Source of the DNA: Buxus sempervirens
Taxonomy: Eukaryota > Streptophyta > Magnoliopsida > Buxales > Buxaceae
Assembly: GCA_947561395.2 (NCBI GenBank)
Contig: OX387187.1
Location: 30,051,829-30,115,828 of the forward strand
Direction: 5' to 3'
DNA length: 64,000 bases
A program made the translations under genes and the position numbers. Below the pieces are notes generated by a model. It worked only from the letters and a program-made list of their open reading frames with translations, was not told the DNA's origin and ran no database searches. Position 1 is the first letter of the stretch. Each line of letters begins with the position of its first letter. Of this stretch, positions 1 through 64,000 are shown one piece after another.

Positions 1-1459
1 GCCAAGAGATGGAGGGAGACAGCCTCTCAGGTTAGGCCACCTATGCTAGAACAGGAAATGATTTCCACATTCATCAGTACCTTGGGTCAACCATTCTATA
101 GCCATCTAGTGGGTCAGACCACCACGAATTTTGCTGCCTTGGTTCAAGTGGCTGACCGAATTGAAGACGGGATCAGAACAGGTAAAATCATTGACCACTC
201 TCCCATGGTTAGTCAGCAGGACCCTAACCTGAAGAAAGGAAACGGGATGAAGAGGAATGGGAACAAGAAAGAAGGGGAGGTGAACATGGTACAGCCACCA
301 TCTGGCCCAAACAAGCCCATACAAATCAACATACCTGCTCATTTTCCTACTCCACCTGCTCCATCTATCCAGGCCCCCATGAGGGTTAATGTTCCAGCAG
401 CACCTTCAGACCAAAAAAGGGTTTTTACTAAGGAGGAGAAGGATGCCTATTTTGCAGCCAGGAGAAATAGGGTTTTCACCCCTATTCCAATGACTCATTC
501 TCAGTTGCTGCCCACTTTATTGCAGGCAGGGTATATCACTTTAAGAGAGCCCAATCCGAATGCATCTAAGGGGAGAAATTATGACCCCTCTACCACTTGT
601 GATTTCCATATGGGTGAACATGGGCACCCTACTGACAAGTGCTGGCCTTTGAAGCATGCCATTCAGGATTTATTAGACCAGAATACCCTGTCTTTCAATA
701 CAGGGGCTCCTAATCCTTCATGGGCTGATATTGGACAAAACCCGCTACCCCAGCATCATGGGGCAGGCCCGTCTAATGTCATAGGGGTCATCTCCTCTGA
801 CAAAATAACCTTTGACCCATCTCAATTGATTGCTCCTATAGGGACAACGGTCAAAGTGTATTTTGACAGAAGAAATGAAGACAAGGAAATAAATATGGTT
901 TCAAAAGGAAATGATAGTGCTGCAAAGAACATTAGCTCATCTTTGGACCGGGTCTCGTCTCTCATGGCCCAAATGAACATTGCAAAACCACCTTTGGTTA
1001 TCAATTGCAATCCATCTACTTTTACTCCATCCATTCTGTCTAAGCCACCATTGGTCATAAATTGTGACCCCCTTAGTGCATCAGTCACTTCGGCAACCCC
1101 TCAACCAAAACAAATTCCTCCCTTGGTTGTTAATGTTCCTATTACTCAGACTTCCATAGCCAAGTCCAAACTTCCCCCATTAGTGGTGAATGTCCCTAAG
1201 CCTTCCTACACTGAATCGGCTGTACCATGGAACTATAGTGAAGCATTTACTACTACATTCCCTGCAGCTGAAAGCAAGGAAGAAGTGAACCTCATGACAA
1301 GGTCAGGAAAAGGTATAGGGGAGGAAGAAAAACAGAAAGAAGTGGGAAAAGAAAAGAAAGAAGAAGAGAAAAGTAAAGGAAAGGCCAAGGTAGGGGAATA
1401 TGCCCCTCAGGTAGTTGACAGTGATGCTGCTGAACTCATTAAGATCATAAAAAAGAGTG
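1..1459 (+). pseudogene. gag: gag (C-terminal part) of element A
   Basis: The frame is open from base 1. It begins inside the retrotransposon gag domain (AKRWRETASQ... GQTTTNFAALVQVADRIEDG) and continues through a Pro-rich linker. A zinc-knuckle-like segment follows (CDFHMGEHGHPTDKC, near 595-640), then a repeated PPLVIN/PPLVVNVP pattern and a Lys/Glu-rich stretch ending in KKS. The protein would form the virus-like particle and bind element RNA. The frame is cut at 1459 by solo LTR S1, which adds a Val and a stop codon. The same sentence resumes at 4812, so gag and protease were one open frame before that insertion. Elements B and C carry the same blocks in the same order. Confidence 0.9.
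1455..1459. repeat. Target-site duplication GAGTG, left copy (solo LTR S1)
   Basis: GAGTG stands immediately before TGTAAGCACC and is repeated at 4812-4816 after the terminal CA. Removing the insert plus one copy restores the gag-pro frame, as seen uninterrupted at 36841 in element C. Confidence 0.95.
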
Positions 1460-1582
1460 TGTAAGCACCTCATTTTTGCGCTCCCAAAAAGCCAGAAATG
1501 CAGAACCCGGCTAAAAGGTCAAACCCTGAGGGGTGGAAAGTTGATCTTGTAATCAGATAAAATTTGGTCATCTTGCTTTATT

Positions 1583-2110
1583 TCATTGGATGAAGAATCT
1601 CGACACGGTTCCAACGCAACTGGGTTTGCAGGAATCGGAGTCCGGATAAAGGTTCTAAGGGCAGTCAAACTTGAGGGAAAGCCGAGAGTTGACTTTTCCT
1701 TGAATTCTGTGCCAAATGCCTTGATCTATGCCATTGGATAAAGAATCTTGACACGGTTCCAATGCAACTGGGTTTGCAGGAATCGGAGTCCGAATAAAGG
1801 TTCTAAGGGCAGTCAAACTTGAGGGAAAGCCGAGAGTTGACTTTTCCTTGAATTCCGTGACAAATGCCTTGATATATGCCATTGGATAAAGAATCTCGAC
1901 ATAGTTCCAACGCAACTGGGTTTGCAGGAATCGGAGTCCGGATGAAGGTTCTAAGGACAGTCAAACTTGAGGGAAAGCCGAGAGTTGACTTTTCCTCGAA
2001 ATCCGTGCCAAGTGCTTAGCCCCATGTCATTAAATAAAGGGCTCTGATACAAGTTCAACGCAATTGAGTTTGCTCAAATCGGAGTTCAGATGAGTGAGAT
2101 ATGAGCTGTC
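1583..2110 (+). repeat. Tandem ~147-bp repeats in U3 of S1
   Basis: Three good units and one degenerate unit. Each carries a block around GAATCTCGACACGGTTCC, then AATCGGAGTCCGGAT, then GTCAAACTTGAGGGAAAGCC and GAGTTGACTTTTCC. Each unit holds two TTGAC-type W-box cores, one per strand. S2 (17640-18110) and S3 (41010-41370) carry the homologous units inverted. Confidence 0.85.
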
Positions 2111-2327
2111 AAAGTTCCCGAGCAGCAAAGCCGAAAACTGCACACGTGGCGCAGAAGCTGCACACGTGGCAGCCAACGCAGCAAAATATCTCAGGGACTA
2201 AATCTTAAATATCCAAAGTTTAATAAAGATCCCAGGGACTAAACTGAAATTCGCAGGGACCAATTTGTAATTGTCAAAAAGTGTCGAATCGGTCAAGTCG
2301 AGGGCATTTTTGTAATTTCTCAACTTT

Positions 2328-2576
2328 TATCCGGTCATATATGCCGGATACACTGCCTACACTTCATATCCGGACATGAAGGCCGGATACATGAAGATAT
2401 TCGCGCGATTTTCGCGCCACTTGGCCGACAAATTCGCGGCGGCATTAAATTTCGAAATAATTAAAGCAGTATCCGGCCTGAGTTGCCGGATACAAATGAG
2501 AGCTAGTGTATCCAGCCTTCAAGGCCGGATAAGGGGGGGGGGGGCTTAATGTATCCGGCCTGAGTTGCCGGATACA
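2328..2576. repeat. TATCCGGC palindrome cluster upstream of the S1 TATA box
   Basis: About five imperfect palindromes of the form TATCCGGC, 6-7 bases, GCCGGATACA, the last ending 10 bp before the TATA box. A run of twelve G interrupts the series near 2532. The same palindrome is the private motif of element C. Confidence 0.9.
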
Positions 2577-2586
2577 TTAGTTTTTC

Positions 2587-2594
2587 TATATAAA
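2587..2594 (+). promoter_or_regulatory. TATA box of solo LTR S1
   Basis: TATATAAA follows directly after the palindrome cluster. It is about 290 bp upstream of a GTAAGA splice donor (2883). This is the order expected of an LTR promoter followed by a leader exon. Confidence 0.7.
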
Positions 2595-3646
2595 CCAAAA
2601 CAGCAGCTCATTTCGGGGTTGGCTTTCATTTCTTCCTTTTCCTTGCTCTCTTCTCCCACCTACCCCCTTCGAATCCCACCCCTCTCAACCTCCTCAACCC
2701 TCTTTCACCTCCAAGTACAGATCAAAGCCACCCAAGCCTTTGCCTCCTTCTCCTTGTTCTTGTTCTTGTTCTTGTTGAAGCAAGGGAGAACCATTGCTGT
2801 TGCTAGGAAAAGGAGGAGTTCCAGCTCACTTTATTGCTGCAAGGAGGTGCTAATACACTGCAAAAAGGTTTTAAAACCTCAGGTAAGACTTCTCACCATC
2901 TTGTATTGAACATATGTTAAAATAAGCTTTTTCTGAATTTTTTCTGCCAAGTTGCTTTTACCTCTTTGCATGGGCTCATTCTCATGTCATCCTATGCCTG
3001 TATTTGCTATCTTTTCGTGTCATGAGGTCTTGCACCACGTAGGAGTCCGCGTAGGCCCTGTTTGCTAGGCATTAGATTCTTTAAATTAGTGTTTTTACCA
3101 TTTTTATGGCTGATTTGAGGAGGGGGTTATGTCCCCTCATGTTTGAAGGTCTCTTGTACCCCATGGAAATCCCCCTTCTCCTTCCTTTCTCTAAGTTTTT
3201 TTTTACTGCTTAAGCATGAAGTATTTAATTCCAAGTCTTGCTAGATTTCGTAGGAAGCATGCTTGATTGTTCATTTCCTCTTCTCATGCTTATCTGTTGT
3301 GCCGTTATTTAGGTTTTTTGTGTTCAGTTGTCATAGGAATACAAAGCATGCTCCATCCTCCCTTAGATCTTGCTGTTTGCTTTTGAGTGTATGCATGCAA
3401 GTATGTTCCTAGTACCCCCTGTCACCCCTCCATGCTGGACCATGTCAGGGGCTATAGGGAACAACAGTGGCCCCTAAGCCCCATTTGTTTTGCTAGAAAA
3501 GATCCAAGAGGAGAAGCCAAATGTGGCTTCTCCCAAATCTGAACCAACGTGGGCCCTCACAGGGGCCCACGAGACCTCTAAGACCCTCTTGGGAGCCCCT
3601 GGGATCAATCCCGAAAGGCCAAAACCCAAAAAAGGCCATTCCAGGG

Positions 3647-3751
3647 TGATCCGGCAACTCAGGCCGGATCACCTGAGCCCTTAGCATATCTGGCCACCAA
3701 GGCTGGATAACCCACAGGCCCTGTGTATCCGGCTCCTCTGGCCGGATCACC
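3647..3751. repeat. Second, GATCCGGC-type palindrome cluster of S1
   Basis: Three units (GATCCGGC...GCCGGATC, TATCTGGC...GCTGGATA, TATCCGGC...GCCGGATC) lie about 1 kb downstream of the TATA box, in the transcribed half of the LTR. S2 and S3 have a different palindrome (GGCGCTCACC) at this relative position. Confidence 0.85.
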
Positions 3752-3889
3752 TGTAGACCACTGAAATATGATTTTCTGCATATTCTGTTGTCTTGTTGCA
3801 TTTTTGAGTGATTTGAACCTAAACCAGACGAACCAGTAGGGTTTCCGGGCCACCCGGAAACCCAACTTGGGACTTGGACCAACCGATCC

Positions 3890-4520
3890 AACTTGGCTCA
3901 CTAGTGGGCCTTCCAACGGGGCCCACCAAGCCCAATAAACACTAAGGCATGCAACTAAGCAAGATTAAGTGAAATCAACCAATCTAATTGGATGGGCCAA
4001 ACCCAATGCGGCCCACCCGTACCTTGATGTGTGAACTGATGCATAAACTGTGTGGTCTGGCCGAGACCAAGGGCTAGGGCCTGTCGGGCCCGCCAAAGCC
4101 CGCCAACCAAACCGAGTTAGGGTGCAAGCCCTAAACTCCAAATAATTGGGCTTTCCAAACCCAAAGCCTAGATCATGGGCCCCAAGCCCAGTGACTAGCC
4201 CACCTTGACACAATTAAAAAGATAAGAGATGCAAAATCACTTGGCCACCATGTGGGCCCACCTAAGGGGCCCACGAACCAATCCGGCCCACCATTTGCAT
4301 GAAAGCCACTAAAGCTCCTAACTTGAACCTTAATGAAAACAAACTCATTTTCCTAAGCCCACAGGGCCTCCTAGGGTTAGACAGAGGCCCACCAAGGGCA
4401 CACGGGCCAACCTAAGCCCAACAAGGATACCGTGGGCCTTCCAACGGGGCCCACCCAAACAGACCCAGATCACTTAAGTTAAGAAAAAATAAAATCAACT
4501 AAAGGGACCCACACCACTCA
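3890..4520 (+). other. GGCCCA/TGGGCC-rich stretch of S1
   Basis: Dense GGGCCCACC, TGGGCC and AAGCCCA motifs without a convincing open frame. The same block is inverted in S2 (about 15470-16080) and S3 (about 39160-39760). TGGGCC/T resembles plant site II promoter elements, but here it lies downstream of the TATA box. Confidence 0.6.
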
Positions 4521-4811
4521 GGTGGTCCCACCAAGACCCAACAAAAATGCATGCGGGATTAGGAATCGGGTGAGAACCAAAATAGGAAAAGCTGACTCAA
4601 ATCAGGGAACCCACGGGACCCGTCATCCGACGGGGTGGATTAGGGTGTCTACGGACTTCCCCAGCCGACAACCGAGAACCAACCTTAGAATCTCAAGCCA
4701 CACACCCAAAGCCCTAAATAGACAAGATTAGGCACCCAGGTGTCCGCCTGCACCCCATCAAGTGGTGGCGACTCCGAACTTACCCCGTGCCGCGTTTCCC
4801 ACGCGCGCACA

Positions 4812-4816
4812 GAGTG
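4812..4816. repeat. Target-site duplication GAGTG, right copy (S1)
   Basis: Second copy of the 5-bp duplication flanking S1. It encodes part of the restored KKSEFN junction. Confidence 0.95.
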
Positions 4817-6264
4817 AATTCAATGTTGTTGAGCAGTTAAATAAAGTCCCTGACCAGATCTCAATACTGGGTTTATTGTTGAATTCTGAAAAACATAGAG
4901 AATCTCTATTAAGGGTACTTCAGGGGGCCCATGTGCCTAAAAATATTGAACCAGACCAACTAGGCCGGATGGTTGGGCAAATTTTATCCCATAATGTTAT
5001 AACCTTTTCTGAGACTGAAATCAGCCCATCAGGGTACCATCATGTTGATCCTTTGCACATAGCGGTGCTTAGTAAGGGTTGCATGATAGCCCGGGTCTTG
5101 ATTGATAATGGGTCGGCTCTGAATGTCTGCCCATTCATAACCTTTGTTAAGCTCGGTCTGGAGGAAAATAAAATTAAACAAAATGGAAGAATCATAAGAG
5201 CCTTTGATAGCTTTAAGACACACTCCCTAGGGGAGGTTGAACTGCCGGTCACAATTGGACCGTATATTTTTAACATCACATTTGAGGTGATGGATATACC
5301 TGCAGCCTTCAACCTACTCCTAGGAAGGCCGTGGATTCATACAGCTAGGGCTATACCATCTACCCTCCACCAGAGAGTTAAGTATATAAAAGGGCAAAAG
5401 GTTATTACTGTCCTGGCTGAGAGCTTGGCTCCTCCCATGTGGTCCCCTGATGTACCCTTTATAAACATGGAGATGACTGCGGACAAGTTGACATTTCACT
5501 CTTTTCAATTTGAAACTGTCAATTTTATACCTGTAGGGCATCAGGAAAAAGAAGGAAAGATGACCTGTGCTGAGAAGATGGTCAAGAAAATGATGGGAAA
5601 GTACAATTTCCACCGTGGAAAAGGTCTAGGGGTTAACTAGCAAGGAAGAATAGAACCGGTAAAGGCTAAGAAGCTGGTTCACAGAGCAGGACTGGGGTCC
5701 AGGTCAAGAGTTTGGAAGGGCCAGAAGCAGGAAAGAGGCATGAAATTCCCTCACATTAGGGAGACTTTTCCAAAGCTTTCTCATAAGATTCAGCTGTCTC
5801 CTCCTCAGGATCAGTCCAAACCACCATACTATAATGTCAATCCTTTTCAAAAGCCTTATGTCCCTACCTTGCAACCATATGTTCCACCTCCACCTACCCA
5901 AGCATTGGTTGAGCCTGAACCACAGGCAGAACAGGAGCAAGATTTTTCTGAGGACATCGGAGCCTTTTTTGCCATGACAGAAGGCAACAAAGAAGGAGCA
6001 GAGGAGCTACCTTTTATTGATTGGGCTGCAATACAGGTTCCATCTGGGACCAGCCCTATAGAAGAAGCAGGCGATGCAACTCACCCAGTATTGGTGATTT
6101 CTGATGCGGATCCTGAGCTTAAGGAGCAGGCTTGTATCCCTGCCCCAGATTCTTTTATCCTGAATAATTGGGAGGAAACTCCCCTTACTTTTGAAGCTGC
6201 GTTTGTTTGGCAAATAGACACGACTTCCAAAAAAAACTCCATTAGTGGAAGGCCCTTTTCCTGA
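4812..6264 (+). pseudogene. pro: Protease and linker part of gag-pro, element A
   Basis: The frame resumes after S1 with SEFNVVEQLNKVPDQISILG. The retropepsin-like active site is VLIDNGSALNV (about 5095-5130) and the flap-end motif is LLGRPWIH (about 5318). A G-patch-like tail with KKMMGKYNFHRGKGLG lies at about 5580-5635. An in-frame TAG at 5638-5640 replaces a Leu codon that is intact in element C, and the frame then continues to 6264. Past the stop are a Pro-rich segment and an acidic segment ending at SKKNSISG. The 3' end contains a run of eight A (6229-6236) at which the pol frame overlaps in +1 register. The protease would cleave the gag-pol precursor. Confidence 0.88.
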
Positions 6265-8087
6265 AGGTTTTACTGAGCCTTCGTCTTCAGGAAAAGACTT
6301 TTTAGAAGGCTCTCAAAAAACACAAAAAGATTTTTCAATTTTTTTATAGAAAAGATAAATTTTTCAAAAAGGTCCAAACCATTTATGAACCATATAAGCA
6401 AACGGAATTGGATCGGGTTGAGTATGACTTCGACCTCGAGCTTGACTTTGACCTAATGGGGGTTGAAGAAGAGACTGAGGACGAAGAAGACGACCCTCCA
6501 AGAAAAATCACATATCAATTAGAGCATCATGAAAAGGGGGTCCAACCCAATATTGAAGAGACCATATCTGTGAACCTAGGGATCGAAGAGGACCCACAAA
6601 TAGTGAAGATTGGGGTATGCTTATCTAAGGTACAGCGTGATGAAATGATACGATTCCTAGCTGATTATAAAGATGTGTTTGCTTGGTTCTATCGAGATAT
6701 GCCTGGATTAGACACAGACATGGTTGTGCATAGGCTACCAATTCTGCCAGATGTTAAGCCAGTTAAGCAGAAGCTGAGAAGGTTAAAACCTGAATGGACA
6801 CTGAAGGTCAAAGATGAAGTGGTTAAGCAATTCCAAGCCGGATTCTTGGCGGTCTCCACGTACCCTGAATGGCTTGCAAATATAGTACCAGTGCCAAAGA
6901 AGGATGGGAAAGTCAGGATGTGTGTAGACTATAGAAACTTGAATAAGGCAAGCCCAAAAGATGATTTTCCACTTCCACACATAGACATATTAGTAGACAA
7001 CACTGCAGTACATAGCCTGTTCTCATTCATGGATGGCTTTTCAGAGTACAATCAGATTAAGATGGCTAAGGAAGATCAAGAGAAGACAGCCTTCATTACA
7101 CCTTGGGGTACCTTCCACTACACTGTCATGCCATTTGGGCTTAAGAATGCAGGGGCAACCTACCAGCGGGCTATGACAGCTTTGTTCCATGATATGATCT
7201 ATAAGGAGATGGAGGTTTATGTAGATGATATGATAGCCAAATCATGTAAAGAAGAAGACCATTTGATTAACTTGAAGAAGGTATTTAACAGACTTAGGAA
7301 ATACAGTTTAAGGCTTAACCCTGCAAAATGTGTCTTTGGGGCTACATCAGGAAAATTGTTGGGATTTATTGTAAGCAGAAAAGGAATTGAGATTGACCCA
7401 GCCAAAGCTAAAGCAATCATTGAAATGCCATCACCTAGAACAGAGAAGGAGGTTCGGGGTTTCCTTGGAAGGATTCAATACATAAGCCGGTTCATAGCAC
7501 AGCTCACTGCTATCTGTGAACCAATTTTCAAACTTCTAAGAAAGAATAACCCGACGGTCTGGAATGATGATTGCCAAGAAGCCTTTGACACAATAAAGGA
7601 GTATCTATTGAACCCACCTGTGCTAGTGCCACCAACCCCAGGAAGACCATTGATCTTATACTTGTCACTTTTGGAAATGTCAATGGGATGTGTTTTAGGG
7701 CAGCATGATGAGACAGGAAGAAAGGAAAGGGCGATTTACTACCTAAGCAAGAAGTTCACAGAATATGAAGCAAAGTATTCCCCTTTGGAAAAGACTTGTT
7801 GTGCTTTAGTATGGGCAACCCAAAGACTGAGACACTATTTCCTTAGTCATTCTACCTTTTTGATATCTCGAATGGATCCTTTGAAGTGCTTATTTGAAAA
7901 ACCGGCTTTAACTGGCAGAACAGCAAAGTGGCAGTTGTTACTATCTGAATTTGACCTCACCTATATCACGCAGAAAGCCATTAAGGGTCAAGCCATTGCT
8001 GATCACTTAGCTGCACATCCTCTACCGGAATACCAACCCTTAAAGACCAATTTTCCTGATGAAGAAATACTGTTCACAGAAGAGTAG
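6265..8087 (+). pseudogene. pol: pol part 1: reverse transcriptase and first RNase H, element A
   Basis: The long frame is open from about 6375, and the first ATG at 6408 is internal. The N-terminal acidic region is followed by the RT signatures KPVKQKLRRLKPEW, KDGKVRMCVDYRNLNKASPKDDFPLPHID, SFMDGFSEYNQI, MPFGLKNAGATYQRAM and the catalytic YVDDM (about 7217-7231). The first RNase H follows (YYLSKKFTEYEAKYSPLEKTC). An in-frame TAG at 8085-8087 replaces a Glu codon that is present in element C. Between 6264 and 6400 a 1-nt insertion in a T-rich stretch disconnects this frame from the overlap at the A run. This part synthesises cDNA from element RNA. Confidence 0.92.
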
Positions 8088-9833
8088 GAGAATGAAAGCT
8101 CATGGCAAATGTTCTTTGATGGGGCCGCCAATATGAATGGAAATGGAATAGGGGCTGTTTTGGTTAAGCCAGATGGGTCACATATCCCAATCGCAGTAAA
8201 ATTGAGATTCCAGTGTACAAACAATATAGCAGAATATGAAGCATGCATAATTGGGTTACAAGCAGCCTTAGATCATGAAGTAGAGGAACTTAACGTATAT
8301 GGAGATTCGAGTCTTATCATCTTCCAAACAACTGGTGAATGGAAAACTAAGGATCACAAGTTGATCCCCTATCACCAGTATTTGGACGAAATAAGCACTA
8401 AGTTTACTCGAATTTCCTTTAATTATATGCCAAGGGCCAAGAACCAATTCGCAGATGCTTTAGCAACATTGGCTTCAATGGTTAGTATGCCAGAAAGTGT
8501 TGATATTAAACCACTAGAGATTGAAGTCAGGGATGAACCTGCTTATTGCCTTGTTCTAGAAGGGGCATCAGAGGAAGAAGAACCATGGTTTCAAAACATT
8601 AAGAATTTCCTAAATGATCGGAGTTTACCTGAAAATGTTACTTCTACAGAGAAAAGAATAATACAGAGGTTGGCAGGACAGTTCTTACTAAGTGGTGGGC
8701 AGTTATACAAGAGATCACATAATGATATCCTACTTAGATGTGTTGCCAAGACTGAATCAGAAAGGTTAATTGATACGGTACATGGAGGAGTTTGTGGACC
8801 CCATATGAACGGACACATGCTTGCTAAGAAGATCCTGCGATTGGGATATTACTGGTCGACTATGGAACACGATTGCTATATACATGCCAAAAGGTGTCAT
8901 TTATGCCAAGTATATGCTGATAATAAGAATGCACCTCCAGGGGAATTACATAATATGACATCTCCATGGCCCTTTTCTATGTGGGGCATAGACGTCATTG
9001 GAATGATCTCTCCAAAGGCATTAAATGGACACAGATTTATACTGGTAGCAATCGATTATTTTACCAAGTGGGTAGAAGCAGCTTCATATGCAAACATCAC
9101 AAGTAGTCACGTTCTTAAGTTTGTAAAGCATAACATCATTTGTCGCTATGGCTTGCCAAGTGCTATAATATCAGACAATGCTTCGAACCTTAAGAACAAG
9201 GATATGAGGAAAATATGTGAACAGTTCCAGATTACCGATCATAAGTCAGCTCCTTATAGACCAAAGATGAATGGGGCAGTGGAAGCAGCAAATAAGAACA
9301 TAAAGAAGATCATTCAAAATATGGTAGTGAGTTTCAAAGATTGGCATGAAATGTTGCCACTTGCCTTACATGCCTACAGAACCTCAATTCGGACTTCTAC
9401 AGGGGCAACCCCATATTCCCTCGTCTATGGAATGGAAGCAGTATTACCAGTAGAAGTGGAAATACCTTCACTAAGAGTGCTAATGGAAGTTGAATTAGAA
9501 GAAGCTGAATGGATCCAGTCAAGACATGATCAACTCAATTTAATAGAAGAAAAGCATTTGAAGGCGCTTTCTCATGGCCAATTGTATCAGAAGAGGATGG
9601 CCAGGGCTTACAATAAGAAGGTAAAGCCCAGAACTTTCCAAGAAGGAAATTTGGTATTAAAGAAGATCTTACCCTTTTTGGAAGACCCACGTGGAAAATT
9701 CAAACCAAATTTGGAAGGGCCTTATGTTGTCAAGAAGGTCCTATCAGGAGGTGCTCTCATCTTAACAGAAATGGATGGGAAGGATTTTCCTGAGCCAATA
9801 AACTCTGATGAAGTAAAGAGATATTTTCCATGA
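8088..9833 (+). pseudogene. pol: pol part 2: second (archaeal-type) RNase H and integrase, element A
   Basis: Same frame as part 1, separated only by the TAG at 8085. The extra RNase H shows FFDGAANMNGNG, NIAEYEAC, YGDSSLI and FADALATLA, with the acidic catalytic residues in place. The integrase has an HHCC zinc finger (HGGVCGPHMNGH to CHLCQ, about 8783-8910) and the triad WGIDVIG, ISDNAS and NGAVEAANK. A conserved C-terminal tail follows (LKKILPFLEDP), with no chromodomain. The tandem RNase H arrangement is typical of the Tat lineage. Apart from the upstream stop this half is intact. Confidence 0.93.
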
Positions 9834-10762
9834 ATGAATATTACTAGGAAATGATCTGAGGCCATCTTTCCTTATTTCCTAAAATTTTTTATCCCTAGTC
9901 AAGCCAATTTGAGCCTGTTCGTCTTATTTGATAAACCTAAGCTGGACTTACAGTTTTATACTGGGGCAAAGCCAATAAGGGGCAAAAGCCAATAGGGGCA
10001 AAAAGAGAAAAAAATAAAGAAAAGAAAAATAATGGCAAATGAAAGCCAAATACAAGGAAAAAAGGGAAATGGGATTGAAATCATCATGACTGTAAGTCCG
10101 GTTGACCTATTTTCACACTTAGAAAATTTTGAGCCTTTAATATCTTTTATTTCATAAACCGAGCTTAGCCTTTGTTTTGTCCTATTTTTAAGCCCTCGGT
10201 GATTTTAGTATATTCATTCAAATATCAGAGTAATATTGGTGATGACGGAATACAGAAGCCAGCCCTAGTGAAAACCATAATTGGTGCTAAGGGCAGTAAG
10301 GGCATGGAAAAAAAAATCAATCAAATCAAAGGATTGAGTTGATCATGTGGTTCAAGTTGAAGACAGCATGAGCATAAGCAAGAGAGCAGATTAGCAAGAT
10401 TAACCATGAAGGAAAAGCCATTAGGGGATGATTCTAAGGGCCGTAGGATAGACAGATTTGATCTCTCCCCATTGATTGGGCCACCCTTTTCATTATGCAA
10501 CCTGATTTTAAATCCTTTGATTATATATGATTAAGTGCTGTGGACTAGTTTAAAAATAAAAAAAAAACTATACTTTTGGCCAGTGATGAGAAATCAAATA
10601 CTCTTCATAAAACTTTGGTTTTTACAAGCATCTGAGAATTCTGAGGCCAATAATATAAAACCTACTTTTGTATTAAAATCCTTTGTCTTTCCACTATTGG
10701 AGTTTACTTTTGTACAAAAGTATGGAAAAAAAAGAGAAGAAAAAAATGAATGATAAAAGAAT
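9834..10762 (+). other. Non-coding spacer after pol, element A
   Basis: No gene is visible. It contains a short GGGGCAAA-GCCAA repeat (about 9963-10010), A-rich tracts and blocks conserved at 44518-45464 in C. A shorter, rearranged version lies at 59720-60030 in D. It separates convergently transcribed pol and the first antisense gene, so both 3' ends probably lie here. Confidence 0.6.
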
Positions 10763-12478
10763 CTAATCCCTATGCTTTAGCTGCTCCTCAAGCTCACGAA
10801 TCCGTGCGGCTTGTGTTGCAATGATCCCTGAAGCTCCTGGTGTATCTGGATTGCCTAGAAAGGAGAAGACCTCATCTGAAAGTGACAGCCTGAGCTTTAA
10901 AGTCCTAAGGTCAGTCAAAGCATCCTGATATTTCCTGCGAATCGAGCGGACTTCAGAGCAACGAGCTTGTTTTTGTTCTTCAAGCTTCTTTTCCATGGCA
11001 ATGCGGCGAGATGTCTGCTCCTTAAGCTGGCTTTCCATATCAATACCCTTTATCCTAAGTTCCTGGGCTTCTCGTACCCATATTTTTTGAAGACGTTTGT
11101 GGGTTGCTCTTTCAGACTCCAGGATATCCTCATAGGTAGGGGGAAGAACGGCAGGAGGCTCTTCTGGTACTGGGGCATGACTCTGCACCTGCTCTTTGAT
11201 CCAAAAGAGATAGTCTTTTACGTGAGACTCAGAAAATACTGGACCTCGCAGAAAACGAACATAAGACCACTCATTCATTAATCGAGCATTCAGCCCCATG
11301 GTGGCTGGTGTAAGTGGTCCAATGAAGTCCTCATATCCAGATGGGATCGTAATCCCCTGTGTTGCTCCAAACTGTTGAAGAACTCTCAAAGGGAGATAAA
11401 GCATAGCAGATTTCAAGCCTGCTAGGACCAGAAAATTTCTATCTCTGAAGCTGATCACCGTCTCTGGATTAGGCTGATAAGTGCCACACCATCTCACCTG
11501 ATCATCCTGGAGAGTACCTAAGAAAGTGAACCAACCTTGCTTACCACCATGGATGTTAGGACAGCCCCTGTTGCTCATCAAAACAGGAACTTTCAATCGA
11601 GGAAAGAAGCGGCGAGTTATCTCTTCAACCTGACTCAAGTGGTCAAGTAACCAAAGCTGCAGAAAAAAAAAGAATGTATTTTAATTTCAAAAAGAAAAAA
11701 GGAAAAAAGAAAAGAAAAAGAAAAAAAAAGAGAAAAGAAGAAGAAGAAGAAAAAAAATTTTATGTTATTTTTTTCTTACCTGCAGGACAGGGGCACATGC
11801 AAGGAAACGCTTCTTCTTCCTAAAATAGCAGTCAGTTAGAGCTTGATACATCTCTGCCAAGATCATAGGAGCCAGTCTCTCACCTTCCCTAACCTGGCAG
11901 ATAACTGAGATAAGAGCCAAGTCAACCTGGTTGTCACCCCGTGGAAAAAACAGTTGATTAACCACTATTACGGTCAATGCATTGAACCTGGCATCCTTGT
12001 CCTCACCCCTTAGAAGCTTTTCAGTCAAAAAGGTTTTAGACAAGGTCAGAAGTGCGTTAGAACCCCCTAGGTCTTTCTTCCCTATACCTAAGAAGGTGGA
12101 AGCTTCCTTTTTGTAGCTAGGCTTTAGGGGTGGGTTTACAACTTTTTCAAAAAATCTTAAGCCAAGGATGGTTTCAATATCTTCTATAGTAGGAGTCAAC
12201 TCTTTATCATCAAAACGGAAGAGATTTAGCTTAGGAACCTAATGCCCAATAAGAGCTTCAATGATTTCCCACTTGAAGGGAATTTTAGGGATGGGCAGAA
12301 TATGCCCTAAGTTGATGGAATCCCAACGACTTTCTTCAGCAAGAGTCATGGAGCTAACCCATCTGTCGTAGAAAGAGTCTACAACATTATATCTGGTGAG
12401 ATTAGGAGGTTTGGATCTAACATGTTGTCTTGTAGGAGGAGATTCAACGGCAGAAGAGAACGGGGCAAGGGAAGCCAT
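10763..12478 (-). CDS. Antisense gene 2 of element A: PMD-N/DUF7745-like protein, two exons, one nonsense codon
   Basis: Exon 1 is 12478-11780. The intron (11779-11657) has a GTAAGA donor and a CTGCAG acceptor after a T-rich tract. Exon 2 is 11656-10763. The N-terminus carries KWEIIEALIGHW, then NLFRFDDKELTPTIEDIETILGLRF, matching the pattern of plant mobile domain proteins. The middle (VVNQLFFPRGDNQVDLALISVI... MYQALTDCYFRKKKRFLACAPVLQLW) resembles the DUF7745 family found in plant transposons. The C-terminus is a charged, probably coiled-coil segment ending IRELEEQLKHRD. A TAG at 12241-12239 replaces the Trp of GHW. A TATA box lies about 95 bp upstream. The function is unknown, and it is transcribed against pol. 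Confidence 0.8.
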
Positions 12479-12570
12479 GGAAGCGCCAAAGAAGCCAAGG
12501 AAAGCGAGAAACGACGTGCTCAGGGAGTTTTCAAACTGTTAAAAGTGTCACAAAGATGTTCCCCATGAGT

Positions 12571-12577
12571 TTATATA
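12571..12577 (-). promoter_or_regulatory. TATA box of antisense gene 2 (A)
   Basis: On the minus strand the sequence reads CTATATAAACTC, about 95 bp before the ATG at 12478 and directly downstream of the TACGGGCA palindrome cluster. Element C keeps TATAAATG at the same place (46095-46100). Confidence 0.75.
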
Positions 12578-12599
12578 GAAAAAATCGTAAGGCAGTAAA

Positions 12600-12730
12600 A
12601 TCCGTGATTGTAATACGGGCATAGCGTGTCCGTATGAAGAATACGGACACACTGTGACCGTGAAATATTTACGGGCACAGTGTGCCCGTATAAAAATTAC
12701 GGGCACGGCATGCTCGTATGTTAAGTACGG
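12600..12730. repeat. TACGGGCA palindrome cluster at the antisense gene 2 promoter (A)
   Basis: Five units of the form TGCCCGTA, 4-6 bases, TACGGGCA, separated by 5-bp spacers (period about 27 bp). The cluster ends about 25 bp upstream of the TATA box. The same palindrome recurs at 20250-20353 and 20806-20912 in this element. Confidence 0.92.
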
Positions 12731-15087
12731 TTATTTCCGGAAAAATGCAAAAAATGGGCAGTTTTAATTTCTTTGTTTCCCTAAGCTTCACCTGTCCCTG
12801 TTTTAACATTCATAATGTAATAAATACTGAAACTAAAGAAGAAAAGAACACAAATGAATATAAATCAAACTTCTTTTATATATATCTGAATGTTTACATC
12901 ACTTTTACAAAAAAAAATACAAGTGTACATGGAAGAATCCTAATCTAATGCCTATGTAGGTCCACCCCTACGGCCACGGCCTCGTCCTCTGCCCCGACCA
13001 CGGCCTGAAGATCGCCTGCGCGCAAAGACATGCCGTACAATATTGCGGGCTGTGCTGCGAGTCATCCTGCTCAAAACAGACTGAATATCATACCACATGT
13101 ATAAAGGCACAAAGCCAGCAGTGGGATGATCAGGAGGAACGTACCCTGAAGTATCTATATATCCAGTAGACTCCGTATCCGAATCAGTACGGGACAAATC
13201 AACTGAAGGGCTAGCAGCAGCAGGTGGCTCCTCTACAGCCTCCATGGCAGGATCAGCAGGAGCAGATGTCCCAGGAACATCAGCATCAGGACCAGGCTCC
13301 ACAGGATCAACTGTAGCCTCCTCCATCACCACAGCCTCCACAGCAGGCTCTACCACAGCAGTATCCATAGCTGACTCCACATCCGCAGATGCTGCAGGAG
13401 CAGTCTCAGGAACTGGGGCAGACTCTGGCACATCCTCAGTAGCAGGCGCAATATCAACCTCAATCTCAGGCTCTACTGCAGGTGCCACCACTGGATTGGG
13501 AGAAGTCACGAACTCCACCCGTGCCACAGAAAATACCTCACCTCGAAGATGCATAGGCACAGGTGAAGCAAGTGAGGAAGGGTCAGCTGTATCCTCCTGA
13601 AAATAAGAGAAGAAGCTTCAGTCAGAACAAGATAAACTAAATACAAGAGCAGGAATAGAAAAAGAAAATAACCTGTGTATGAAATGGACCCGCCTGGTCC
13701 TGTGCATCAGATGGACCCTCCTGGCCCTGGGCTCTGGCTAGCTGCCCCCGGAGGTCTGATATCGTGATATAGAGGGCATCCCGCTCAGCAATCGCAGCAT
13801 CACGCTGGCGCTCTAAATCAGCATAGTGAGACCTGATCTCTGCCAACTGAGCCTCCTGAAATAGAAAAGAAAGAAGTCAGAAAAATGCTAAGTTCTAATG
13901 AAATGTAAATAGAAGATCACAAAAGAAGAAGGCATACCGTCGTGTCATAGGCCCGGATCACTACCCCTCCTATCTCCGTGACTCCACCATGGACAGGCAT
14001 GGGTGGCATGAGGCACCCAACTGAAGCTCGCCTGAACCAGGCATCATAGTCACCCTCCTCTAATAGTGTCTCTGCCTCAGTCCAATCTAGGAACTGGGCA
14101 GGATCTACAGGCATAGGAGGAAAGAAAGGGGCAGTGTCTGGAGGAATGGCAGGAATCCGCGGCTCTCCCACATGCTGAAAGAAGAAGCGCTCGCCGCAGT
14201 ACCAGATGCTGCCCATCTGACCAATAAAGAACTGATATCTCTGTCGTCTCTGGTCAGGGACAAATGCATCATCTCTGGCTGCATGCAGGGCCATCACCTC
14301 ATGAATGTCCTCCATCCGGGGAACAAATAGCTGAAAAACAGAATGGGATATTAGATATGTGATTCGGGAAGAGAAATAAAGAAGAAAGAAGAGGAGTTAA
14401 AGTAGATTACCTTAGACCAGTAAAGCCTGTCCAAGTGGGCCCGGGCGGACCTGGGACGAATCTTTTCAGAGTCGTGCTCTACATGACACCATCTACGTGC
14501 CATGGGATACGTCTCCTCAGGCATCGTAGAGGTAGGGCAGAAATAGGGTATATAAACCCTAGCAAAAAACTGCAGAAAATAGAAAAGAGTCAGAGGAATA
14601 TAGAAAGCGAGATAGAAAGAAAGAGATAAAGAAAAAGAAGGGAAATAAGATTCACTTGCAAGAAGGGCCAGAAGAATCTGGACCCAACTCCAGTCCCTCT
14701 GGAAGTAGAGAGGCCGCTCACTGATCGGCGCAGGCCAGCCAGAATGGTACCAAAAATGAGTGGGCCCCATGCATACCTCCTCGCCCGCTGCAGATCTCCC
14801 AGAAGACTCAGAAAATGAGGATTAATTGAAGTCGTGTCCTCTGGGAAGAAGCAGGATCCCATCATATACAAGAAGATAAATCTGAAGGCGAAAGGGAAGA
14901 CAGGATCACCAGCAACCAGCTGTCCTAGTCGCCTCCTCAAGAAAGTCTCTCTCAACCAGGTCAGAGACAATCTAGCTCTCCCTCTATCCCAGGCCTCATG
15001 AGGCAAGACTACATATCCAAGATAAGATGCGACCTCCTTAGCATCTGGCATCACCATCTCGGGAATAATATCACCGGTCATCCTAAT

Positions 15088-15092
15088 CCCGG
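15088..15092. repeat. Target-site duplication CCCGG, left copy (S2)
   Basis: CCCGG precedes TGTGCGCACC and is repeated at 18155-18159. Removing the insert joins the two halves of the PMD core in frame. Confidence 0.95.
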
Positions 15093-16367
15093 TGTGCGCA
15101 CCCGATTTCGGTCGCACGGCGAGGCGCACGCAAAACGACGATGCGTGCCTCGGGATTTGGTTTGGAGTCGCCACTGCCTGATGGGGTGCAGGCAGACACC
15201 CGGGTGCCTAAGTTCTTTTTCTAAGGCTTTTGGTCTGCGGCTTTGAGATTCTAAGTAGAGGCTCGGTTGCGGTCTGGGGAAGTCCGTAGACACCCCAGTC
15301 CACCCTGTCAAGTGACGGGTCCCATAGGTTTCCCTGGTTTGAGTCAACTCAGTTGGTCTCTCACTCACCCGATTCCTATTCCAGCATGCAATTTTGATTA
15401 AGTCTGGCGAGACCGCCAAAGTGATGTGGGTCCCTTTACTTGATTTTATCTTTTTAATTAAGATGATCTGAGCCTGGTGGGGTGGGCCCCGTTGGAAGGC
15501 CCACGGTATCCCTTGGTGGGCCAAGTGTGGCCCGCATGTTCCTTGGTGGGCCAAGTGTGGCCCTTTGGATTTTGGCTCACTTTGAATTGATTTTATTTTA
15601 GAGTTCAAGTTGGATTAGTTAAGTGGATTTCATGCCAAAAGTGGGCCAGGATTGCTTTGTGGGCCCTTGAGTGGGCCCCACAATTGGTTGCCAATTGATT
15701 TTGATTTTTATCTTTCTTATCTGTGTCAAAATGGGCCAAGCATTGGGCTTGGGGCCCTTTACCTGGGCTTGGGCTTGAAAGCCCAAGGCTTCCGGAATTA
15801 GGGTTTGGAAACCCTAAGTTGGTCGGGTTCATGGGCTTAGTGGGCCCGATAGGCCCTACCCGGGGTCTCGGCCAAACCATATCTTACTTTAATCATGCAT
15901 GGCCCAATTAGGGCTTGGGTGGGCCTCAAATGGTATGGCCCACTCAAATCTTTTATTATCTTAGTTAAGCATGAATGGGTTGGTCGGGCTTGGTGGGCCC
16001 CGTTGGAAGGCCCACCGGAAATCAATTTGGACCGGGTTGGTCCATGGCCCATGTTGGGTTTCCGGGTGACCCGGGAACCCTATTGGTTCATCCGGTTCGG
16101 TTTGGAAATAAAACCCACATTCAGCAATAATCACATAAGAAAATACACAAAATTGACACTCTATCAAGAAAAAAATTGGCTCATTGTGCTGGGTCCAAGG
16201 GGAGGTACCCGGGGGCCCTGTGGGCGAAGCGAAGCGGAGCCCACGGGGTGGGGTACCTCCCCGTACCAAGGTACGAGTTGGATGCGCAGTGAACAAAGGG
16301 GTAAGCGGTATGGTAAGGGGTATTTTTGGAATTTTCAAAAAAAATGACAATTCGGCCTGTTTTGGAC

Positions 16368-16652
16368 CTGGCGCTCACCTCCTGAGGTGAGCGCCAGGTG
16401 GGCGCCAGATGGGCGCCAGAATCTGGGCGAAATTTTGACCTGGCGCTCACCCGATACCAGGTGAGCGCGAGCTGGGCGGGAGGTGAGCGCGAGATGGGCG
16501 GGAGGTGAGCGCGAGATGGGCGCGAGAATTTCGCCTGTTTTTTGGTGGGTGCGAGCTGAGCGCCAGGTGGGCGCCAGCTCGGCGGGAAGTGAGCTAAAAG
16601 GGGCGCCCACCTCCTAGGTGAGCGCCAGGTGGGCGCCAGGTGGGCGGCAGGT
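16368..16652. repeat. GGCGCTCACC palindrome cluster, transcribed part of S2
   Basis: Many copies of GGCGCTCACC, GGTGAGCGCC, GGTGGGCGCCAG and GAGCGCGAG, partly arranged as palindromes. Together they form a GC-rich block about 0.7-0.9 kb downstream of the TATA box. S3 keeps a diverged copy at 40081-40306. Confidence 0.88.
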
Positions 16653-17307
16653 CACTGTGATTTTCAACTCTCTGTTTTTTTGAGATCTCCATCTCTGGCC
16701 GATTTTTTTCGGTCTGTAACTGTTCCACTAGCTTCCTAACATGCCCAGAACACTTCCCAACTAGTTTTGGATTTAATCTAAACACATTTTTATGAAATTC
16801 AAACCTCCTTGTAAACCCGCAAATTCGAACACCTAGACACTAACAGAACATGCAAGGAAGGGAACAGGGGGTTTTATGGGGTTACAACAAAGAGAGAGGA
16901 CTCGTGGGAACAGACTCCCACCTTCGAATCAAACGAGCAAGAACAAAAATATATAACATGCTGAAGTGGGAAACATGCTCGATTCATATATGTTAAAACC
17001 ACAACACAAAGAGAGCTCACCTTGGTTCCGAACCTTTGTAGAGCAGGCCGGAGGGTTCCTGGAGTTCACGAGGTGCTGCCGAGCCTCCTTCTTCTCACAC
17101 CAAGAGCAGGACCTCCTTCGGATTCGTCGAGGAAGGAGAGGAAGCGAGAGGCCGAGTGTCTGGTTTTTTTTTGTGAGGAAGATGGTAGCCAAGACCCCCT
17201 TTCGAATGCCGAAACCCCAGGATGCCTAGCCACAAAACAAAAATCTCCCACTAAAAATCCGAACCCTCCCCAAAATTTTCGAACCCCTGAAATGAAAGCC
17301 TGCGCAG

Positions 17308-17315
17308 CTTTTATA
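17308..17315 (-). promoter_or_regulatory. TATA box of solo LTR S2
   Basis: TATAAAAG on the minus strand lies about 20 bp downstream of a GCGCTCACC palindrome cluster. A GTGAGC donor follows about 290 bp further on, as in S1. Confidence 0.7.
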
Positions 17316-17330
17316 GAAGAGGAAAATGGG

Positions 17331-17394
17331 GTGCCGCTCACCTTGGCGCCCAGCTCAAGGTGAGCGCATACCCCCTGCCACGCCCGCTTGAGCG
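17331..17394. repeat. GCTCACC/GGTGAGC palindrome cluster upstream of the S2 TATA box
   Basis: CCGCTCACC, GGCGCC, AAGGTGAGCGC and CGCTTGAGCG occur within 64 bp just upstream of the TATA box. This is the position occupied by TATCCGGC palindromes in S1. Confidence 0.75.
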
Positions 17395-17639
17395 ACCAAA
17401 TGATTTCAAAGTAATAAATGCCGCCGCTCGTTTGTTTTTAAAATCTGAAAATTAGGATATGGTCCCTGGGATATTTAGGTTTAATATTATTTTATTCAGA
17501 TATTTTCAAATACTTTCAGATTGGTCCCTGGGATATTTTGAATGTTTGGATATTTATGGATTTGATCCCCGAGATATTTTCCTGCGCAACTCGCCACGTG
17601 TGCAGCTTTTTGCCACGTGCGCAGTTCGCCGGTTTTGCT

Positions 17640-18110
17640 GCTCGGGAACTTCGCCAGCCCATATTTTCTTCATCCGGGCTCCGATTTTGGCAAACTCAGT
17701 TGCGTTAGAATCGTATCGGAGCCCTCTATCCGATGACTTAGGGGTAGGCCTCCGGATCGGATTTTAGCAGAAAGTCAACTTTTGGCTCTGCTCAAGTTTG
17801 ACCGCCCGCAGAACCTTCATCCGGACCCCGATTCCTGCAAACTCAGTTGCGTTGGAACCGTGTCGAGATTCTCTATCCAATGATATGGGGCTAAGCACTT
17901 GGCACGGAATTCGAGAAAAAGTCAACTTTCGCTCTCCCTTAAGTTTGACTGCCCGCCGAACCTTCATCCGGACTCCGATTCCAACAAACTCAGTTGCGTT
18001 AGACTCGTGTCGGGATTCTCTATCCATTGATATAAAGCAAGGTGGCCAAATATCACTTAATGAAAAAGTCAACTTTTTGTCCCCTCAGGGTTTGACTTTC
18101 TGCCAGGGTT
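17640..18110 (-). repeat. Tandem ~146-bp U3 repeats of S2
   Basis: Three units with AAAGTCAACTTTT, AAGTTTGACCGCC and CTCAGTTGCGTT blocks. They are homologous to 1583-2110 in S1 and carry repeated TTGAC (W-box) cores. Confidence 0.85.
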
Positions 18111-18154
18111 TTCATTTTCAGCAATTCCAGGGGTGCAAAAATAAGGTGCTTACA

Positions 18155-18159
18155 CCCGG
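18155..18159. repeat. Target-site duplication CCCGG, right copy (S2)
   Basis: Perfect second copy of the duplication flanking S2. Confidence 0.95.
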
Positions 18160-18886
18160 TGATAAGGGTGAAGTCAGAAGGCCTGATCCCGATCTCAATA
18201 TCTGGGAAGTGGAAGCTCAACGTCTCCGGGAAGAATCTCTCGAGCAATGCAGCAATAAGGGCCCGATCTAGTCGCACGTCTGGAATAGTGATAAACAGGC
18301 CAAAGCCATATAAGCCTAGCTCCCTGCGGTAGGCTGAACTGCAGGCTCCCAAGAACCTAATGAAGCTGGCCCAGCTCCCTCTGAAATGGGACATCGGATA
18401 CTCCAAAGGGATATCCGCCCTAATGCACGCTGAGGGATGAGTCCTCAAGCCATGCAAGAGGTCGGTATCCCTAATCTGGGTAGCCACCTCCTCAGAGACC
18501 TCCACTCTGGTCCTGGCCTCATCTCTGCCACGGCCACCTCTGCGGCCTCCTCTACGGCCCTCATCATGGCGTCCATCTTGACCTCCAGCTCGGTGCTTGC
18601 TACGGCTCCTATCTCTGCTCGAAGCCTCAACTGCCGGCTAAAGGAACAATTGGAAAGAAGAAAGGATCAAGGTGATGTTTTTTTGTAAAAGAATGTCAAA
18701 ATCAAAGGAGTTAGAGAGTACCTCTGGGGTCGCCTCACTCGAATCCCCAGAAGGGAGATCTGGGATATTAGAATCCGAATCCCTCTCGGCCCTCGAAGAA
18801 GTGGCCACATCAGAATGATCTCGCCTAACTCTCGAAGAGGAAGGCTCATCTGCAGGATCCCTAGAAGTTGATCGAAGGCGGGCCAT

Positions 18887-20249
18887 CTACGGTTCAAAGC
18901 AGGGAGTTGGTTAATTATTCATGTTCAAATTTTTATTGCTTAATTTTAACCAAGATTAATTGATTGGCAGGAAAAGGAAAATTGGAGAATGGAAGAAGGG
19001 GCTACAGAAGCTCCCAATCAAATCGGAAGATAACTGAAGGAGTTTATTTTTCTATCTTGTGATATTATATAAAATTTATAAGAAGCATAGGCTTCTTGTA
19101 TATTCTCTTTATATGAAGAAAAGAAAAAAAAGGAAAAAATGTGTGCTAAAGATTGGTTTTAATTTATCCTTTGCATTTTCTAGAGATACCTGATCATTTA
19201 AGTTTACTTGGTTTCAGGATAGAAATTCAAGCCTATTTGTGGTGATACTGGGGTAACAGAAGAAAGGCAAAGTCAAAAATCTATTATGTTCATGCCAAGA
19301 TAGGTGGACAAGATGTTTAACATCAAATCCAGTCAAAAATCAGTTCATATTAAACCCACGAGTGTTCGACTCAAGATAAAGTTTTCAAAGCAAAAATCAT
19401 GCATTGGTTTGTAGTTACTACAACCAGAACATTGAGATGAAAGCATGAACAGATGCAAACAACATGCTAAGTGGAGATGACCCAATGACAATGGCAAAAT
19501 TGCTCCATAATGATCAATGGAAAAGGAGGTCAGAAGTCCAACTGAAAGTATAAGCAGAAATTCAAAATAGAAATCAAAAAGTTGCAAGCATCATGTAGAA
19601 TGCGCAAAAAGGAATCAGCAACCCAAATTGATGAATAAACCAGGAGCATTTGGGAATTTCCTACAATCAGACAATACAGAGTTATGGAAATTAAGCTTTC
19701 CTCCATTCAGGAACCTAGACTAAAGGAGTGCTAGCACAAGAACAAATTTCGGCTAAACAGAAAAAATCAAGCAGGAATTAAGATCACATGGAAGAAATTC
19801 AAAGCAAAAGCAAGAATAACAATGAGCATGGAATATCATAAGCATGGTATAGATACAATCAGCATCTCAAAATGCGAAGTAATGTGGGGTTTCGGCCACT
19901 TACTTGGTACAGTCGAAATAGAGGAATCAAATGAAGAGCTTTTACTTTACCGAAGCTTCAAGAAGGGTCCACGGTCGATTGAGGAAATGAGAAACATGAT
20001 CGAGACTTGATCACAGTCGTAACAGTGAGCAAAGTCGCCAGAGAAGATGATCGTGAGAGTCACCAGAAAATAGGAAAGGTCACCGGAGATGGTAGTAATC
20101 GCCGAAAGTGGTGGACGTCGTCGGAAAAGATGGGAAGCATCGTTGGAATCGAAGACCGGAGGGAAGGGTGCGGTCACAGAGAAATAAGGGCTTGAATACG
20201 AGCAGAAATGAAGAAGAGGTCGCGGTCGCGAACTTAGAAGGAGAGTAAA
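18887..20249 (-). other. Predicted 5' untranslated exon and intron of antisense gene 1 (A)
   Basis: On the minus strand a CAA/GTAAGT donor (intron start 19903) and the acceptor CCGTAG directly at the ATG (18886) define an intron of about 1 kb. The first exon would begin near 20230, after a degenerate TATA (TTCTAAGTTCGCG) that corresponds to TTATAAGTCGCG in C. I see no open frame of note. A pyrimidine/CCGG-rich first exon is shared with C and D. Confidence 0.6.
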
Positions 20250-20353
20250 ATCCGTAAACTCAGTACGGGCATCAGACGACTGTGAAAGTATACGGTCCCG
20301 TTTGACCATGTTCAATATACGGGCAGCGTTGGTCCGTGATAGAAATACGGGCA
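20250..20353. repeat. TACGGGCA palindrome cluster at the antisense gene 1 promoter (A)
   Basis: Four units with TACGGGCA right arms and CCGT left arms, somewhat degenerate, directly upstream of the presumed minus-strand start. The motif is the same as at 12600-12730 and in the 3' LTR. Confidence 0.88.
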
Positions 20354-20686
20354 AAGCCAAAAATTGCATATTTTATCATTTTCTCCACATTTTTCAGAAG
20401 ATTAATGTCTATATTAGTTGTAAGTTGCAAGGATTGCCATCATACTCAATTTTGTTCAAAAATATTTTGACTCAAATCTCACTTCATAGCCACGAGTGCT
20501 CAGTGAGAGGAGAGAGGAGGATTTGGCCCTTAAGCTGAGGGACTTTTTACCAGATCTTCCAAGAATAAATTCTTTTTATAAAATCACCCATTTAATCCTT
20601 GCAAAGTGCAATTGGTTAGACAAAAATCTCAGAAAGTGCAATTGGTGGGTCTTTTTGCTCTCTGCTTGTAATTGGTTCCAATTACC

Positions 20687-20703
20687 AGCAAAGAGGGGGC
20701 AGC
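20687..20703 (+). other. Polypurine tract of element A
   Basis: AGCAAAGAGGGGGCAGC stands immediately before the 3' LTR. C has GCAAAGAGGGGCAGT before its 3' LTR, and D has the reverse complement after 57744. It primes plus-strand DNA synthesis. Confidence 0.88.
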
Positions 20704-20805
20704 TGTAGACACCCCAAATTGCACTACATAGTGAGAAAGTAATAAAAACATGTAATTAGAGCTTAAAAGAGGTCAAAGATACATAAAAATTGACTAAGCA
20801 GGCTT

Positions 20806-20912
20806 TGCCCGTATTACATTCACGGGTCAGTCGCGCCTGAAAACACTCTACGGTCAGGCGCGCCCGTATTGGAATTACGGGCACCACTGGACCGTGGATC
20901 ATTTACGGTCAC
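20806..20912. repeat. TGCCCGTA/TACGGGCA palindrome cluster in the LTR of A
   Basis: Four units at a period of about 29 bp, about 200 bp upstream of the TATA box. The second unit is degenerate. CGCGCC spacers are inserted around it. Confidence 0.88.
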
Positions 20913-21110
20913 TAAAGACTCATGCGAGTTTGATTCTTCTCTCGATTTCCGAGCTTTATCTTTGGTCCAATATCCTTTTAATGAGCGGATTATGTCTTTT
21001 ATTCACTGAAGTCACCTTGCTTGGCTATAGATGGGCATTATCTCCAACTTTCTCTCTATCCTGAGGATCAGGATATATCCTTCTGGACCAGCCTTGCCCT
21101 TGTGCTTTCC

Positions 21111-21119
21111 TATAAATAG
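21111..21119 (+). promoter_or_regulatory. TATA box in the LTR of A
   Basis: TATAAATAG is followed by TCCTCAAGCAAAGGGC and a CAG/GTAAGT donor about 100 bp downstream. The arrangement is the same in B, C and D. Confidence 0.85.
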
Positions 21120-21282
21120 AGGTGAGATCCTCAAGCAAAGGGCCACGAAATTTTGAAGAATCTAGAGCTCCAAGAGAAGGAAAGGAATCCCTGCTTCCCT
21201 GCTGCTTTGCTTGCTGAATCCAGGTAAGTCCCTTTTCCTTTTTTTATTTCATATTCTAGAAGTAATAGGATCATCTCTATTG

Positions 21283-21570
21283 CTGTAGAATAAGGCCATC
21301 TATTTTATTTTGTATCCCTAAACTTGTCTCTAAGTACCTCAAGAGTCTCTCTAGCCGTAAAACGTGAAGAGAGAGCTAGGGGAAAGGGGAACAGGTGGAT
21401 CCCTAGAATAGAACCCCATAATTTGTTTTTTCTATTTTTTTGGAATAAGGCCTGTGACTGTGTTTGTGTACCCAAACCTATCTCCAAGTACCTCAAGAGT
21501 CTCTCTAGCCGTAAAACGTGAAGAGAGAGCTAGGGGAAAAGAGAACAGGTGGATCCGTAGGGTAGGCCCC
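21283..21570 (+). repeat. 155-bp tandem duplication in U5 of A
   Basis: Two copies of a block containing CTCTCTAGCCGTAAAACGTG, GAGAGAGCTAGGGGAAA and ACAGGTGGATCC. D has the same duplication (about 56885-57135), whereas B and C have one copy. Confidence 0.85.
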
Positions 21571-22502
21571 CATGTGCTCTAATATGTGAGATATGGCTAT
21601 TTTTGATATCCTGATCATGTTTTAATGATTATATTTTATATCTGAATGAATAACATGAATCTGTGATATTTATAGCATGAGATCCGCTTTTTTCCAAAAT
21701 TTGGATTTTTCACCACTTTTGCACCTACAGCACTGTTTTCGTGATTTTTGGGATTTTAGGCTAAGATTATGGATTTATCATGATCAATATGATAGATCTA
21801 GATCTAGAAGCTTGAAAGCAAATTCTAGGGTTTCATGATGTTGTTTTTAAGTTGTTTTTTCCACTTTTGAGATAAGACCCTACGGTCTAAGTTCTCCCCT
21901 TTTGATGTTTTTTCATTAATGTGAGTATTTTTGGTTTTTTATTTCTTGATTTAACATGAAATTTGGGCTTTATCTATGTCCTGGACTGTTCAAGTTCAAT
22001 TTTGAAATATTTCATAAAAATCATATTTTTCTAGATTTCTAGAATTTGACTTGAAGCCAGATTTTTGGATTTTTCACTTTAGATTGGTTTTATTTGATTT
22101 GATCATGAAACCCTAGGAACGGTATGATCATATTTGAAAGTTCTGGATCAATCAGATTATTCATATGAAAAAACCATACATGTTTGTCTTTTTTGTGAAT
22201 TTTTGTGATTTTCATAGCAAGCCTTTTTCCTTTATTTTAACATGAACAATACCTGGCAACCACCTTGTGTGGATGAATAGGGGTGCCTAACACCTTCCCC
22301 TGTTCATAACTTAATCCCCTTACCCATCTCTGGTTGTTTTTTTAGGAGGGATATTTTGCCCTAAATTTGCCTTTTGTGCTTATTTGATATTTTGGTGTCC
22401 ATTCACACCTAGATTGAATGGTGGCGACTCTGTGTGTTTTTAATGAATCCCGCGTGATGATCAGGGAAGTCATTAAATTGATTTTTTCCCCCATGTCTCA
22501 CA

Positions 22503-23000
22503 GGTCGACTCTTGAGCACGAATAGGAGCGACTATGTCACAATATTCAGGCCCTAAACCATTGAGGACATATAGATTAATTTCATCGATTGAGAGTGGAG
22601 CATCGATGAGAGCTAACTCATCAGCAATTGTCTTTACAGAATTAAAAAATTCTGTGACTTTGTGACTACCACGCTGTATAAGAGTAAGATCCTCTTCGAG
22701 TTGCATAACTCGAGTTCTGGAACGATTGGCGTAGAGCTTGGTTAGTTTGTTCTAGGCTTGGTGAGACGTCTTGGAGTTGGCTATGAGAGGTATCACAGCA
22801 TTGGACACTGATGTAAGGATGGCACTTAGAATAAGTTTATCTTGACAAAACCAGTGGTAGTGAGCAGCAACGGTTGCAGCATTAGCAGACGTTGTTCTGG
22901 GGGAAGTGTCAGAGAATGACTGAGATGAGGATGCAGAGGCTGCAATGGGCGGAAATAGGATCAAGGGGCTCGTTAGAGAAGAGGGCTTAATCTGATACCA
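22503..23000 (-). pseudogene. Copia-type gag remnant with PBS, minus strand
   Basis: On the minus strand a TGGTATCAGATTAAG stretch (23000-22986) matches the usual initiator-Met PBS of copia elements. It is followed by a UBN2-type gag start (FPPIAASASSS... YHWFCQDKLILSAILTSVSNAVIPLI). An in-frame TAG (22754-22752) replaces the usual Trp. Then come RVMQLEEDLTLIQRGSHKVTEFFNSVKTIADELALIDAPLS and LYVLNGLGPEY. The frame is cut at 22503 by the end of element A, so A probably inserted into this copy. Sequence beyond 23000 should be its LTR, but I cannot place the far end. Confidence 0.82.
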
Positions 23001-23322
23001 TATAGAGAAATGAGAATAGAGTTCGAATGGAATGACTCACACACATTTGAATTAGCTTCTGCAGAATATATAAAGAATTACAAGACTTAAATTAATCCTA
23101 AAACTATGCTATACTATAATTACCTATGAGCTGTACACAATCACATGAGCTGATTTTGCGATCTTACAAAAATTACTTAGCGGTTACAAACTTACAATCA
23201 CAAGAGCTGATTTTCTGGGTGATTGGTGATTGTCCTTATAGGTTCAGTGTTTTGATATGGTAATATTCACGATGCTTGACAATGCGCTTAAGATTGATGT
23301 GGTTGTATAGTTATCATCCAAG
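23001..23322. other. Probable copia LTR remnant, no gene seen
   Basis: An AT-rich stretch adjoining the minus-strand copia PBS, ending CTCATTTCTCTATA on that strand. No second LTR copy is available to delimit it, and no open frame of note is present. Confidence 0.45.
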
Positions 23323-23700
23323 TTGTTCTCGCAGCTAGTAAGTGATCTCTCTTCAGTTGCAAGCTTTTCCAATTTGTGTTTAGGAATCCTTGGCCGCACG
23401 AAAAACTATGTAGAGGTCAAGATCAGAGGGAAAAAGAGTGAGAAACTCCGGGACATTGTTGCTGAACTCCTTAAGAATAACTTGCTTGTGATGAAAGCAA
23501 AGAGAGTCCTTGTGAAGCCAAGTAGTGCCACTAGTAGAAGTGATGGCACATTGTGGGAGTTCACATGGCCTCATGTGGACAAAATATCTCCATCTCTGAA
23601 GTCTGAGGTGTTTGATGACCAAGAGCACGAGTTGCCTCAGAAACAAATAGGAATATCAAATCCTGAAATTCCCAAGAATGATATGAGCTCTATACAGTAA
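23323..23700 (+). CDS. Unidentified 125-codon reading frame, possible host exon fragment
   Basis: The frame contains NYVEVKIRGKKSEKLRDIV, AELLKNNLLVMKAKRVLVKP and a TLWEFTWPHV segment, with a charged C-terminus. The composition is protein-like and unlike the surrounding retroelement code. A CTCGCAG acceptor-like site lies at 23327-23333 and another (TTTAG) near 23382. I do not recognise the family. It may be an exon of a host gene, a captured fragment or chance. It lies between a copia remnant and the 5' LTR of B. Confidence 0.4.
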   Translation: MFSQLVSDLSSVASFSNLCLGILGRTKNYVEVKIRGKKSEKLRDIVAELLKNNLLVMKAKRVLVKPSSATSRSDGTLWEFTWPHVDKISPSLKSEVFDDQEHELPQKQIGISNPEIPKNDMSSIQ

Positions 23701-24800
23701 CAATAGGTACCTTTTTTTTAATTTAGTATGAAAGAATCTTAATTTTTTTTTCTTTTTTTGGGCCCTTTTTTATATCTGTCAAGGGAAAATGATGGCCTTA
23801 AATTATAACTAAAAGAGGCCTGCTCTTCCTTTCAGGCTCATAAGGGGGTTTTTATGTAATTTTTCCATCATTTTCTTTCACAATTTTGCCTGCAATTTGT
23901 TGGAGGTAATGAGAGTTTCTAGTTACAATTCCGTGTAAAAACGTTTTTGAGCATGCTTTTTTTAAGTTTTCTTTGAAGCTCGGTTCAGATTTTAAGAGCG
24001 TATGGAAAAGCAACGCCTTCAAGGAATGGTACGGGTCATGACTCATGAATAGTATTGAGTTGAAATTCCGAACCGCCTGTGCAAACTTGTAACGAAGACG
24101 AAGACTTCAACAATTGATTGGTCTTAAGTGATTGGCTAGTAAGTTCTTTCTCGAGTAAGTTAAACTTCCGATTATTCTCTTGAGATTTTCGATTTTCTCT
24201 AGTGGTGGTTGTTGTTTTCTATACATTATATTTCCTTCTATAGAAATCTAATCTGTTGATTTGTTGCTTTTACCAGCTCCCAGAACCTTTCATATCTGTT
24301 GAGTAATCCTTGTGTTCTGTTTTCATGTATTAATTTCCTTTATCATGCATATGGTGTTTGATATATTTACACGATGAAATGATCTAGCTTCCTTTTTTTA
24401 GATTAAGAGGGCATGCTAAAATTCAGCCTTTCTGACTTGATTTTAAGCCAATTCGTTTTTTGAGCTTGAGTTGATTGTGAGTTAGGGAGATATTTTCCTT
24501 TTTGTACCTTTCGTGCATCGTTTTTACTTCGTGCAGGCATCTACAAAAGTGGTGACACATTTGGAGTATCTGTGAATTCTAAACACTAGATGGATAAAGT
24601 TGGATTGACAAACGAAGGTTTTAAAATTTGTAATTTTAGGATCAAAATCGTTAAAGAATAGTTATCCAATAATTCAATTACTAATTTGGTTTCTTTTCAA
24701 GTTATACTAGAAGACAGCCCGTGCAGTGCAGGGCATTGCATATAGAATTCAATATGCCAAGTATCCCATCTTTGAATAAGAAAGTAGACCAATTTGTTAG
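23701..24800. other. Intergenic or intronic DNA, no gene seen
   Basis: AT-rich, without long open frames or clear repeat ends. A hairpin-capable GCCCGTGCAGTGCAGGGC lies near 24717-24734. The last five bases (GTTAG) may be the left target duplication of B, but the right copy is outside the window. Confidence 0.5.
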
Positions 24801-24903
24801 TGTAGACACCCCAAATTGCACTACAAGATGAGAAAATAAAGAAAAATATTTAATTGGGATTTGAAACAGGTCAAAAAAGGTGAAAAATTAGTCAAACCTA
24901 TTC

Positions 24904-25010
24904 TGTCCGCATTTGGTATGCGGACGAGCGTGTCCGCATTTGATTTGCAGACATTACGTGACCGCATTGAAAATGCGGACAAGGCGTGTCCGCAAATCAA
25001 ATGCGCACAC
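24904..25010. repeat. TCCGCAT/ATGCGGA palindrome cluster in the LTR of B
   Basis: Four units of the form TGTCCGCAT, 4-5 bases, ATGCGGACA with 5-bp spacers (period about 28 bp), about 190 bp upstream of the TATA box. It differs from the TACGGGCA form of A mainly by CCGCA for CCGTA. Confidence 0.92.
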
Positions 25011-25196
25011 ACATAGTTTGGGCATTTTTGTAAAAATTCTTTCTTTAAGCCTTGTTACTATTTTTTTCCTCTCTCTAGGGTTTCTTCCATACCGTTTTGC
25101 CCTCATTGGGGCTCATATTTACTCCAACTCATGTTTCTAAAACTGAATTGGAACATTCTAGAACCTCTTGGGACCACCCTTGCCCTTGCTTTTGCC

Positions 25197-25205
25197 TATA
25201 AATAG
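25197..25205 (+). promoter_or_regulatory. TATA box in the LTR of B
   Basis: TATAAATAG in the same context as in A and C, followed by a GTAAGC donor 132 bp downstream. Confidence 0.85.
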
Positions 25206-26669
25206 AGGGTCTCTCCTCAAGCAAAGGGCTGAAAATTACGAAAGAGAATTGTGGCTAAGAATTGCTGAGAAATTGAAGATTGGGAAAACTCCAAGTGAAA
25301 AAGAGAATCCTTGCCTCTTTGCTTTCTTAAGTCTAGGTAAGCTTCTCTACCCTTTATTTTTAGTTTTAATTTTTAGGATAGTTCTAATCTTCTCCCTTTC
25401 TGTAGAATAAGGCATGTGTGTGATTGTAACCCCAAACCTAAATCCAAGTACCTGAAGTATCTTCTCTAGCCGTGAAAAGTGAAGAGAGTTCTATGGGAAA
25501 GAAGGACAGGAATGGATCTGTAGGGCAAACCCCCATATGCTGTAATCTTAGAACTATGTAGTTTTAATGTCTTGTTTATATTGTGTGATGATTTATTGAT
25601 GTAATATGGAGGAACACCATAGATCTATGATGTTCATAGCATTAGATCTCATTTTCCTCATAAATTTTGATTTTTCACATTGTTTTCTCCATTTTTTATG
25701 TTTTTTTATGTTTTTAATCATTTAGGCTAAGATCTTGGATCTGCCATGGTCAATATGGTAGATTTGGCATCAGAAGCCTTAAAATAACCTCTAGGGTTTC
25801 ATGAGGTGATTTTTGAGTTATTTTTTATTTTTGAGAGAAGACCCTATGGTCTAAACTCTCCCTTTTGGATATTTTTCATCAATATGGGTGAATCTGGTTC
25901 AAATCTCTTAATTAATGAGAAACCTAGACCAGATCTGTACCCCAGATGGTTTTGATTCATTCTTCAACTTTACAAAATGATTTTTGGCTTATTTTCAATT
26001 TTGAGAGAAGACCCTACGGTCTAAACTCTCCCCTTTTGATGTTTTTCGTCAACGTGAGTGTATTTGGCTTAGATTTCTTAATTAATAAGATATCTGGGCT
26101 AGATCTGTACCTTAGATTGTTCAGGTTTAATTTTTCAATATTTTGTAAAAATAATTTATTATTATTATTATGTAATTCTTAGATTTCAAGGATTTGACTT
26201 AGAGCTATATTTTTGAAGTTTTTACTTTAGATTTGTTTTCTTTATCTTGATTTTAGTCAATCATGAAGCCCAAGAAATGGTATATTCATAAGATGGATCC
26301 AGAATTAATTGGATCATTCATATGAAAAAGCCATACATTTTTTATACTTTTTCTTTTATTTTTGATTTGATTTTTATTAGTAAGCCTTTTTTTAAAACAT
26401 GAACAATACTTGGCAACCACCTTGTGTGGATGAATAGGGGTGCCTAACACCTTCCCTTATTTATAATCTAATCTCCTTACCCATCTCTGGTTTATTTTTT
26501 ATTAGAGTTATTTTTTAATCTAATTTTGGTCTTTAATATTATTTATTTTATTTGATTATTTTGGTGTCCATTCATACTTTAAAATTGAATGGTGGTGACT
26601 CCATGATTTTATTGAGCCCGTGTGATGATTAGGAAGGTCATTGAATTGATTTTTTTCCCATGTCTCACA

Positions 26670-26690
26670 ACTAGCGACTCCACTGGAGAC
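26670..26690 (+). other. Degenerate primer-binding site of B
   Basis: CTAGCGACTCCACTGGAGA directly after the LTR, compared with CTGGCGACTCCGCTGGGGA in C. The sequence fits the 3' end of a tRNA-Arg, as reported for Ogre-type elements. The tRNA assignment is from family knowledge. Confidence 0.75.
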
Positions 26691-27954
26691 CTTGTGGATT
26701 AAAGCTTGGATTTGTGTATTTGTTCATGTTTTTGTTTTATTTGGAATGCTTGTTGTTTTGTTTGTTTTTCTTGGGCATGTTTGATATGCTTTAAAATCTG
26801 ATTTATTGGTTAAAAGCTCATGGGGGTAGAAACAAGTTTAAATTTGATTTTTAGGATTGTTTCTAGAAACATGTGTAGGGGAAGGTTTATTTTTTCAAAA
26901 GCATGCTTATTTGCTGTATTTTCATGATAATATGCTTTAATTTAACCATGTTTTGATCAAGAATACGATGAACATGAGATTTGAAGGTTGAATGAATGCT
27001 GTGAATGTTTCAAGCATGATTGATTGTTTCTTTGTATAACATGATTTAATGTCCATATGCTTGTTTGGTGTTTTGTATGGATGTATGGTTAACATGAGCA
27101 TGTTTAGGTTGTTTTATTATCTTGTTTGCTTGTGTTTATTTATTTCAAATATGATGCCATATCTGCCTTGGTTTGTGAATAAAAATGTGCTTGGCTACGA
27201 AAAAGAGTGGCAAGGGTTTGGGATGTTGTGAATGCACCTTTATTTCAAATGCACTTGAGCACTTTAAATCTTTTGCACAGCCTACCCATTACCTATAGGA
27301 AGTTGAACCCGAATGTGTGTAGCTTGATCTAGAACTTTGAGCTAATGATGTGATGGCATTGTGGATCTTTGATTCTGGACATCACTAGGCTTGAGATCTA
27401 AGTTGCCATTAAACCAAAACCCAAAGCCCATATGCTTGAAGGTGGAGATACACGTTTTTCAGCTAAAGTAAACAATTACGATGGGGAAATGGGTTTGTAA
27501 TTGAGGGAAGGCCAGTTGCATGGTTCACATGGCCAAGGTATGATATGAATGCCATATTGAAGTTAAACACAAGGTAACAAGGTGATATCATTGCTTTTTT
27601 TAGAATTATCTTCATATCTTTTAAAATAAGTGCCATGGTGTCCATGTGTTTGGGATGGAATTTTTCCCAAAGAGGTTTGTATCCTAAGTTTGGTGTAGCC
27701 TATAGGAAAAGTTTTTTAAAACTCTGCTCAGAAGTCATCCTACCCAAAATCCATGTTGAAGGCAACCAAAAGTCCAAAATCCATAAATATAGTGTCCGAT
27801 TTTGGAGGGAACATGTGCCCTCATGTTTTTTTTGCAAATATAGTGTCAAATTCCACTTTGGGACAGTCTAGAAGCTTTGTCAATGGTGAACCATATGTTT
27901 GGATGTGCTATCAAAATCATTAAAATCACTTGAAAAACAAAAACAATGAAATTC

Positions 27955-28100
27955 TGTCCGTAAACCGCATTTCATTTGCGGACATGGCCTGATCGCACTT
28001 TATTTGCAGACATAGCCTGACCGCACTTTATTTGCGGACATAGCCTGACAGCATTTCATTTGCAAACACGGCTAGTCCGAACTTAGTATGCGGTTTTACG
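27955..28100. repeat. CCGCAT/TTGCGGACA palindrome cluster in the leader of B
   Basis: Four to five units with spacers TGGCC or TAGCC at a period of about 29 bp. The motif matches the LTR of B and not those of A or C. Confidence 0.9.
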
Positions 28101-28799
28101 GATTTAAGCCATTTTAGCAACTTTTGTAAACCAACTTAGTTCCTTTAACCTCTTAAGTGATATAAATAGATGATAAACACTTCAATAAGAGTAAAAAGCA
28201 TCCAAATTCTTATAAACTCACTCAAATCAAAGGGTTAAGCATGTTTATAAAATTTTTTGCCTAAGTTGAATAGGTAACTTAACTTAAAGAGTGGAAGTGA
28301 TAAAGGAAAGTGCGTTTGAATCAAAATACTCTTTAATAGAACCTCATATCACATCAATATTGCAAAACACATTCTTAAAGTGCAATCTGATGAAAAAATA
28401 AGGAAAAAGAATTTCAAATCATGTTTAAACCTCCAAAGTTTGATAAGAACAATTCAATTTAAAAATCTGTTCTTGAATAAGAAATTTCAAAAAAAAAAAA
28501 AATCAAATCTAAAGTCTTAAAAAAAAAGTAAAACATTTTTTTTATGGGCCTCTAAAAAGCCTTTGAATTTCAGATTCTCTTCAAAATTTCCGTGGGCTTC
28601 TAAAAGCCTTTGAATTTCTGATTTTTAAACCTCATAGGCCTTCTAAAGCTTTAATTTAGAAACTCATAGGACCTCTGAAAGCCTGAAATTTCAGATCTTT
28701 ATCCTCATAAGCCCCTAGAAGCTTGCGTGATTCTAGAACCCTTCATAGGCTCCTGAAAGCCTGAGTGATTTCATGAGGCTTTGGAAGCCTCGATTCCAA

Positions 28800-29042
28800 G
28801 TCATATCTTGTGGGACATGGTGGAAGCCCTAAAATATTCCAACAACTCTTTGGATGGTCTTTTTCGTACCACCCAAGTCATATATTGTGGGATATGTTGG
28901 AAGCCCTAAAATAATCCAACTTTTTGGATGGCCTTTTTCGGGCCAACCAAGTCATATCTTGTGGGACATATTGGAAGCCCTTAAATATTCCAACAACTCT
29001 TTGGATGGTCTTTTTTGTACCACCCAATTCATATCTTGTGGG
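28800..29042 (+). repeat. ~78-bp minisatellite of B leader, left part
   Basis: About three units containing CCAACAACTCTTTGGATGG, TTTTTCGTACCACCCAA and GGAAGCCCTAAAATATTCC. The array is broken by element C, whose GTGGG target duplication lies inside a unit, and resumes at 53364. Confidence 0.88.
29038..29042. repeat. Target-site duplication GTGGG, left copy (element C)
   Basis: GTGGG precedes the 5' LTR of C and is repeated at 53364-53368 after its 3' LTR. Confidence 0.95.
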
Positions 29043-29131
29043 TGTAGACACCCCAAATTGCACAATAATCATCAAAAATCATTATCTCCTTGAAAGCCAG
29101 CACAGAAATTGAAGAAAATGAGTTTTTACCT

Positions 29132-29275
29132 GTATCCGGCAACTCAGGCCGGATACAAGTACTCCTATTTGTATCTAGTGGATAAAACCGGATACAAGCA
29201 ACTCTTAGTATATCCGGCATTATATGCCGGATACATTAAGACCCTTGTGTATCCGGCCTGATATGCTGGATACAT
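29132..29275. repeat. TATCCGGC/GCCGGATA palindrome cluster, 5' LTR of C
   Basis: Four imperfect palindromes of about 25-27 bp separated by 13-14-bp spacers (period about 40 bp), ending 155 bp before the TATA box. Each arm contains CCGG. Confidence 0.93.
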
Positions 29276-29429
29276 TAGTTTTGCTCAAAAATTAGGGTTT
29301 TCCGAGAGAAATCACTTTTTACCATCATATCCCTCATTAAATGAGGGGAAATCTCGGAAACAGCCCTAGGGTTAAGGTTGGTGGGCTTTAGATATTAAGT
29401 TGTGTCTACCATCAACCCTATCCTTTGCC

Positions 29430-29438
29430 TATAAATAG
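29430..29438 (+). promoter_or_regulatory. TATA box, 5' LTR of C
   Basis: TATAAATAG followed by GAGGCTCCTCCTCAAGCAAATGG. The G-to-T change compared with A and B creates an ATG here. Confidence 0.85.
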
Positions 29439-29457
29439 GAGGCTCCTCCTCAAGCAA

Positions 29458-29532
29458 ATGGCCAAGAAGTTGGAGATCTACGAGCTCCGAGTGAAGAAGG
29501 GAACCGCTGCTGGATTGCTTCCAGAACCCCAG
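29458..29532 (+). CDS. Possible first coding exon of gag in the LTR of C
   Basis: Twenty-five codons from an ATG to a CAG/GTAAGC donor. The frame at the donor matches the frame at the acceptor before gag (TTCCCCAG, exon from 34567), so splicing would join this exon to gag without a stop at the junction. The 3' LTR keeps the same length and frame. A, B and D lack the ATG, so this start is specific to C-type elements or accidental. The predicted intron is 29533-34566. Confidence 0.45.
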
Positions 29533-31331
29533 GTAAGCCTCAAACTCTTCTTATTTTCTGTATTTACATTCCTAGATCTAGATCTCTTCTTCTACCTTTC
29601 TGTAGAATAAGGCCTTCTATGTGTGTGAAAATCCTTCCCTGGCTCAAAGTATCTCAAGACTCCCCCTAGCTGTAAAACGTGAAGGCGGGATCTAGGACAA
29701 ACGAGACTGGGGATTGACCCTAGTACTAGAACCCTTCTTTCATAAGTCTTTTGAATCTGTGAAGCCCGTTTCATATTCAAAGTACCCCATGATTATCTTG
29801 AAGAACCGTGTTTAACGGGGAGAGAGAACAAAGGGAAACGATAATGGAACGGAACCCTAGGTTGTTTTAGAACTTTATTTTGATGAATATGTATGCATGC
29901 TATGTTGTTATATTGATCTTGTATGGTTTTTTGCACTTGCACATACATAGCACTATTTTGGCGGGATAGGCTCACATTTGGGGATTTATTACATTCATTG
30001 TGATAAATCTCAAATAAATGGCCTCAATCAATTCTGGAATGTTTTTAAATGAGTTTTAAAAGATTTGGATTCATCTTGCACGAATTGCACATACTTTGTC
30101 ACAGTTTTGGATGGTTTTTATCCGAAAAAGGCTTTACTTGACAGCAACTGTACCCTGACTTCAGACACTCATAACTTCATCATCCGGATGAATTTTGGAG
30201 TGATTTCGGAACCATGGGAAAGGTGAGGCTATTTATTTCATGTCTACCAAATGTCATTAATTTCTATGAAGCAGATTTTTGACACCATTCTGCCGAAGTT
30301 GAGAGGTCATTTCAGGTCAAACTGTTGAACCTATCACTTCGAATGGGCGCCATCTGCTTGTTTTAAATCCGATTCAAGTGATTTTTCTTTCTGGGAACTC
30401 CTTTATGAGTTTATTTTTAACTCCAATTGGTTTCATAATTTTTTGATTTAAATTATGTCATGGAGAGCAGATTTACTCAGGACTACTCAACAACAGTTTT
30501 TTGGGTTAATCTGTGATCCTCAGGGCCTGTCCGGGAAGTCACCCAAGGCACATCCGAACGAGTTTTGGTATGAGGATAGTTTCTTTTGAAAGATGCCATA
30601 CAGACTTCATTCACACCAAATTTCACGGATTTCTATGGAGTAGATTTTTCTAGGTGATTTTCCAAACTTGCCTACTTGTTACTTTTGATTTTCTCCGACA
30701 GCAACTTTAAAGAGCCATAACTCTTAGAATTTCAACCGGAATTAATTGAAATTTTGCATGAGACTATTGTTTACCCTAATCTTTCAAATGGATTTGGTTT
30801 GATTTAATTTAAAATTGGATTTGAATGATTTCAAGACAAATGGCATTACTTTTTACCGAATTCCCCGGATTTGATTCAACTTGGTTTTGTGCAACTTTTG
30901 CTTTGATTTCCATCTTTTTGTGATATTTCAGAAATGAATTGACATAAAAGAGGATCCAGAATTCATTTGGATTTTCAAGTGAAGATATCATATATTTGTC
31001 CTTTTTCAAGGTTTTAATGATTTTTTAGCAAGCTTCATTTTTTCTTAGCATGAACAACACTTGGCAACCACCTTGTGTGGGTGAATGGGGGTACCTAACA
31101 CCTTCCCCCGTTCATAATCTAATCCCCTTACCCATCTCTGGATTTGATTTTCAAGTAGGGTTATTTTTACCCTAGAATGTGTCTTTTATCTCTTTTTGCT
31201 TATTTTTAATCCTTTGGTGTCCATTCACACCTAAACCTTGAATGGTGGTGACTCCCAAATTTTATGTCGAGCGCCGCATGTTGACGGAGGGATGATCATC
31301 TTCGAGTGATTTTTTTCCCATGTCTCACAAC

Positions 31332-31349
31332 TGGCGACTCCGCTGGGGA
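31332..31349 (+). other. Primer-binding site of element C
   Basis: TGGCGACTCCGCTGGGGA lies two bases after the 5' LTR. It fits the 3' end of a tRNA-Arg with CCA and is the type used by Ogre-like elements. The exact tRNA was not checked. Confidence 0.82.
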
Positions 31350-33426
31350 CTTGTGGATTTAAGCCATTTTGTGTATATTCATGCTTTTTCTTTACTTTCG
31401 AATGCTTGCTATTTTGTTTACTTTACTTGTGTATATTGAATCTCAAATTTGATTTGATTAGAAAATTCACATAGATAAAGGCATGGGCATGTTTCTTGAT
31501 TTTTGTTTAAAGGAAAACCCATATTGTGATATGACTTGGCTATATTATGTGATAGCATGTGTTATTTTGGGGTTTGAATGCCATGAGCTAAAAAATATAT
31601 ATAATATTTGAAATTTGGAAATTTTGTGTTTATTTTGGGTATTCAAGCATGCTTCCCATGAATAATGCTTTTTCGTGCTTAATGTTTGTTTTATACCATG
31701 CTTTTGGTTTGAGTGTATGGGATGACATGATTTGAGCATGAAAACAATGAAAAAAAAATCTGAAATGCTTAGTGGGAATTTTGGGATTTTCAAGCATATG
31801 TTTCCCAAGCTAAAAGCTTTTTGTATCATATTGTTAGTTGCTGGGTTTTAGGCTTCCATTTGGGCATAAAACAATGTAATTTGAGCATCCAAATGAAGAA
31901 CATGAAATCTGGAAATTTAGTGTATATTTTGGGAGTTTTTAAGCATGTTTTTACCATTAAAACTCTCCTTATACCATGTCAAGTAGTGCTGAATTCTTAG
32001 GCATTAATTTGGGGTATAAGTGACACACATTGAGCATGAAAACAAAAGAAAAAAAATTTGGAAATTTCAGTGTATATTTGGGGGGTTTTCAAGCATGTTT
32101 AAATCATCAAAAGCTTTCTTATAGCATGTCAAGTAGTGCTGAATTTTTAGGCTTTAATTTGGGTAGAAATGATACACTTTGAGCATGAAAAAAAGCATGA
32201 AAATCTAGAATTTTAGGGAATGCTTTTGGGTTTCAAGCATGCTTCCATGGTTTAATTGTTGTTTGCACAAATAACATGCTTGTAGACTACTTTTTGGGCA
32301 TGTAATATTTTTGTGCATATTTAGTTGCTTTGGTGCTCTTGCTTGCTTGTATTTAGCTTCATTATATTGGCATATGTGCATTGCTTGAAATTGAATGCAT
32401 GGCTACGAAAAAGAGTGGCAAGGGGTTGGGACGTTGTGCATGTTACCTTAATTTTAAATTGCACTTGAGCACTTTAAACTATTTGCACAGCCTACCAATT
32501 ACCTATAGGAAGTTGAACCATGAATGTGTGTAGCTTGGCGCACCGAGGTCGTGACTTTGGAAAGCGAAAGTGAAAACATTTACCTTAGAATTTGAGTCAA
32601 TGATGTGATGACAATGGGATCTGTGATTCGATTCCGGGCATCACTAGACTTGAGTTCTAAGTTGCCAATTAAGCCAAAACCCAAAAACCATACGCTTGAA
32701 GGTGGAGAAACACGTTTTCAGCTAAAAGCACACAATTGCATTTGGGGAATTGGGTGTAAATGTGGGAAGGACGCTTGCATGTTCTACAGGCCAAGGTATA
32801 CTGTGAATACCATATTGAAGGTAATACAAGGTGGCAAGGTAAAGCCATGTTCTTTTCATGAATTTGGGAATTTTGCAAGTATGATGTCCAAGCCCAATTT
32901 AGGGCAAGTTTTAGAGGCCAAGTTAAGGTGAACATCAAAGTGGGAATGAAGAAAACCTAATCTGGTGAAAAAATGACTCAAAAAGGGCCATTTCGGCATT
33001 AACGTGCAACTCAGGCTGGTTAAGAACAATTCTATTCATATCCGGTATAAATTGCCGGTTACAAAGGAGTATGCGTGTATCCGGTCATTATTGCCGGATA
33101 CAATAAGACATATCCTTATCCGGCACTTGATGCCGGATACATGCAGAAAATGTCTAAATTGGCTTTTTCAGCCCGAATTTTCAGAATAAAATGTCTAAAC
33201 ACTGTGGATAATCCTTAGGCACCCCAAAGAAAATATAAAAATGTCAAAAAAAATAAAAAATAAAAATACATAAAAAAAAATTCTTTTAGGATTTAACCTA
33301 ATTTTGAAACTCAAAGAACAAGCTAAGGTGTCATATTTTTTTATATCAATTCAATTCAAATATGTGTCAATCAAACTTTTGAACTTGAAAACTAAGAAAA
33401 CTCAGCAAATTTCAAACAAAAAAAAA
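31350..33426 (+). other. Leader of element C before the minisatellite
   Basis: No supported gene. It has several diverged ~130-150-bp repeats around TTTTCAAGCATG and TTGAGCATGAAA (31600-32250), blocks shared with the leader of B and a palindrome cluster at its end. Confidence 0.6.
33005..33141. repeat. TATCCGG palindrome cluster in the leader of C
   Basis: Four units, the first strongly degenerate. The last two are clear TATCCGGC/TTATCCGGC with GCCGGATAC arms. The motif is the same as in the LTRs and antisense promoters of C. Confidence 0.88.
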
Positions 33427-34425
33427 ACCTTGGTTTGTCTTTTTCGTACCAATCAAATCAAAAAAAGTGGGAACTCTGGAAGCCCTAAAATATTCCATAA
33501 AACCCTTGGTCGGTCTTTTTCATACCAATCAAATAAAAAAAAGTGGGACCTTTAGAAGCCCTAGAATATTCCATGAAAACTTGGTAGGTCTTTTTCGTAC
33601 CAATCAAATCAAAAAAAAGTGGGACCTCTAGAAGCCCTAAAATATTCCATGAAACCTTGGTTGGTCTTTTTCGTACCAATCAAATCAAAAAAAGTGGGAC
33701 CTCTGGAAGCCCTAAAATATTCCATGAAACCTTGGTTGGTCTTTTTCGTACCAATCAAATCAAAAAAAAGTGGGACCTCTGGAAGCCCTAAAATATTCCA
33801 TAAAACCTTGGTTGGTCTTTTTCATACCAATCAAATCAAAAAATTGTGGGACCTCTGGAAGCCCTAAAATATTCCATAAAACCTTGGTTGGTCTTTTTCG
33901 TACCAATCAAATTAAAAAATTGTGGGACCTCTGGAAGCCCTAAAATATTCCATAAAAACCCTTGGTTGGTCTTTTTTCGTACCAATCAAATCAAAAAATT
34001 GTGGGACCTCTGGAAGCCCTAAAATATTCCATGAAACCCTTGGTTGGTCTTTTTCGTACCAATCAAATCAAAAAATTGTGGGACCTCTGGAAGCCCTAAA
34101 ATATTCCATGAAACCCTTGGTTGGTCTTTTTCGTACCAATCAAATCAAAAAATGGTGGGACCTTTGGAAGCCCTAGAAATTCCATGAAACCCTTGGTTGG
34201 TCTTTTTCGTACCAATCAAATCAAAAAATCTGTGGGACCTCTGGAAGCCCTAAAATATTCCATAAAACCCTTGGTTGGTCTTTTTTGTACCAATCAAATC
34301 AAAAAAATCTGTGGGACCTTTGGAAGCCCTAAAATATTCCATAAAAACCCTTGGTTGGTCTTTTTCGTAGCAATCAAATCAAAAAAAATTTGTGGGACCC
34401 TTGGAAGCCTTAAAATATTCCAACA
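33427..34425 (+). repeat. ~76-78-bp minisatellite in the leader of C, 13 units
   Basis: Units contain TTGGTTGGTCTTTTTCGTACC, AATCAAATCAAAAAA and GTGGGACCTCTGGAAGCCC followed by TAAAATATTCCATAAAACC. The unit is related to the minisatellite of B but has AATCAAATCAAAAAA in place of CACCCAATTCATATC. Open frames across it merely follow the repeat. Confidence 0.93.
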
Positions 34426-34566
34426 CAAAAAAAAAAAAACCAAAAAACCAAAAAACAAAAAAAACAAATCTGGACTTGTGTTCACCTAACCTACTTGTCT
34501 ACATGTATAGGGGTGTGACTCAAGTTAAATGGAAGCTAACATGTTCTCTTAATTTTTCTTCCCCAG

Positions 34567-36645
34567 GTACATTTACTTGCAATCGTTGCTCCCGTGACCA
34601 GATCCAAAGCCAGAGCCATGAACACTGAAGAGAACCAAGCCCAAGCTGCTGTACCCGCTCAAGACTTTGCTCAGTTGCAGGAGCAAGTGGCTGGTCTGGC
34701 CAAAATGCTGGGAGACTTACTGGCGGCTCAGGCCCAGGCCCAAAATCAAGCATCGACTTCCCATTAGGCACCACCACCTCAGGCCTACATGCATCCTTCG
34801 GCTCAACCCATGCCTGAGCCCATTTCTAAACCAGTCCCTGAACCCATTCTGATCAGGGAAAATACAGCAGAATCCAAGAAAGAACTGGAGAAAGAAAAAG
34901 CCAGGGAAGAAACTGAAAGGAAAATGCTGCTCAGGATAGAAAGGATCCAGGAAGAATTGAAAGAGGTGAAAGGGGGAAATAGCTATGGAGGCACTACTTT
35001 CGAGGACCTCTACATGTACCCTGACGTATGTCTACCGGCCAAATTCAAGTGCCCGGACTTTGACAAATTCGTCGACACAGGCTGCCCTATGAGTCACTTA
35101 AAACTATACTGCGGGGCCCTATGCCAATTTGGTCGGGATGACGGCATACTGATCCAACTCTTTCAAAGGAGTCTGACCGGGTCGACTCTTAGGTGGTTTG
35201 CTACAGTGGACCATGGAAGGATCAGGAGGTGGAAGGACTTGGCCGACACGTTCCTAGACCGATACAAGTTTAACTCGGAGATCGTGCCAGACCGGTACGA
35301 CATGATGAGGATGAGTAAAGGGAAAGATGAGCCCGTACGGCAGTATGCCAAGAGGTGGAGAGAGGCCGCCTCCCAGGTCAGGCCGCCTATGCAGGAACCG
35401 GAGATGATCTCAACGTTCATGGGTACACTGGGGCAGCCTTTCTACAACCATTTGGTGGGGCAGATCACCACCAACTTTGCAGCCCTGGTGCAGGTGGCAG
35501 ACCGGATCGAGGAAGGGGTCAGGTCAGGAAGGCTTATAGACTATTCAACTCTGACTGGGTAGTCTGATTCTTCTACCTCCATGGCCCAGAAGAAGGGGGC
35601 TGGGTTCAAAAAGACCGGGGCCCGGAAAGAAGGAGAAGTGAACCTGGTCCAAGCTCCTCCAGCCAAGAAGCCGCTTCATGTGAATATCTCTGCACCCCAA
35701 CAGGCCCAGCAGTCTTATCAGACCCCGCTCAATGTCAATTTCTCCCCCTCCGTGCCAGAAAACCCAAGGAGGGCTTTTACCAAAGAAGAGAGGGAGGCCT
35801 GGTTAGCAACAAGGAGGAATCGGGTCTTTATGCCTCTCCCGATATCTCTGTCCCAGCTGCTGCCAATCCTGCTGAAAGGGGAATATTTGACTCTAAAAGA
35901 GCCCAACCCGAAGGCCACTAAGGGGAGGAACTTTGACCCAGCGGTCACCTGTGACTTCCATATGGGTGCACTAGGGCATTCTACAGATGCTTGCTGGGTG
36001 TTGAAGCATGCGGTCCAGGACCTGTTGGACCAGAAGGCCTTGGTGTTTAACACTGCTACACCCGCCCCGTCCGGGAATGATATTGGGCAGAACCCTTTGC
36101 CTTACCACAATGGGGCAGGCCCATCCAACTCTATCACAGCCATATCCACCACCAGAAGGGCCTTTGACCCATCCCAGCTCATAGCTCCCATAGGGACCAC
36201 AGTCCAGGTCCGCTTTTTCCAAGAAAAGGAAGAAGAGGAGATCAACATGGTCTCCCAGAAAAACAATCCTACTGCTGAGGACATAAGCTCCTCTTTAAAC
36301 CGGGTCTCATCTCTTATGGCCCAAATAAACACTGTAAGGCCTCCATTGGTCTTCAATTGCAATCCACCCATTTATTCACCATCCAAGCTGTCCAAGGCTC
36401 CACTGGTCATCAACTTTGACCCCACCACTGCTTCCATCACTTCTTCTGTCCCCACAAAATCCAAGCTCCAGCCCTTGGTTGTAAATGTTCAGCTAGCTCA
36501 AACTATCCCTAAACCGGCCCATAAATCTCGGTCCAAACTCCAGCCATTAGTGGTTAATATCCCTAAATTAGCCTATTTTGAGGCCGCTGTACCATGGAAT
36601 TACAGCGAGGGAATCACGGCTACGGTTTCAGTGGTTAAGAACTAG
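34567..36645 (+). pseudogene. gag: gag of element C
   Basis: Begins behind a TTTTCTTCCCCAG acceptor, and the first internal ATG is at 34618. The order is a Gln/Ala/Pro-rich start, a charged helix (EKEKAREETERKMLLRIE) and the retrotransposon gag domain (CPMSHLKLYCGALCQFGRDDG... QYAKRWREAASQVRPP). A zinc-knuckle-like CDFHMGALGHSTDACW and PPLV repeats follow. In-frame TAG codons at 34765-34767, 35560-35562 and 36643-36645 each sit where other copies have a Gln or another sense codon. A frameshift follows before 36711. Confidence 0.9.
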
Positions 36646-36659
36646 AACCAGGAGGAGGT

Positions 36660-38303
36660 GAACCCCATGACGAGGTTGGGAAATGTGCAGGGGGTGAAGA
36701 GAAGGAGAAGGTGACGGAAGTAGAAAAAGAGAAAAAAGAATCTGAAGAAAAAAGAAAACAAAAAGGGAAGGCAAAAATAGGAGAAGACACCCCTCAGGGT
36801 GTAGAAAATGAGGCAGCAGACCTCATAAAAAAAATAAAAAAAAGTGAATTCAATCTTGTGGATCAGCTAAACAAGGTCCCGGCCCAGATTTCAATACTGG
36901 GCCTTTTGCTGAATTCGGAAAAGTACAAGGATGCATTGTTAAGGGTGCTACAGAGTGCACATGTATCCCAGACCATTGATCCAGACCAACTTGGCAAAAT
37001 GGTTGGTCAAATCTTGTCACATAATGTGATAAGTTTCTCTGAGGGTGAGATTAGCCCAGGTGGGTGCTACCACGTTGACCCTTTGCACATCACAGTGCTT
37101 TGTAAGGGCAGCATGATTGCACGGGTTTTGATTGACAACGGGTCAGCATTAAATGTCTGCCCGTTAATCACTTTTGTGAAGCTGGGTCTGGACCAGTCGA
37201 AGATTAAACAAAATGGGCGGATGGTGAGGGCTTTTGATAGCTCCAAGACCCACTCCCTATGGGAGATTGAATTGCCGGTCACAATTGGGCCGAATATCTT
37301 CAACATCACATTTGAAGTGATGGATATACCTACAGCTTTCAATCTGCTCCTAGGGAGGCCGTGGATACATTCGGCTAGGGCAATACCATCCACGCTCCAC
37401 CAAAGGGTAAAATACATAAGAGGGCAAAGGGTGATAACAGTCCTAGTCAAAAACTTGGTGCCTCCTATTGTGTCACCTGATGTACCCTTAATCAATGTAG
37501 ACTTGACTGTCGACAAGATTGCATTCCACTCATTCCAATTTGAGGTGGTAAATTTCATACCTGGGAGGTGTGAGAAAAAGAAGGAAAAGGGGACCACTGT
37601 AGAAAAGATGGTCAAGAAAGTGATGGAAAAATACCACTTTCATCCGGGAAAAAGCCTGGGAATAAACTTGCAGGGCATGGTGGAACCAGTCAAGGCAAAG
37701 AAGTTGGTTCCTAAGGCAGAATTGGGCTTCAAGCCCAGAGGCTGGATAAGGCAGAAACATGAAGAAGGAGAGAGAAGAAGCAGAAGAAATTTCCTTCATT
37801 TAAGGGAAAATTTTCCTAAGCCCTCCTACATAATCCAACTGTCTCATCCCATGGATCAATCCAAGCCTCCCTACCGAAATGTCAACCCTTACCAAAGGCC
37901 TTATGTTCCAACCCTGCAACCCTATAACCCATCTCCAATACTTGAGGTAGCAGAGGGGCCTGGGCCACAGCCCGAGCAGCAGGTGGACTATTCTGAAGAT
38001 GTTGGGGCTTTCTTCGCCATGACTGAGGGCGATAAGACAAGAGCAGACATGGACCTGCCGTTCATTGACTGGGCAGCTGTAAAGATTCCGGAGGAGGTCA
38101 TATCCGGACTGGGCCCTGTAGCAGAAAAGGGCAGTACCCACCCGGTGATGATGGCATCGGATTCTGGACTTGAGGAGCAGGCTTGCATAATTTCCCCCGC
38201 TCCTGAAAAACATTTTTCGAATAATTGGGAGGAAACTCCCCTTACTTTTGAAGAAGCGTTTGTTCGGCAAACTGACGCGGCTTCCAAAAAAAAACTCCAA
38301 TAG
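36660..38303 (+). pseudogene. pro: Protease and linker part of gag-pro, element C
   Basis: The frame runs from a Lys/Glu-rich segment into SEFNLVDQLNKVPAQISILG, the protease motif VLIDNGSALNV and LLGRPWIH. A G-patch-like HPGKSLGINLQG (intact here, stopped in A) follows, then a Pro-rich linker and DYSEDVGAFFAMTEGD. It ends at a stop right after a run of nine A (38286-38294). A and D have eight A there, and the extra A changes the register compared with them. Confidence 0.88.
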
Positions 38304-38792
38304 TGGATTGCCCCATTTCCCTGAAGGCTTTAATGGGCCTTCGTCTTCAGGGGGATTATGTTTAGAAGGCTCACAAAAAAACCAAAAAGATTTTTCTATT
38401 TTTTCTAGGAAATTTAATTTTTTTTCAAAAAGGTGAAAACCACTTATGAACCATATAATCAAACCGAATTGGACCAGGTTGAATATGACTTCGACCTTGA
38501 GCTCGACTTTGATCTCATGGGGCTCTAAGAAGAGACCGAGGTCGAAGGAGAAGGCATTCCAAAAGAAATTGAATACCAATTGGAACATCATGAAAAGGGG
38601 GCCAACCTAATATTGAGGAGACCATATCCATAAATCTGGGGACCGAAGATGACCCAAAAATTAAGAAAATCGGGTCATGCTTGTCTAATGTGCAACAAAA
38701 TGAAATGTCACGGTTCTTGGCAGATTACAAGGACGTGTTCGCTTGGTCATATCGGGACATGTCAGGGTTGGACACTGACATGGTGGTGCACA
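38304..38792 (+). pseudogene. pol: pol 5' part of element C, upstream of S3
   Basis: Codes in pieces for the acidic N-terminal pol region and FLADYKDVFAWSYRDMSGLDTDMVVH. A TAA at 38526-38528 and a 1-nt deletion near 38600 break it. S3 is inserted in the codons after MVVH, and the frame continues after 41411 with KLPILPGVKP. Confidence 0.85.
38788..38792. repeat. Target-site duplication of S3, left copy (GCACA)
   Basis: GCACA is followed at the other end by ACACA (41412-41416), four of five bases matching. The difference is presumably a later mutation. Confidence 0.75.
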
Positions 38793-41411
38793 TGTGCGCA
38801 CCTGATTTCGGTCGCATGACGAGGCGCACACAAAACGATGCGTGCCTCGGGATTTGTTTGGAGTCGCCACTGCCTGATGGGGTACAGGCAGACACCTGGG
38901 TGCCTAAGTTCTTCTACTAAGGCTTTTGGTCTGCGGCTTTGAGATTCTAAGCAGAGGCTCGGTTGCGGTCTGGGGAAGTCCGTAGACACCCCAGTCCACT
39001 CCGTCAAGTGACGGTTCCCATAGGTTTCCTTGGTTTGAGTCAACTTTGGTCTCTTACTCACCCGATTCCTATTCCAGCATGCAATTTTGATTAAGTCTGG
39101 CGGGACTGCCAAAGTGGTGTGGGTCCCTTTACTTGATTTTATCTTTTTAATTAAGATGATCTGGGCCTAGTGGGGTGGGCCCCATTGGAAGGCCCACGGT
39201 ATCCCTTGGTGGGCCAAGTGTGGCCCTTTGGACTTTGGTTCAATTTGAATTGATTTTCTTTTGGAGTTCAAGTTGGATTAGTTAAGTGGATTTCATGCCA
39301 AAAGTGGGCCGGGATTGCTTTGTGGGCCCTTGAGTGGGCCCCACAATTGTTTGCCAAGTGATTTTGATTATCTTGATTAATTATACCAAAATGGGCCAGG
39401 TATTGGGCTTGGGGCCCTTTACCCAGGCTTGGGCTTGAAAGCCCAAGACTTCCTGAGTTAGGGTTCTTAAACCCTAAGTTGGTTGGGTCCATGGGCTTAG
39501 TGGGCCCGATAGACCCTTTGCCCTTAGTCTCGGCCAAACCACGCATTTCATGCATCAATTTCACAAGTCCGATTCGGGTGGACCGCCTTAAGTTTGGCCC
39601 ACCCGGTTTAATCGGTTAATTTCACTTATCTTGATTAAGTTGCATGCATATATGTTTATTGGGCCGGGTGGGCCCCGTTGGAAGGCCCACTAGAAATCAA
39701 GTTGGACTGAGGGTCCAAGTCCCATGTTGGGTTTCCGGGTGACTCGGAAACCCTATTGGTTCATTTGGCTCGATTTAAGAATGCCACCCATACTTAGCAA
39801 AAGTAGTTACAGAATCTAGGCCACAAAAACATATCAAAATTAATATTTAGCAAGGAGAGATTAGCTCATTATGCTGGGTCCAAGGGGAGGTACCCGGGGC
39901 CCCTGTGGGCGAAGCGAAGCAGAGCCCACGGGGCGGGGTACCTCCCCGTACCAAGGAACTAGTTAGATGCGTAGCGAACAAAGGGGGTGGGGGTGCGGGG
40001 GGCTTCGCCCCCCGCGGTACAGTAAAGGGCATTTTTGGAATTTTTCAAAAATATATCAATTCGGCATGTTTTAGGGGTATGCGCTCACTTCCTGAAGTGA
40101 GCGCCAGTAGGCGCTAAGAATCAGGCAAAATTTGGACCTAGCGCTCACTCGATACTAAGTGAGCGCGAGCTAGGCGGGAGATGGGCGCCAGAATTGCGCA
40201 TGGTTTTAAGTGAGCGCGAGCTGAGCGCCAAGTGGGCGCCAGCTCGGCGGGTAGTGAAATAGAAGGGGCGCCTACTTCCTAAGTGAGCGCCAAGTGGGCG
40301 GCCACTCACTGCGATTTTCGACTCTCTGTTTTTTCTCTCCAAACTCCATTTCTGACTGGTTTTAAGCTCTGTAACCTGTTTCTGGGGATCCTTAGAACCC
40401 TAGCAGACCTCTGAACATAGTTGGAAATTAATCTAACCTAACAGATCCTCACCATTCATCACTCAAATCTCTCTAGAAACCTATAAATCCGAAACAAAAC
40501 ATTAACAGAACATGAATAAACTTCTGAAATCAAAATCCTAACTAACAAAACATGATTATGAAGAAGGGAACAGGGGGTTTTATGGGGTTACAACAACAGG
40601 GATGGAGAACTCATGGGGGAACATGCTCCCCCTTCGAATCAAGCAAACCAGAACATAAAATAACTTGCTGAGATGGAAAACATGCTCGATTTCTACATGT
40701 TAAAACAATAACAGAGAGTGCTCTCGCCTTGGTTCCGAACCTTTGTAGAACAGGCTGGATGGTTCCCTGGAGCTCACGAGCTGCTGCCGGAGCCTCCTTC
40801 TTCTCACACAAAGAGCACGACCTTCGGATTTGACAAGGAAGAAGGGGAAGGGAGGGGGCGTGTGTGTCTGGTCTTTTTCTTCAAAATCCCGAGCCCAGAA
40901 AAACAATGCCGAACCCACGAATGCCAAAACTAGAGAATGCCCAGCCACAAAACAAAAAAAAATCTCGAACCCCAACAGTCCGAACCCCTTTGCTTGAGCA
41001 CTCGCGCGGCTGGATAGGATTTTAGCAAAAAGTCAACTTTTGGCTATGCTAAAGTTTGACCGCCCGCAGAACCCTCACCCGGACTCCGATTCCTGCAAAC
41101 TCAGTTGCGTTGGAACCGTGTCGGGAATCTCTATCCAATGATATAGAGCAAGGTATTTGGATCGGATTTTAGCAGAAAGTCAACTTTTGGCTCTGCACAA
41201 GTTTGACCGCTCGCAAAACCTTCATCCGGACTCCGATTCCTGCAAACTCAGTTCCATTAGAATCGTATCGGAATCCTTTTTCCAACGATAGGAAGCATGG
41301 AAACTGATTTGCACCGGATAAAAAGTCAACTTTTTGACTTTCTCAAGTTTGACTTTTCAATTAAAATTTCATTTTCTGCATTTTGGGAGGTGCAAAAATG
41401 AGGTGCTTACA
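38793..41411 (-). mobile_element. Solo LTR S3 (same family as S1 and S2, promoter deleted)
   Basis: On the minus strand it runs from TGTAAGCACCTCATTTTTGC to GGTGCGCACA, colinear with S2. About 440 bp corresponding to S2 17295-17750 are missing near 40990, and the TATA box lay in that segment. The donor equivalent near 40731 reads GGCGAG rather than GGTGAG. It cannot act as the S2-type promoter. Confidence 0.9.
40081..40306. repeat. GCGCTCACTT palindrome cluster of S3
   Basis: GCGCTCACTTCCTGAAGTGAGCGC-type palindromes with AAGTGGGCGCC spacers. It corresponds to 16368-16652 of S2, with several CACC to CACT changes. Confidence 0.85.
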
Positions 41412-44400
41412 ACACAAGTTGCCAATTTTGCCAGGGGTTAAGCCGATTAAGCAAAAGCTGAGAAGATTGAAGCCGGAATGGACCTTAAAGGTCAAGGACG
41501 AAGTGGTCAAACAATTTCAAGCCGGATTTTTGGCAGTCTCTACGTACCCTGAGTGGCTCACAAACATAGTGCCGGTACTAAAGAAGGATGGAAAAGTCAG
41601 AATGTGCGTGGACTATAGAGACTTGAACAAAGCAAGCCCAAATGACGATTTTCCGCTTCCACACATCGACATTCTAGTCGATAATACTGCGGTACATAGT
41701 CTATTTTCCTTCATGGATGGGTTCTCGGGATATAATCAGATCAAGATGGCTAAGGAGGATCAAGAAAAAACGGCATTTATCACACCTTGGGGCACATTCC
41801 ACTACACGGTCATGCCGTTTGGGCTCAAGAATGCAGGGGCAATATATCAATGGGCCATGACAGCACTATTCCATGACATGATCCACAAGGAGATAGAAGT
41901 CTACGTGGACGATATGATTGCCTAATCATGCAAAGAGGAGGACCACTTGATCAATCTGAAGAAGGTGTTTGATCGGCTCAGAAAATACAGTCTACGGCTC
42001 AACCCGGCGAAGTGCGTCTTTGGAGCTACATCAGGGAAGTTGCTGGGATTTATAGTGAGCCGAAGAGGAATTGAAATTGACCCGGCTAAAGCCAAGGCCA
42101 TCATTGAAATGCCAGCACTCAGAACCGAGAAGGAGGTTCATGGTTTTCTCGGAAGAATTCAGTACATAAGCTGGTTCATAGCACAGTTCACTGCTATCTG
42201 TGAGCCAATTTTCAAGCTTCTAAGGAAAGATAACCCGACGGTCTGGAATGAGGATTGCCAGCAGGCCTTTGATACGATCAAGGAATATCTACTAAACCCG
42301 CCGGTGTTAGTGCCACCAACTCCAGGAAGACCACTGATCCTATACTTGTCAATGTTGGAAACATTGATGGGATGCGTCTTGGGGTAGCATGATGAGACTG
42401 GTAGAAAAGAAAGGGCCATTTACTATCTGAGTAAAAAATTCACGGAATATGAAGCCAAGTACTCACCATTGGAAAAGACTTGTTGTGCTCTAGTGTGGGC
42501 AACTTAGAGGCTAAGGCATTACTTCCTTAGTCACTCCACACTATTGATATCCCAGATGGACCCGCTGAAATATTTATTTGAGAAATCGGCACTGACTGGC
42601 AGGACGGCAAAGTGCCAACTACTACTGTCCGAGTTTGACCTCACGTACATCACTCAGAAGGCGATCAAGGGTCAAGCCATAGCTGATCACCTGGCTGCAC
42701 ATCCTCTGCTAGAATACTAACCCTTGAAGACCAACTTTCCAGATGAGGCAATTCTGTACACTGAAGAGGAGGAAAATGAGAGTTCTTGGCAGATGTTCTT
42801 CGATGGGGCCGCCAACATGAATGGGAATGGAATAGGAGCAGTCTTGGTCAAACCAGATGGTTCACACATCCCGATTGCAGTAAAGCAAAGATTCCAGTGC
42901 ACCAATAATATCGCAGAGTACGAAGCATGCATAATTGGGTTGCAAGCCGCAATGGATCATGAAGTAGAGGAACTTGACGTATACGGGGATTCGAGTCTTA
43001 TCATCTTCCAAACAACTGGTGAATGGAAAACTAAGGATCACAAATTGATCCCCTATCACCAGTATTTGGAAGAAATAAGCACAAATTTTACTCAAATTTC
43101 CTTCAACTATATGCCAAGGGCCAAGAATCAGTTTGCAGATGCTTTAGCAACATTGGTTTCAATGTTCAGCATACAAGAAAGAGTAGACATCAGACCGCTG
43201 GAAATTGAGGTTAGAGATGAACCGGCTTACTGTCTCGTTCTAGAGGGAGCACCAAAAGAAGAAGCACTGTGGTTTCAAGATATCAAAAATTTCTTGAACA
43301 ATCTAAGTCTGCCAGAAAATGCCACTGCTACTGAGAAGAGGACGATACAGAGATCGGCGGGGCAATTTCTGCTAAGTGGTGGACATTTGTACAAGAGGTC
43401 GCATAACGATATTCTGCTCAGATGTGTAGCCAAGGCTAAATTGGAAAGGCTGATCGAGATTGTACATGGAGGAGTTTGTGGACCCTATATGAGCGGGCAC
43501 ATGCTGGCAAAGAAGATCCTGAGGCTGGGATATTACTGGACGACCATGGAACATGATTGCTGTATAAATGTCAGGAGGTGCCATCAATGCCAAATATATG
43601 CAGATAACAAGCATGCACCCCCAGGTGAGTTACACAACATGACATCACCATGGCCCTTCTCTATGTGGGGCATAGATGTCATTGGCATGATCTCACCTAA
43701 GGCATCGAACGGACATAGATTTATCCTGGTGGCAATTGACTACTTTACTAAATGGGTAGAGGCAGCTTCATATGCGAATATTACAAGCAACCATGTTATT
43801 AAATTTTTGAAGCATAACATTATTTGTCGCTATGGACTGTCAAGTGCTATAGTATCAAACAATGCTTCAAAAATTAAGAACAAGGACATGAAGAAGATGT
43901 GTGAACAGTTTCAGATCACTCACCACAAGTCAGCTCCGTATAGGCCAAAGATGAATGGGGTAGTGGAAGCAGCCAATAAGAACATAAAGAAAATCATTCA
44001 GAAGATGGCGCTGAGCTACAAGGATTGGCATGGAATGCTACCACTTGCTCTGCATGCCTACAGAACCTCGATCCGGACTTCAACTAGGGCAACCCCGTAC
44101 TCCCTAGTCTATGGGATGGAAGCAGTCTTGCCCGTGGAAGTAGAGATCCCATCACTCAGAGTACTCATGGAAGCAGAACTGGAAGAAGCCGAATGGATAC
44201 AGTCGAGACATGATCAACTAAACCTGATAGAAGAAAAGCGGTTGAAAGCGCTTTGTCATGGCCAGTTGTACCAGAAGAGAATGGCCCGGGCCTACAATAA
44301 GAAAGTGAGGCCCAGAACTTTCCAAGAAGGAAACTTGGTGTTAAAGAAAATCTTACCATTTTTGGAAGATCCTTATGGTAAGTTCAAGCCCAATTGGGAA

Positions 44401-44517
44401 GAGCCGTATGTCGTCAAGAAGGTCCTGTCAGGGGGTGCACTCATCTTAGCAGAAATGGATGGGTCAAATTTTCCTGAGCCCATTAACTCTGATGCAGTAA
44501 AAATGTATTTTCCTTGA
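41412..44517 (+). pseudogene. pol: pol of element C: RT, two RNase H domains, integrase
   Basis: The frame starts in the RT (KPIKQKLRRLKPEW) and carries YVDDM, SKKFTEYEAKYSPLEKTC, FFDGAANMNGNG, GDSSLI and the integrase finger. It also has WGIDVIG, VSNNAS (the second catalytic Asp is replaced by Asn) and NGVVEAANK. In-frame stops are TAA near 41923, TAG near 42386, TAG near 42505 and TAA near 42718. The last half (42724-44517) is open. The Asp-to-Asn change alone should inactivate the integrase. Confidence 0.92.
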
Positions 44518-45464
44518 GTGAATATTTCTAGGAAATGATCCGAGGCCATCTTTCTTTATTTCCTTCAAAATTTTTAATCCCTAGTCTAGCCAAGTTGAGC
44601 CGCTTCGTTTCTTTGATAAACCCAAACCGGATTTACAGTCAAATTGGGGCAAAATCAATTGGGGCAAAATTAAGGAAAAAAGAAAAAAGAGAGAAAAGCA
44701 AAGAAAATGGCAAATGAAAGCCAAGTGTGAAAAAAGGATGCAAAGAATGCAATTTGGGGAAAAAGGGTTAAATTCGTCATGACTGTAATTCCGGTTGACC
44801 TATTTCCACACTTGAAAATTTTTGGGCCTTTAATACCCTCTCTTTCATAAATAGAGCCTAGCCTTTGTTTCGTCCTATTTTAAGCCCTCGGTGATCTTAG
44901 TTTGTTCATTCAAATGTCAGAGTAAGATTGGTGATGACGGAATGCAGAAGCCGGCCCTAGTGAAAACCGTAACTGGCGCTAGGGGCAATATTGGCAAAAA
45001 AAAGAAAAAAGAAAAAAATAAAAAGAGAATGAAAAAAAAATCAGAGGTTGAGTTGATCATGGAGATCTAAGCTGGAAGCAAAGTTGGCATGAGCAGAATG
45101 GGGTCAGTTTTGGCATTTGGGGATGACTCTAAAGGACCTAAGATGGACGGTTCTGATCCCTCATTATTTTTTAGACTACCCTTTTCATTATTTAACCTGA
45201 TTTTAATTCCTTTAATTATAGGTGATTAAGTGCATGGACCAAATTTCAAAAAATTAAAAAAAAATAAAAAGAAAAAACTATACTTTGGCTAGTGATGATA
45301 AATCAAATACTTTTCATAAAACCTTTGTTTTTACAAGCATCTGAGCATTCTGAGGCCAATAATATAAAATTTTTATTTTGAATTAAATCCTTTGTCTTTC
45401 CACTATTGGAGTTTGCTTTTGTACAAAGGTAGAAAAAAAAAAGAAAAATGTGCAGGAAATAAGG
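44518..45464 (+). other. Non-coding spacer after pol, element C
   Basis: Colinear with 9834-10762 of A, including GGGGCAAAATCAATTGGGG, the GTGATGACGGAATGCAGAAG block and A-rich tracts. No gene seen. Confidence 0.6.
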
Positions 45465-45984
45465 CTAATCTCTGTCTCCTAGCCGCTCCTCAAGCTCTCG
45501 AATCCGAGCTGCCTGAGCTGCAATGACTCCTGAAGCCCTTTCTGTAGCGGGATCACTCAGGAAGGAAATGACCTCATCTGAAAGGGTCTGTCTGATCTGC
45601 ATACTCCTAAGGCTGGCTAAAGTATCCTGGTTCACTACCTTCTTATCAAACCTCAAGCCCAGAATGGTTTCCACCTCCTCAATGGTTGGGGTCATCTCAT
45701 GGTTCCCAAAACGGAACAAGTTGAGGTCGGGAACCCAATGACCAATCATGGCCTCTATAATCTCCCACTTGAAGGGAACCTTTGGAAAAAGCAAGGTGTG
45801 TCCTAGATTGGTGGAATCCCATCTCCTCTCCTCATCAAGGGTCATAGAGTTAACCCATCTAGTGTAGAAGGAGTCCACAGGGTTGTACCTAGTGAGATTT
45901 GGGGTTTTGATCTAAATGGCTGTTTTGCAAGGGAGGCAGTGTAGACAGACAATAATGGGGCAGAAGATGATCCAGATCCCATTG
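45465..45984 (-). pseudogene. Antisense gene 2 of element C, internally deleted and frameshifted
   Basis: The first ATG (45984) corresponds to that of A. A 1-nt deletion near 45905 shifts the frame. From 45878 the protein matches A (RWVNSMTLDEERRWDSTNLGH, KWEIIEAMIGHW, NLFRFGNHEMTPTIEEVETILGLRF). After KVVN it jumps in frame to the C-terminal coiled coil (TLSDEVISFLSDPATERASG... RIRELEERLGDRD). The DUF7745-like core and the intron are lost. The Trp that is a stop in A is intact here. Confidence 0.82.
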
Positions 45985-46094
45985 GAGTTGATGGGAGCAA
46001 GCTAGAACTCAAGGGGAGGAAGAAAAAGGCGAAAAAGGGGTTTTCTAAACTCAAAAACTCGTAAAAAAATGTGCAAATCCCGAGGCTGGTTGCA

Positions 46095-46100
46095 TTTATA
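46095..46100 (-). promoter_or_regulatory. TATA box of antisense gene 2 (C)
   Basis: TATAAATG on the minus strand, about 110 bp before the ATG at 45984 and 13 bp from the edge of the palindrome cluster. Same geometry as in A. Confidence 0.7.
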
Positions 46101-46112
46101 GCATGTTTTAAA

Positions 46113-46255
46113 GTATCCGGCATATCAGACCAGATACAAAGCATTCTATTCATATCCAGTGAAGAATGCCGGATACAAAGGCTTTTTAGCGTATCCGGCA
46201 TATTATGCCGGATACAAAGAAAACTCAATGTATCTGGTCTAATATGCTGGATACA
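46113..46255. repeat. TATCCGGC palindrome cluster at the antisense gene 2 promoter (C)
   Basis: Four units at a period of about 40 bp, the same form and spacing as in the LTR of C. In A this site carries TACGGGCA units. Confidence 0.92.
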
Positions 46256-46456
46256 AAGAAAAACTGCAAAAAAAAAGAGAAAAGGGAGGAAAATCCGAAT
46301 TTTTTACCTGTTTTACCTATGTACAAGTCATAATTACATAAAATTGAAAAGAAAAGAAGTGCAAGACAAGAGAGAATGAATAAAAAATGTTTTTCTTATA
46401 TATATGCAAGTTTTCTGTACAAAGGGGTAAATATACATTAAAATCCTAATCTCCTA

Positions 46457-49143
46457 CTATTGTACAGGATCATCCCCGCGTCCTCGGCCGCGTCCTCCTC
46501 TACGGCCTCTCCTTCGAAGTGATCGGCCCCTAGAGTATGCCAGAATACGCTCGGCAGCATGATGAGGAAGTTGACCCACAACTTGCTGGATCTGATACTC
46601 CAAGCAGTACTCTGAAATGTCGGGAGGCGGAGCAGGAGCAGAATCTGGGGAGGAAGCCCCGGGCTCGGCAAGAACGGGCTGAACTGGACCCTCAGCCGTA
46701 GTGGTATCCGCTTCCGCAGCTCCAGAAGGCCCAACAGCAGCAGCAGAAGGACCAGGAGCAGAAGTATCTGGGTCAACAGTAAAAAATCAGAAAATTGAGA
46801 TATAAAGAGGAACCAAAGAGGAAAATTAAAAGAGAACATACCAGGAATGTCTGCAGCAGGAACCAGGGGATCCGGCTCACCAGGACCAGCCGCTGGGGCA
46901 TCCTCGGGATCAGCAACCCGAGCCGGAGATGGACCAGATACAGGGAAGTCAGGCTCGTTGGCAGCATCCTGATCAGGGACCGGGCCCTGCACAAGTCAAA
47001 CAGGCATGTCAGAATAACAGAAACAGGGAAATGAAAGAGATGAAAATATAAGAAGACCAGATACCTGTCTAGCCTGGAGCTCAGCAACTAGGGCCTCCAG
47101 CTCCCTGATCCGGGCATCCCTCTGGGCCACGACCACATCATGCTCGGCGATCATATCATCGATCGTGGCCCGCTGGCTCTCGAACCGGTCCCGGATAGTA
47201 TTCAGCTCGTGTACCTGCCAACAAGAACAGAATTGGGGTCAGAAATACAGAAGGGAAGAAAAGTGGATGAAAATATGAAAATTACAAGACTCACCGTGTC
47301 CTCATGGATCTGGATACAGATCCCGCCAATCTCGGTCACCTCGGCACGAGTGGGTCGATCCATCAAGCACCCAATAGATACTCGCTGGATCCATTCGTCG
47401 TAATCTCCAGCTACTGTGAGCCCCTCCACATCCAGGAAATGATCGAACTGATCCACATCAAAGCCCGGTAGGAGTGTGTCGGGACCCACAGGAGGAGGAG
47501 GAACGAGGATGCGAAGTGTGCCTGTGTGCTGGTAGTACAGGCGCTCTCCTAAATACATCACCCTACCAAGCCTCCCAAGGAAACACTGGTAGGGCTGACG
47601 TCGGAGATCTCTATCAAAGGCATCCTGTATTGCCATCTCATGGGCCACTCCAACATCCACATCATCAAAATTGGACAGGATGAGCTGCAAAGAAAAGAAG
47701 CTGTCAGATACAGTCAAGATGCAGGAAGAGAAGTAAAAGGAAAAAGGATAAAGGACTTACATCGGATTGGCGGGCACGGTCCAAGTGCACCTGAGCAGTG
47801 CGAGGCTGACTCCTATCAGCATCTCGGACCTGGGCCGACCAACGTAAAGCAACAGGGAAATCCGCGACCTCAGGCACCGGGGATGGGCGGAAGAAAGTCA
47901 TATAGGTGTACATAAACACCTAGCAAAAGAAAAATCAATCAGAAATAAAGGAGGATAAAACCCAAGGAATTAAACCAAACAGATGAATTCAATACCTGCA
48001 GAATTTGCCAGAAGAATCGGCAGTTGACTCCATCCCCTCTCGGAGCTGCCAAGCCCCGAACTACTCAGCATAACCCGACCAGGATGGTCCCATAGATGAG
48101 TCGACCCCATTCTAGCTGGCGAGTCTGGTGGAGATCTCTCAAGGCATCCAAAAATAGCGGGCTGACACTGGTAGTATCCTCTGGGAAGAAGCAACTCCCG
48201 AGCATCAACAGGAATATGTGTCGGAAGATAGGGACAAAAGCTGCATCCTCCACAGAGATGGTCTCGTGCCTCCCCTCATAATGACGAGCCAGGCTCTCCC
48301 GCAACCAACTAATAGAGAGGCGACCACTCGGCCCATCCCAAGTAGCATGAGGCAGGTCCGGATATCCCAGGAGGAGGCCGATATCCTCCGCAGAAGGCCG
48401 ATCCAAGACGATGGTCCGCCCCGTCAAAGGAATACCAGTAATCATCACAAAATCGGAGGGGCGGATCCCTAGCTTCACGTCCGGAAGATGGAAGGACTGA
48501 GTCTCTGGAAAATATCTCTCCATCATAGCAAAAATGAGTGGGCAATCGGCTCTGAATGATGGGATGCTAAGGAAATGATCCAAGTGGCACCTCCTAAACT
48601 CGCGTCTGAGTGCCGGAGAAAGGGATTGAGCCAACTCGCTGAATCTCCCCCAACTGCCTCGCAAATGGGAAGAATGGTAGGGAAGCGGCACATCGGCCCT
48701 GATGCACATAGAGGGGTGGCTATCCAAGCCACTGAGAAGCTCTGTATCATGAACAGACGCTCTCAGCTCCTCAGAGACCCCTGACAAACCTACAGCAGTA
48801 CCATCCTGAGCCGCACCTCTGGCTCTGCCACGGCCCCGGCCTCTGCCACGGCCTCCCTCACCCTCAAGGGCCGGATCATGAACTCTGCCTCAGCCTCTGC
48901 CCCGACCCCGAGCAGGAGCAACAACAGGCTAAAATTCAAAGGAAAAGTGTGAAGATTGGTATGGGAAGAGAATAGAAGGAGGAAGAGAAGAGCTTGAAAG
49001 CCTACCTCAGCAGAGCTCTCCCTAGAGACATCTAGAGGCTCCGACAGGGTGGCGCTGGAACTAGCCTCTGTCCGAGCCCGCGAAGTGGAGGGCTGATCCG
49101 CAGGGTCAGCCTCCTCTCTAACTCGGGAACGACTCCTAGCCAT
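46457..49143 (-). pseudogene. Antisense gene 1 of element C: seven-exon plant-mobile-domain protein
   Basis: Predicted exons are 49143-49006, 48928-47996, 47919-47761, 47684-47295, 47214-47065, 46986-46842 and 46767-46457. The donors include GTAAGT (47760) and GTGAGT (47294), and all acceptors are AG after pyrimidine tracts. The protein has a Ser/Arg-rich start and the PMD core (MMERYFPETQSFHLPDVKLGI; GRLSISWLRESL; LLMLGSCFFPEDTTSVSP; LEWGRLIYGTIL). A YDEWIQRVSIGCL exon follows, then a coiled-coil exon (RDRFESQRATIDDMIAEHDV), a Pro/Ala/Glu-rich region and a GRGRGRG tail. One TGA (48892-48890) replaces an Arg codon in the RGG-like part of exon 2. It is otherwise open, and the exon order matches A. 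Confidence 0.85.
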
Positions 49144-50434
49144 CTACAAGCAACAGGGAAGTGTTTTATGAATTTCATTTCAAATTTATCAGGAAAATTA
49201 CCTTGTTCTTCTCTAGGTTTCAGTTCAAATTCATATCACCTTGCTTTTAGCCTAGGTTTAGGTTCATCAGAAATCTTACAGATTTTTTTCAAGTTCTTGT
49301 GCTCGATTTTTATTTCTATCCTACAGCTTCTTGTCCTAAGAAAATGTACAAAGCTAAAAATCTGCTAATTGATTTCAGGACTGCTACATGAAGACAGGAT
49401 AGCAACACTAAAGCAATGGGCTTTAGCTGATCAAAAATAAAAATAAACGGTGGTCCCGGCAGTTGGAGCACCGCATTAATACCAGGCGGATTGAGAAGAA
49501 TAAATCCCAGCATTTCAAGTCAAAAGAAGTAGAAGCCTGGTATGAGAATCAGAAAAAGTGCAGCATGGCACCAGCAGCATGCCATCCGAAAAGGAAAGAA
49601 AATCATGCATGGGAAAAGACCACCAGTGGGTCAATCTTAAAGAATTGTAGAAAATCGGATCAAGTTTATGAGGTCCAAGCCAATTACAGAGAAAATCCAG
49701 CATACAATTAGCAGTTCAATGAATACCACCGGCAGACAATCCAAAGTTCTAGGATACTAGGTATCATCAAGAAAACCATTGTTATCAGGAATTGTAGCAG
49801 GAATTGGCAGGTCAGAGCAAATGGCAAGAAAGAAAAAAAGGACAGCATGGTATTCAATATAAGCAGAAATTTCTCACCTACAGAAATGCCAATCAAGACA
49901 AACAGAAATTAGATCATTGCAATTCAAAAGATGAGCTATTCGATTTCAGCAAGAACACTAGAGAAATAGGCGTTTGTTTGCAAAGATCAAATCCAGCCCA
50001 CAAACATGGCATGGTATACAGTAAAATTAATTGGACATGGCAATTCGGTGGATAAGCTTTTTTCCTTGTAATTGGGTGGAGTTGCACTTACCTTTTGAGT
50101 GAAGAAACAAATGCCTGATTGCAAGCAACGAAGAGGATGGCCAAATCAGAAATGGAGTCGCTGGCACGATGGTGTCGGATGGGGAAGTCGGCACCACTGT
50201 GGAGGAAGAACAAAGATTGTTTAAAAAACCGAAAAGGGGCTAGGGCTGGGCAATGGTGATCACCGAAATCAAGGAGGTGGTCATCGGCGTCAATAGGTGT
50301 CGCCGGAAGTGACCGGAGAAGAAAGAGAAACAGTCGGGGGACAGAGGAGAAGAAGGGTGCGTCCGGTCTGGATAATCGGAGAAGAAGAGAAAAAGATAAA
50401 AAGTCGCGGTCACACGCGACTTATAAAACCTTGT
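49144..50434 (-). other. Predicted 5' untranslated exon, intron and TATA of antisense gene 1 (C)
   Basis: On the minus strand TTTTATAAGTCGCG (TATA, 50428-50421) is followed by a pyrimidine-rich exon. A CAAAAG/GTAAGT donor lies near 50092, and an acceptor (TTGTAG) stands directly at the ATG (49143). The intron of about 950 bp shows no other gene. A has the same arrangement. Confidence 0.65.
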
Positions 50435-50499
50435 GTATTCGGTAAATCAGACCGGATACAAATGAGCCCTCCCTTATCCGGCTAAACATGCCGGATACA
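50435..50499. repeat. TATCCGGC palindrome pair at the antisense gene 1 promoter (C)
   Basis: Two units, 7 bp upstream (minus strand) of the TATA box. Beyond them lies the A/G-rich tract (50504-50665), which may have replaced further units. Confidence 0.87.
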
Positions 50500-50503
50500 A
50501 AGA

Positions 50504-50665
50504 AAAACAGAAAAAAAAAAAAGAAAAAGAAGAAGAAAAATAGGAAAAAAGGGAAAAAAAAGAAATAAAAGAATAAAAGAAAAAAGAAAAAGAAAAGAAA
50601 AAGAAGAGAAAAAGGAAAAAAAAAAAAGAAAAAAAAAGAAAAAAAAGGAAAAAAGGAAAAGAGCA
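50504..50665. repeat. A/G-rich low-complexity tract
   Basis: AAAAAG/AAAGAA runs of about 160 bp. The minus-strand poly-Phe reading frame here is not a gene. Confidence 0.85.
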
Positions 50666-50696
50666 AAAATGTGCTATAAATTCTACAATTTTCTCA

Positions 50697-50990
50697 CAAA
50701 AATCCTTATTTTGTCTTGAAATTCACCTCACAGCCACAAGAGCTCGGTGGAATTTGGGACTACTTTGGGAGATGTGCTGGTCAAAAGGATGATATCCACT
50801 CAATTTTTAACTTGGTTTGATAAAAAAAAATTAGTTTTCAAGAAATCCTATTTTTGGGCTTAAAATCCACTTCATAGCCACAAGAGCTCAGTGGAATTTA
50901 AGAACTCTTGAAGAGATGCCCCCCTTAAAGTTAGGGCTTTTTGGCAAATCTTCAGTCAAAAATTGTTTTTTACAAAATTGAATTAAATCA
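50697..50990 (+). repeat. ~147-bp tandem duplication before the PPT of C
   Basis: Two copies of a block with ACAGCCACAAGAGCTCGGTGG / ATAGCCACAAGAGCTCAGTGG. A and D hold one copy of the same block (near 20487 and 57950). Confidence 0.75.
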
Positions 50991-51060
50991 AGCAAATCAT
51001 GCTTAAGGGAGTGCAATTTTGGCTTGTCTAATCTTTGCAGCTCACTGCTTCACAGCTCCC

Positions 51061-51075
51061 GCAAAGAGGGGCAGT
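51061..51075 (+). other. Polypurine tract of element C
   Basis: GCAAAGAGGGGCAGT immediately before the 3' LTR. It matches A and D. Confidence 0.88.
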
Positions 51076-53363
51076 TGTAGACACCCAAATTGTACAATAA
51101 CCATCAAAAATCATTATCTCCTTGAAAGCCAGCACAAAAATTGAAGAAAATGAGTTTTTACCTGTATCCGGCAACTCAGGCCGGATACAAGTACTCCTAT
51201 TTGTATCCGGTGGATAAAATCGGATACAAGCAACTCTTAGTATATCCGGCATTATACGTCGGATACATTAAGACCCTTGTGTATCCGGCCTGATATGCCG
51301 GATACATTAGTTTTGCTCAAAAATTAGGGTTTTCTGAGAGAAATCACTTTTTACCATCATGTCCCTCATTAAATGAGGGGAAATCTCGGAAACAGCCCTA
51401 GGGTTAAGGTTGGTGGACTCTAGACATTAAGTTGTGTCTATCATCAACCCCAGCCTTTGCCTATAAATAGGAGGCTCCTCCTCAAGCAAATGGCCAAGAA
51501 GTTGGAGATCCAAGAGCTTCGAGTGAAGAAGGGAACCGCTGCCGGATTGCTTCCAGAACCCCAGGTAAGCCTCAACCTCTTCTTATTTTTTGTATTTACA
51601 TTCCTAGATCTAGATCTCTTCTTGTACCTTTCTGTAGAATAAGGCCTTCAATGTGTGTGAAAATCCTTCCCTGGCTCACAGTATCTCAAGACTCCCCTAG
51701 CCGTAAAACGTGAAGGCGGGATCTAGGAGAAATTAGACTGGGGATTGACCCTAGTACCAGAACCCTTCTTGCATAAGCCTTTTGAATCTGTGAAGCCCGT
51801 TTCATATTCAAAGTACCCCATGATTATCTTGAAGAACCGTGTTTAACAGAGAGAGAGAACAAAGGGAAACGATAATGGAACGGAACCCTAGGTTGTTTTA
51901 GAACCTTATTTTGATGAATATGTATGCATGCTATGTTGTTATATTGATCTTGTATGGTTTTTCACACTTGCACATACATAGCACTATTTTGGCGGGATAG
52001 GCTCACATTTGGGGATTTATTACATTCATTGTGATAAATCTCAAATAAATGGCCTCAATAAATTCTGGAATGTTTTTAAATGAGTTTTAAAAGATTTGGA
52101 TTCATCTTGCACGAATTTCACATACTTTGTCACAGTTTTGGATGGTTTTTCTCCGAAAAAGGCTTTACTTGACAGCAACTGTACCCTGACTTCGGACACT
52201 CATAACTTCATCATCCGGATGAATTTTGGAGTGATTCTAGAACCATGGGAAAGGTGAGGCTATTTATTTCATGTCTACCAAATTTCATTAATTTCTATGA
52301 AGCAGATTTTTGACACCATTCTGCCGAAGTTGAGAGGTCATTTCAGGTCAAACTGTTGAACCTATCACTTCGAATGGGCGCCATCTGCTTGTTTTAAATC
52401 CGATTCAAGTGATTTTTCTTTCTGGGAACTCCTTTATGAGTTTATTTTTAACTCCAATTGGTTTCATAATTTTTTGATTTAAATTGTGTCGTGGAGAGCA
52501 GATTTACTCAGGACTACTCAACAACAGTTTTTTGGGTTAATCTGTGATCCTCAGGGCCTGTTCGGGAAGTCACCCAAGGCACATCCGAACGAGTTTTGGT
52601 ATGAGGATAGTTTCTTTTGAAAGATGCCATACAGACTTCATTCACACCAAATTTCACGGATTTCTATGGAGTAGATTTTTCTAGGTGATTTTCCAAACTT
52701 GCCTACTTGTTACTTTTGATTTTCTCCGATAGCAACTTTAAAAGAGCCATAACTCTTAGAATTTCAACCGGAATTAATTGAAATTTTGCATGAGACTATT
52801 GTTTACCCTAATCTTTCAAATGGATTTGGTTTGATTTAATTTAAAATTGGATTTGAATGATTTCAAGACAAATGGCATTACTTTTTACCGAATTCCCCGG
52901 ATTTTATTCAACTTGGTTTTGTGCAACTTTTGCTTTCATTTCCATCTTTTTGTGATATTCCAGAAATGATATTGACATAAAAGAGGATCTGGAATTCATT
53001 TGGATTTTCATGTGAAGATATCATATATTTGTCCTTTTTAAAGGTTTTAATGATTTTTTAGCAAGCTTCATTTTTTCTTAGCATGAACAAAACTTAGCAA
53101 CCACCTTGTGTGGGTGAATGGGGGTGCCTAACACCTTCCCCCGTTCATAATCTAATCCCCTTACCCATCTCTGGATTTGATTTTCACGTAGGGTTATTTT
53201 TACCCTAGAATGTGTCTTTTATCTCTTTTTGCTTATTTTTAATCCTTTGGTGTCCATTCACACCCTAAACCTTGAATGGTGGCCACTCCCAAATTTTATG
53301 TCGAGCCCCACGTGTTGACAGAGGGATGATCATCTTCGGGTGATTTTTTTCCCATGTCTCACA
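51076..53363 (+). mobile_element. 3' LTR of element C
   Basis: 2288 bp, nearly identical to the 5' LTR by eye. Scattered differences include the loss of one C in ACACCC and changes inside the palindromes. It contains the palindrome cluster (51164-51306), a TATA box (51462-51470) and a CAG/GTAAGC donor. Confidence 0.95.
51164..51306. repeat. TATCCGGC palindrome cluster, 3' LTR of C
   Basis: Four units as in the 5' LTR. Unit 2 here has intact TATCCGG where the 5' copy reads TATCTAG, and unit 3 has a changed right arm (CGTCGG). Confidence 0.93.
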
Positions 53364-53705
53364 GTGGGACATGCTGGAAGCCCTAAAATATTCCAACAAC
53401 TCTTTGGATGGTATTTTCGTACCACCCAATTCATATCTTGTGGTACATGTTGGAAGCTCTAAAATATTCCAACAACTCTTTGGATGGTCTTTTTCGTACC
53501 ACCCAATTCATATCTTGTGGGATATGTTGGAAGCCCTAAAATATTCCAATAACTTTTTGGATGGCCTTTTTCGTGCCAACCAAGTCATATCTTGTGGGAC
53601 ATGTTGGAAGCCCTAAAATATTCCAACAACTTTTTGGATGGCATTTTTCGTGCTAACCAATTAATATCTTATAAGACATGTTGGAAGCCCTAAAATATTC
53701 CAACA
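53364..53705 (+). repeat. ~78-bp minisatellite of B leader, right part
   Basis: Resumes with the second GTGGG copy and continues for about four to five units of the array seen at 28800-29042. It marks the return to element B. Confidence 0.9.
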
Positions 53706-53846
53706 ATTCTTCAAAATAAACAAAAAAAACATAAAATAAATAATAAAGTCCAAACTCATTTTCACTTAACCTGCATACATGCATTCATAGGTGTGTGAAT
53801 GAGACATAAATTGGGGCTAACATTTTCTTTATTTTTCCTTTGCTAG

Positions 53847-55918
53847 GTACCATTATAATTGCAACCATTGCTCCTGTGACCAGATCAAGGGCTCGCACAA
53901 TGGATCCTACTGAGAATCAGACTGATGTTCCTACTCAAGACTTTGCTCAACCGGAAGCGCAAGTGGTGGGCCTCGCCCAAATGCTGGAAAACTTACTGGC
54001 TATTCAGGCCCAGCACGCCCAAGCCCGAAACCAAGCCCCCACTTCTTACCAAATACCTCCACCTCAAACCAACATTCCACCTTCAGCTCAACCTATTTCT
54101 GAACCCATTTTTGAACTTGTCCCTGAACCTATTCTGATTAGGGAAGATAGTGTTGAATCTAAAAAAGAAAAGGAAAAGGAAAGAATAAGGGAAGAGATGG
54201 AAAGGAAGTTCTTGCACATACTGGAAATGATTCAGGAAGAACTAAGAGAAGTGAAGGGGGTGAGCAGTTATGGGGGCACAAACTTTGAAGACCTGTGTCT
54301 ATACCTGGATGTCTGCCTACCAGCCAAATTCAAGTGCCCAAATTTTGATAAATACGATGGCACTGGCTGCCCCATGAGCCATCTGAAGCTCTATTGTGGG
54401 GCTCTATGCCAATTTGGCCGGGATGATGGCATTTTAATTCAGTTGTTCCAAAGGAGTTTGACAGGATCTGCTCTGAGGTGGTTTGCCACACTTGACCGTG
54501 GGAAAATCAAAAAATGGAAGGATCCGGCTGACGCCTTTTTGGCCCAATATAAGTGCAATTTTGAGATTGTGCCAGATAGGTACGATGTGATGAGGATGAG
54601 CAAAAATAAGGACGAATCTGTGAGGCAATATGCCAAGAGGTGGAGGGAGACTGCTTCTCAGTTTATGCCACCTATGTTGAAGCCAGAGATGATTTCAACA
54701 TTCATTAGCACACTGGGGCAGCCTTTTTACAATCATTTGGTGGGTCAGACTACTACCAACTTTGCAGCCCTAGTACAAGTGGCCAACCGGATTGAGGACG
54801 GGGTTAGATTAGGAAAGATAATTGATTACTCTGCTATGGCTAGTCAGTCAGATCCCTCTAACTCTTTTGCATAGAGGAAGGGGAATGGGATGAAAAATAA
54901 TGGGAACAAGAAAGAAGGAAAAGTAAACCTGGTACAAGCTCTTCCTCCTAGAAAACCACTCCAAATCAATGTTCCTGCACCCCAGCAGACCCAACAGCCA
55001 CAAACCACCCATCAAACTCCACTCAACATCAATTTCTCTCCATCTGTACCTGCAAATCAGAAGAGGGCTTTCACTAAGGAAGAGAGAGATGCTTGGATGG
55101 CAATCAGAAGGAATAGAGTCTTCACTCCTATTCCCGTGACACTTTCCCAACTATTTCCAACCTTACTAAAGGCGGGATATGTAACCCTGAAGGAGCCGAG
55201 CCCAAATGCATCTAAGGGGAGGAATTTTGATCCCTCGGTCACTTGTGATTTTCATATGGGTGCACTAGGACACCCTACTGACAACTGCTGGCCTTTAAAG
55301 CATGCTGTTCAGGACCTATTGGATCAGAAAGCCTTGTCCTTAAATACAGTTGCCTCCACCCCTTCTGGAAATGACATTGGGCAGAATCCATTGCCTTATC
55401 ACAATGGGGCAGGCCCGTCCAACTCAGTTGCAACCATCTTTTCCGTTCAAAGAACTTTTGACCCATCTCAGTTGATTGCTCCCATAGGGACTTCGGTTAG
55501 AGTTTATTTCTACCAGGGAAAAAGGGGAGATGAAATCAATGTCATTTCCAAAAGGAATGATTGTGCTACTGAGCATATTAACTCCTCATTGGATCGGGCT
55601 TCCTTTCTCAGGGCCCAAGTAAGTATTGCAAGGCCTCCTCTGGTTATCAATTGCAATCCATCTACTTTTTCTCCCTCCAATCCATCAAAGCCACCCTTAG
55701 TCATCAACTGTGACCCCCTCACCACTTCAGTTACCTCTTCATTTCCTTTAACTTCAAAATCACTTCAACCAAAACAACTCCAACCCTTGGTTTTAGATGT
55801 TCATTCTACCTAGGCTTTTCCATCTAAGTCTAAACTTCTCTCACTTGTGATAAATGTCCCAAAGCCCAATTACTCAAAATCAGCTGTACCATGGAACTAC
55901 AGTGAAGGCTTCACCACC
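53847..55918 (+). pseudogene. gag: gag of element B, interrupted by element D
   Basis: Follows a CTTTGCTAG acceptor-like site. The likely start is the ATG at 53900 in VTRSRARTMDPTENQ. It shows a charged helix, the gag domain (CPMSHLKLYCGALCQFGRDDG... QYAKRWRETASQFMPP), a zinc-knuckle-like CDFHMGALGHPTDNCW and PPLVINC repeats. In-frame TAG codons at 54872-54874 and 55811-55813 stand where A or C have Gln. The frame ends in PWNYSEGFTT at 55918, where the minus-strand LTR of D begins. CCACC (55914-55918) may be the target duplication of D. Confidence 0.9.
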
Positions 55919-57317
55919 TGTGAGACATGGAAAATCAATTTAATGACTTTCTAAACATCACACGGGGTTCATTAAAACAAAGAGTCACCACCATTCTATT
56001 TAGGTGTGAATGGACACCAAAATCATCAAATCAAATAAACAAAAAGGCAAAATTAGAGTAAAAATAACTCTATTTTAAAATACAAAACAAAAACAACCAG
56101 AGATGGGTAAGGGAATTAGGTTATGAATATGGGAAGGTGTTAGGCACCCCTATTCATCCACACAAAGTGGTAGTTAGGTTTTGTTCTTGCTAGAAAAAGG
56201 CTTGCTAATGAAAATTGAATCAAAAGTAAAGAAAACGTAATAAAAACATGTATGGCTTTTTCTATATGAATGACCCAATTAATTCTAGATCCTCCATATG
56301 AATGTGTCATCTATAGGGTTTCAAGATTGAAAATAATCATCAAAGAAAGTGACTCAAAAGTCAAAACTTGAATAAACCAACTTTACGTTAAATCAATGAA
56401 CTCTTGAAAATCCAGGATAAAAATTAAGGTTATTTAAACAAAACCTTGAAGGAAAAGACCTGGATTATTTAGGGTACAGATCTGGACCAGATCTTTCATT
56501 AGTTGAGAGATCTCAACCAGATACACCCAGATTGATGAAAAACATAAAAAGGGGAAAGTTTGGACCATAGGATCCTCTCTCCAAGGTTAAAATAACTGAG
56601 AAAAACACCTCATGAAACCCTAGAGGTTACTTTAAGGCTTCTGATTTTAGATTTACCATATAGATCATGATAGATCCAGAATCTTAGCCTAATATCACAA
56701 AAATCAAGAAAACAGTGATATAGGTGCCATGGTGTGAAAAATCCCAACTGTAGGAGGAAAACAGGATCTCATGCTATAAACAACATGGATCCATAGGATT
56801 CCTCCAGATTTAGAGTAAAACCATTAAAACATTAACAGAATAGTAAAATCAACCACATATCACCGATTACAGCACATAAGGGCCTATCCAAAGGATCCAC
56901 CTATTCTCTTTTCCCCTAGCTCTCTCTTCACGTTTTGCGGCTAGAGAGGAGTTTTGAGGTACTTCGAGATAGGTTTGGGGATACAAACACAATCAATGGC
57001 CTTATTCTAAGAAAAGAACAGACTATAGGGTTATATTCTAAGGATCCACCTGTTCCCTTTTCCCCTAGCTCTCTCTTCACGTTTTACGGCTAGAGAGGAG
57101 TCTTAAGGTACTTGGAGGCAGGTTTGGGGATACAAATATAAACTAGGCCTTATTCTATAGAAATGGAGAAGATTAGACTATTTCTGAAATTAAAAACAGA
57201 AAATAAAAGAGAAAAGAGACTTACTTGGATTGAGAAAGCAAAGAAGTAGGGGTTCCCTTCTTCACTTGGAACTCTTCAAGCTTCAGATTCTTGGCCTTTT
57301 GCTTGAGGATCTGCCCT

Positions 57318-57326
57318 CTATTTATA
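57318..57326 (-). promoter_or_regulatory. TATA box in the LTR of D
   Basis: TATAAATAG on the minus strand, in the same context (AGATCCTCAAGCAAAAGGCC downstream) as in A-C. Confidence 0.85.
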
Positions 57327-57533
57327 GGCAAATCCAGGGGCATGGTTGGTCCAAAGGGATATACCAAAATCTTCCAGATTGAATTGAAAATAGGGATAAT
57401 GCCAATCCATTGCCAAATAGGATAAATAAGAGAATTCGAATGGATAAATAAGAGAATTCGAAACTTCTAGAGAGATATTTGGATGCAGATAAGGTTCAGA
57501 AATCGAAAAAGGATAAATTCGCACAAAAACCCC

Positions 57534-57642
57534 CGTGCTCGTATATACATTACGGGAAAGTGCTGCCCGTAGAGTTAATACGGGCACAGCATGCCCGTAT
57601 ATATATTGCGTGCACGACCAGCCCGTAAACAAAGTACGGGCA
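57534..57642. repeat. TGCCCGTA/TACGGGCA palindrome cluster in the LTR of D
   Basis: Four units with 4-5-bp spacers at a period of about 27 bp. The palindrome is the same as that of A, and both elements share the U5 duplication. Confidence 0.92.
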
Positions 57643-57744
57643 CTGCAAGTTTGATGAAATTTTATGCATTTTTGACCTATTTCTCATCCAATTACATGTT
57701 TTCAATTATTTTCTCAATTTGTAGTGCAATTTGGGGTGTCTACA

Positions 57745-57762
57745 ACTGCCCCCTCTTTGCTG
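57745..57762 (-). other. Polypurine tract of element D
   Basis: On the minus strand AGCAAAGAGGGGGCAGT directly before the LTR start at 57744. Confidence 0.87.
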
Positions 57763-58087
57763 GTAATTGGAACCAATTACTAGTAGAGAGCAAAAAGACC
57801 CACAAATTGAACTTTTTGAGATTTTGTCTAACTAATTGCAATTTGCAAGGATTAAAAGGATGATTTTTGAAAAAGAATTTGTATGGAGGATTTGCTGAAA
57901 AGTCGTTAACCTTAAGGGGCAAATCCTCCTCTCTAGTCTCACTGAGCACTCGTGGCTATGAAGTGAGATTTGAGACAAATTTTAAAACAAAAGTGGGTAA
58001 AGTGGCAATCCTTGCAATTTACAATTAATATAAACATTAACCTCCTGAAAAGCATGGAGAAAATGATGAAAAATGCAAATTTCTGGC

Positions 58088-58193
58088 TTGCCCGTATTTA
58101 CATTTCGGGCAAGTGATGACCGCAATCTTAATACGAGCGCAAATGACCGTATTACCTTTGCGGGTTTCTGCTGCCCGCCCTTCTTCTACGGGT
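58088..58193. repeat. TGCCCGTA palindrome cluster at the relic antisense promoter (D)
   Basis: Four partly degenerate units upstream of a TATA-like TTACTTATTCGCG on the plus strand. The position equals 20250-20353 of A. Confidence 0.85.
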
Positions 58194-59804
58194 TTACTTA
58201 TTCGCGACCGCGAATGCCCTTTTTCATTTCTGCTCGCACTTTGCTCACTGTTGCCTGTGCCTGTAACCCCCTTTCGGTTTTTGATCTTTACTCTCCGACG
58301 ACGCACGACTTCGCCGGCGTCTTCTTCCTTTCCGACAACTCTCATCTTCTCCGGTGACTCAAGTTACTGTAATTTCTGGCGACGGCTCTAGTTTTCTTTG
58401 CACTTTGCTCACTGTTGAGACCTTCCTTTACTACAGTAGCTGTGTCCCTCTTCTCAACGGCACCATTTGAGTTCCTGACGAACTCTTGTTTGGTCTTCCA
58501 AAGCTCCTTCTTTTCTTCTCAGCAAATAGGTATGTATCTTATCCCAAAGTTCCATTTTTACTTCACTCGAGCATACGGTTTTTGACTTTGATTCTCTGTT
58601 CCTTAGTGAAAATTCCAAATCTGTTCTTGAATGCATGGTTTTGATGATTTGTTCATGAACAAATAAGCTCCAATTTCCTGCCTTTGATTCTTATCTTATC
58701 TTCTACTGCTCTGATTTTTCTTTTAGTATCCCATCTTATGAATAAATCCATGCTCTGATTTCAGTTGTTCATCCTGACTCATTTTGGTTTGGATGTCTTA
58801 TTTCGACCTTGTCCAAATTTTCTATTAACTCCATGGGGTATCAAGGCCCTGAATTTTTACCTGCATTCTGATTGAGCTGAAATCTGTCTTATGCAAAGGA
58901 CTTGTGTCTTGTTCATGATTGTTATGACTTGATTGATTTGCTTTGCCTATTTGGGTGTGATGATCCCCCTTTGTTTGTTTTGATCACATTTAATTTGAAC
59001 TGGGCACTTGTGGGATTTGCTTTAGTGACACTGATTTTTGACTTCCTTTTGGTGCTAAGGTATCCTGTTCAACTGTTCTGGCATGATGGACTGTTTCTAT
59101 TTGGCATGATTTAGAGCAACTGTTCCATATTGCTCCCATGAACCTGATTCCCTGCATGAATATTATCCTTGTTCCTGATTGAAATGAATCCCCAATTTCC
59201 ATGATTTTGCACTGTCTAATTGTAGGAAACTCCCAAATGCTCCTAGTGTATTCATCAATGTGACTTGCTGATTTCTCTTGCAATTGACCAATGCATGAAC
59301 TATATTTGCTTGGGATGAGCTTACTTTTTCCAAGAATTTTTCTGCAAATTTCCCCTGCATGAACTATATTTTCTGGATCCACATTCATGATTGACATATG
59401 GTTGACTTTATGCCATCAATGTTCAAAATCTGAGAAATCTGAAAACTTCCATCCCTTGAATGCTCCAAACTTTCTACTAACTCCCTGAAATTACACAAAA
59501 TTAGTTGTTAGGGCATTCTATACACAAATTAGAGTTCTTCTAATTTAGAAATAAACCCAGAACTTTTAAGCATAAAAATTTTCCTCTTTTTTTTTTTTTG
59601 TGTCATATAGAGAGAATATGTGAGAAGTCTGCACTTCCCACATAATTTTTATATGTTTTCTTGATTAAATCAAAGACAAATAATAAAAGGTAAACTCCTT
59701 CAGTTGGCTCCTGATTTGATCAGGAATTTCTGAAACATTTCTTTTCCTTTTTTATACCTTGCTTTCATTTGCCATTATTCTTTGTTTTTTTCTTATTTTT
59801 TTTT

Positions 59805-59915
59805 CTTTGCCCCAATGGTCTTTGCCCCTATTGGCTTAGCCCCAGTTTGTTTTGCCCCAATTGGCTTTGCCCCTCTTGGCTTTGCCCCAGTTTGTTTTGC
59901 TCCAGTATAAGACTG
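59805..59915 (-). repeat. GGGGCAAA-type short tandem repeat in D
   Basis: Six to seven units of TTGGGGCAAAGCCAA / CTGGGGCAAAACAAA on the minus strand, about 18 bp each. A and C have two or three units at the same place after pol. Confidence 0.85.
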
Positions 59916-60030
59916 TAAGCCTAGTTTAGGTTTATCAAAAAGACGAATAGGCTCGAATTGGCTAGACTAGGGATGAAAATTTTGGGAAATAAAGAAAAAT
60001 GGCCTCGGATAATTTCCTAGTAATATTCAA

Positions 60031-63000
60031 TCAAGGAAAATACCTCTTTACTACATCAAAGTTAATAGTCTCAGGAAAATCTTTCCCATCCATTTCTGCT
60101 AAGATAAGAGCACCCCCTGATAGGACCTTTTTGGCAACATAAGGTCCTTCCCAATTTGGTTTGAATTTTCCATGAGGGTCTTCCAAAAAGGGTAAGATTT
60201 TTTTTAATGCTAAATTTCCTTCTTGGAAAGTTCTGGGCTTCACCTTTTTATTGTAAGCCCGGGCCATTCTCTTCTGATACAATTGGCCATGATAAAGCAC
60301 TTTCAAACGCTTTTCCTCTATCAAATTGAGTTGATCATGTCTTGACTGTATCCGTTCAGCTTCCATTAGCATTCTTAGTGAAGGGATTTCTACTTCCACT
60401 GGTAAAACTGCTTCCATCCCATAGACTAAGGAATACGGGGTTGCCCTAGTAGAAGTCCGGATCGAGGTTCTGTAGGCATGTAGGGCAAGTGGTAGCATTT
60501 CATGCCAATCTTTGAAACTCACTACCATCTTTTGAATGATCTTCTTTATATTCTTATTCACTACTTCCACTGCCCCATTCATTTTTAGTCTGTACGAAGT
60601 TGACTTGTGATGGGTAATCTGAAACTGCTCACACATCTTCCTCATATCTTTGTTCTTAATATTTGAAGCATTGTCTGATACTATGTCACTTGGCAAACCA
60701 TAGCGACAAATGATGTTGTGCTTCAAAAACTTAAGAACGTGGCTACTTGTGATGTTTGCATATGAAGCTGCTTCTACCCATTTGTTAAAATAATCGATTG
60801 CTACAAGTATGAACCTGTGTCCATTCGATGCCTTTGGAGAGATCATTCCAATGATGTCTATGCCCCACATAGATAAGGGCCACAATGATGTCATATTATG
60901 CAACTCACTTGGAGGTGTATTCTTGTGCTCCATCGTCAACCAGTAGTATCCCAATCGTAGAATCTTCTTTGCAAGCATATGCCCGTTCATATGGGGTCCA
61001 CAAATTCCTCCATGTATAGTCTCAATTAACCTTTCTAACTCGGTCTTGGCAACACATCTGAGTAGGATATTGTTGTGTGATCTCTTGTACAACTGTCCAC
61101 CATTTAGTAAGAACTGACCCACCAACCTCTGTATTGTTTTTTTCTCAGTAGAAGTGACATTTTCTGGCAAACTTCGATCATTTGGGAAGTTTTTAATGTC
61201 TTGAAACCATGGTACTTCTTCCTCTGGTGTTCCTTCTAGAACAAGGCAATAAGCAGGTTCATCTCTGACTTTAATTTTCAGTGGTTTGATATCAACACCT
61301 TCTGGCATACTGACCATTGAAGCCAATGTTGCTAGAGCATCTAAGAATTGATTTTTGGCCCTTGGCATATAGTTGAAGGAAATTCGAGTGAATTTGTTGC
61401 TTATTTCTTCCAAATACTAGTGATAGGGGATCAATTTATGATCCTTGGTTCTCCATTCACCAGTTGTTTGGAAGATGATAAGACTCGAATCTCCATATAC
61501 ATCAAGTTCTTCCACTTCATGGTCTAAGGCTGCTCGTAACTCAATTATGCATGCTTCATACTTCGCAATATTATTTGTGCAGTGGAATCTCAATTTTACT
61601 GCGATTGGGATGTATGACCCATCTGGCTTGATCAAAACTGCCCCTATTCCATTTCCATTCATGTTGGTGGCCCCATCGAAGAACATCTGCCAAGAGCTTT
61701 CACTTTCCTCTTCTTCACTAAACAGGATTGCCTCATAAGGAATGTTGGTCTTCAAGGGTTGGTATTCTGGTAGAGGATGTGCAGCTAAGTGATCAGCAAT
61801 GGCTTGACCTTTAATCGCCTTCTGAGTGATGTATGTGAGGTCAAATTTGGAAAGCAACAGCTGCCACTTCACCATTCTGCCAGTTAGAGCCGGTTTCTCA
61901 AATAGATACTTCAAAGGATCCATTCGGGATATCAATAAGGTGGAATGACTTAGGAAATAATGCCTCAGTCTCTGAGTTGCCTAAACTAAAGCCCAACAGG
62001 TCTTTTCCAAAGGGGAATACTTTACTTCATATTCCGTGAACTTTTTACTTAGATAGTAAATCGCCTTTTCCTTTCTACCTGTATTGTCATATTGACCTAA
62101 GACACACCCCATTGACGTCTCCAAAACTGATAAGTAAAGAATCAATGGTCTTCCTGGAGTTGGTGGTACTAGCACTATTGGATTCAATAAATATTCTTTT
62201 ATTGTATCAAAAGCTTGTTGGCAATGGTCATTCCAGACTGTAGGGTTATTCTTTCTTAGAAGCTTGAAAATCGGTTCACAGATAGTAGTGAGCTGTGCTA
62301 TGAACCGACTTATGTAATGAATCCTTCCAAGAAAACCACGAACTTCCTTCTCTGTTCTAGGTTATGGCATTTCAATTATTGCCTTGGCTTTGGCTGGGTT
62401 GATCTCAATTCCTCTTCTGCTCACTATAAATCCCAGCAATTTCCTTGATGTAGCCCCAAAGACACATTTTGCTGGGTTAAGCCTTGGACTGTATTTCTTG
62501 AGTCGGTAAAATACCTTCTTTAAGTTGATCAAGTGGTCTTCTTCTTCACATGATTTGGCTATCATATCATCCACATAGACCTCTATCTCCTTATGAATCA
62601 TGTCATGGAATAGTGCTGTCATGGCCCGCTGGTAGGTTGCCCCGACGTTTTTAAGCCCAAATGGCATGATAGTGTAGTGGAAGGTATCCCAAGGTGTAAT
62701 GAAGGCAGTTTTCTCTTGATCCTCCTTAGCCATCTTGATCTGATTGTACCCAGAGAAGCCATCCATGAACAAGAACAAGCAATGTACAGTAGTGTTGTCA
62801 ACCAAGATGTTGATGCACGGAAGTGGAAAATCATCTTTTGGGCTTGCCTTATTAGTCTACACTCATTCTGACCTTTCCATCCTTCTTTGGTACTTGCACT
62901 ATATTGGCGAGCCATTCAAGGTACGTGGAGACTGCCCAAAATCCAGCTTGGAATTGTTTGACCACTTCATCTTTGACCTTCAATGTCCATTCAGGTTTCA

Positions 63001-63592
63001 ACCTTCTTAATTTCTGCTTAATTGGCTTAACTTCTGGCAAAATTGGTAGCATGTGCACAACCATGTCAGTGTCTAACCCTGACATATCCCGATACGACCA
63101 TGCAAATACATCTTTATAATCAGCCAAGAACCGTGTCATTTCATCATGCTGCACATCAGACAGACATGCCCCAATTTTCACTATTTTTGGGTCATCTTTG
63201 GTCTCTAGATTTATTGAGATGGTCTCCTCAATATTAGGTTGGATACCCTTTTCATGATGCTTTATTTGATATGTGATTTCTTTTGGAGGATCTTCTTCTT
63301 TGACCTTGGTTCCTTCTTCAACCCCCATCAGGTCAAAATCGAGCTCAAGGTTGAAGTCATAATCAACCTGATCCAATTCCGTTTGCTTATATGGTTCATA
63401 AATGGTTTTGACCTTTTTGAAAAATTCAAATTTTCTAGAAAAAATGGGAAAATCTTTTTTTGTTTTTTGAGAGCCTTGAAAAAAATCTTTTCCTAAAGAT
63501 GAAGGATCATTAAAACCTTCAAGAAAAGAGCATTCCACTAATGGAGTTTTTTTTGGATGCCGTGTCTGTTTGCCAAACAAACGCAGCTTCAA
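60031..63592 (-). pseudogene. pol: pol of element D: RT, two RNase H domains, integrase
   Basis: The frame opens upstream of the run of eight A and overlaps gag-pro by at least 74 nt in +1 register. It shows the acidic start, FLADYKDVFAWSYRD, KPIKQKLRRLKPEW, YVDDM, SKKFTEYEVKYSPLEKTC, FFDGATNMNGNG, WGIDIIG, VSDNAS and NGAVEVVNK. An 11-nt deletion after KVRMSVD (about 62852) shifts the frame. Stops lie at 62364-62362 (TAA), 61983-61981 (TAG) and 61419-61417 (TAG). About 20 codons holding the two Cys of the HHCC finger are missing in frame at MEHKNTPP. Confidence 0.92.
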
Positions 63593-64000
63593 AAGTAAGG
63601 GGAGTTTCCTTCCAATTGTTCAAAATAAAAGATTCTGGAGCAGGGGTGATAACACAAGACTGCTCCCCAAATTCAGGGTCCGCATCTGAGATCACCATTA
63701 CTGGGTAAGTTGCATAGCCTGCTTCTGCTGTAGGGCTTGACCCAGATATGACTTCATCCGAAACTTTTATTGCAACCCAGTTGATGAAGGGTAGCTCATC
63801 TGCTCCTTCTTCTCTTTTGCCTTCAGTCATGGCAAAGAAGGCTCCAACATCTTCAGAAAAATTCCGCTTCTGTTCTGACCACGGCCTAGGCTCACCCAAT
63901 GCTTGTGAAGGTGAAGGTGGAACATATGGTTGCAAGGTTGGGATGTTGGGTTTCTGGAATGGGTTAATGTTATAGTATGGAGGTTTTGACTGATCCTGAG
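63519..64000 (-). pseudogene. pro: gag-pro C-terminal linker of element D, partial
   Basis: Open from the window edge on the minus strand: QSKPPYYNINPFQKPNIPTL, then NFSEDVGAFFAMTEGKREEG and FVWQTDTASKKNSISG. It ends in a stop at 63521-63519, beyond the A run. It matches the corresponding end in A and C. The protease itself lies outside the window. Confidence 0.88.

What the first reader, a model, noticed from the sequence alone, without database searches (positions are those of the whole stretch)
12600..58193. Element-private palindrome clusters placed at every promoter of each retrotransposon
Seen directly: clusters of usually four palindromic units recur at homologous functional places. 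These are about 150-200 bp upstream of the LTR TATA box, in the leader, and directly upstream of the TATA boxes of both antisense genes. Within one element all clusters use one palindrome: A (12600, 20250, 20806) TACGGGCA; B (24904, 27955) TCCGCAT; C (29132, 33005, 46113, 50435, 51164) TATCCGGC; D (57534, 58088) TACGGGCA. Surrounding sequence is alignable between elements while the palindromes are not. This implies concerted change of the motif at several distant sites in one element, as expected if something encoded by the element, or a silencing/anti-silencing factor, recognises it. A known parallel is VANC proteins of VANDAL transposons, which bind family-specific short motifs. The link here is inference.
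Basis: partly seen in the sequence, partly recalled or inferred. Interest (0 to 1): 0.88.

Follow-up and report, generated by a model that had tools for sequence, protein, structure and literature searches.

The report
Retrotransposon promoters carry private operator arrays
Large plant retrotransposons carry rows of evenly spaced palindromic DNA sites near their promoters, different subfamilies having different site sequences that change together at distant places in the element, as if each reads its own control code, possibly through an antisense protein that it encodes.

Summary
They lie in the LTR, the leader, and before both antisense PMD genes. Three solo LTRs of another family in the window do likewise; one shares C's motif. 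In the host genome (676 Mb) exact palindromes number 28,399 (C), 2,975 (A) and 186 (B) against 5, 0 and 0 for reversed controls; A/B hybrids number 32 where free mixing predicts about 1,488. In fetched copies, C-family core bases are 97% conserved (spacers 70-84%), and A- and B-type copies keep their class in 14 of 14 readable arrays. In the C family the eighth base co-varies between gene-1 and LTR arrays 5 kb apart and with the PMD exon, not with DNA beside the gene-1 array; LTR flanks track it too, the gene-2 array does not; samples are small and uncorrected for phylogeny. The motif belongs to subfamilies, not single copies. Best reading: a VANC-like self-recognition system in Ogre/Tat elements, the gene-2 PMD protein its likeliest reader. 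Binding is untested; host factors and array copying remain open.

The parts
20704..22502 (+). 3' LTR of element A (TGTAGACACC...TCTCACA)
20806..20911 (+). A LTR array, TACGGGCA class, 28-bp lattice (partly decayed)
12614..12733 (-). A gene-1 promoter array, TACGGGCA class, 9 half-sites at 13/15 bp; TATA box about 25 bp beyond it
20264..20353 (-). A gene-2 promoter array, TACGGGCA class; no TATAWAW
10763..12538 (-). A antisense gene 1: DUF7745/PMD protein, C-terminus coiled-coil-like by eye; ORFs 12242-12538, 11765-12238, 10763-11680
12952..18886 (-). A antisense gene 2: PMD protein in several exons, interrupted by solo LTR F2
24801..26669 (+). 5' LTR of element B, followed by a PBS-like sequence
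24904..25009 (+). B LTR array, TGCGGACA, 8 half-sites
27977..28094 (+). B leader array, TGCGGACA; TATA box 67 bp beyond it
29043..31329 (+). 5' LTR of element C; TSD GTGGG at 29038-29042 and 53364-53368
51076..53363 (+). 3' LTR of element C
29133..29272 (+). C 5' LTR array, TATCCGGC/T, 39-bp lattice
51165..51304 (+). C 3' LTR array, near-identical to the 5' LTR array
33015..33139 (+). C leader array; TATA-like site 95 bp beyond it
46114..46253 (-). C gene-1 promoter array; TATA 14 bp beyond it; gene 1 itself truncated in this copy
50436..50497 (-). C gene-2 promoter array (4 half-sites)
46441..49143 (-). C antisense gene 2; PMD exon 48068-48889 (Pfam PMD 38.8 bits, cut-off 34.9)
55919..57744 (-). 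3' LTR of element D
57536..57642 (-). D LTR array, TACGGGCA class, 8 half-sites
58089..58179 (+). D gene-2 promoter array, TACGGGCA class, decayed; only about 2 kb lies between D's pol match and its LTR, so the gene body is probably lost
1460..4811 (+). Solo LTR F1 inside A's gag region, TSD GAGTG; not listed in the finding
2328..2574 (+). F1 array 1, TATCCGGC class, 39-bp lattice in two blocks, TATA 13 bp beyond it
3648..3748 (+). F1 array 2, TATCCGGC class, inside the LTR downstream of its promoter
15093..18154 (-). Solo LTR F2 inside A's antisense gene 2
16370..16648 (-). F2 array 2, GGCGCTCACC class, many gaps of 11 or 22 bp
17333..17396 (-). F2 array 1, GGCGCTCAC class, TATA about 20 bp beyond it
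38793..41411 (-). Solo LTR F3 inside C's pol region; its promoter-array region is missing
40080..40309 (-). F3 array 2, GGCGCTCACT class: sites of F2 with the last base changed

Best explanation
The arrays are binding sites for a sequence-specific, probably dimeric DNA-binding factor that acts on most promoters of an element, and the factor's specificity changes from subfamily to subfamily with its sites following. The likeliest factor is encoded by the element itself: the antisense gene-2 PMD protein (possibly with gene 1), which would find its own subfamily's LTR, leader and antisense promoters and keep them active, or set their level, in the manner of VANC proteins on VANDAL transposons. 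Shown: phased arrays at homologous places, class purity, core conservation, motif change at many sites of one element, linkage of motif state with the PMD exon. Inferred: binding, the identity of the protein, and the direction of the effect (anti-silencing is favoured over autorepression because LTR arrays are CpG-rich in CpG-poor flanks).
For: Lattices of 13/15 bp (A, B, D) and 15/24 bp (C, F1) with differing spacers. Core 7 bases 97.2-97.3% identical over 20-21 C-like copies against spacers 70-84% and flanks 77-90%. Genome counts 28,399, 2,975 and 186 against reversed controls 5, 0 and 0; exact A/B hybrids 32 against about 1,488 from free mixing. Lattice search with positions 2 and 6 masked: position 2 is G in 34 of 37 B-type and A in 37 of 41 A-type half-sites of fetched copies. 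F2 against F3: the 8 half-sites aligned whole and comparable all differ at the same base. C-family eighth base, gene-1 against LTR array: rho 0.81, n=17. PMD exon against LTR motif: Mantel 0.56, partial 0.48 p=0.0012; against gene-1 motif 0.25, partial 0.29 p=0.023, n=13; gene-1 5' end, gene-2 tail and exon 3 not significant. Gene 2 is 42-54% aa identical between A and C while RT is 92-93%, the integrase ORF 88% and the gene-1 start 74-79%. By hand count about 94 of 141 and 141 of 150 scored gene-2 matches have no stop (lists sorted by score, so biased to intact copies). LTR arrays have CpG o/e 0.9-1.6, their flanks 0.2-0.3.
Against: No binding data; only two gene-2 sequences link protein to motif class between families. 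The gene-2 array did not correlate with the other two. In the C family spacers co-vary as well (Mantel 0.52), and with controls, spacers and PMD all held the gene-1/LTR correlation is 0.11, p=0.19. LTR flank beside the array tracks the motif more strongly (0.67) than the PMD exon (0.48), and the 3' end of the LTR also does, r 0.52-0.70. Gag-region ORFs of A and C fall to 59% in places, so gene 2 is not alone in diverging. CpG o/e of F1 array 1 (second block) and F2 array 1 is not above their flanks. PMD proteins are not proven DNA binders. F1 shares C's motif, though one search shows no match of 110 bases or more between F1 and C's LTR, so a reader in trans is needed. Array 2 of F1-F3 and the gene-2 arrays have no nearby TATAWAW. 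D's arrays are less pure (position 2: A 10, G 4, T 1). Structure models were too poor to use.
Confidence: 0.58

Rival explanations
1. Host factors read the arrays. Different host DNA-binding proteins (activators hijacked by the element, or silencing factors that the element escapes by changing sites) recognise different classes; the PMD link is only shared ancestry.
For: Classes are shared by many copies, and C's class also occurs in F1, an LTR with no match of 110 bases or more to C's. LTR parts track motif state as well as or better than the PMD exon. U3 variation of Tnt1 is read by its authors as possible evasion of host control (PMC1838419, passages).
Against: A host factor does not by itself explain arrays before the antisense genes and in the leader of the same element switching together with few hybrids, nor r near 0 for DNA next to the gene-1 array while the PMD exon 2 kb away is linked.
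Confidence: 0.2
2. Block homogenisation without function: a short repeat cluster arose once in each subfamily and was copied to other places of the element by conversion or template switching; similarity reflects copying, not selection.
For: In C the arrays at LTR, leader and gene 1 share spacers (0.50-0.58 identity, 0 of 400 shuffles each), as do D's two arrays (0.57, 0 of 400) and, more weakly, B's (0.48, p 0.028); gene-1 and LTR spacers co-vary over copies.
Against: In A the arrays at three places have unrelated spacers (0.38-0.40, shuffle p 0.30-0.50) yet one motif, while the LTR arrays of A and B keep spacers (0.49, p 0.013) but differ in motif. Core bases are better conserved than spacers. 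F2 against F3 is point change at aligned sites.
Confidence: 0.13
3. The palindromes act as hairpins in RNA or cruciforms in DNA, for example for packaging, small-RNA production or recombination, so that only pairing matters.
For: Most units are inverted repeats; one search finds 172 such sites in the window against 57-81 in five shuffles (other palindromes included).
Against: Arms change by the same base at many sites instead of by private compensated pairs; F2/F3 arrays include direct repeats at 11 bp; where a TATA box was found the array lies upstream of it, so would not be in that transcript.
Confidence: 0.04

Closest known systems
VANC proteins and target motifs of VANDAL (MULE) transposons, Arabidopsis (PMC5735166, passages read)
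   Same: Element-linked short motif in dense arrays in noncoding regions; subgroups differ by one base (C-type and T-type of YAGTATTAY); several repeat units diverge together; the motif is rare in other TEs.
   Different: VANC21 motifs are arrayed in one orientation as tandem repeats in a DNA transposon; here half-sites are inverted on a fixed lattice, contain CpG, and sit in LTR retrotransposons whose antisense ORFs match PMD. No VANC homologue was searched for.
MAIN/MAIL1 plant mobile domain proteins and the DOWN motif (PMC7156037, PMC9899485, passages)
   Same: PMD proteins whose loss lowers genes that share a promoter motif; TE-derived domain.
   Different: The motif in the MORC1 promoter is CATGCAGTTT; direct recognition is left open by the authors; these are host genes.
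Ogre/Tat LTR elements with antisense extra ORFs (PMC6317226 and PMC11963269, passages)
   Same: aRH between RH and INT, very long LTRs, tandem repeats; PMD in 57% of Ogre elements of that survey; antisense TRP28 ORFs of Retand are proposed to bind DNA and to regulate.
   Different: No private operator arrays are described in the passages that I saw.
Tnt1 U3 subfamilies (PMC1838419, passages)
   Same: Promoter module differs between subfamilies of one coding lineage.
   Different: No palindrome lattice and no matching arrays elsewhere in the element in the passages that I saw.

Membership tests
VANC/VANDAL anti-silencing system | Element encodes a VANC-family protein | not tested
   no VANC search was made; Pfam scans show PMD and DUF7745 in the antisense ORFs
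VANC/VANDAL anti-silencing system | Host element is a MULE DNA transposon | tested here: not met
   LTRs, TSD of 5 bp, RT, RNase H, integrase
VANC/VANDAL anti-silencing system | Dense family-specific motif arrays in noncoding regions that diverge together | tested here: met
VANC/VANDAL anti-silencing system | Protein binds the motif and removes methylation in trans | not testable with these tools
   needs binding and methylation data
Ogre/Tat Ty3/gypsy elements | Second, archaeal-type RNase H between RNase H and integrase | tested here: met
   RVT_1 and RT RNase H in ORF 6306-8087, RVT_3 then rve in 8088-9833; RVT_3 then rve in C 42721-44517. That RVT_3 is the archaeal-type copy is my reading
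Ogre/Tat Ty3/gypsy elements | PBS complementary to tRNA-Arg | not tested
   PBS-like sequence seen after the 5' LTRs of B and C; tRNA match not computed
Ogre/Tat Ty3/gypsy elements | Antisense PMD extra ORF | tested here: met
   PMD 38.8 bits in C gene 2; hits of 20-31 bits, below the 34.9 cut-off, in four A pieces
Satellite or MITE inserted everywhere | One unit with own ends placed at unrelated sites | tested here: not met
   arrays lie at homologous places with alignable flanks in A, B, D LTRs and in gene-1 and gene-2 upstream regions; copying within C is not excluded

The most novel reading that the evidence does not exclude
A genome-wide code of self and non-self among giant LTR retrotransposons: probably thousands of Ogre/Tat copies are split into subfamilies, each with its own inverted operator lattice at its promoters and its own fast-evolving PMD reader, with few hybrid sites, and with other elements (F1) using another subfamily's code to ride on its reader. 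PMD, a domain of unknown biochemistry, would then be a fast-switching DNA-recognition domain.
Probability: 0.4. Interest if true: 0.92.

Novelty: new variant of a known kind. Interest (0 to 1): 0.82.

Why it matters
Sequence-specific anti-silencing is known for Arabidopsis VANDAL DNA transposons. An independent case in Ogre/Tat LTR elements would suggest that private recognition codes are a general way for transposons to stay active, would give a first biochemical role to the antisense PMD proteins found in 57% of Ogre elements in one survey (PMC6317226, passage), and would supply natural protein-motif pairs for studying how DNA specificity changes.

Tried and rejected
Led nowhere: homologues of the C gene-2 exon in the protein database (5,318 candidates, none at E 0.001); pol relatives in viral contigs (6 pattern matches, none confirmed); PDB sequence match (none); AlphaFold models with 3 and 21 sequences (mean pLDDT 39.0 and 42.9), so no fold search was run. 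Considered and set aside: a transposed satellite (flanks homologous); CpG deamination as cause of the F2/F3 switch (by eye the CpGs of these sites are mostly kept while a neighbouring base changes). Not obtained: the count of mixed C/T C-class palindromes (six requests unanswered); with CC 7,571 and TT 8,968 of 28,399 at most 11,860 can be C/T against about 16,480 from free mixing (my arithmetic), a modest depletion at least. F-family copies from the genome were not obtained. Papers: in the listings and the passages I saw no mention of such arrays in Ogre/Tat elements; no paper was read whole, only open-licence PMC text was searched, and Steinbauerova et al. was seen only as a reference.


Full report
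What is there. The window is a nest of Ogre/Tat-type Ty3/gypsy elements. C (29043-53363) is complete, with LTRs 97% alike and target duplication GTGGG. It is inserted in the leader of B (LTR 24801-26669; B resumes at 53364). D (minus strand, LTR 55919-57744) is inserted in B's gag region and runs off the window. A is the 3' part of another copy (LTR 20704-22502). Domain order in A is RT, RNase H, a second RNase H (RVT_3), integrase; C shows RVT_3 then integrase. Between pol and 3' LTR lie two antisense genes in A: gene 1 (DUF7745/PMD) and gene 2 (PMD, arginine-rich ends by eye); C keeps gene 2 and the start of gene 1. Three solo LTRs of a further family, F1-F3, sit inside A and C; the finding does not list them.

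The arrays. Every cited cluster is a lattice of half-sites, mostly inverted pairs. A, B and D: half-sites 13 and 15 bp apart alternately, period 28 (some sites decayed or one base off). C and F1: 15 and 24 bp, period 39. F2 and F3: repeats at 11 or 22 bp among other gaps, and inverted pairs. Half-sites found by lattice: A 25, position 2 = A in 24; B 17, position 2 = G in 16; D 15, position 2 = A in 10, G in 4, T in 1. So D is less pure. A scan for any 8-mer in both orientations recovers most of these arrays and those of F1-F3; it also returns other repeats (for example 15451 and 53426-53601), which are not part of the phenomenon. Permuting class labels among arrays, all six multi-array elements agree in 1 of 200,000 draws; for A-D alone in 54 of 200,000. 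The labels were assigned by me from the motif, and A and D are related.

Places. LTR arrays begin about 90-103 bp inside the LTR and end 158-210 bp before TATAAATA. Gene-1 arrays end 14 and 25 bp before a TATA box, array 1 of F1 and F2 at 13 and 20 bp, leader arrays at 67 and 95 bp. The three gene-2 arrays have no TATAWAW, nor has array 2 of F1, F2 and F3 (TATAWAW occurs about 0.53 times per kb and strand). So the arrays mark most promoters, not only promoters.

Point change or block copying. Spacer comparison speaks to this (best register chosen, 400 shuffles, 42 pairs tested, uncorrected). Same place, different element: A and B LTR 0.49 (p 0.013), A and D LTR 0.50 (0.018), A and D gene 2 0.53 (0.007), but D and B LTR 0.45 (0.058). 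Different place, same element A: 0.38-0.40 (p 0.30-0.50). Thus A's arrays share a motif without sharing spacers, and B's LTR array keeps A-like spacers while its half-sites differ. Against a clean split: A's LTR and B's leader also score 0.45 (0.015), B's two arrays 0.48 (0.028), D's two arrays 0.57 (0 of 400), and in C the places share spacers (0.47-0.58; p 0.005 or less except leader against gene 2, 0.085), which speaks for copying of whole arrays. F2 against F3 is the cleanest point change: over 368 aligned bases with 68 differences, the half-site pattern occurs 16 times in F2; 8 are aligned whole with the C-type base and all 8 changed CACC to CACT or its complement; 1 already had T in F2; 7 fall partly or wholly in alignment gaps, in two of which only the last base is aligned, C in both. 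Between F1 and F2 the whole promoter part of the LTR is replaced.

Genome-wide counts (676 Mb). TATCCGG-N9-CCGGATA 28,399 against 5 for the reversed pattern. TACGGGCA-N5-TGCCCGTA 2,975 against 0. TGCGGACA-N5-TGTCCGCA 186 against 0. Exact A/B hybrid palindromes 16+16 (control 0) against about 1,488 from free mixing, 46 times fewer; one-base intermediates were not counted. The palindrome without the N5 gap was absent. In the first 90 C-class units listed, 48 of 58 gaps within arrays are exactly 39 bp, 9 are 38, 77 or 78 bp and 1 is 103. In that list several elements at C1 3.4-4.5 Mb have eighth bases A or T almost throughout at LTR, leader, gene-1 and gene-2 places, while three arrays elsewhere (142047, 4227668, 5920009) are mainly C. 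CC units 7,571, TT units 8,968; the mixed count did not complete.

Out of sample. The C gene-2 exon has 141 matches scored of 3,118 candidates, A's 150 of 2,828; these are lower bounds. I fetched longer pieces for 20 of the 141 C-like places (chosen by me across the list), 4 of the 150 A-like, and 7 regions around 4 B-type elements from 40 scored LTR matches. With positions 2 and 6 masked in the search, the majority base at position 2 is A in all 8 A-type arrays (gene 2 and LTR, 4 copies) and G in all 6 B-type arrays found (2 gene-2, 3 LTR, 1 leader). B's gene-2 array is not in the window, so its class was a prediction. Of the 7 B regions, L057 and L058 held no array (not given), L056 held only the end of one, and in L053, probably the window B's own 3' LTR, the gene-2 place is occupied by other sequence. 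L059 holds one A-type half-site in a B array.

Conservation and covariation in the C family. Core bases 97.2, 97.3 and 97.2%, spacers 80, 84 and 70%, flanks 90, 90 and 77%, eighth base 58, 74 and 69% at gene 1, LTR and gene 2 (20, 20 and 21 sequences). The C fraction at the eighth base correlates between gene-1 and LTR arrays (rho 0.81, n=17 of 21), not gene 1 with gene 2 (0.13, n=16) or gene 2 with LTR (0.25, n=19). With n=16: motif against PMD exon 0.48, LTR flank 0.67, gene-1 flank 0.08, LTR body 0.02; partial gene 1 against LTR motif 0.32, p 0.006. Sliding windows (26 of 32 usable, n 10-17, 1,000 permutations, no correction for tree or number of windows): motif state tracks the PMD exon (r 0.36-0.61), the LTR array and promoter (0.46-0.70), the LTR middle (0.31-0.35), the LTR 3' end (0.52-0.70) and the gene-2 array window (0.34), and not gene 1's start (-0.12) or the gene-2 tail beside the gene-1 array (-0.03 to 0.03). 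With stricter alignment, n=13 of 21: gene 1 against LTR 0.33, p 0.017; PMD against LTR motif 0.56, partial 0.48, p 0.0012; PMD against gene-1 motif 0.25, partial 0.29, p 0.023; the stretch before the LTR is borderline (0.32, p 0.05); spacers co-vary too (0.52), and with controls, spacers and PMD held, 0.11, p 0.19 remains. The linkage is suggestive, not proof.

Mechanism. Inverted half-sites on a lattice, with conserved cores and freer spacers, at promoters of both directions, are what a dimeric DNA-binding regulator would leave. Private, co-changing specificity asks for a reader that changes with the element. Gene 2 fits best: arginine-rich ends, no stop in about 94 of 141 and 141 of 150 scored matches (hand counts), and 42-54% aa identity between A and C where RT is 92-93% and the integrase ORF 88%, though gag-region ORFs also fall to 59%. 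LTR arrays have CpG o/e 0.9-1.6 in flanks of 0.2-0.3; over all 18 arrays 163 CpG in 2,234 bases against 255 in 10,818 flank letters, but two F arrays are not above their flanks. This would suit protection from methylation or methylation-sensitive binding; that step is inference. F1 uses C's class with an LTR not alike, as expected of an element that exploits a reader in trans, or of recombination.

Relation to the known. It works like VANC/VANDAL (PMC5735166, passages: family motifs in dense arrays, C- and T-type subgroups, units diverging together) but is not a member: LTR element, inverted lattice, PMD proteins seen. PMD host proteins MAIN and MAIL1 go with a promoter motif, recognition left open (PMC7156037, PMC9899485, passages). 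Antisense TRP28 ORFs in Retand are proposed to bind DNA (PMC11963269, passages).

Noticed in passing
1460-4811, 15093-18154, 38793-41411: Three solo LTRs of another Tat-like family (F) nested in A and C; F1 has TSD GAGTG; F1 and F2 share LTR ends but differ over about 1.5 kb of promoter.
   Followed up: partly
15426-15926 and 4401: GTGGGCC/GGCCCAC repeats in the downstream part of F LTRs, seen in more than one copy, resembling the TGGGCC site-II motif of plant promoters (motif recalled).
   Followed up: no
28796-29042, 33424-34422, 53364-53711: 76-bp tandem repeats in the leaders of B and C; C inserted inside B's array.
   Followed up: no
45600-45911: Element C lost most of gene 1 but kept its promoter array; four C-like relatives examined have ORFs of 146-325 aa in that place within the 1 kb looked at.
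   Followed up: partly
36639-38303: Weak G-patch match (21.6 bits, cut-off 22) in C's ORF between gag and RT.
   Followed up: no
L053: B's probable own 3' LTR (95% alike) lies about 70 kb from its 5' LTR, spread by the nested insertions; an F-like LTR end (by eye) occupies its gene-2 place.
   Followed up: partly
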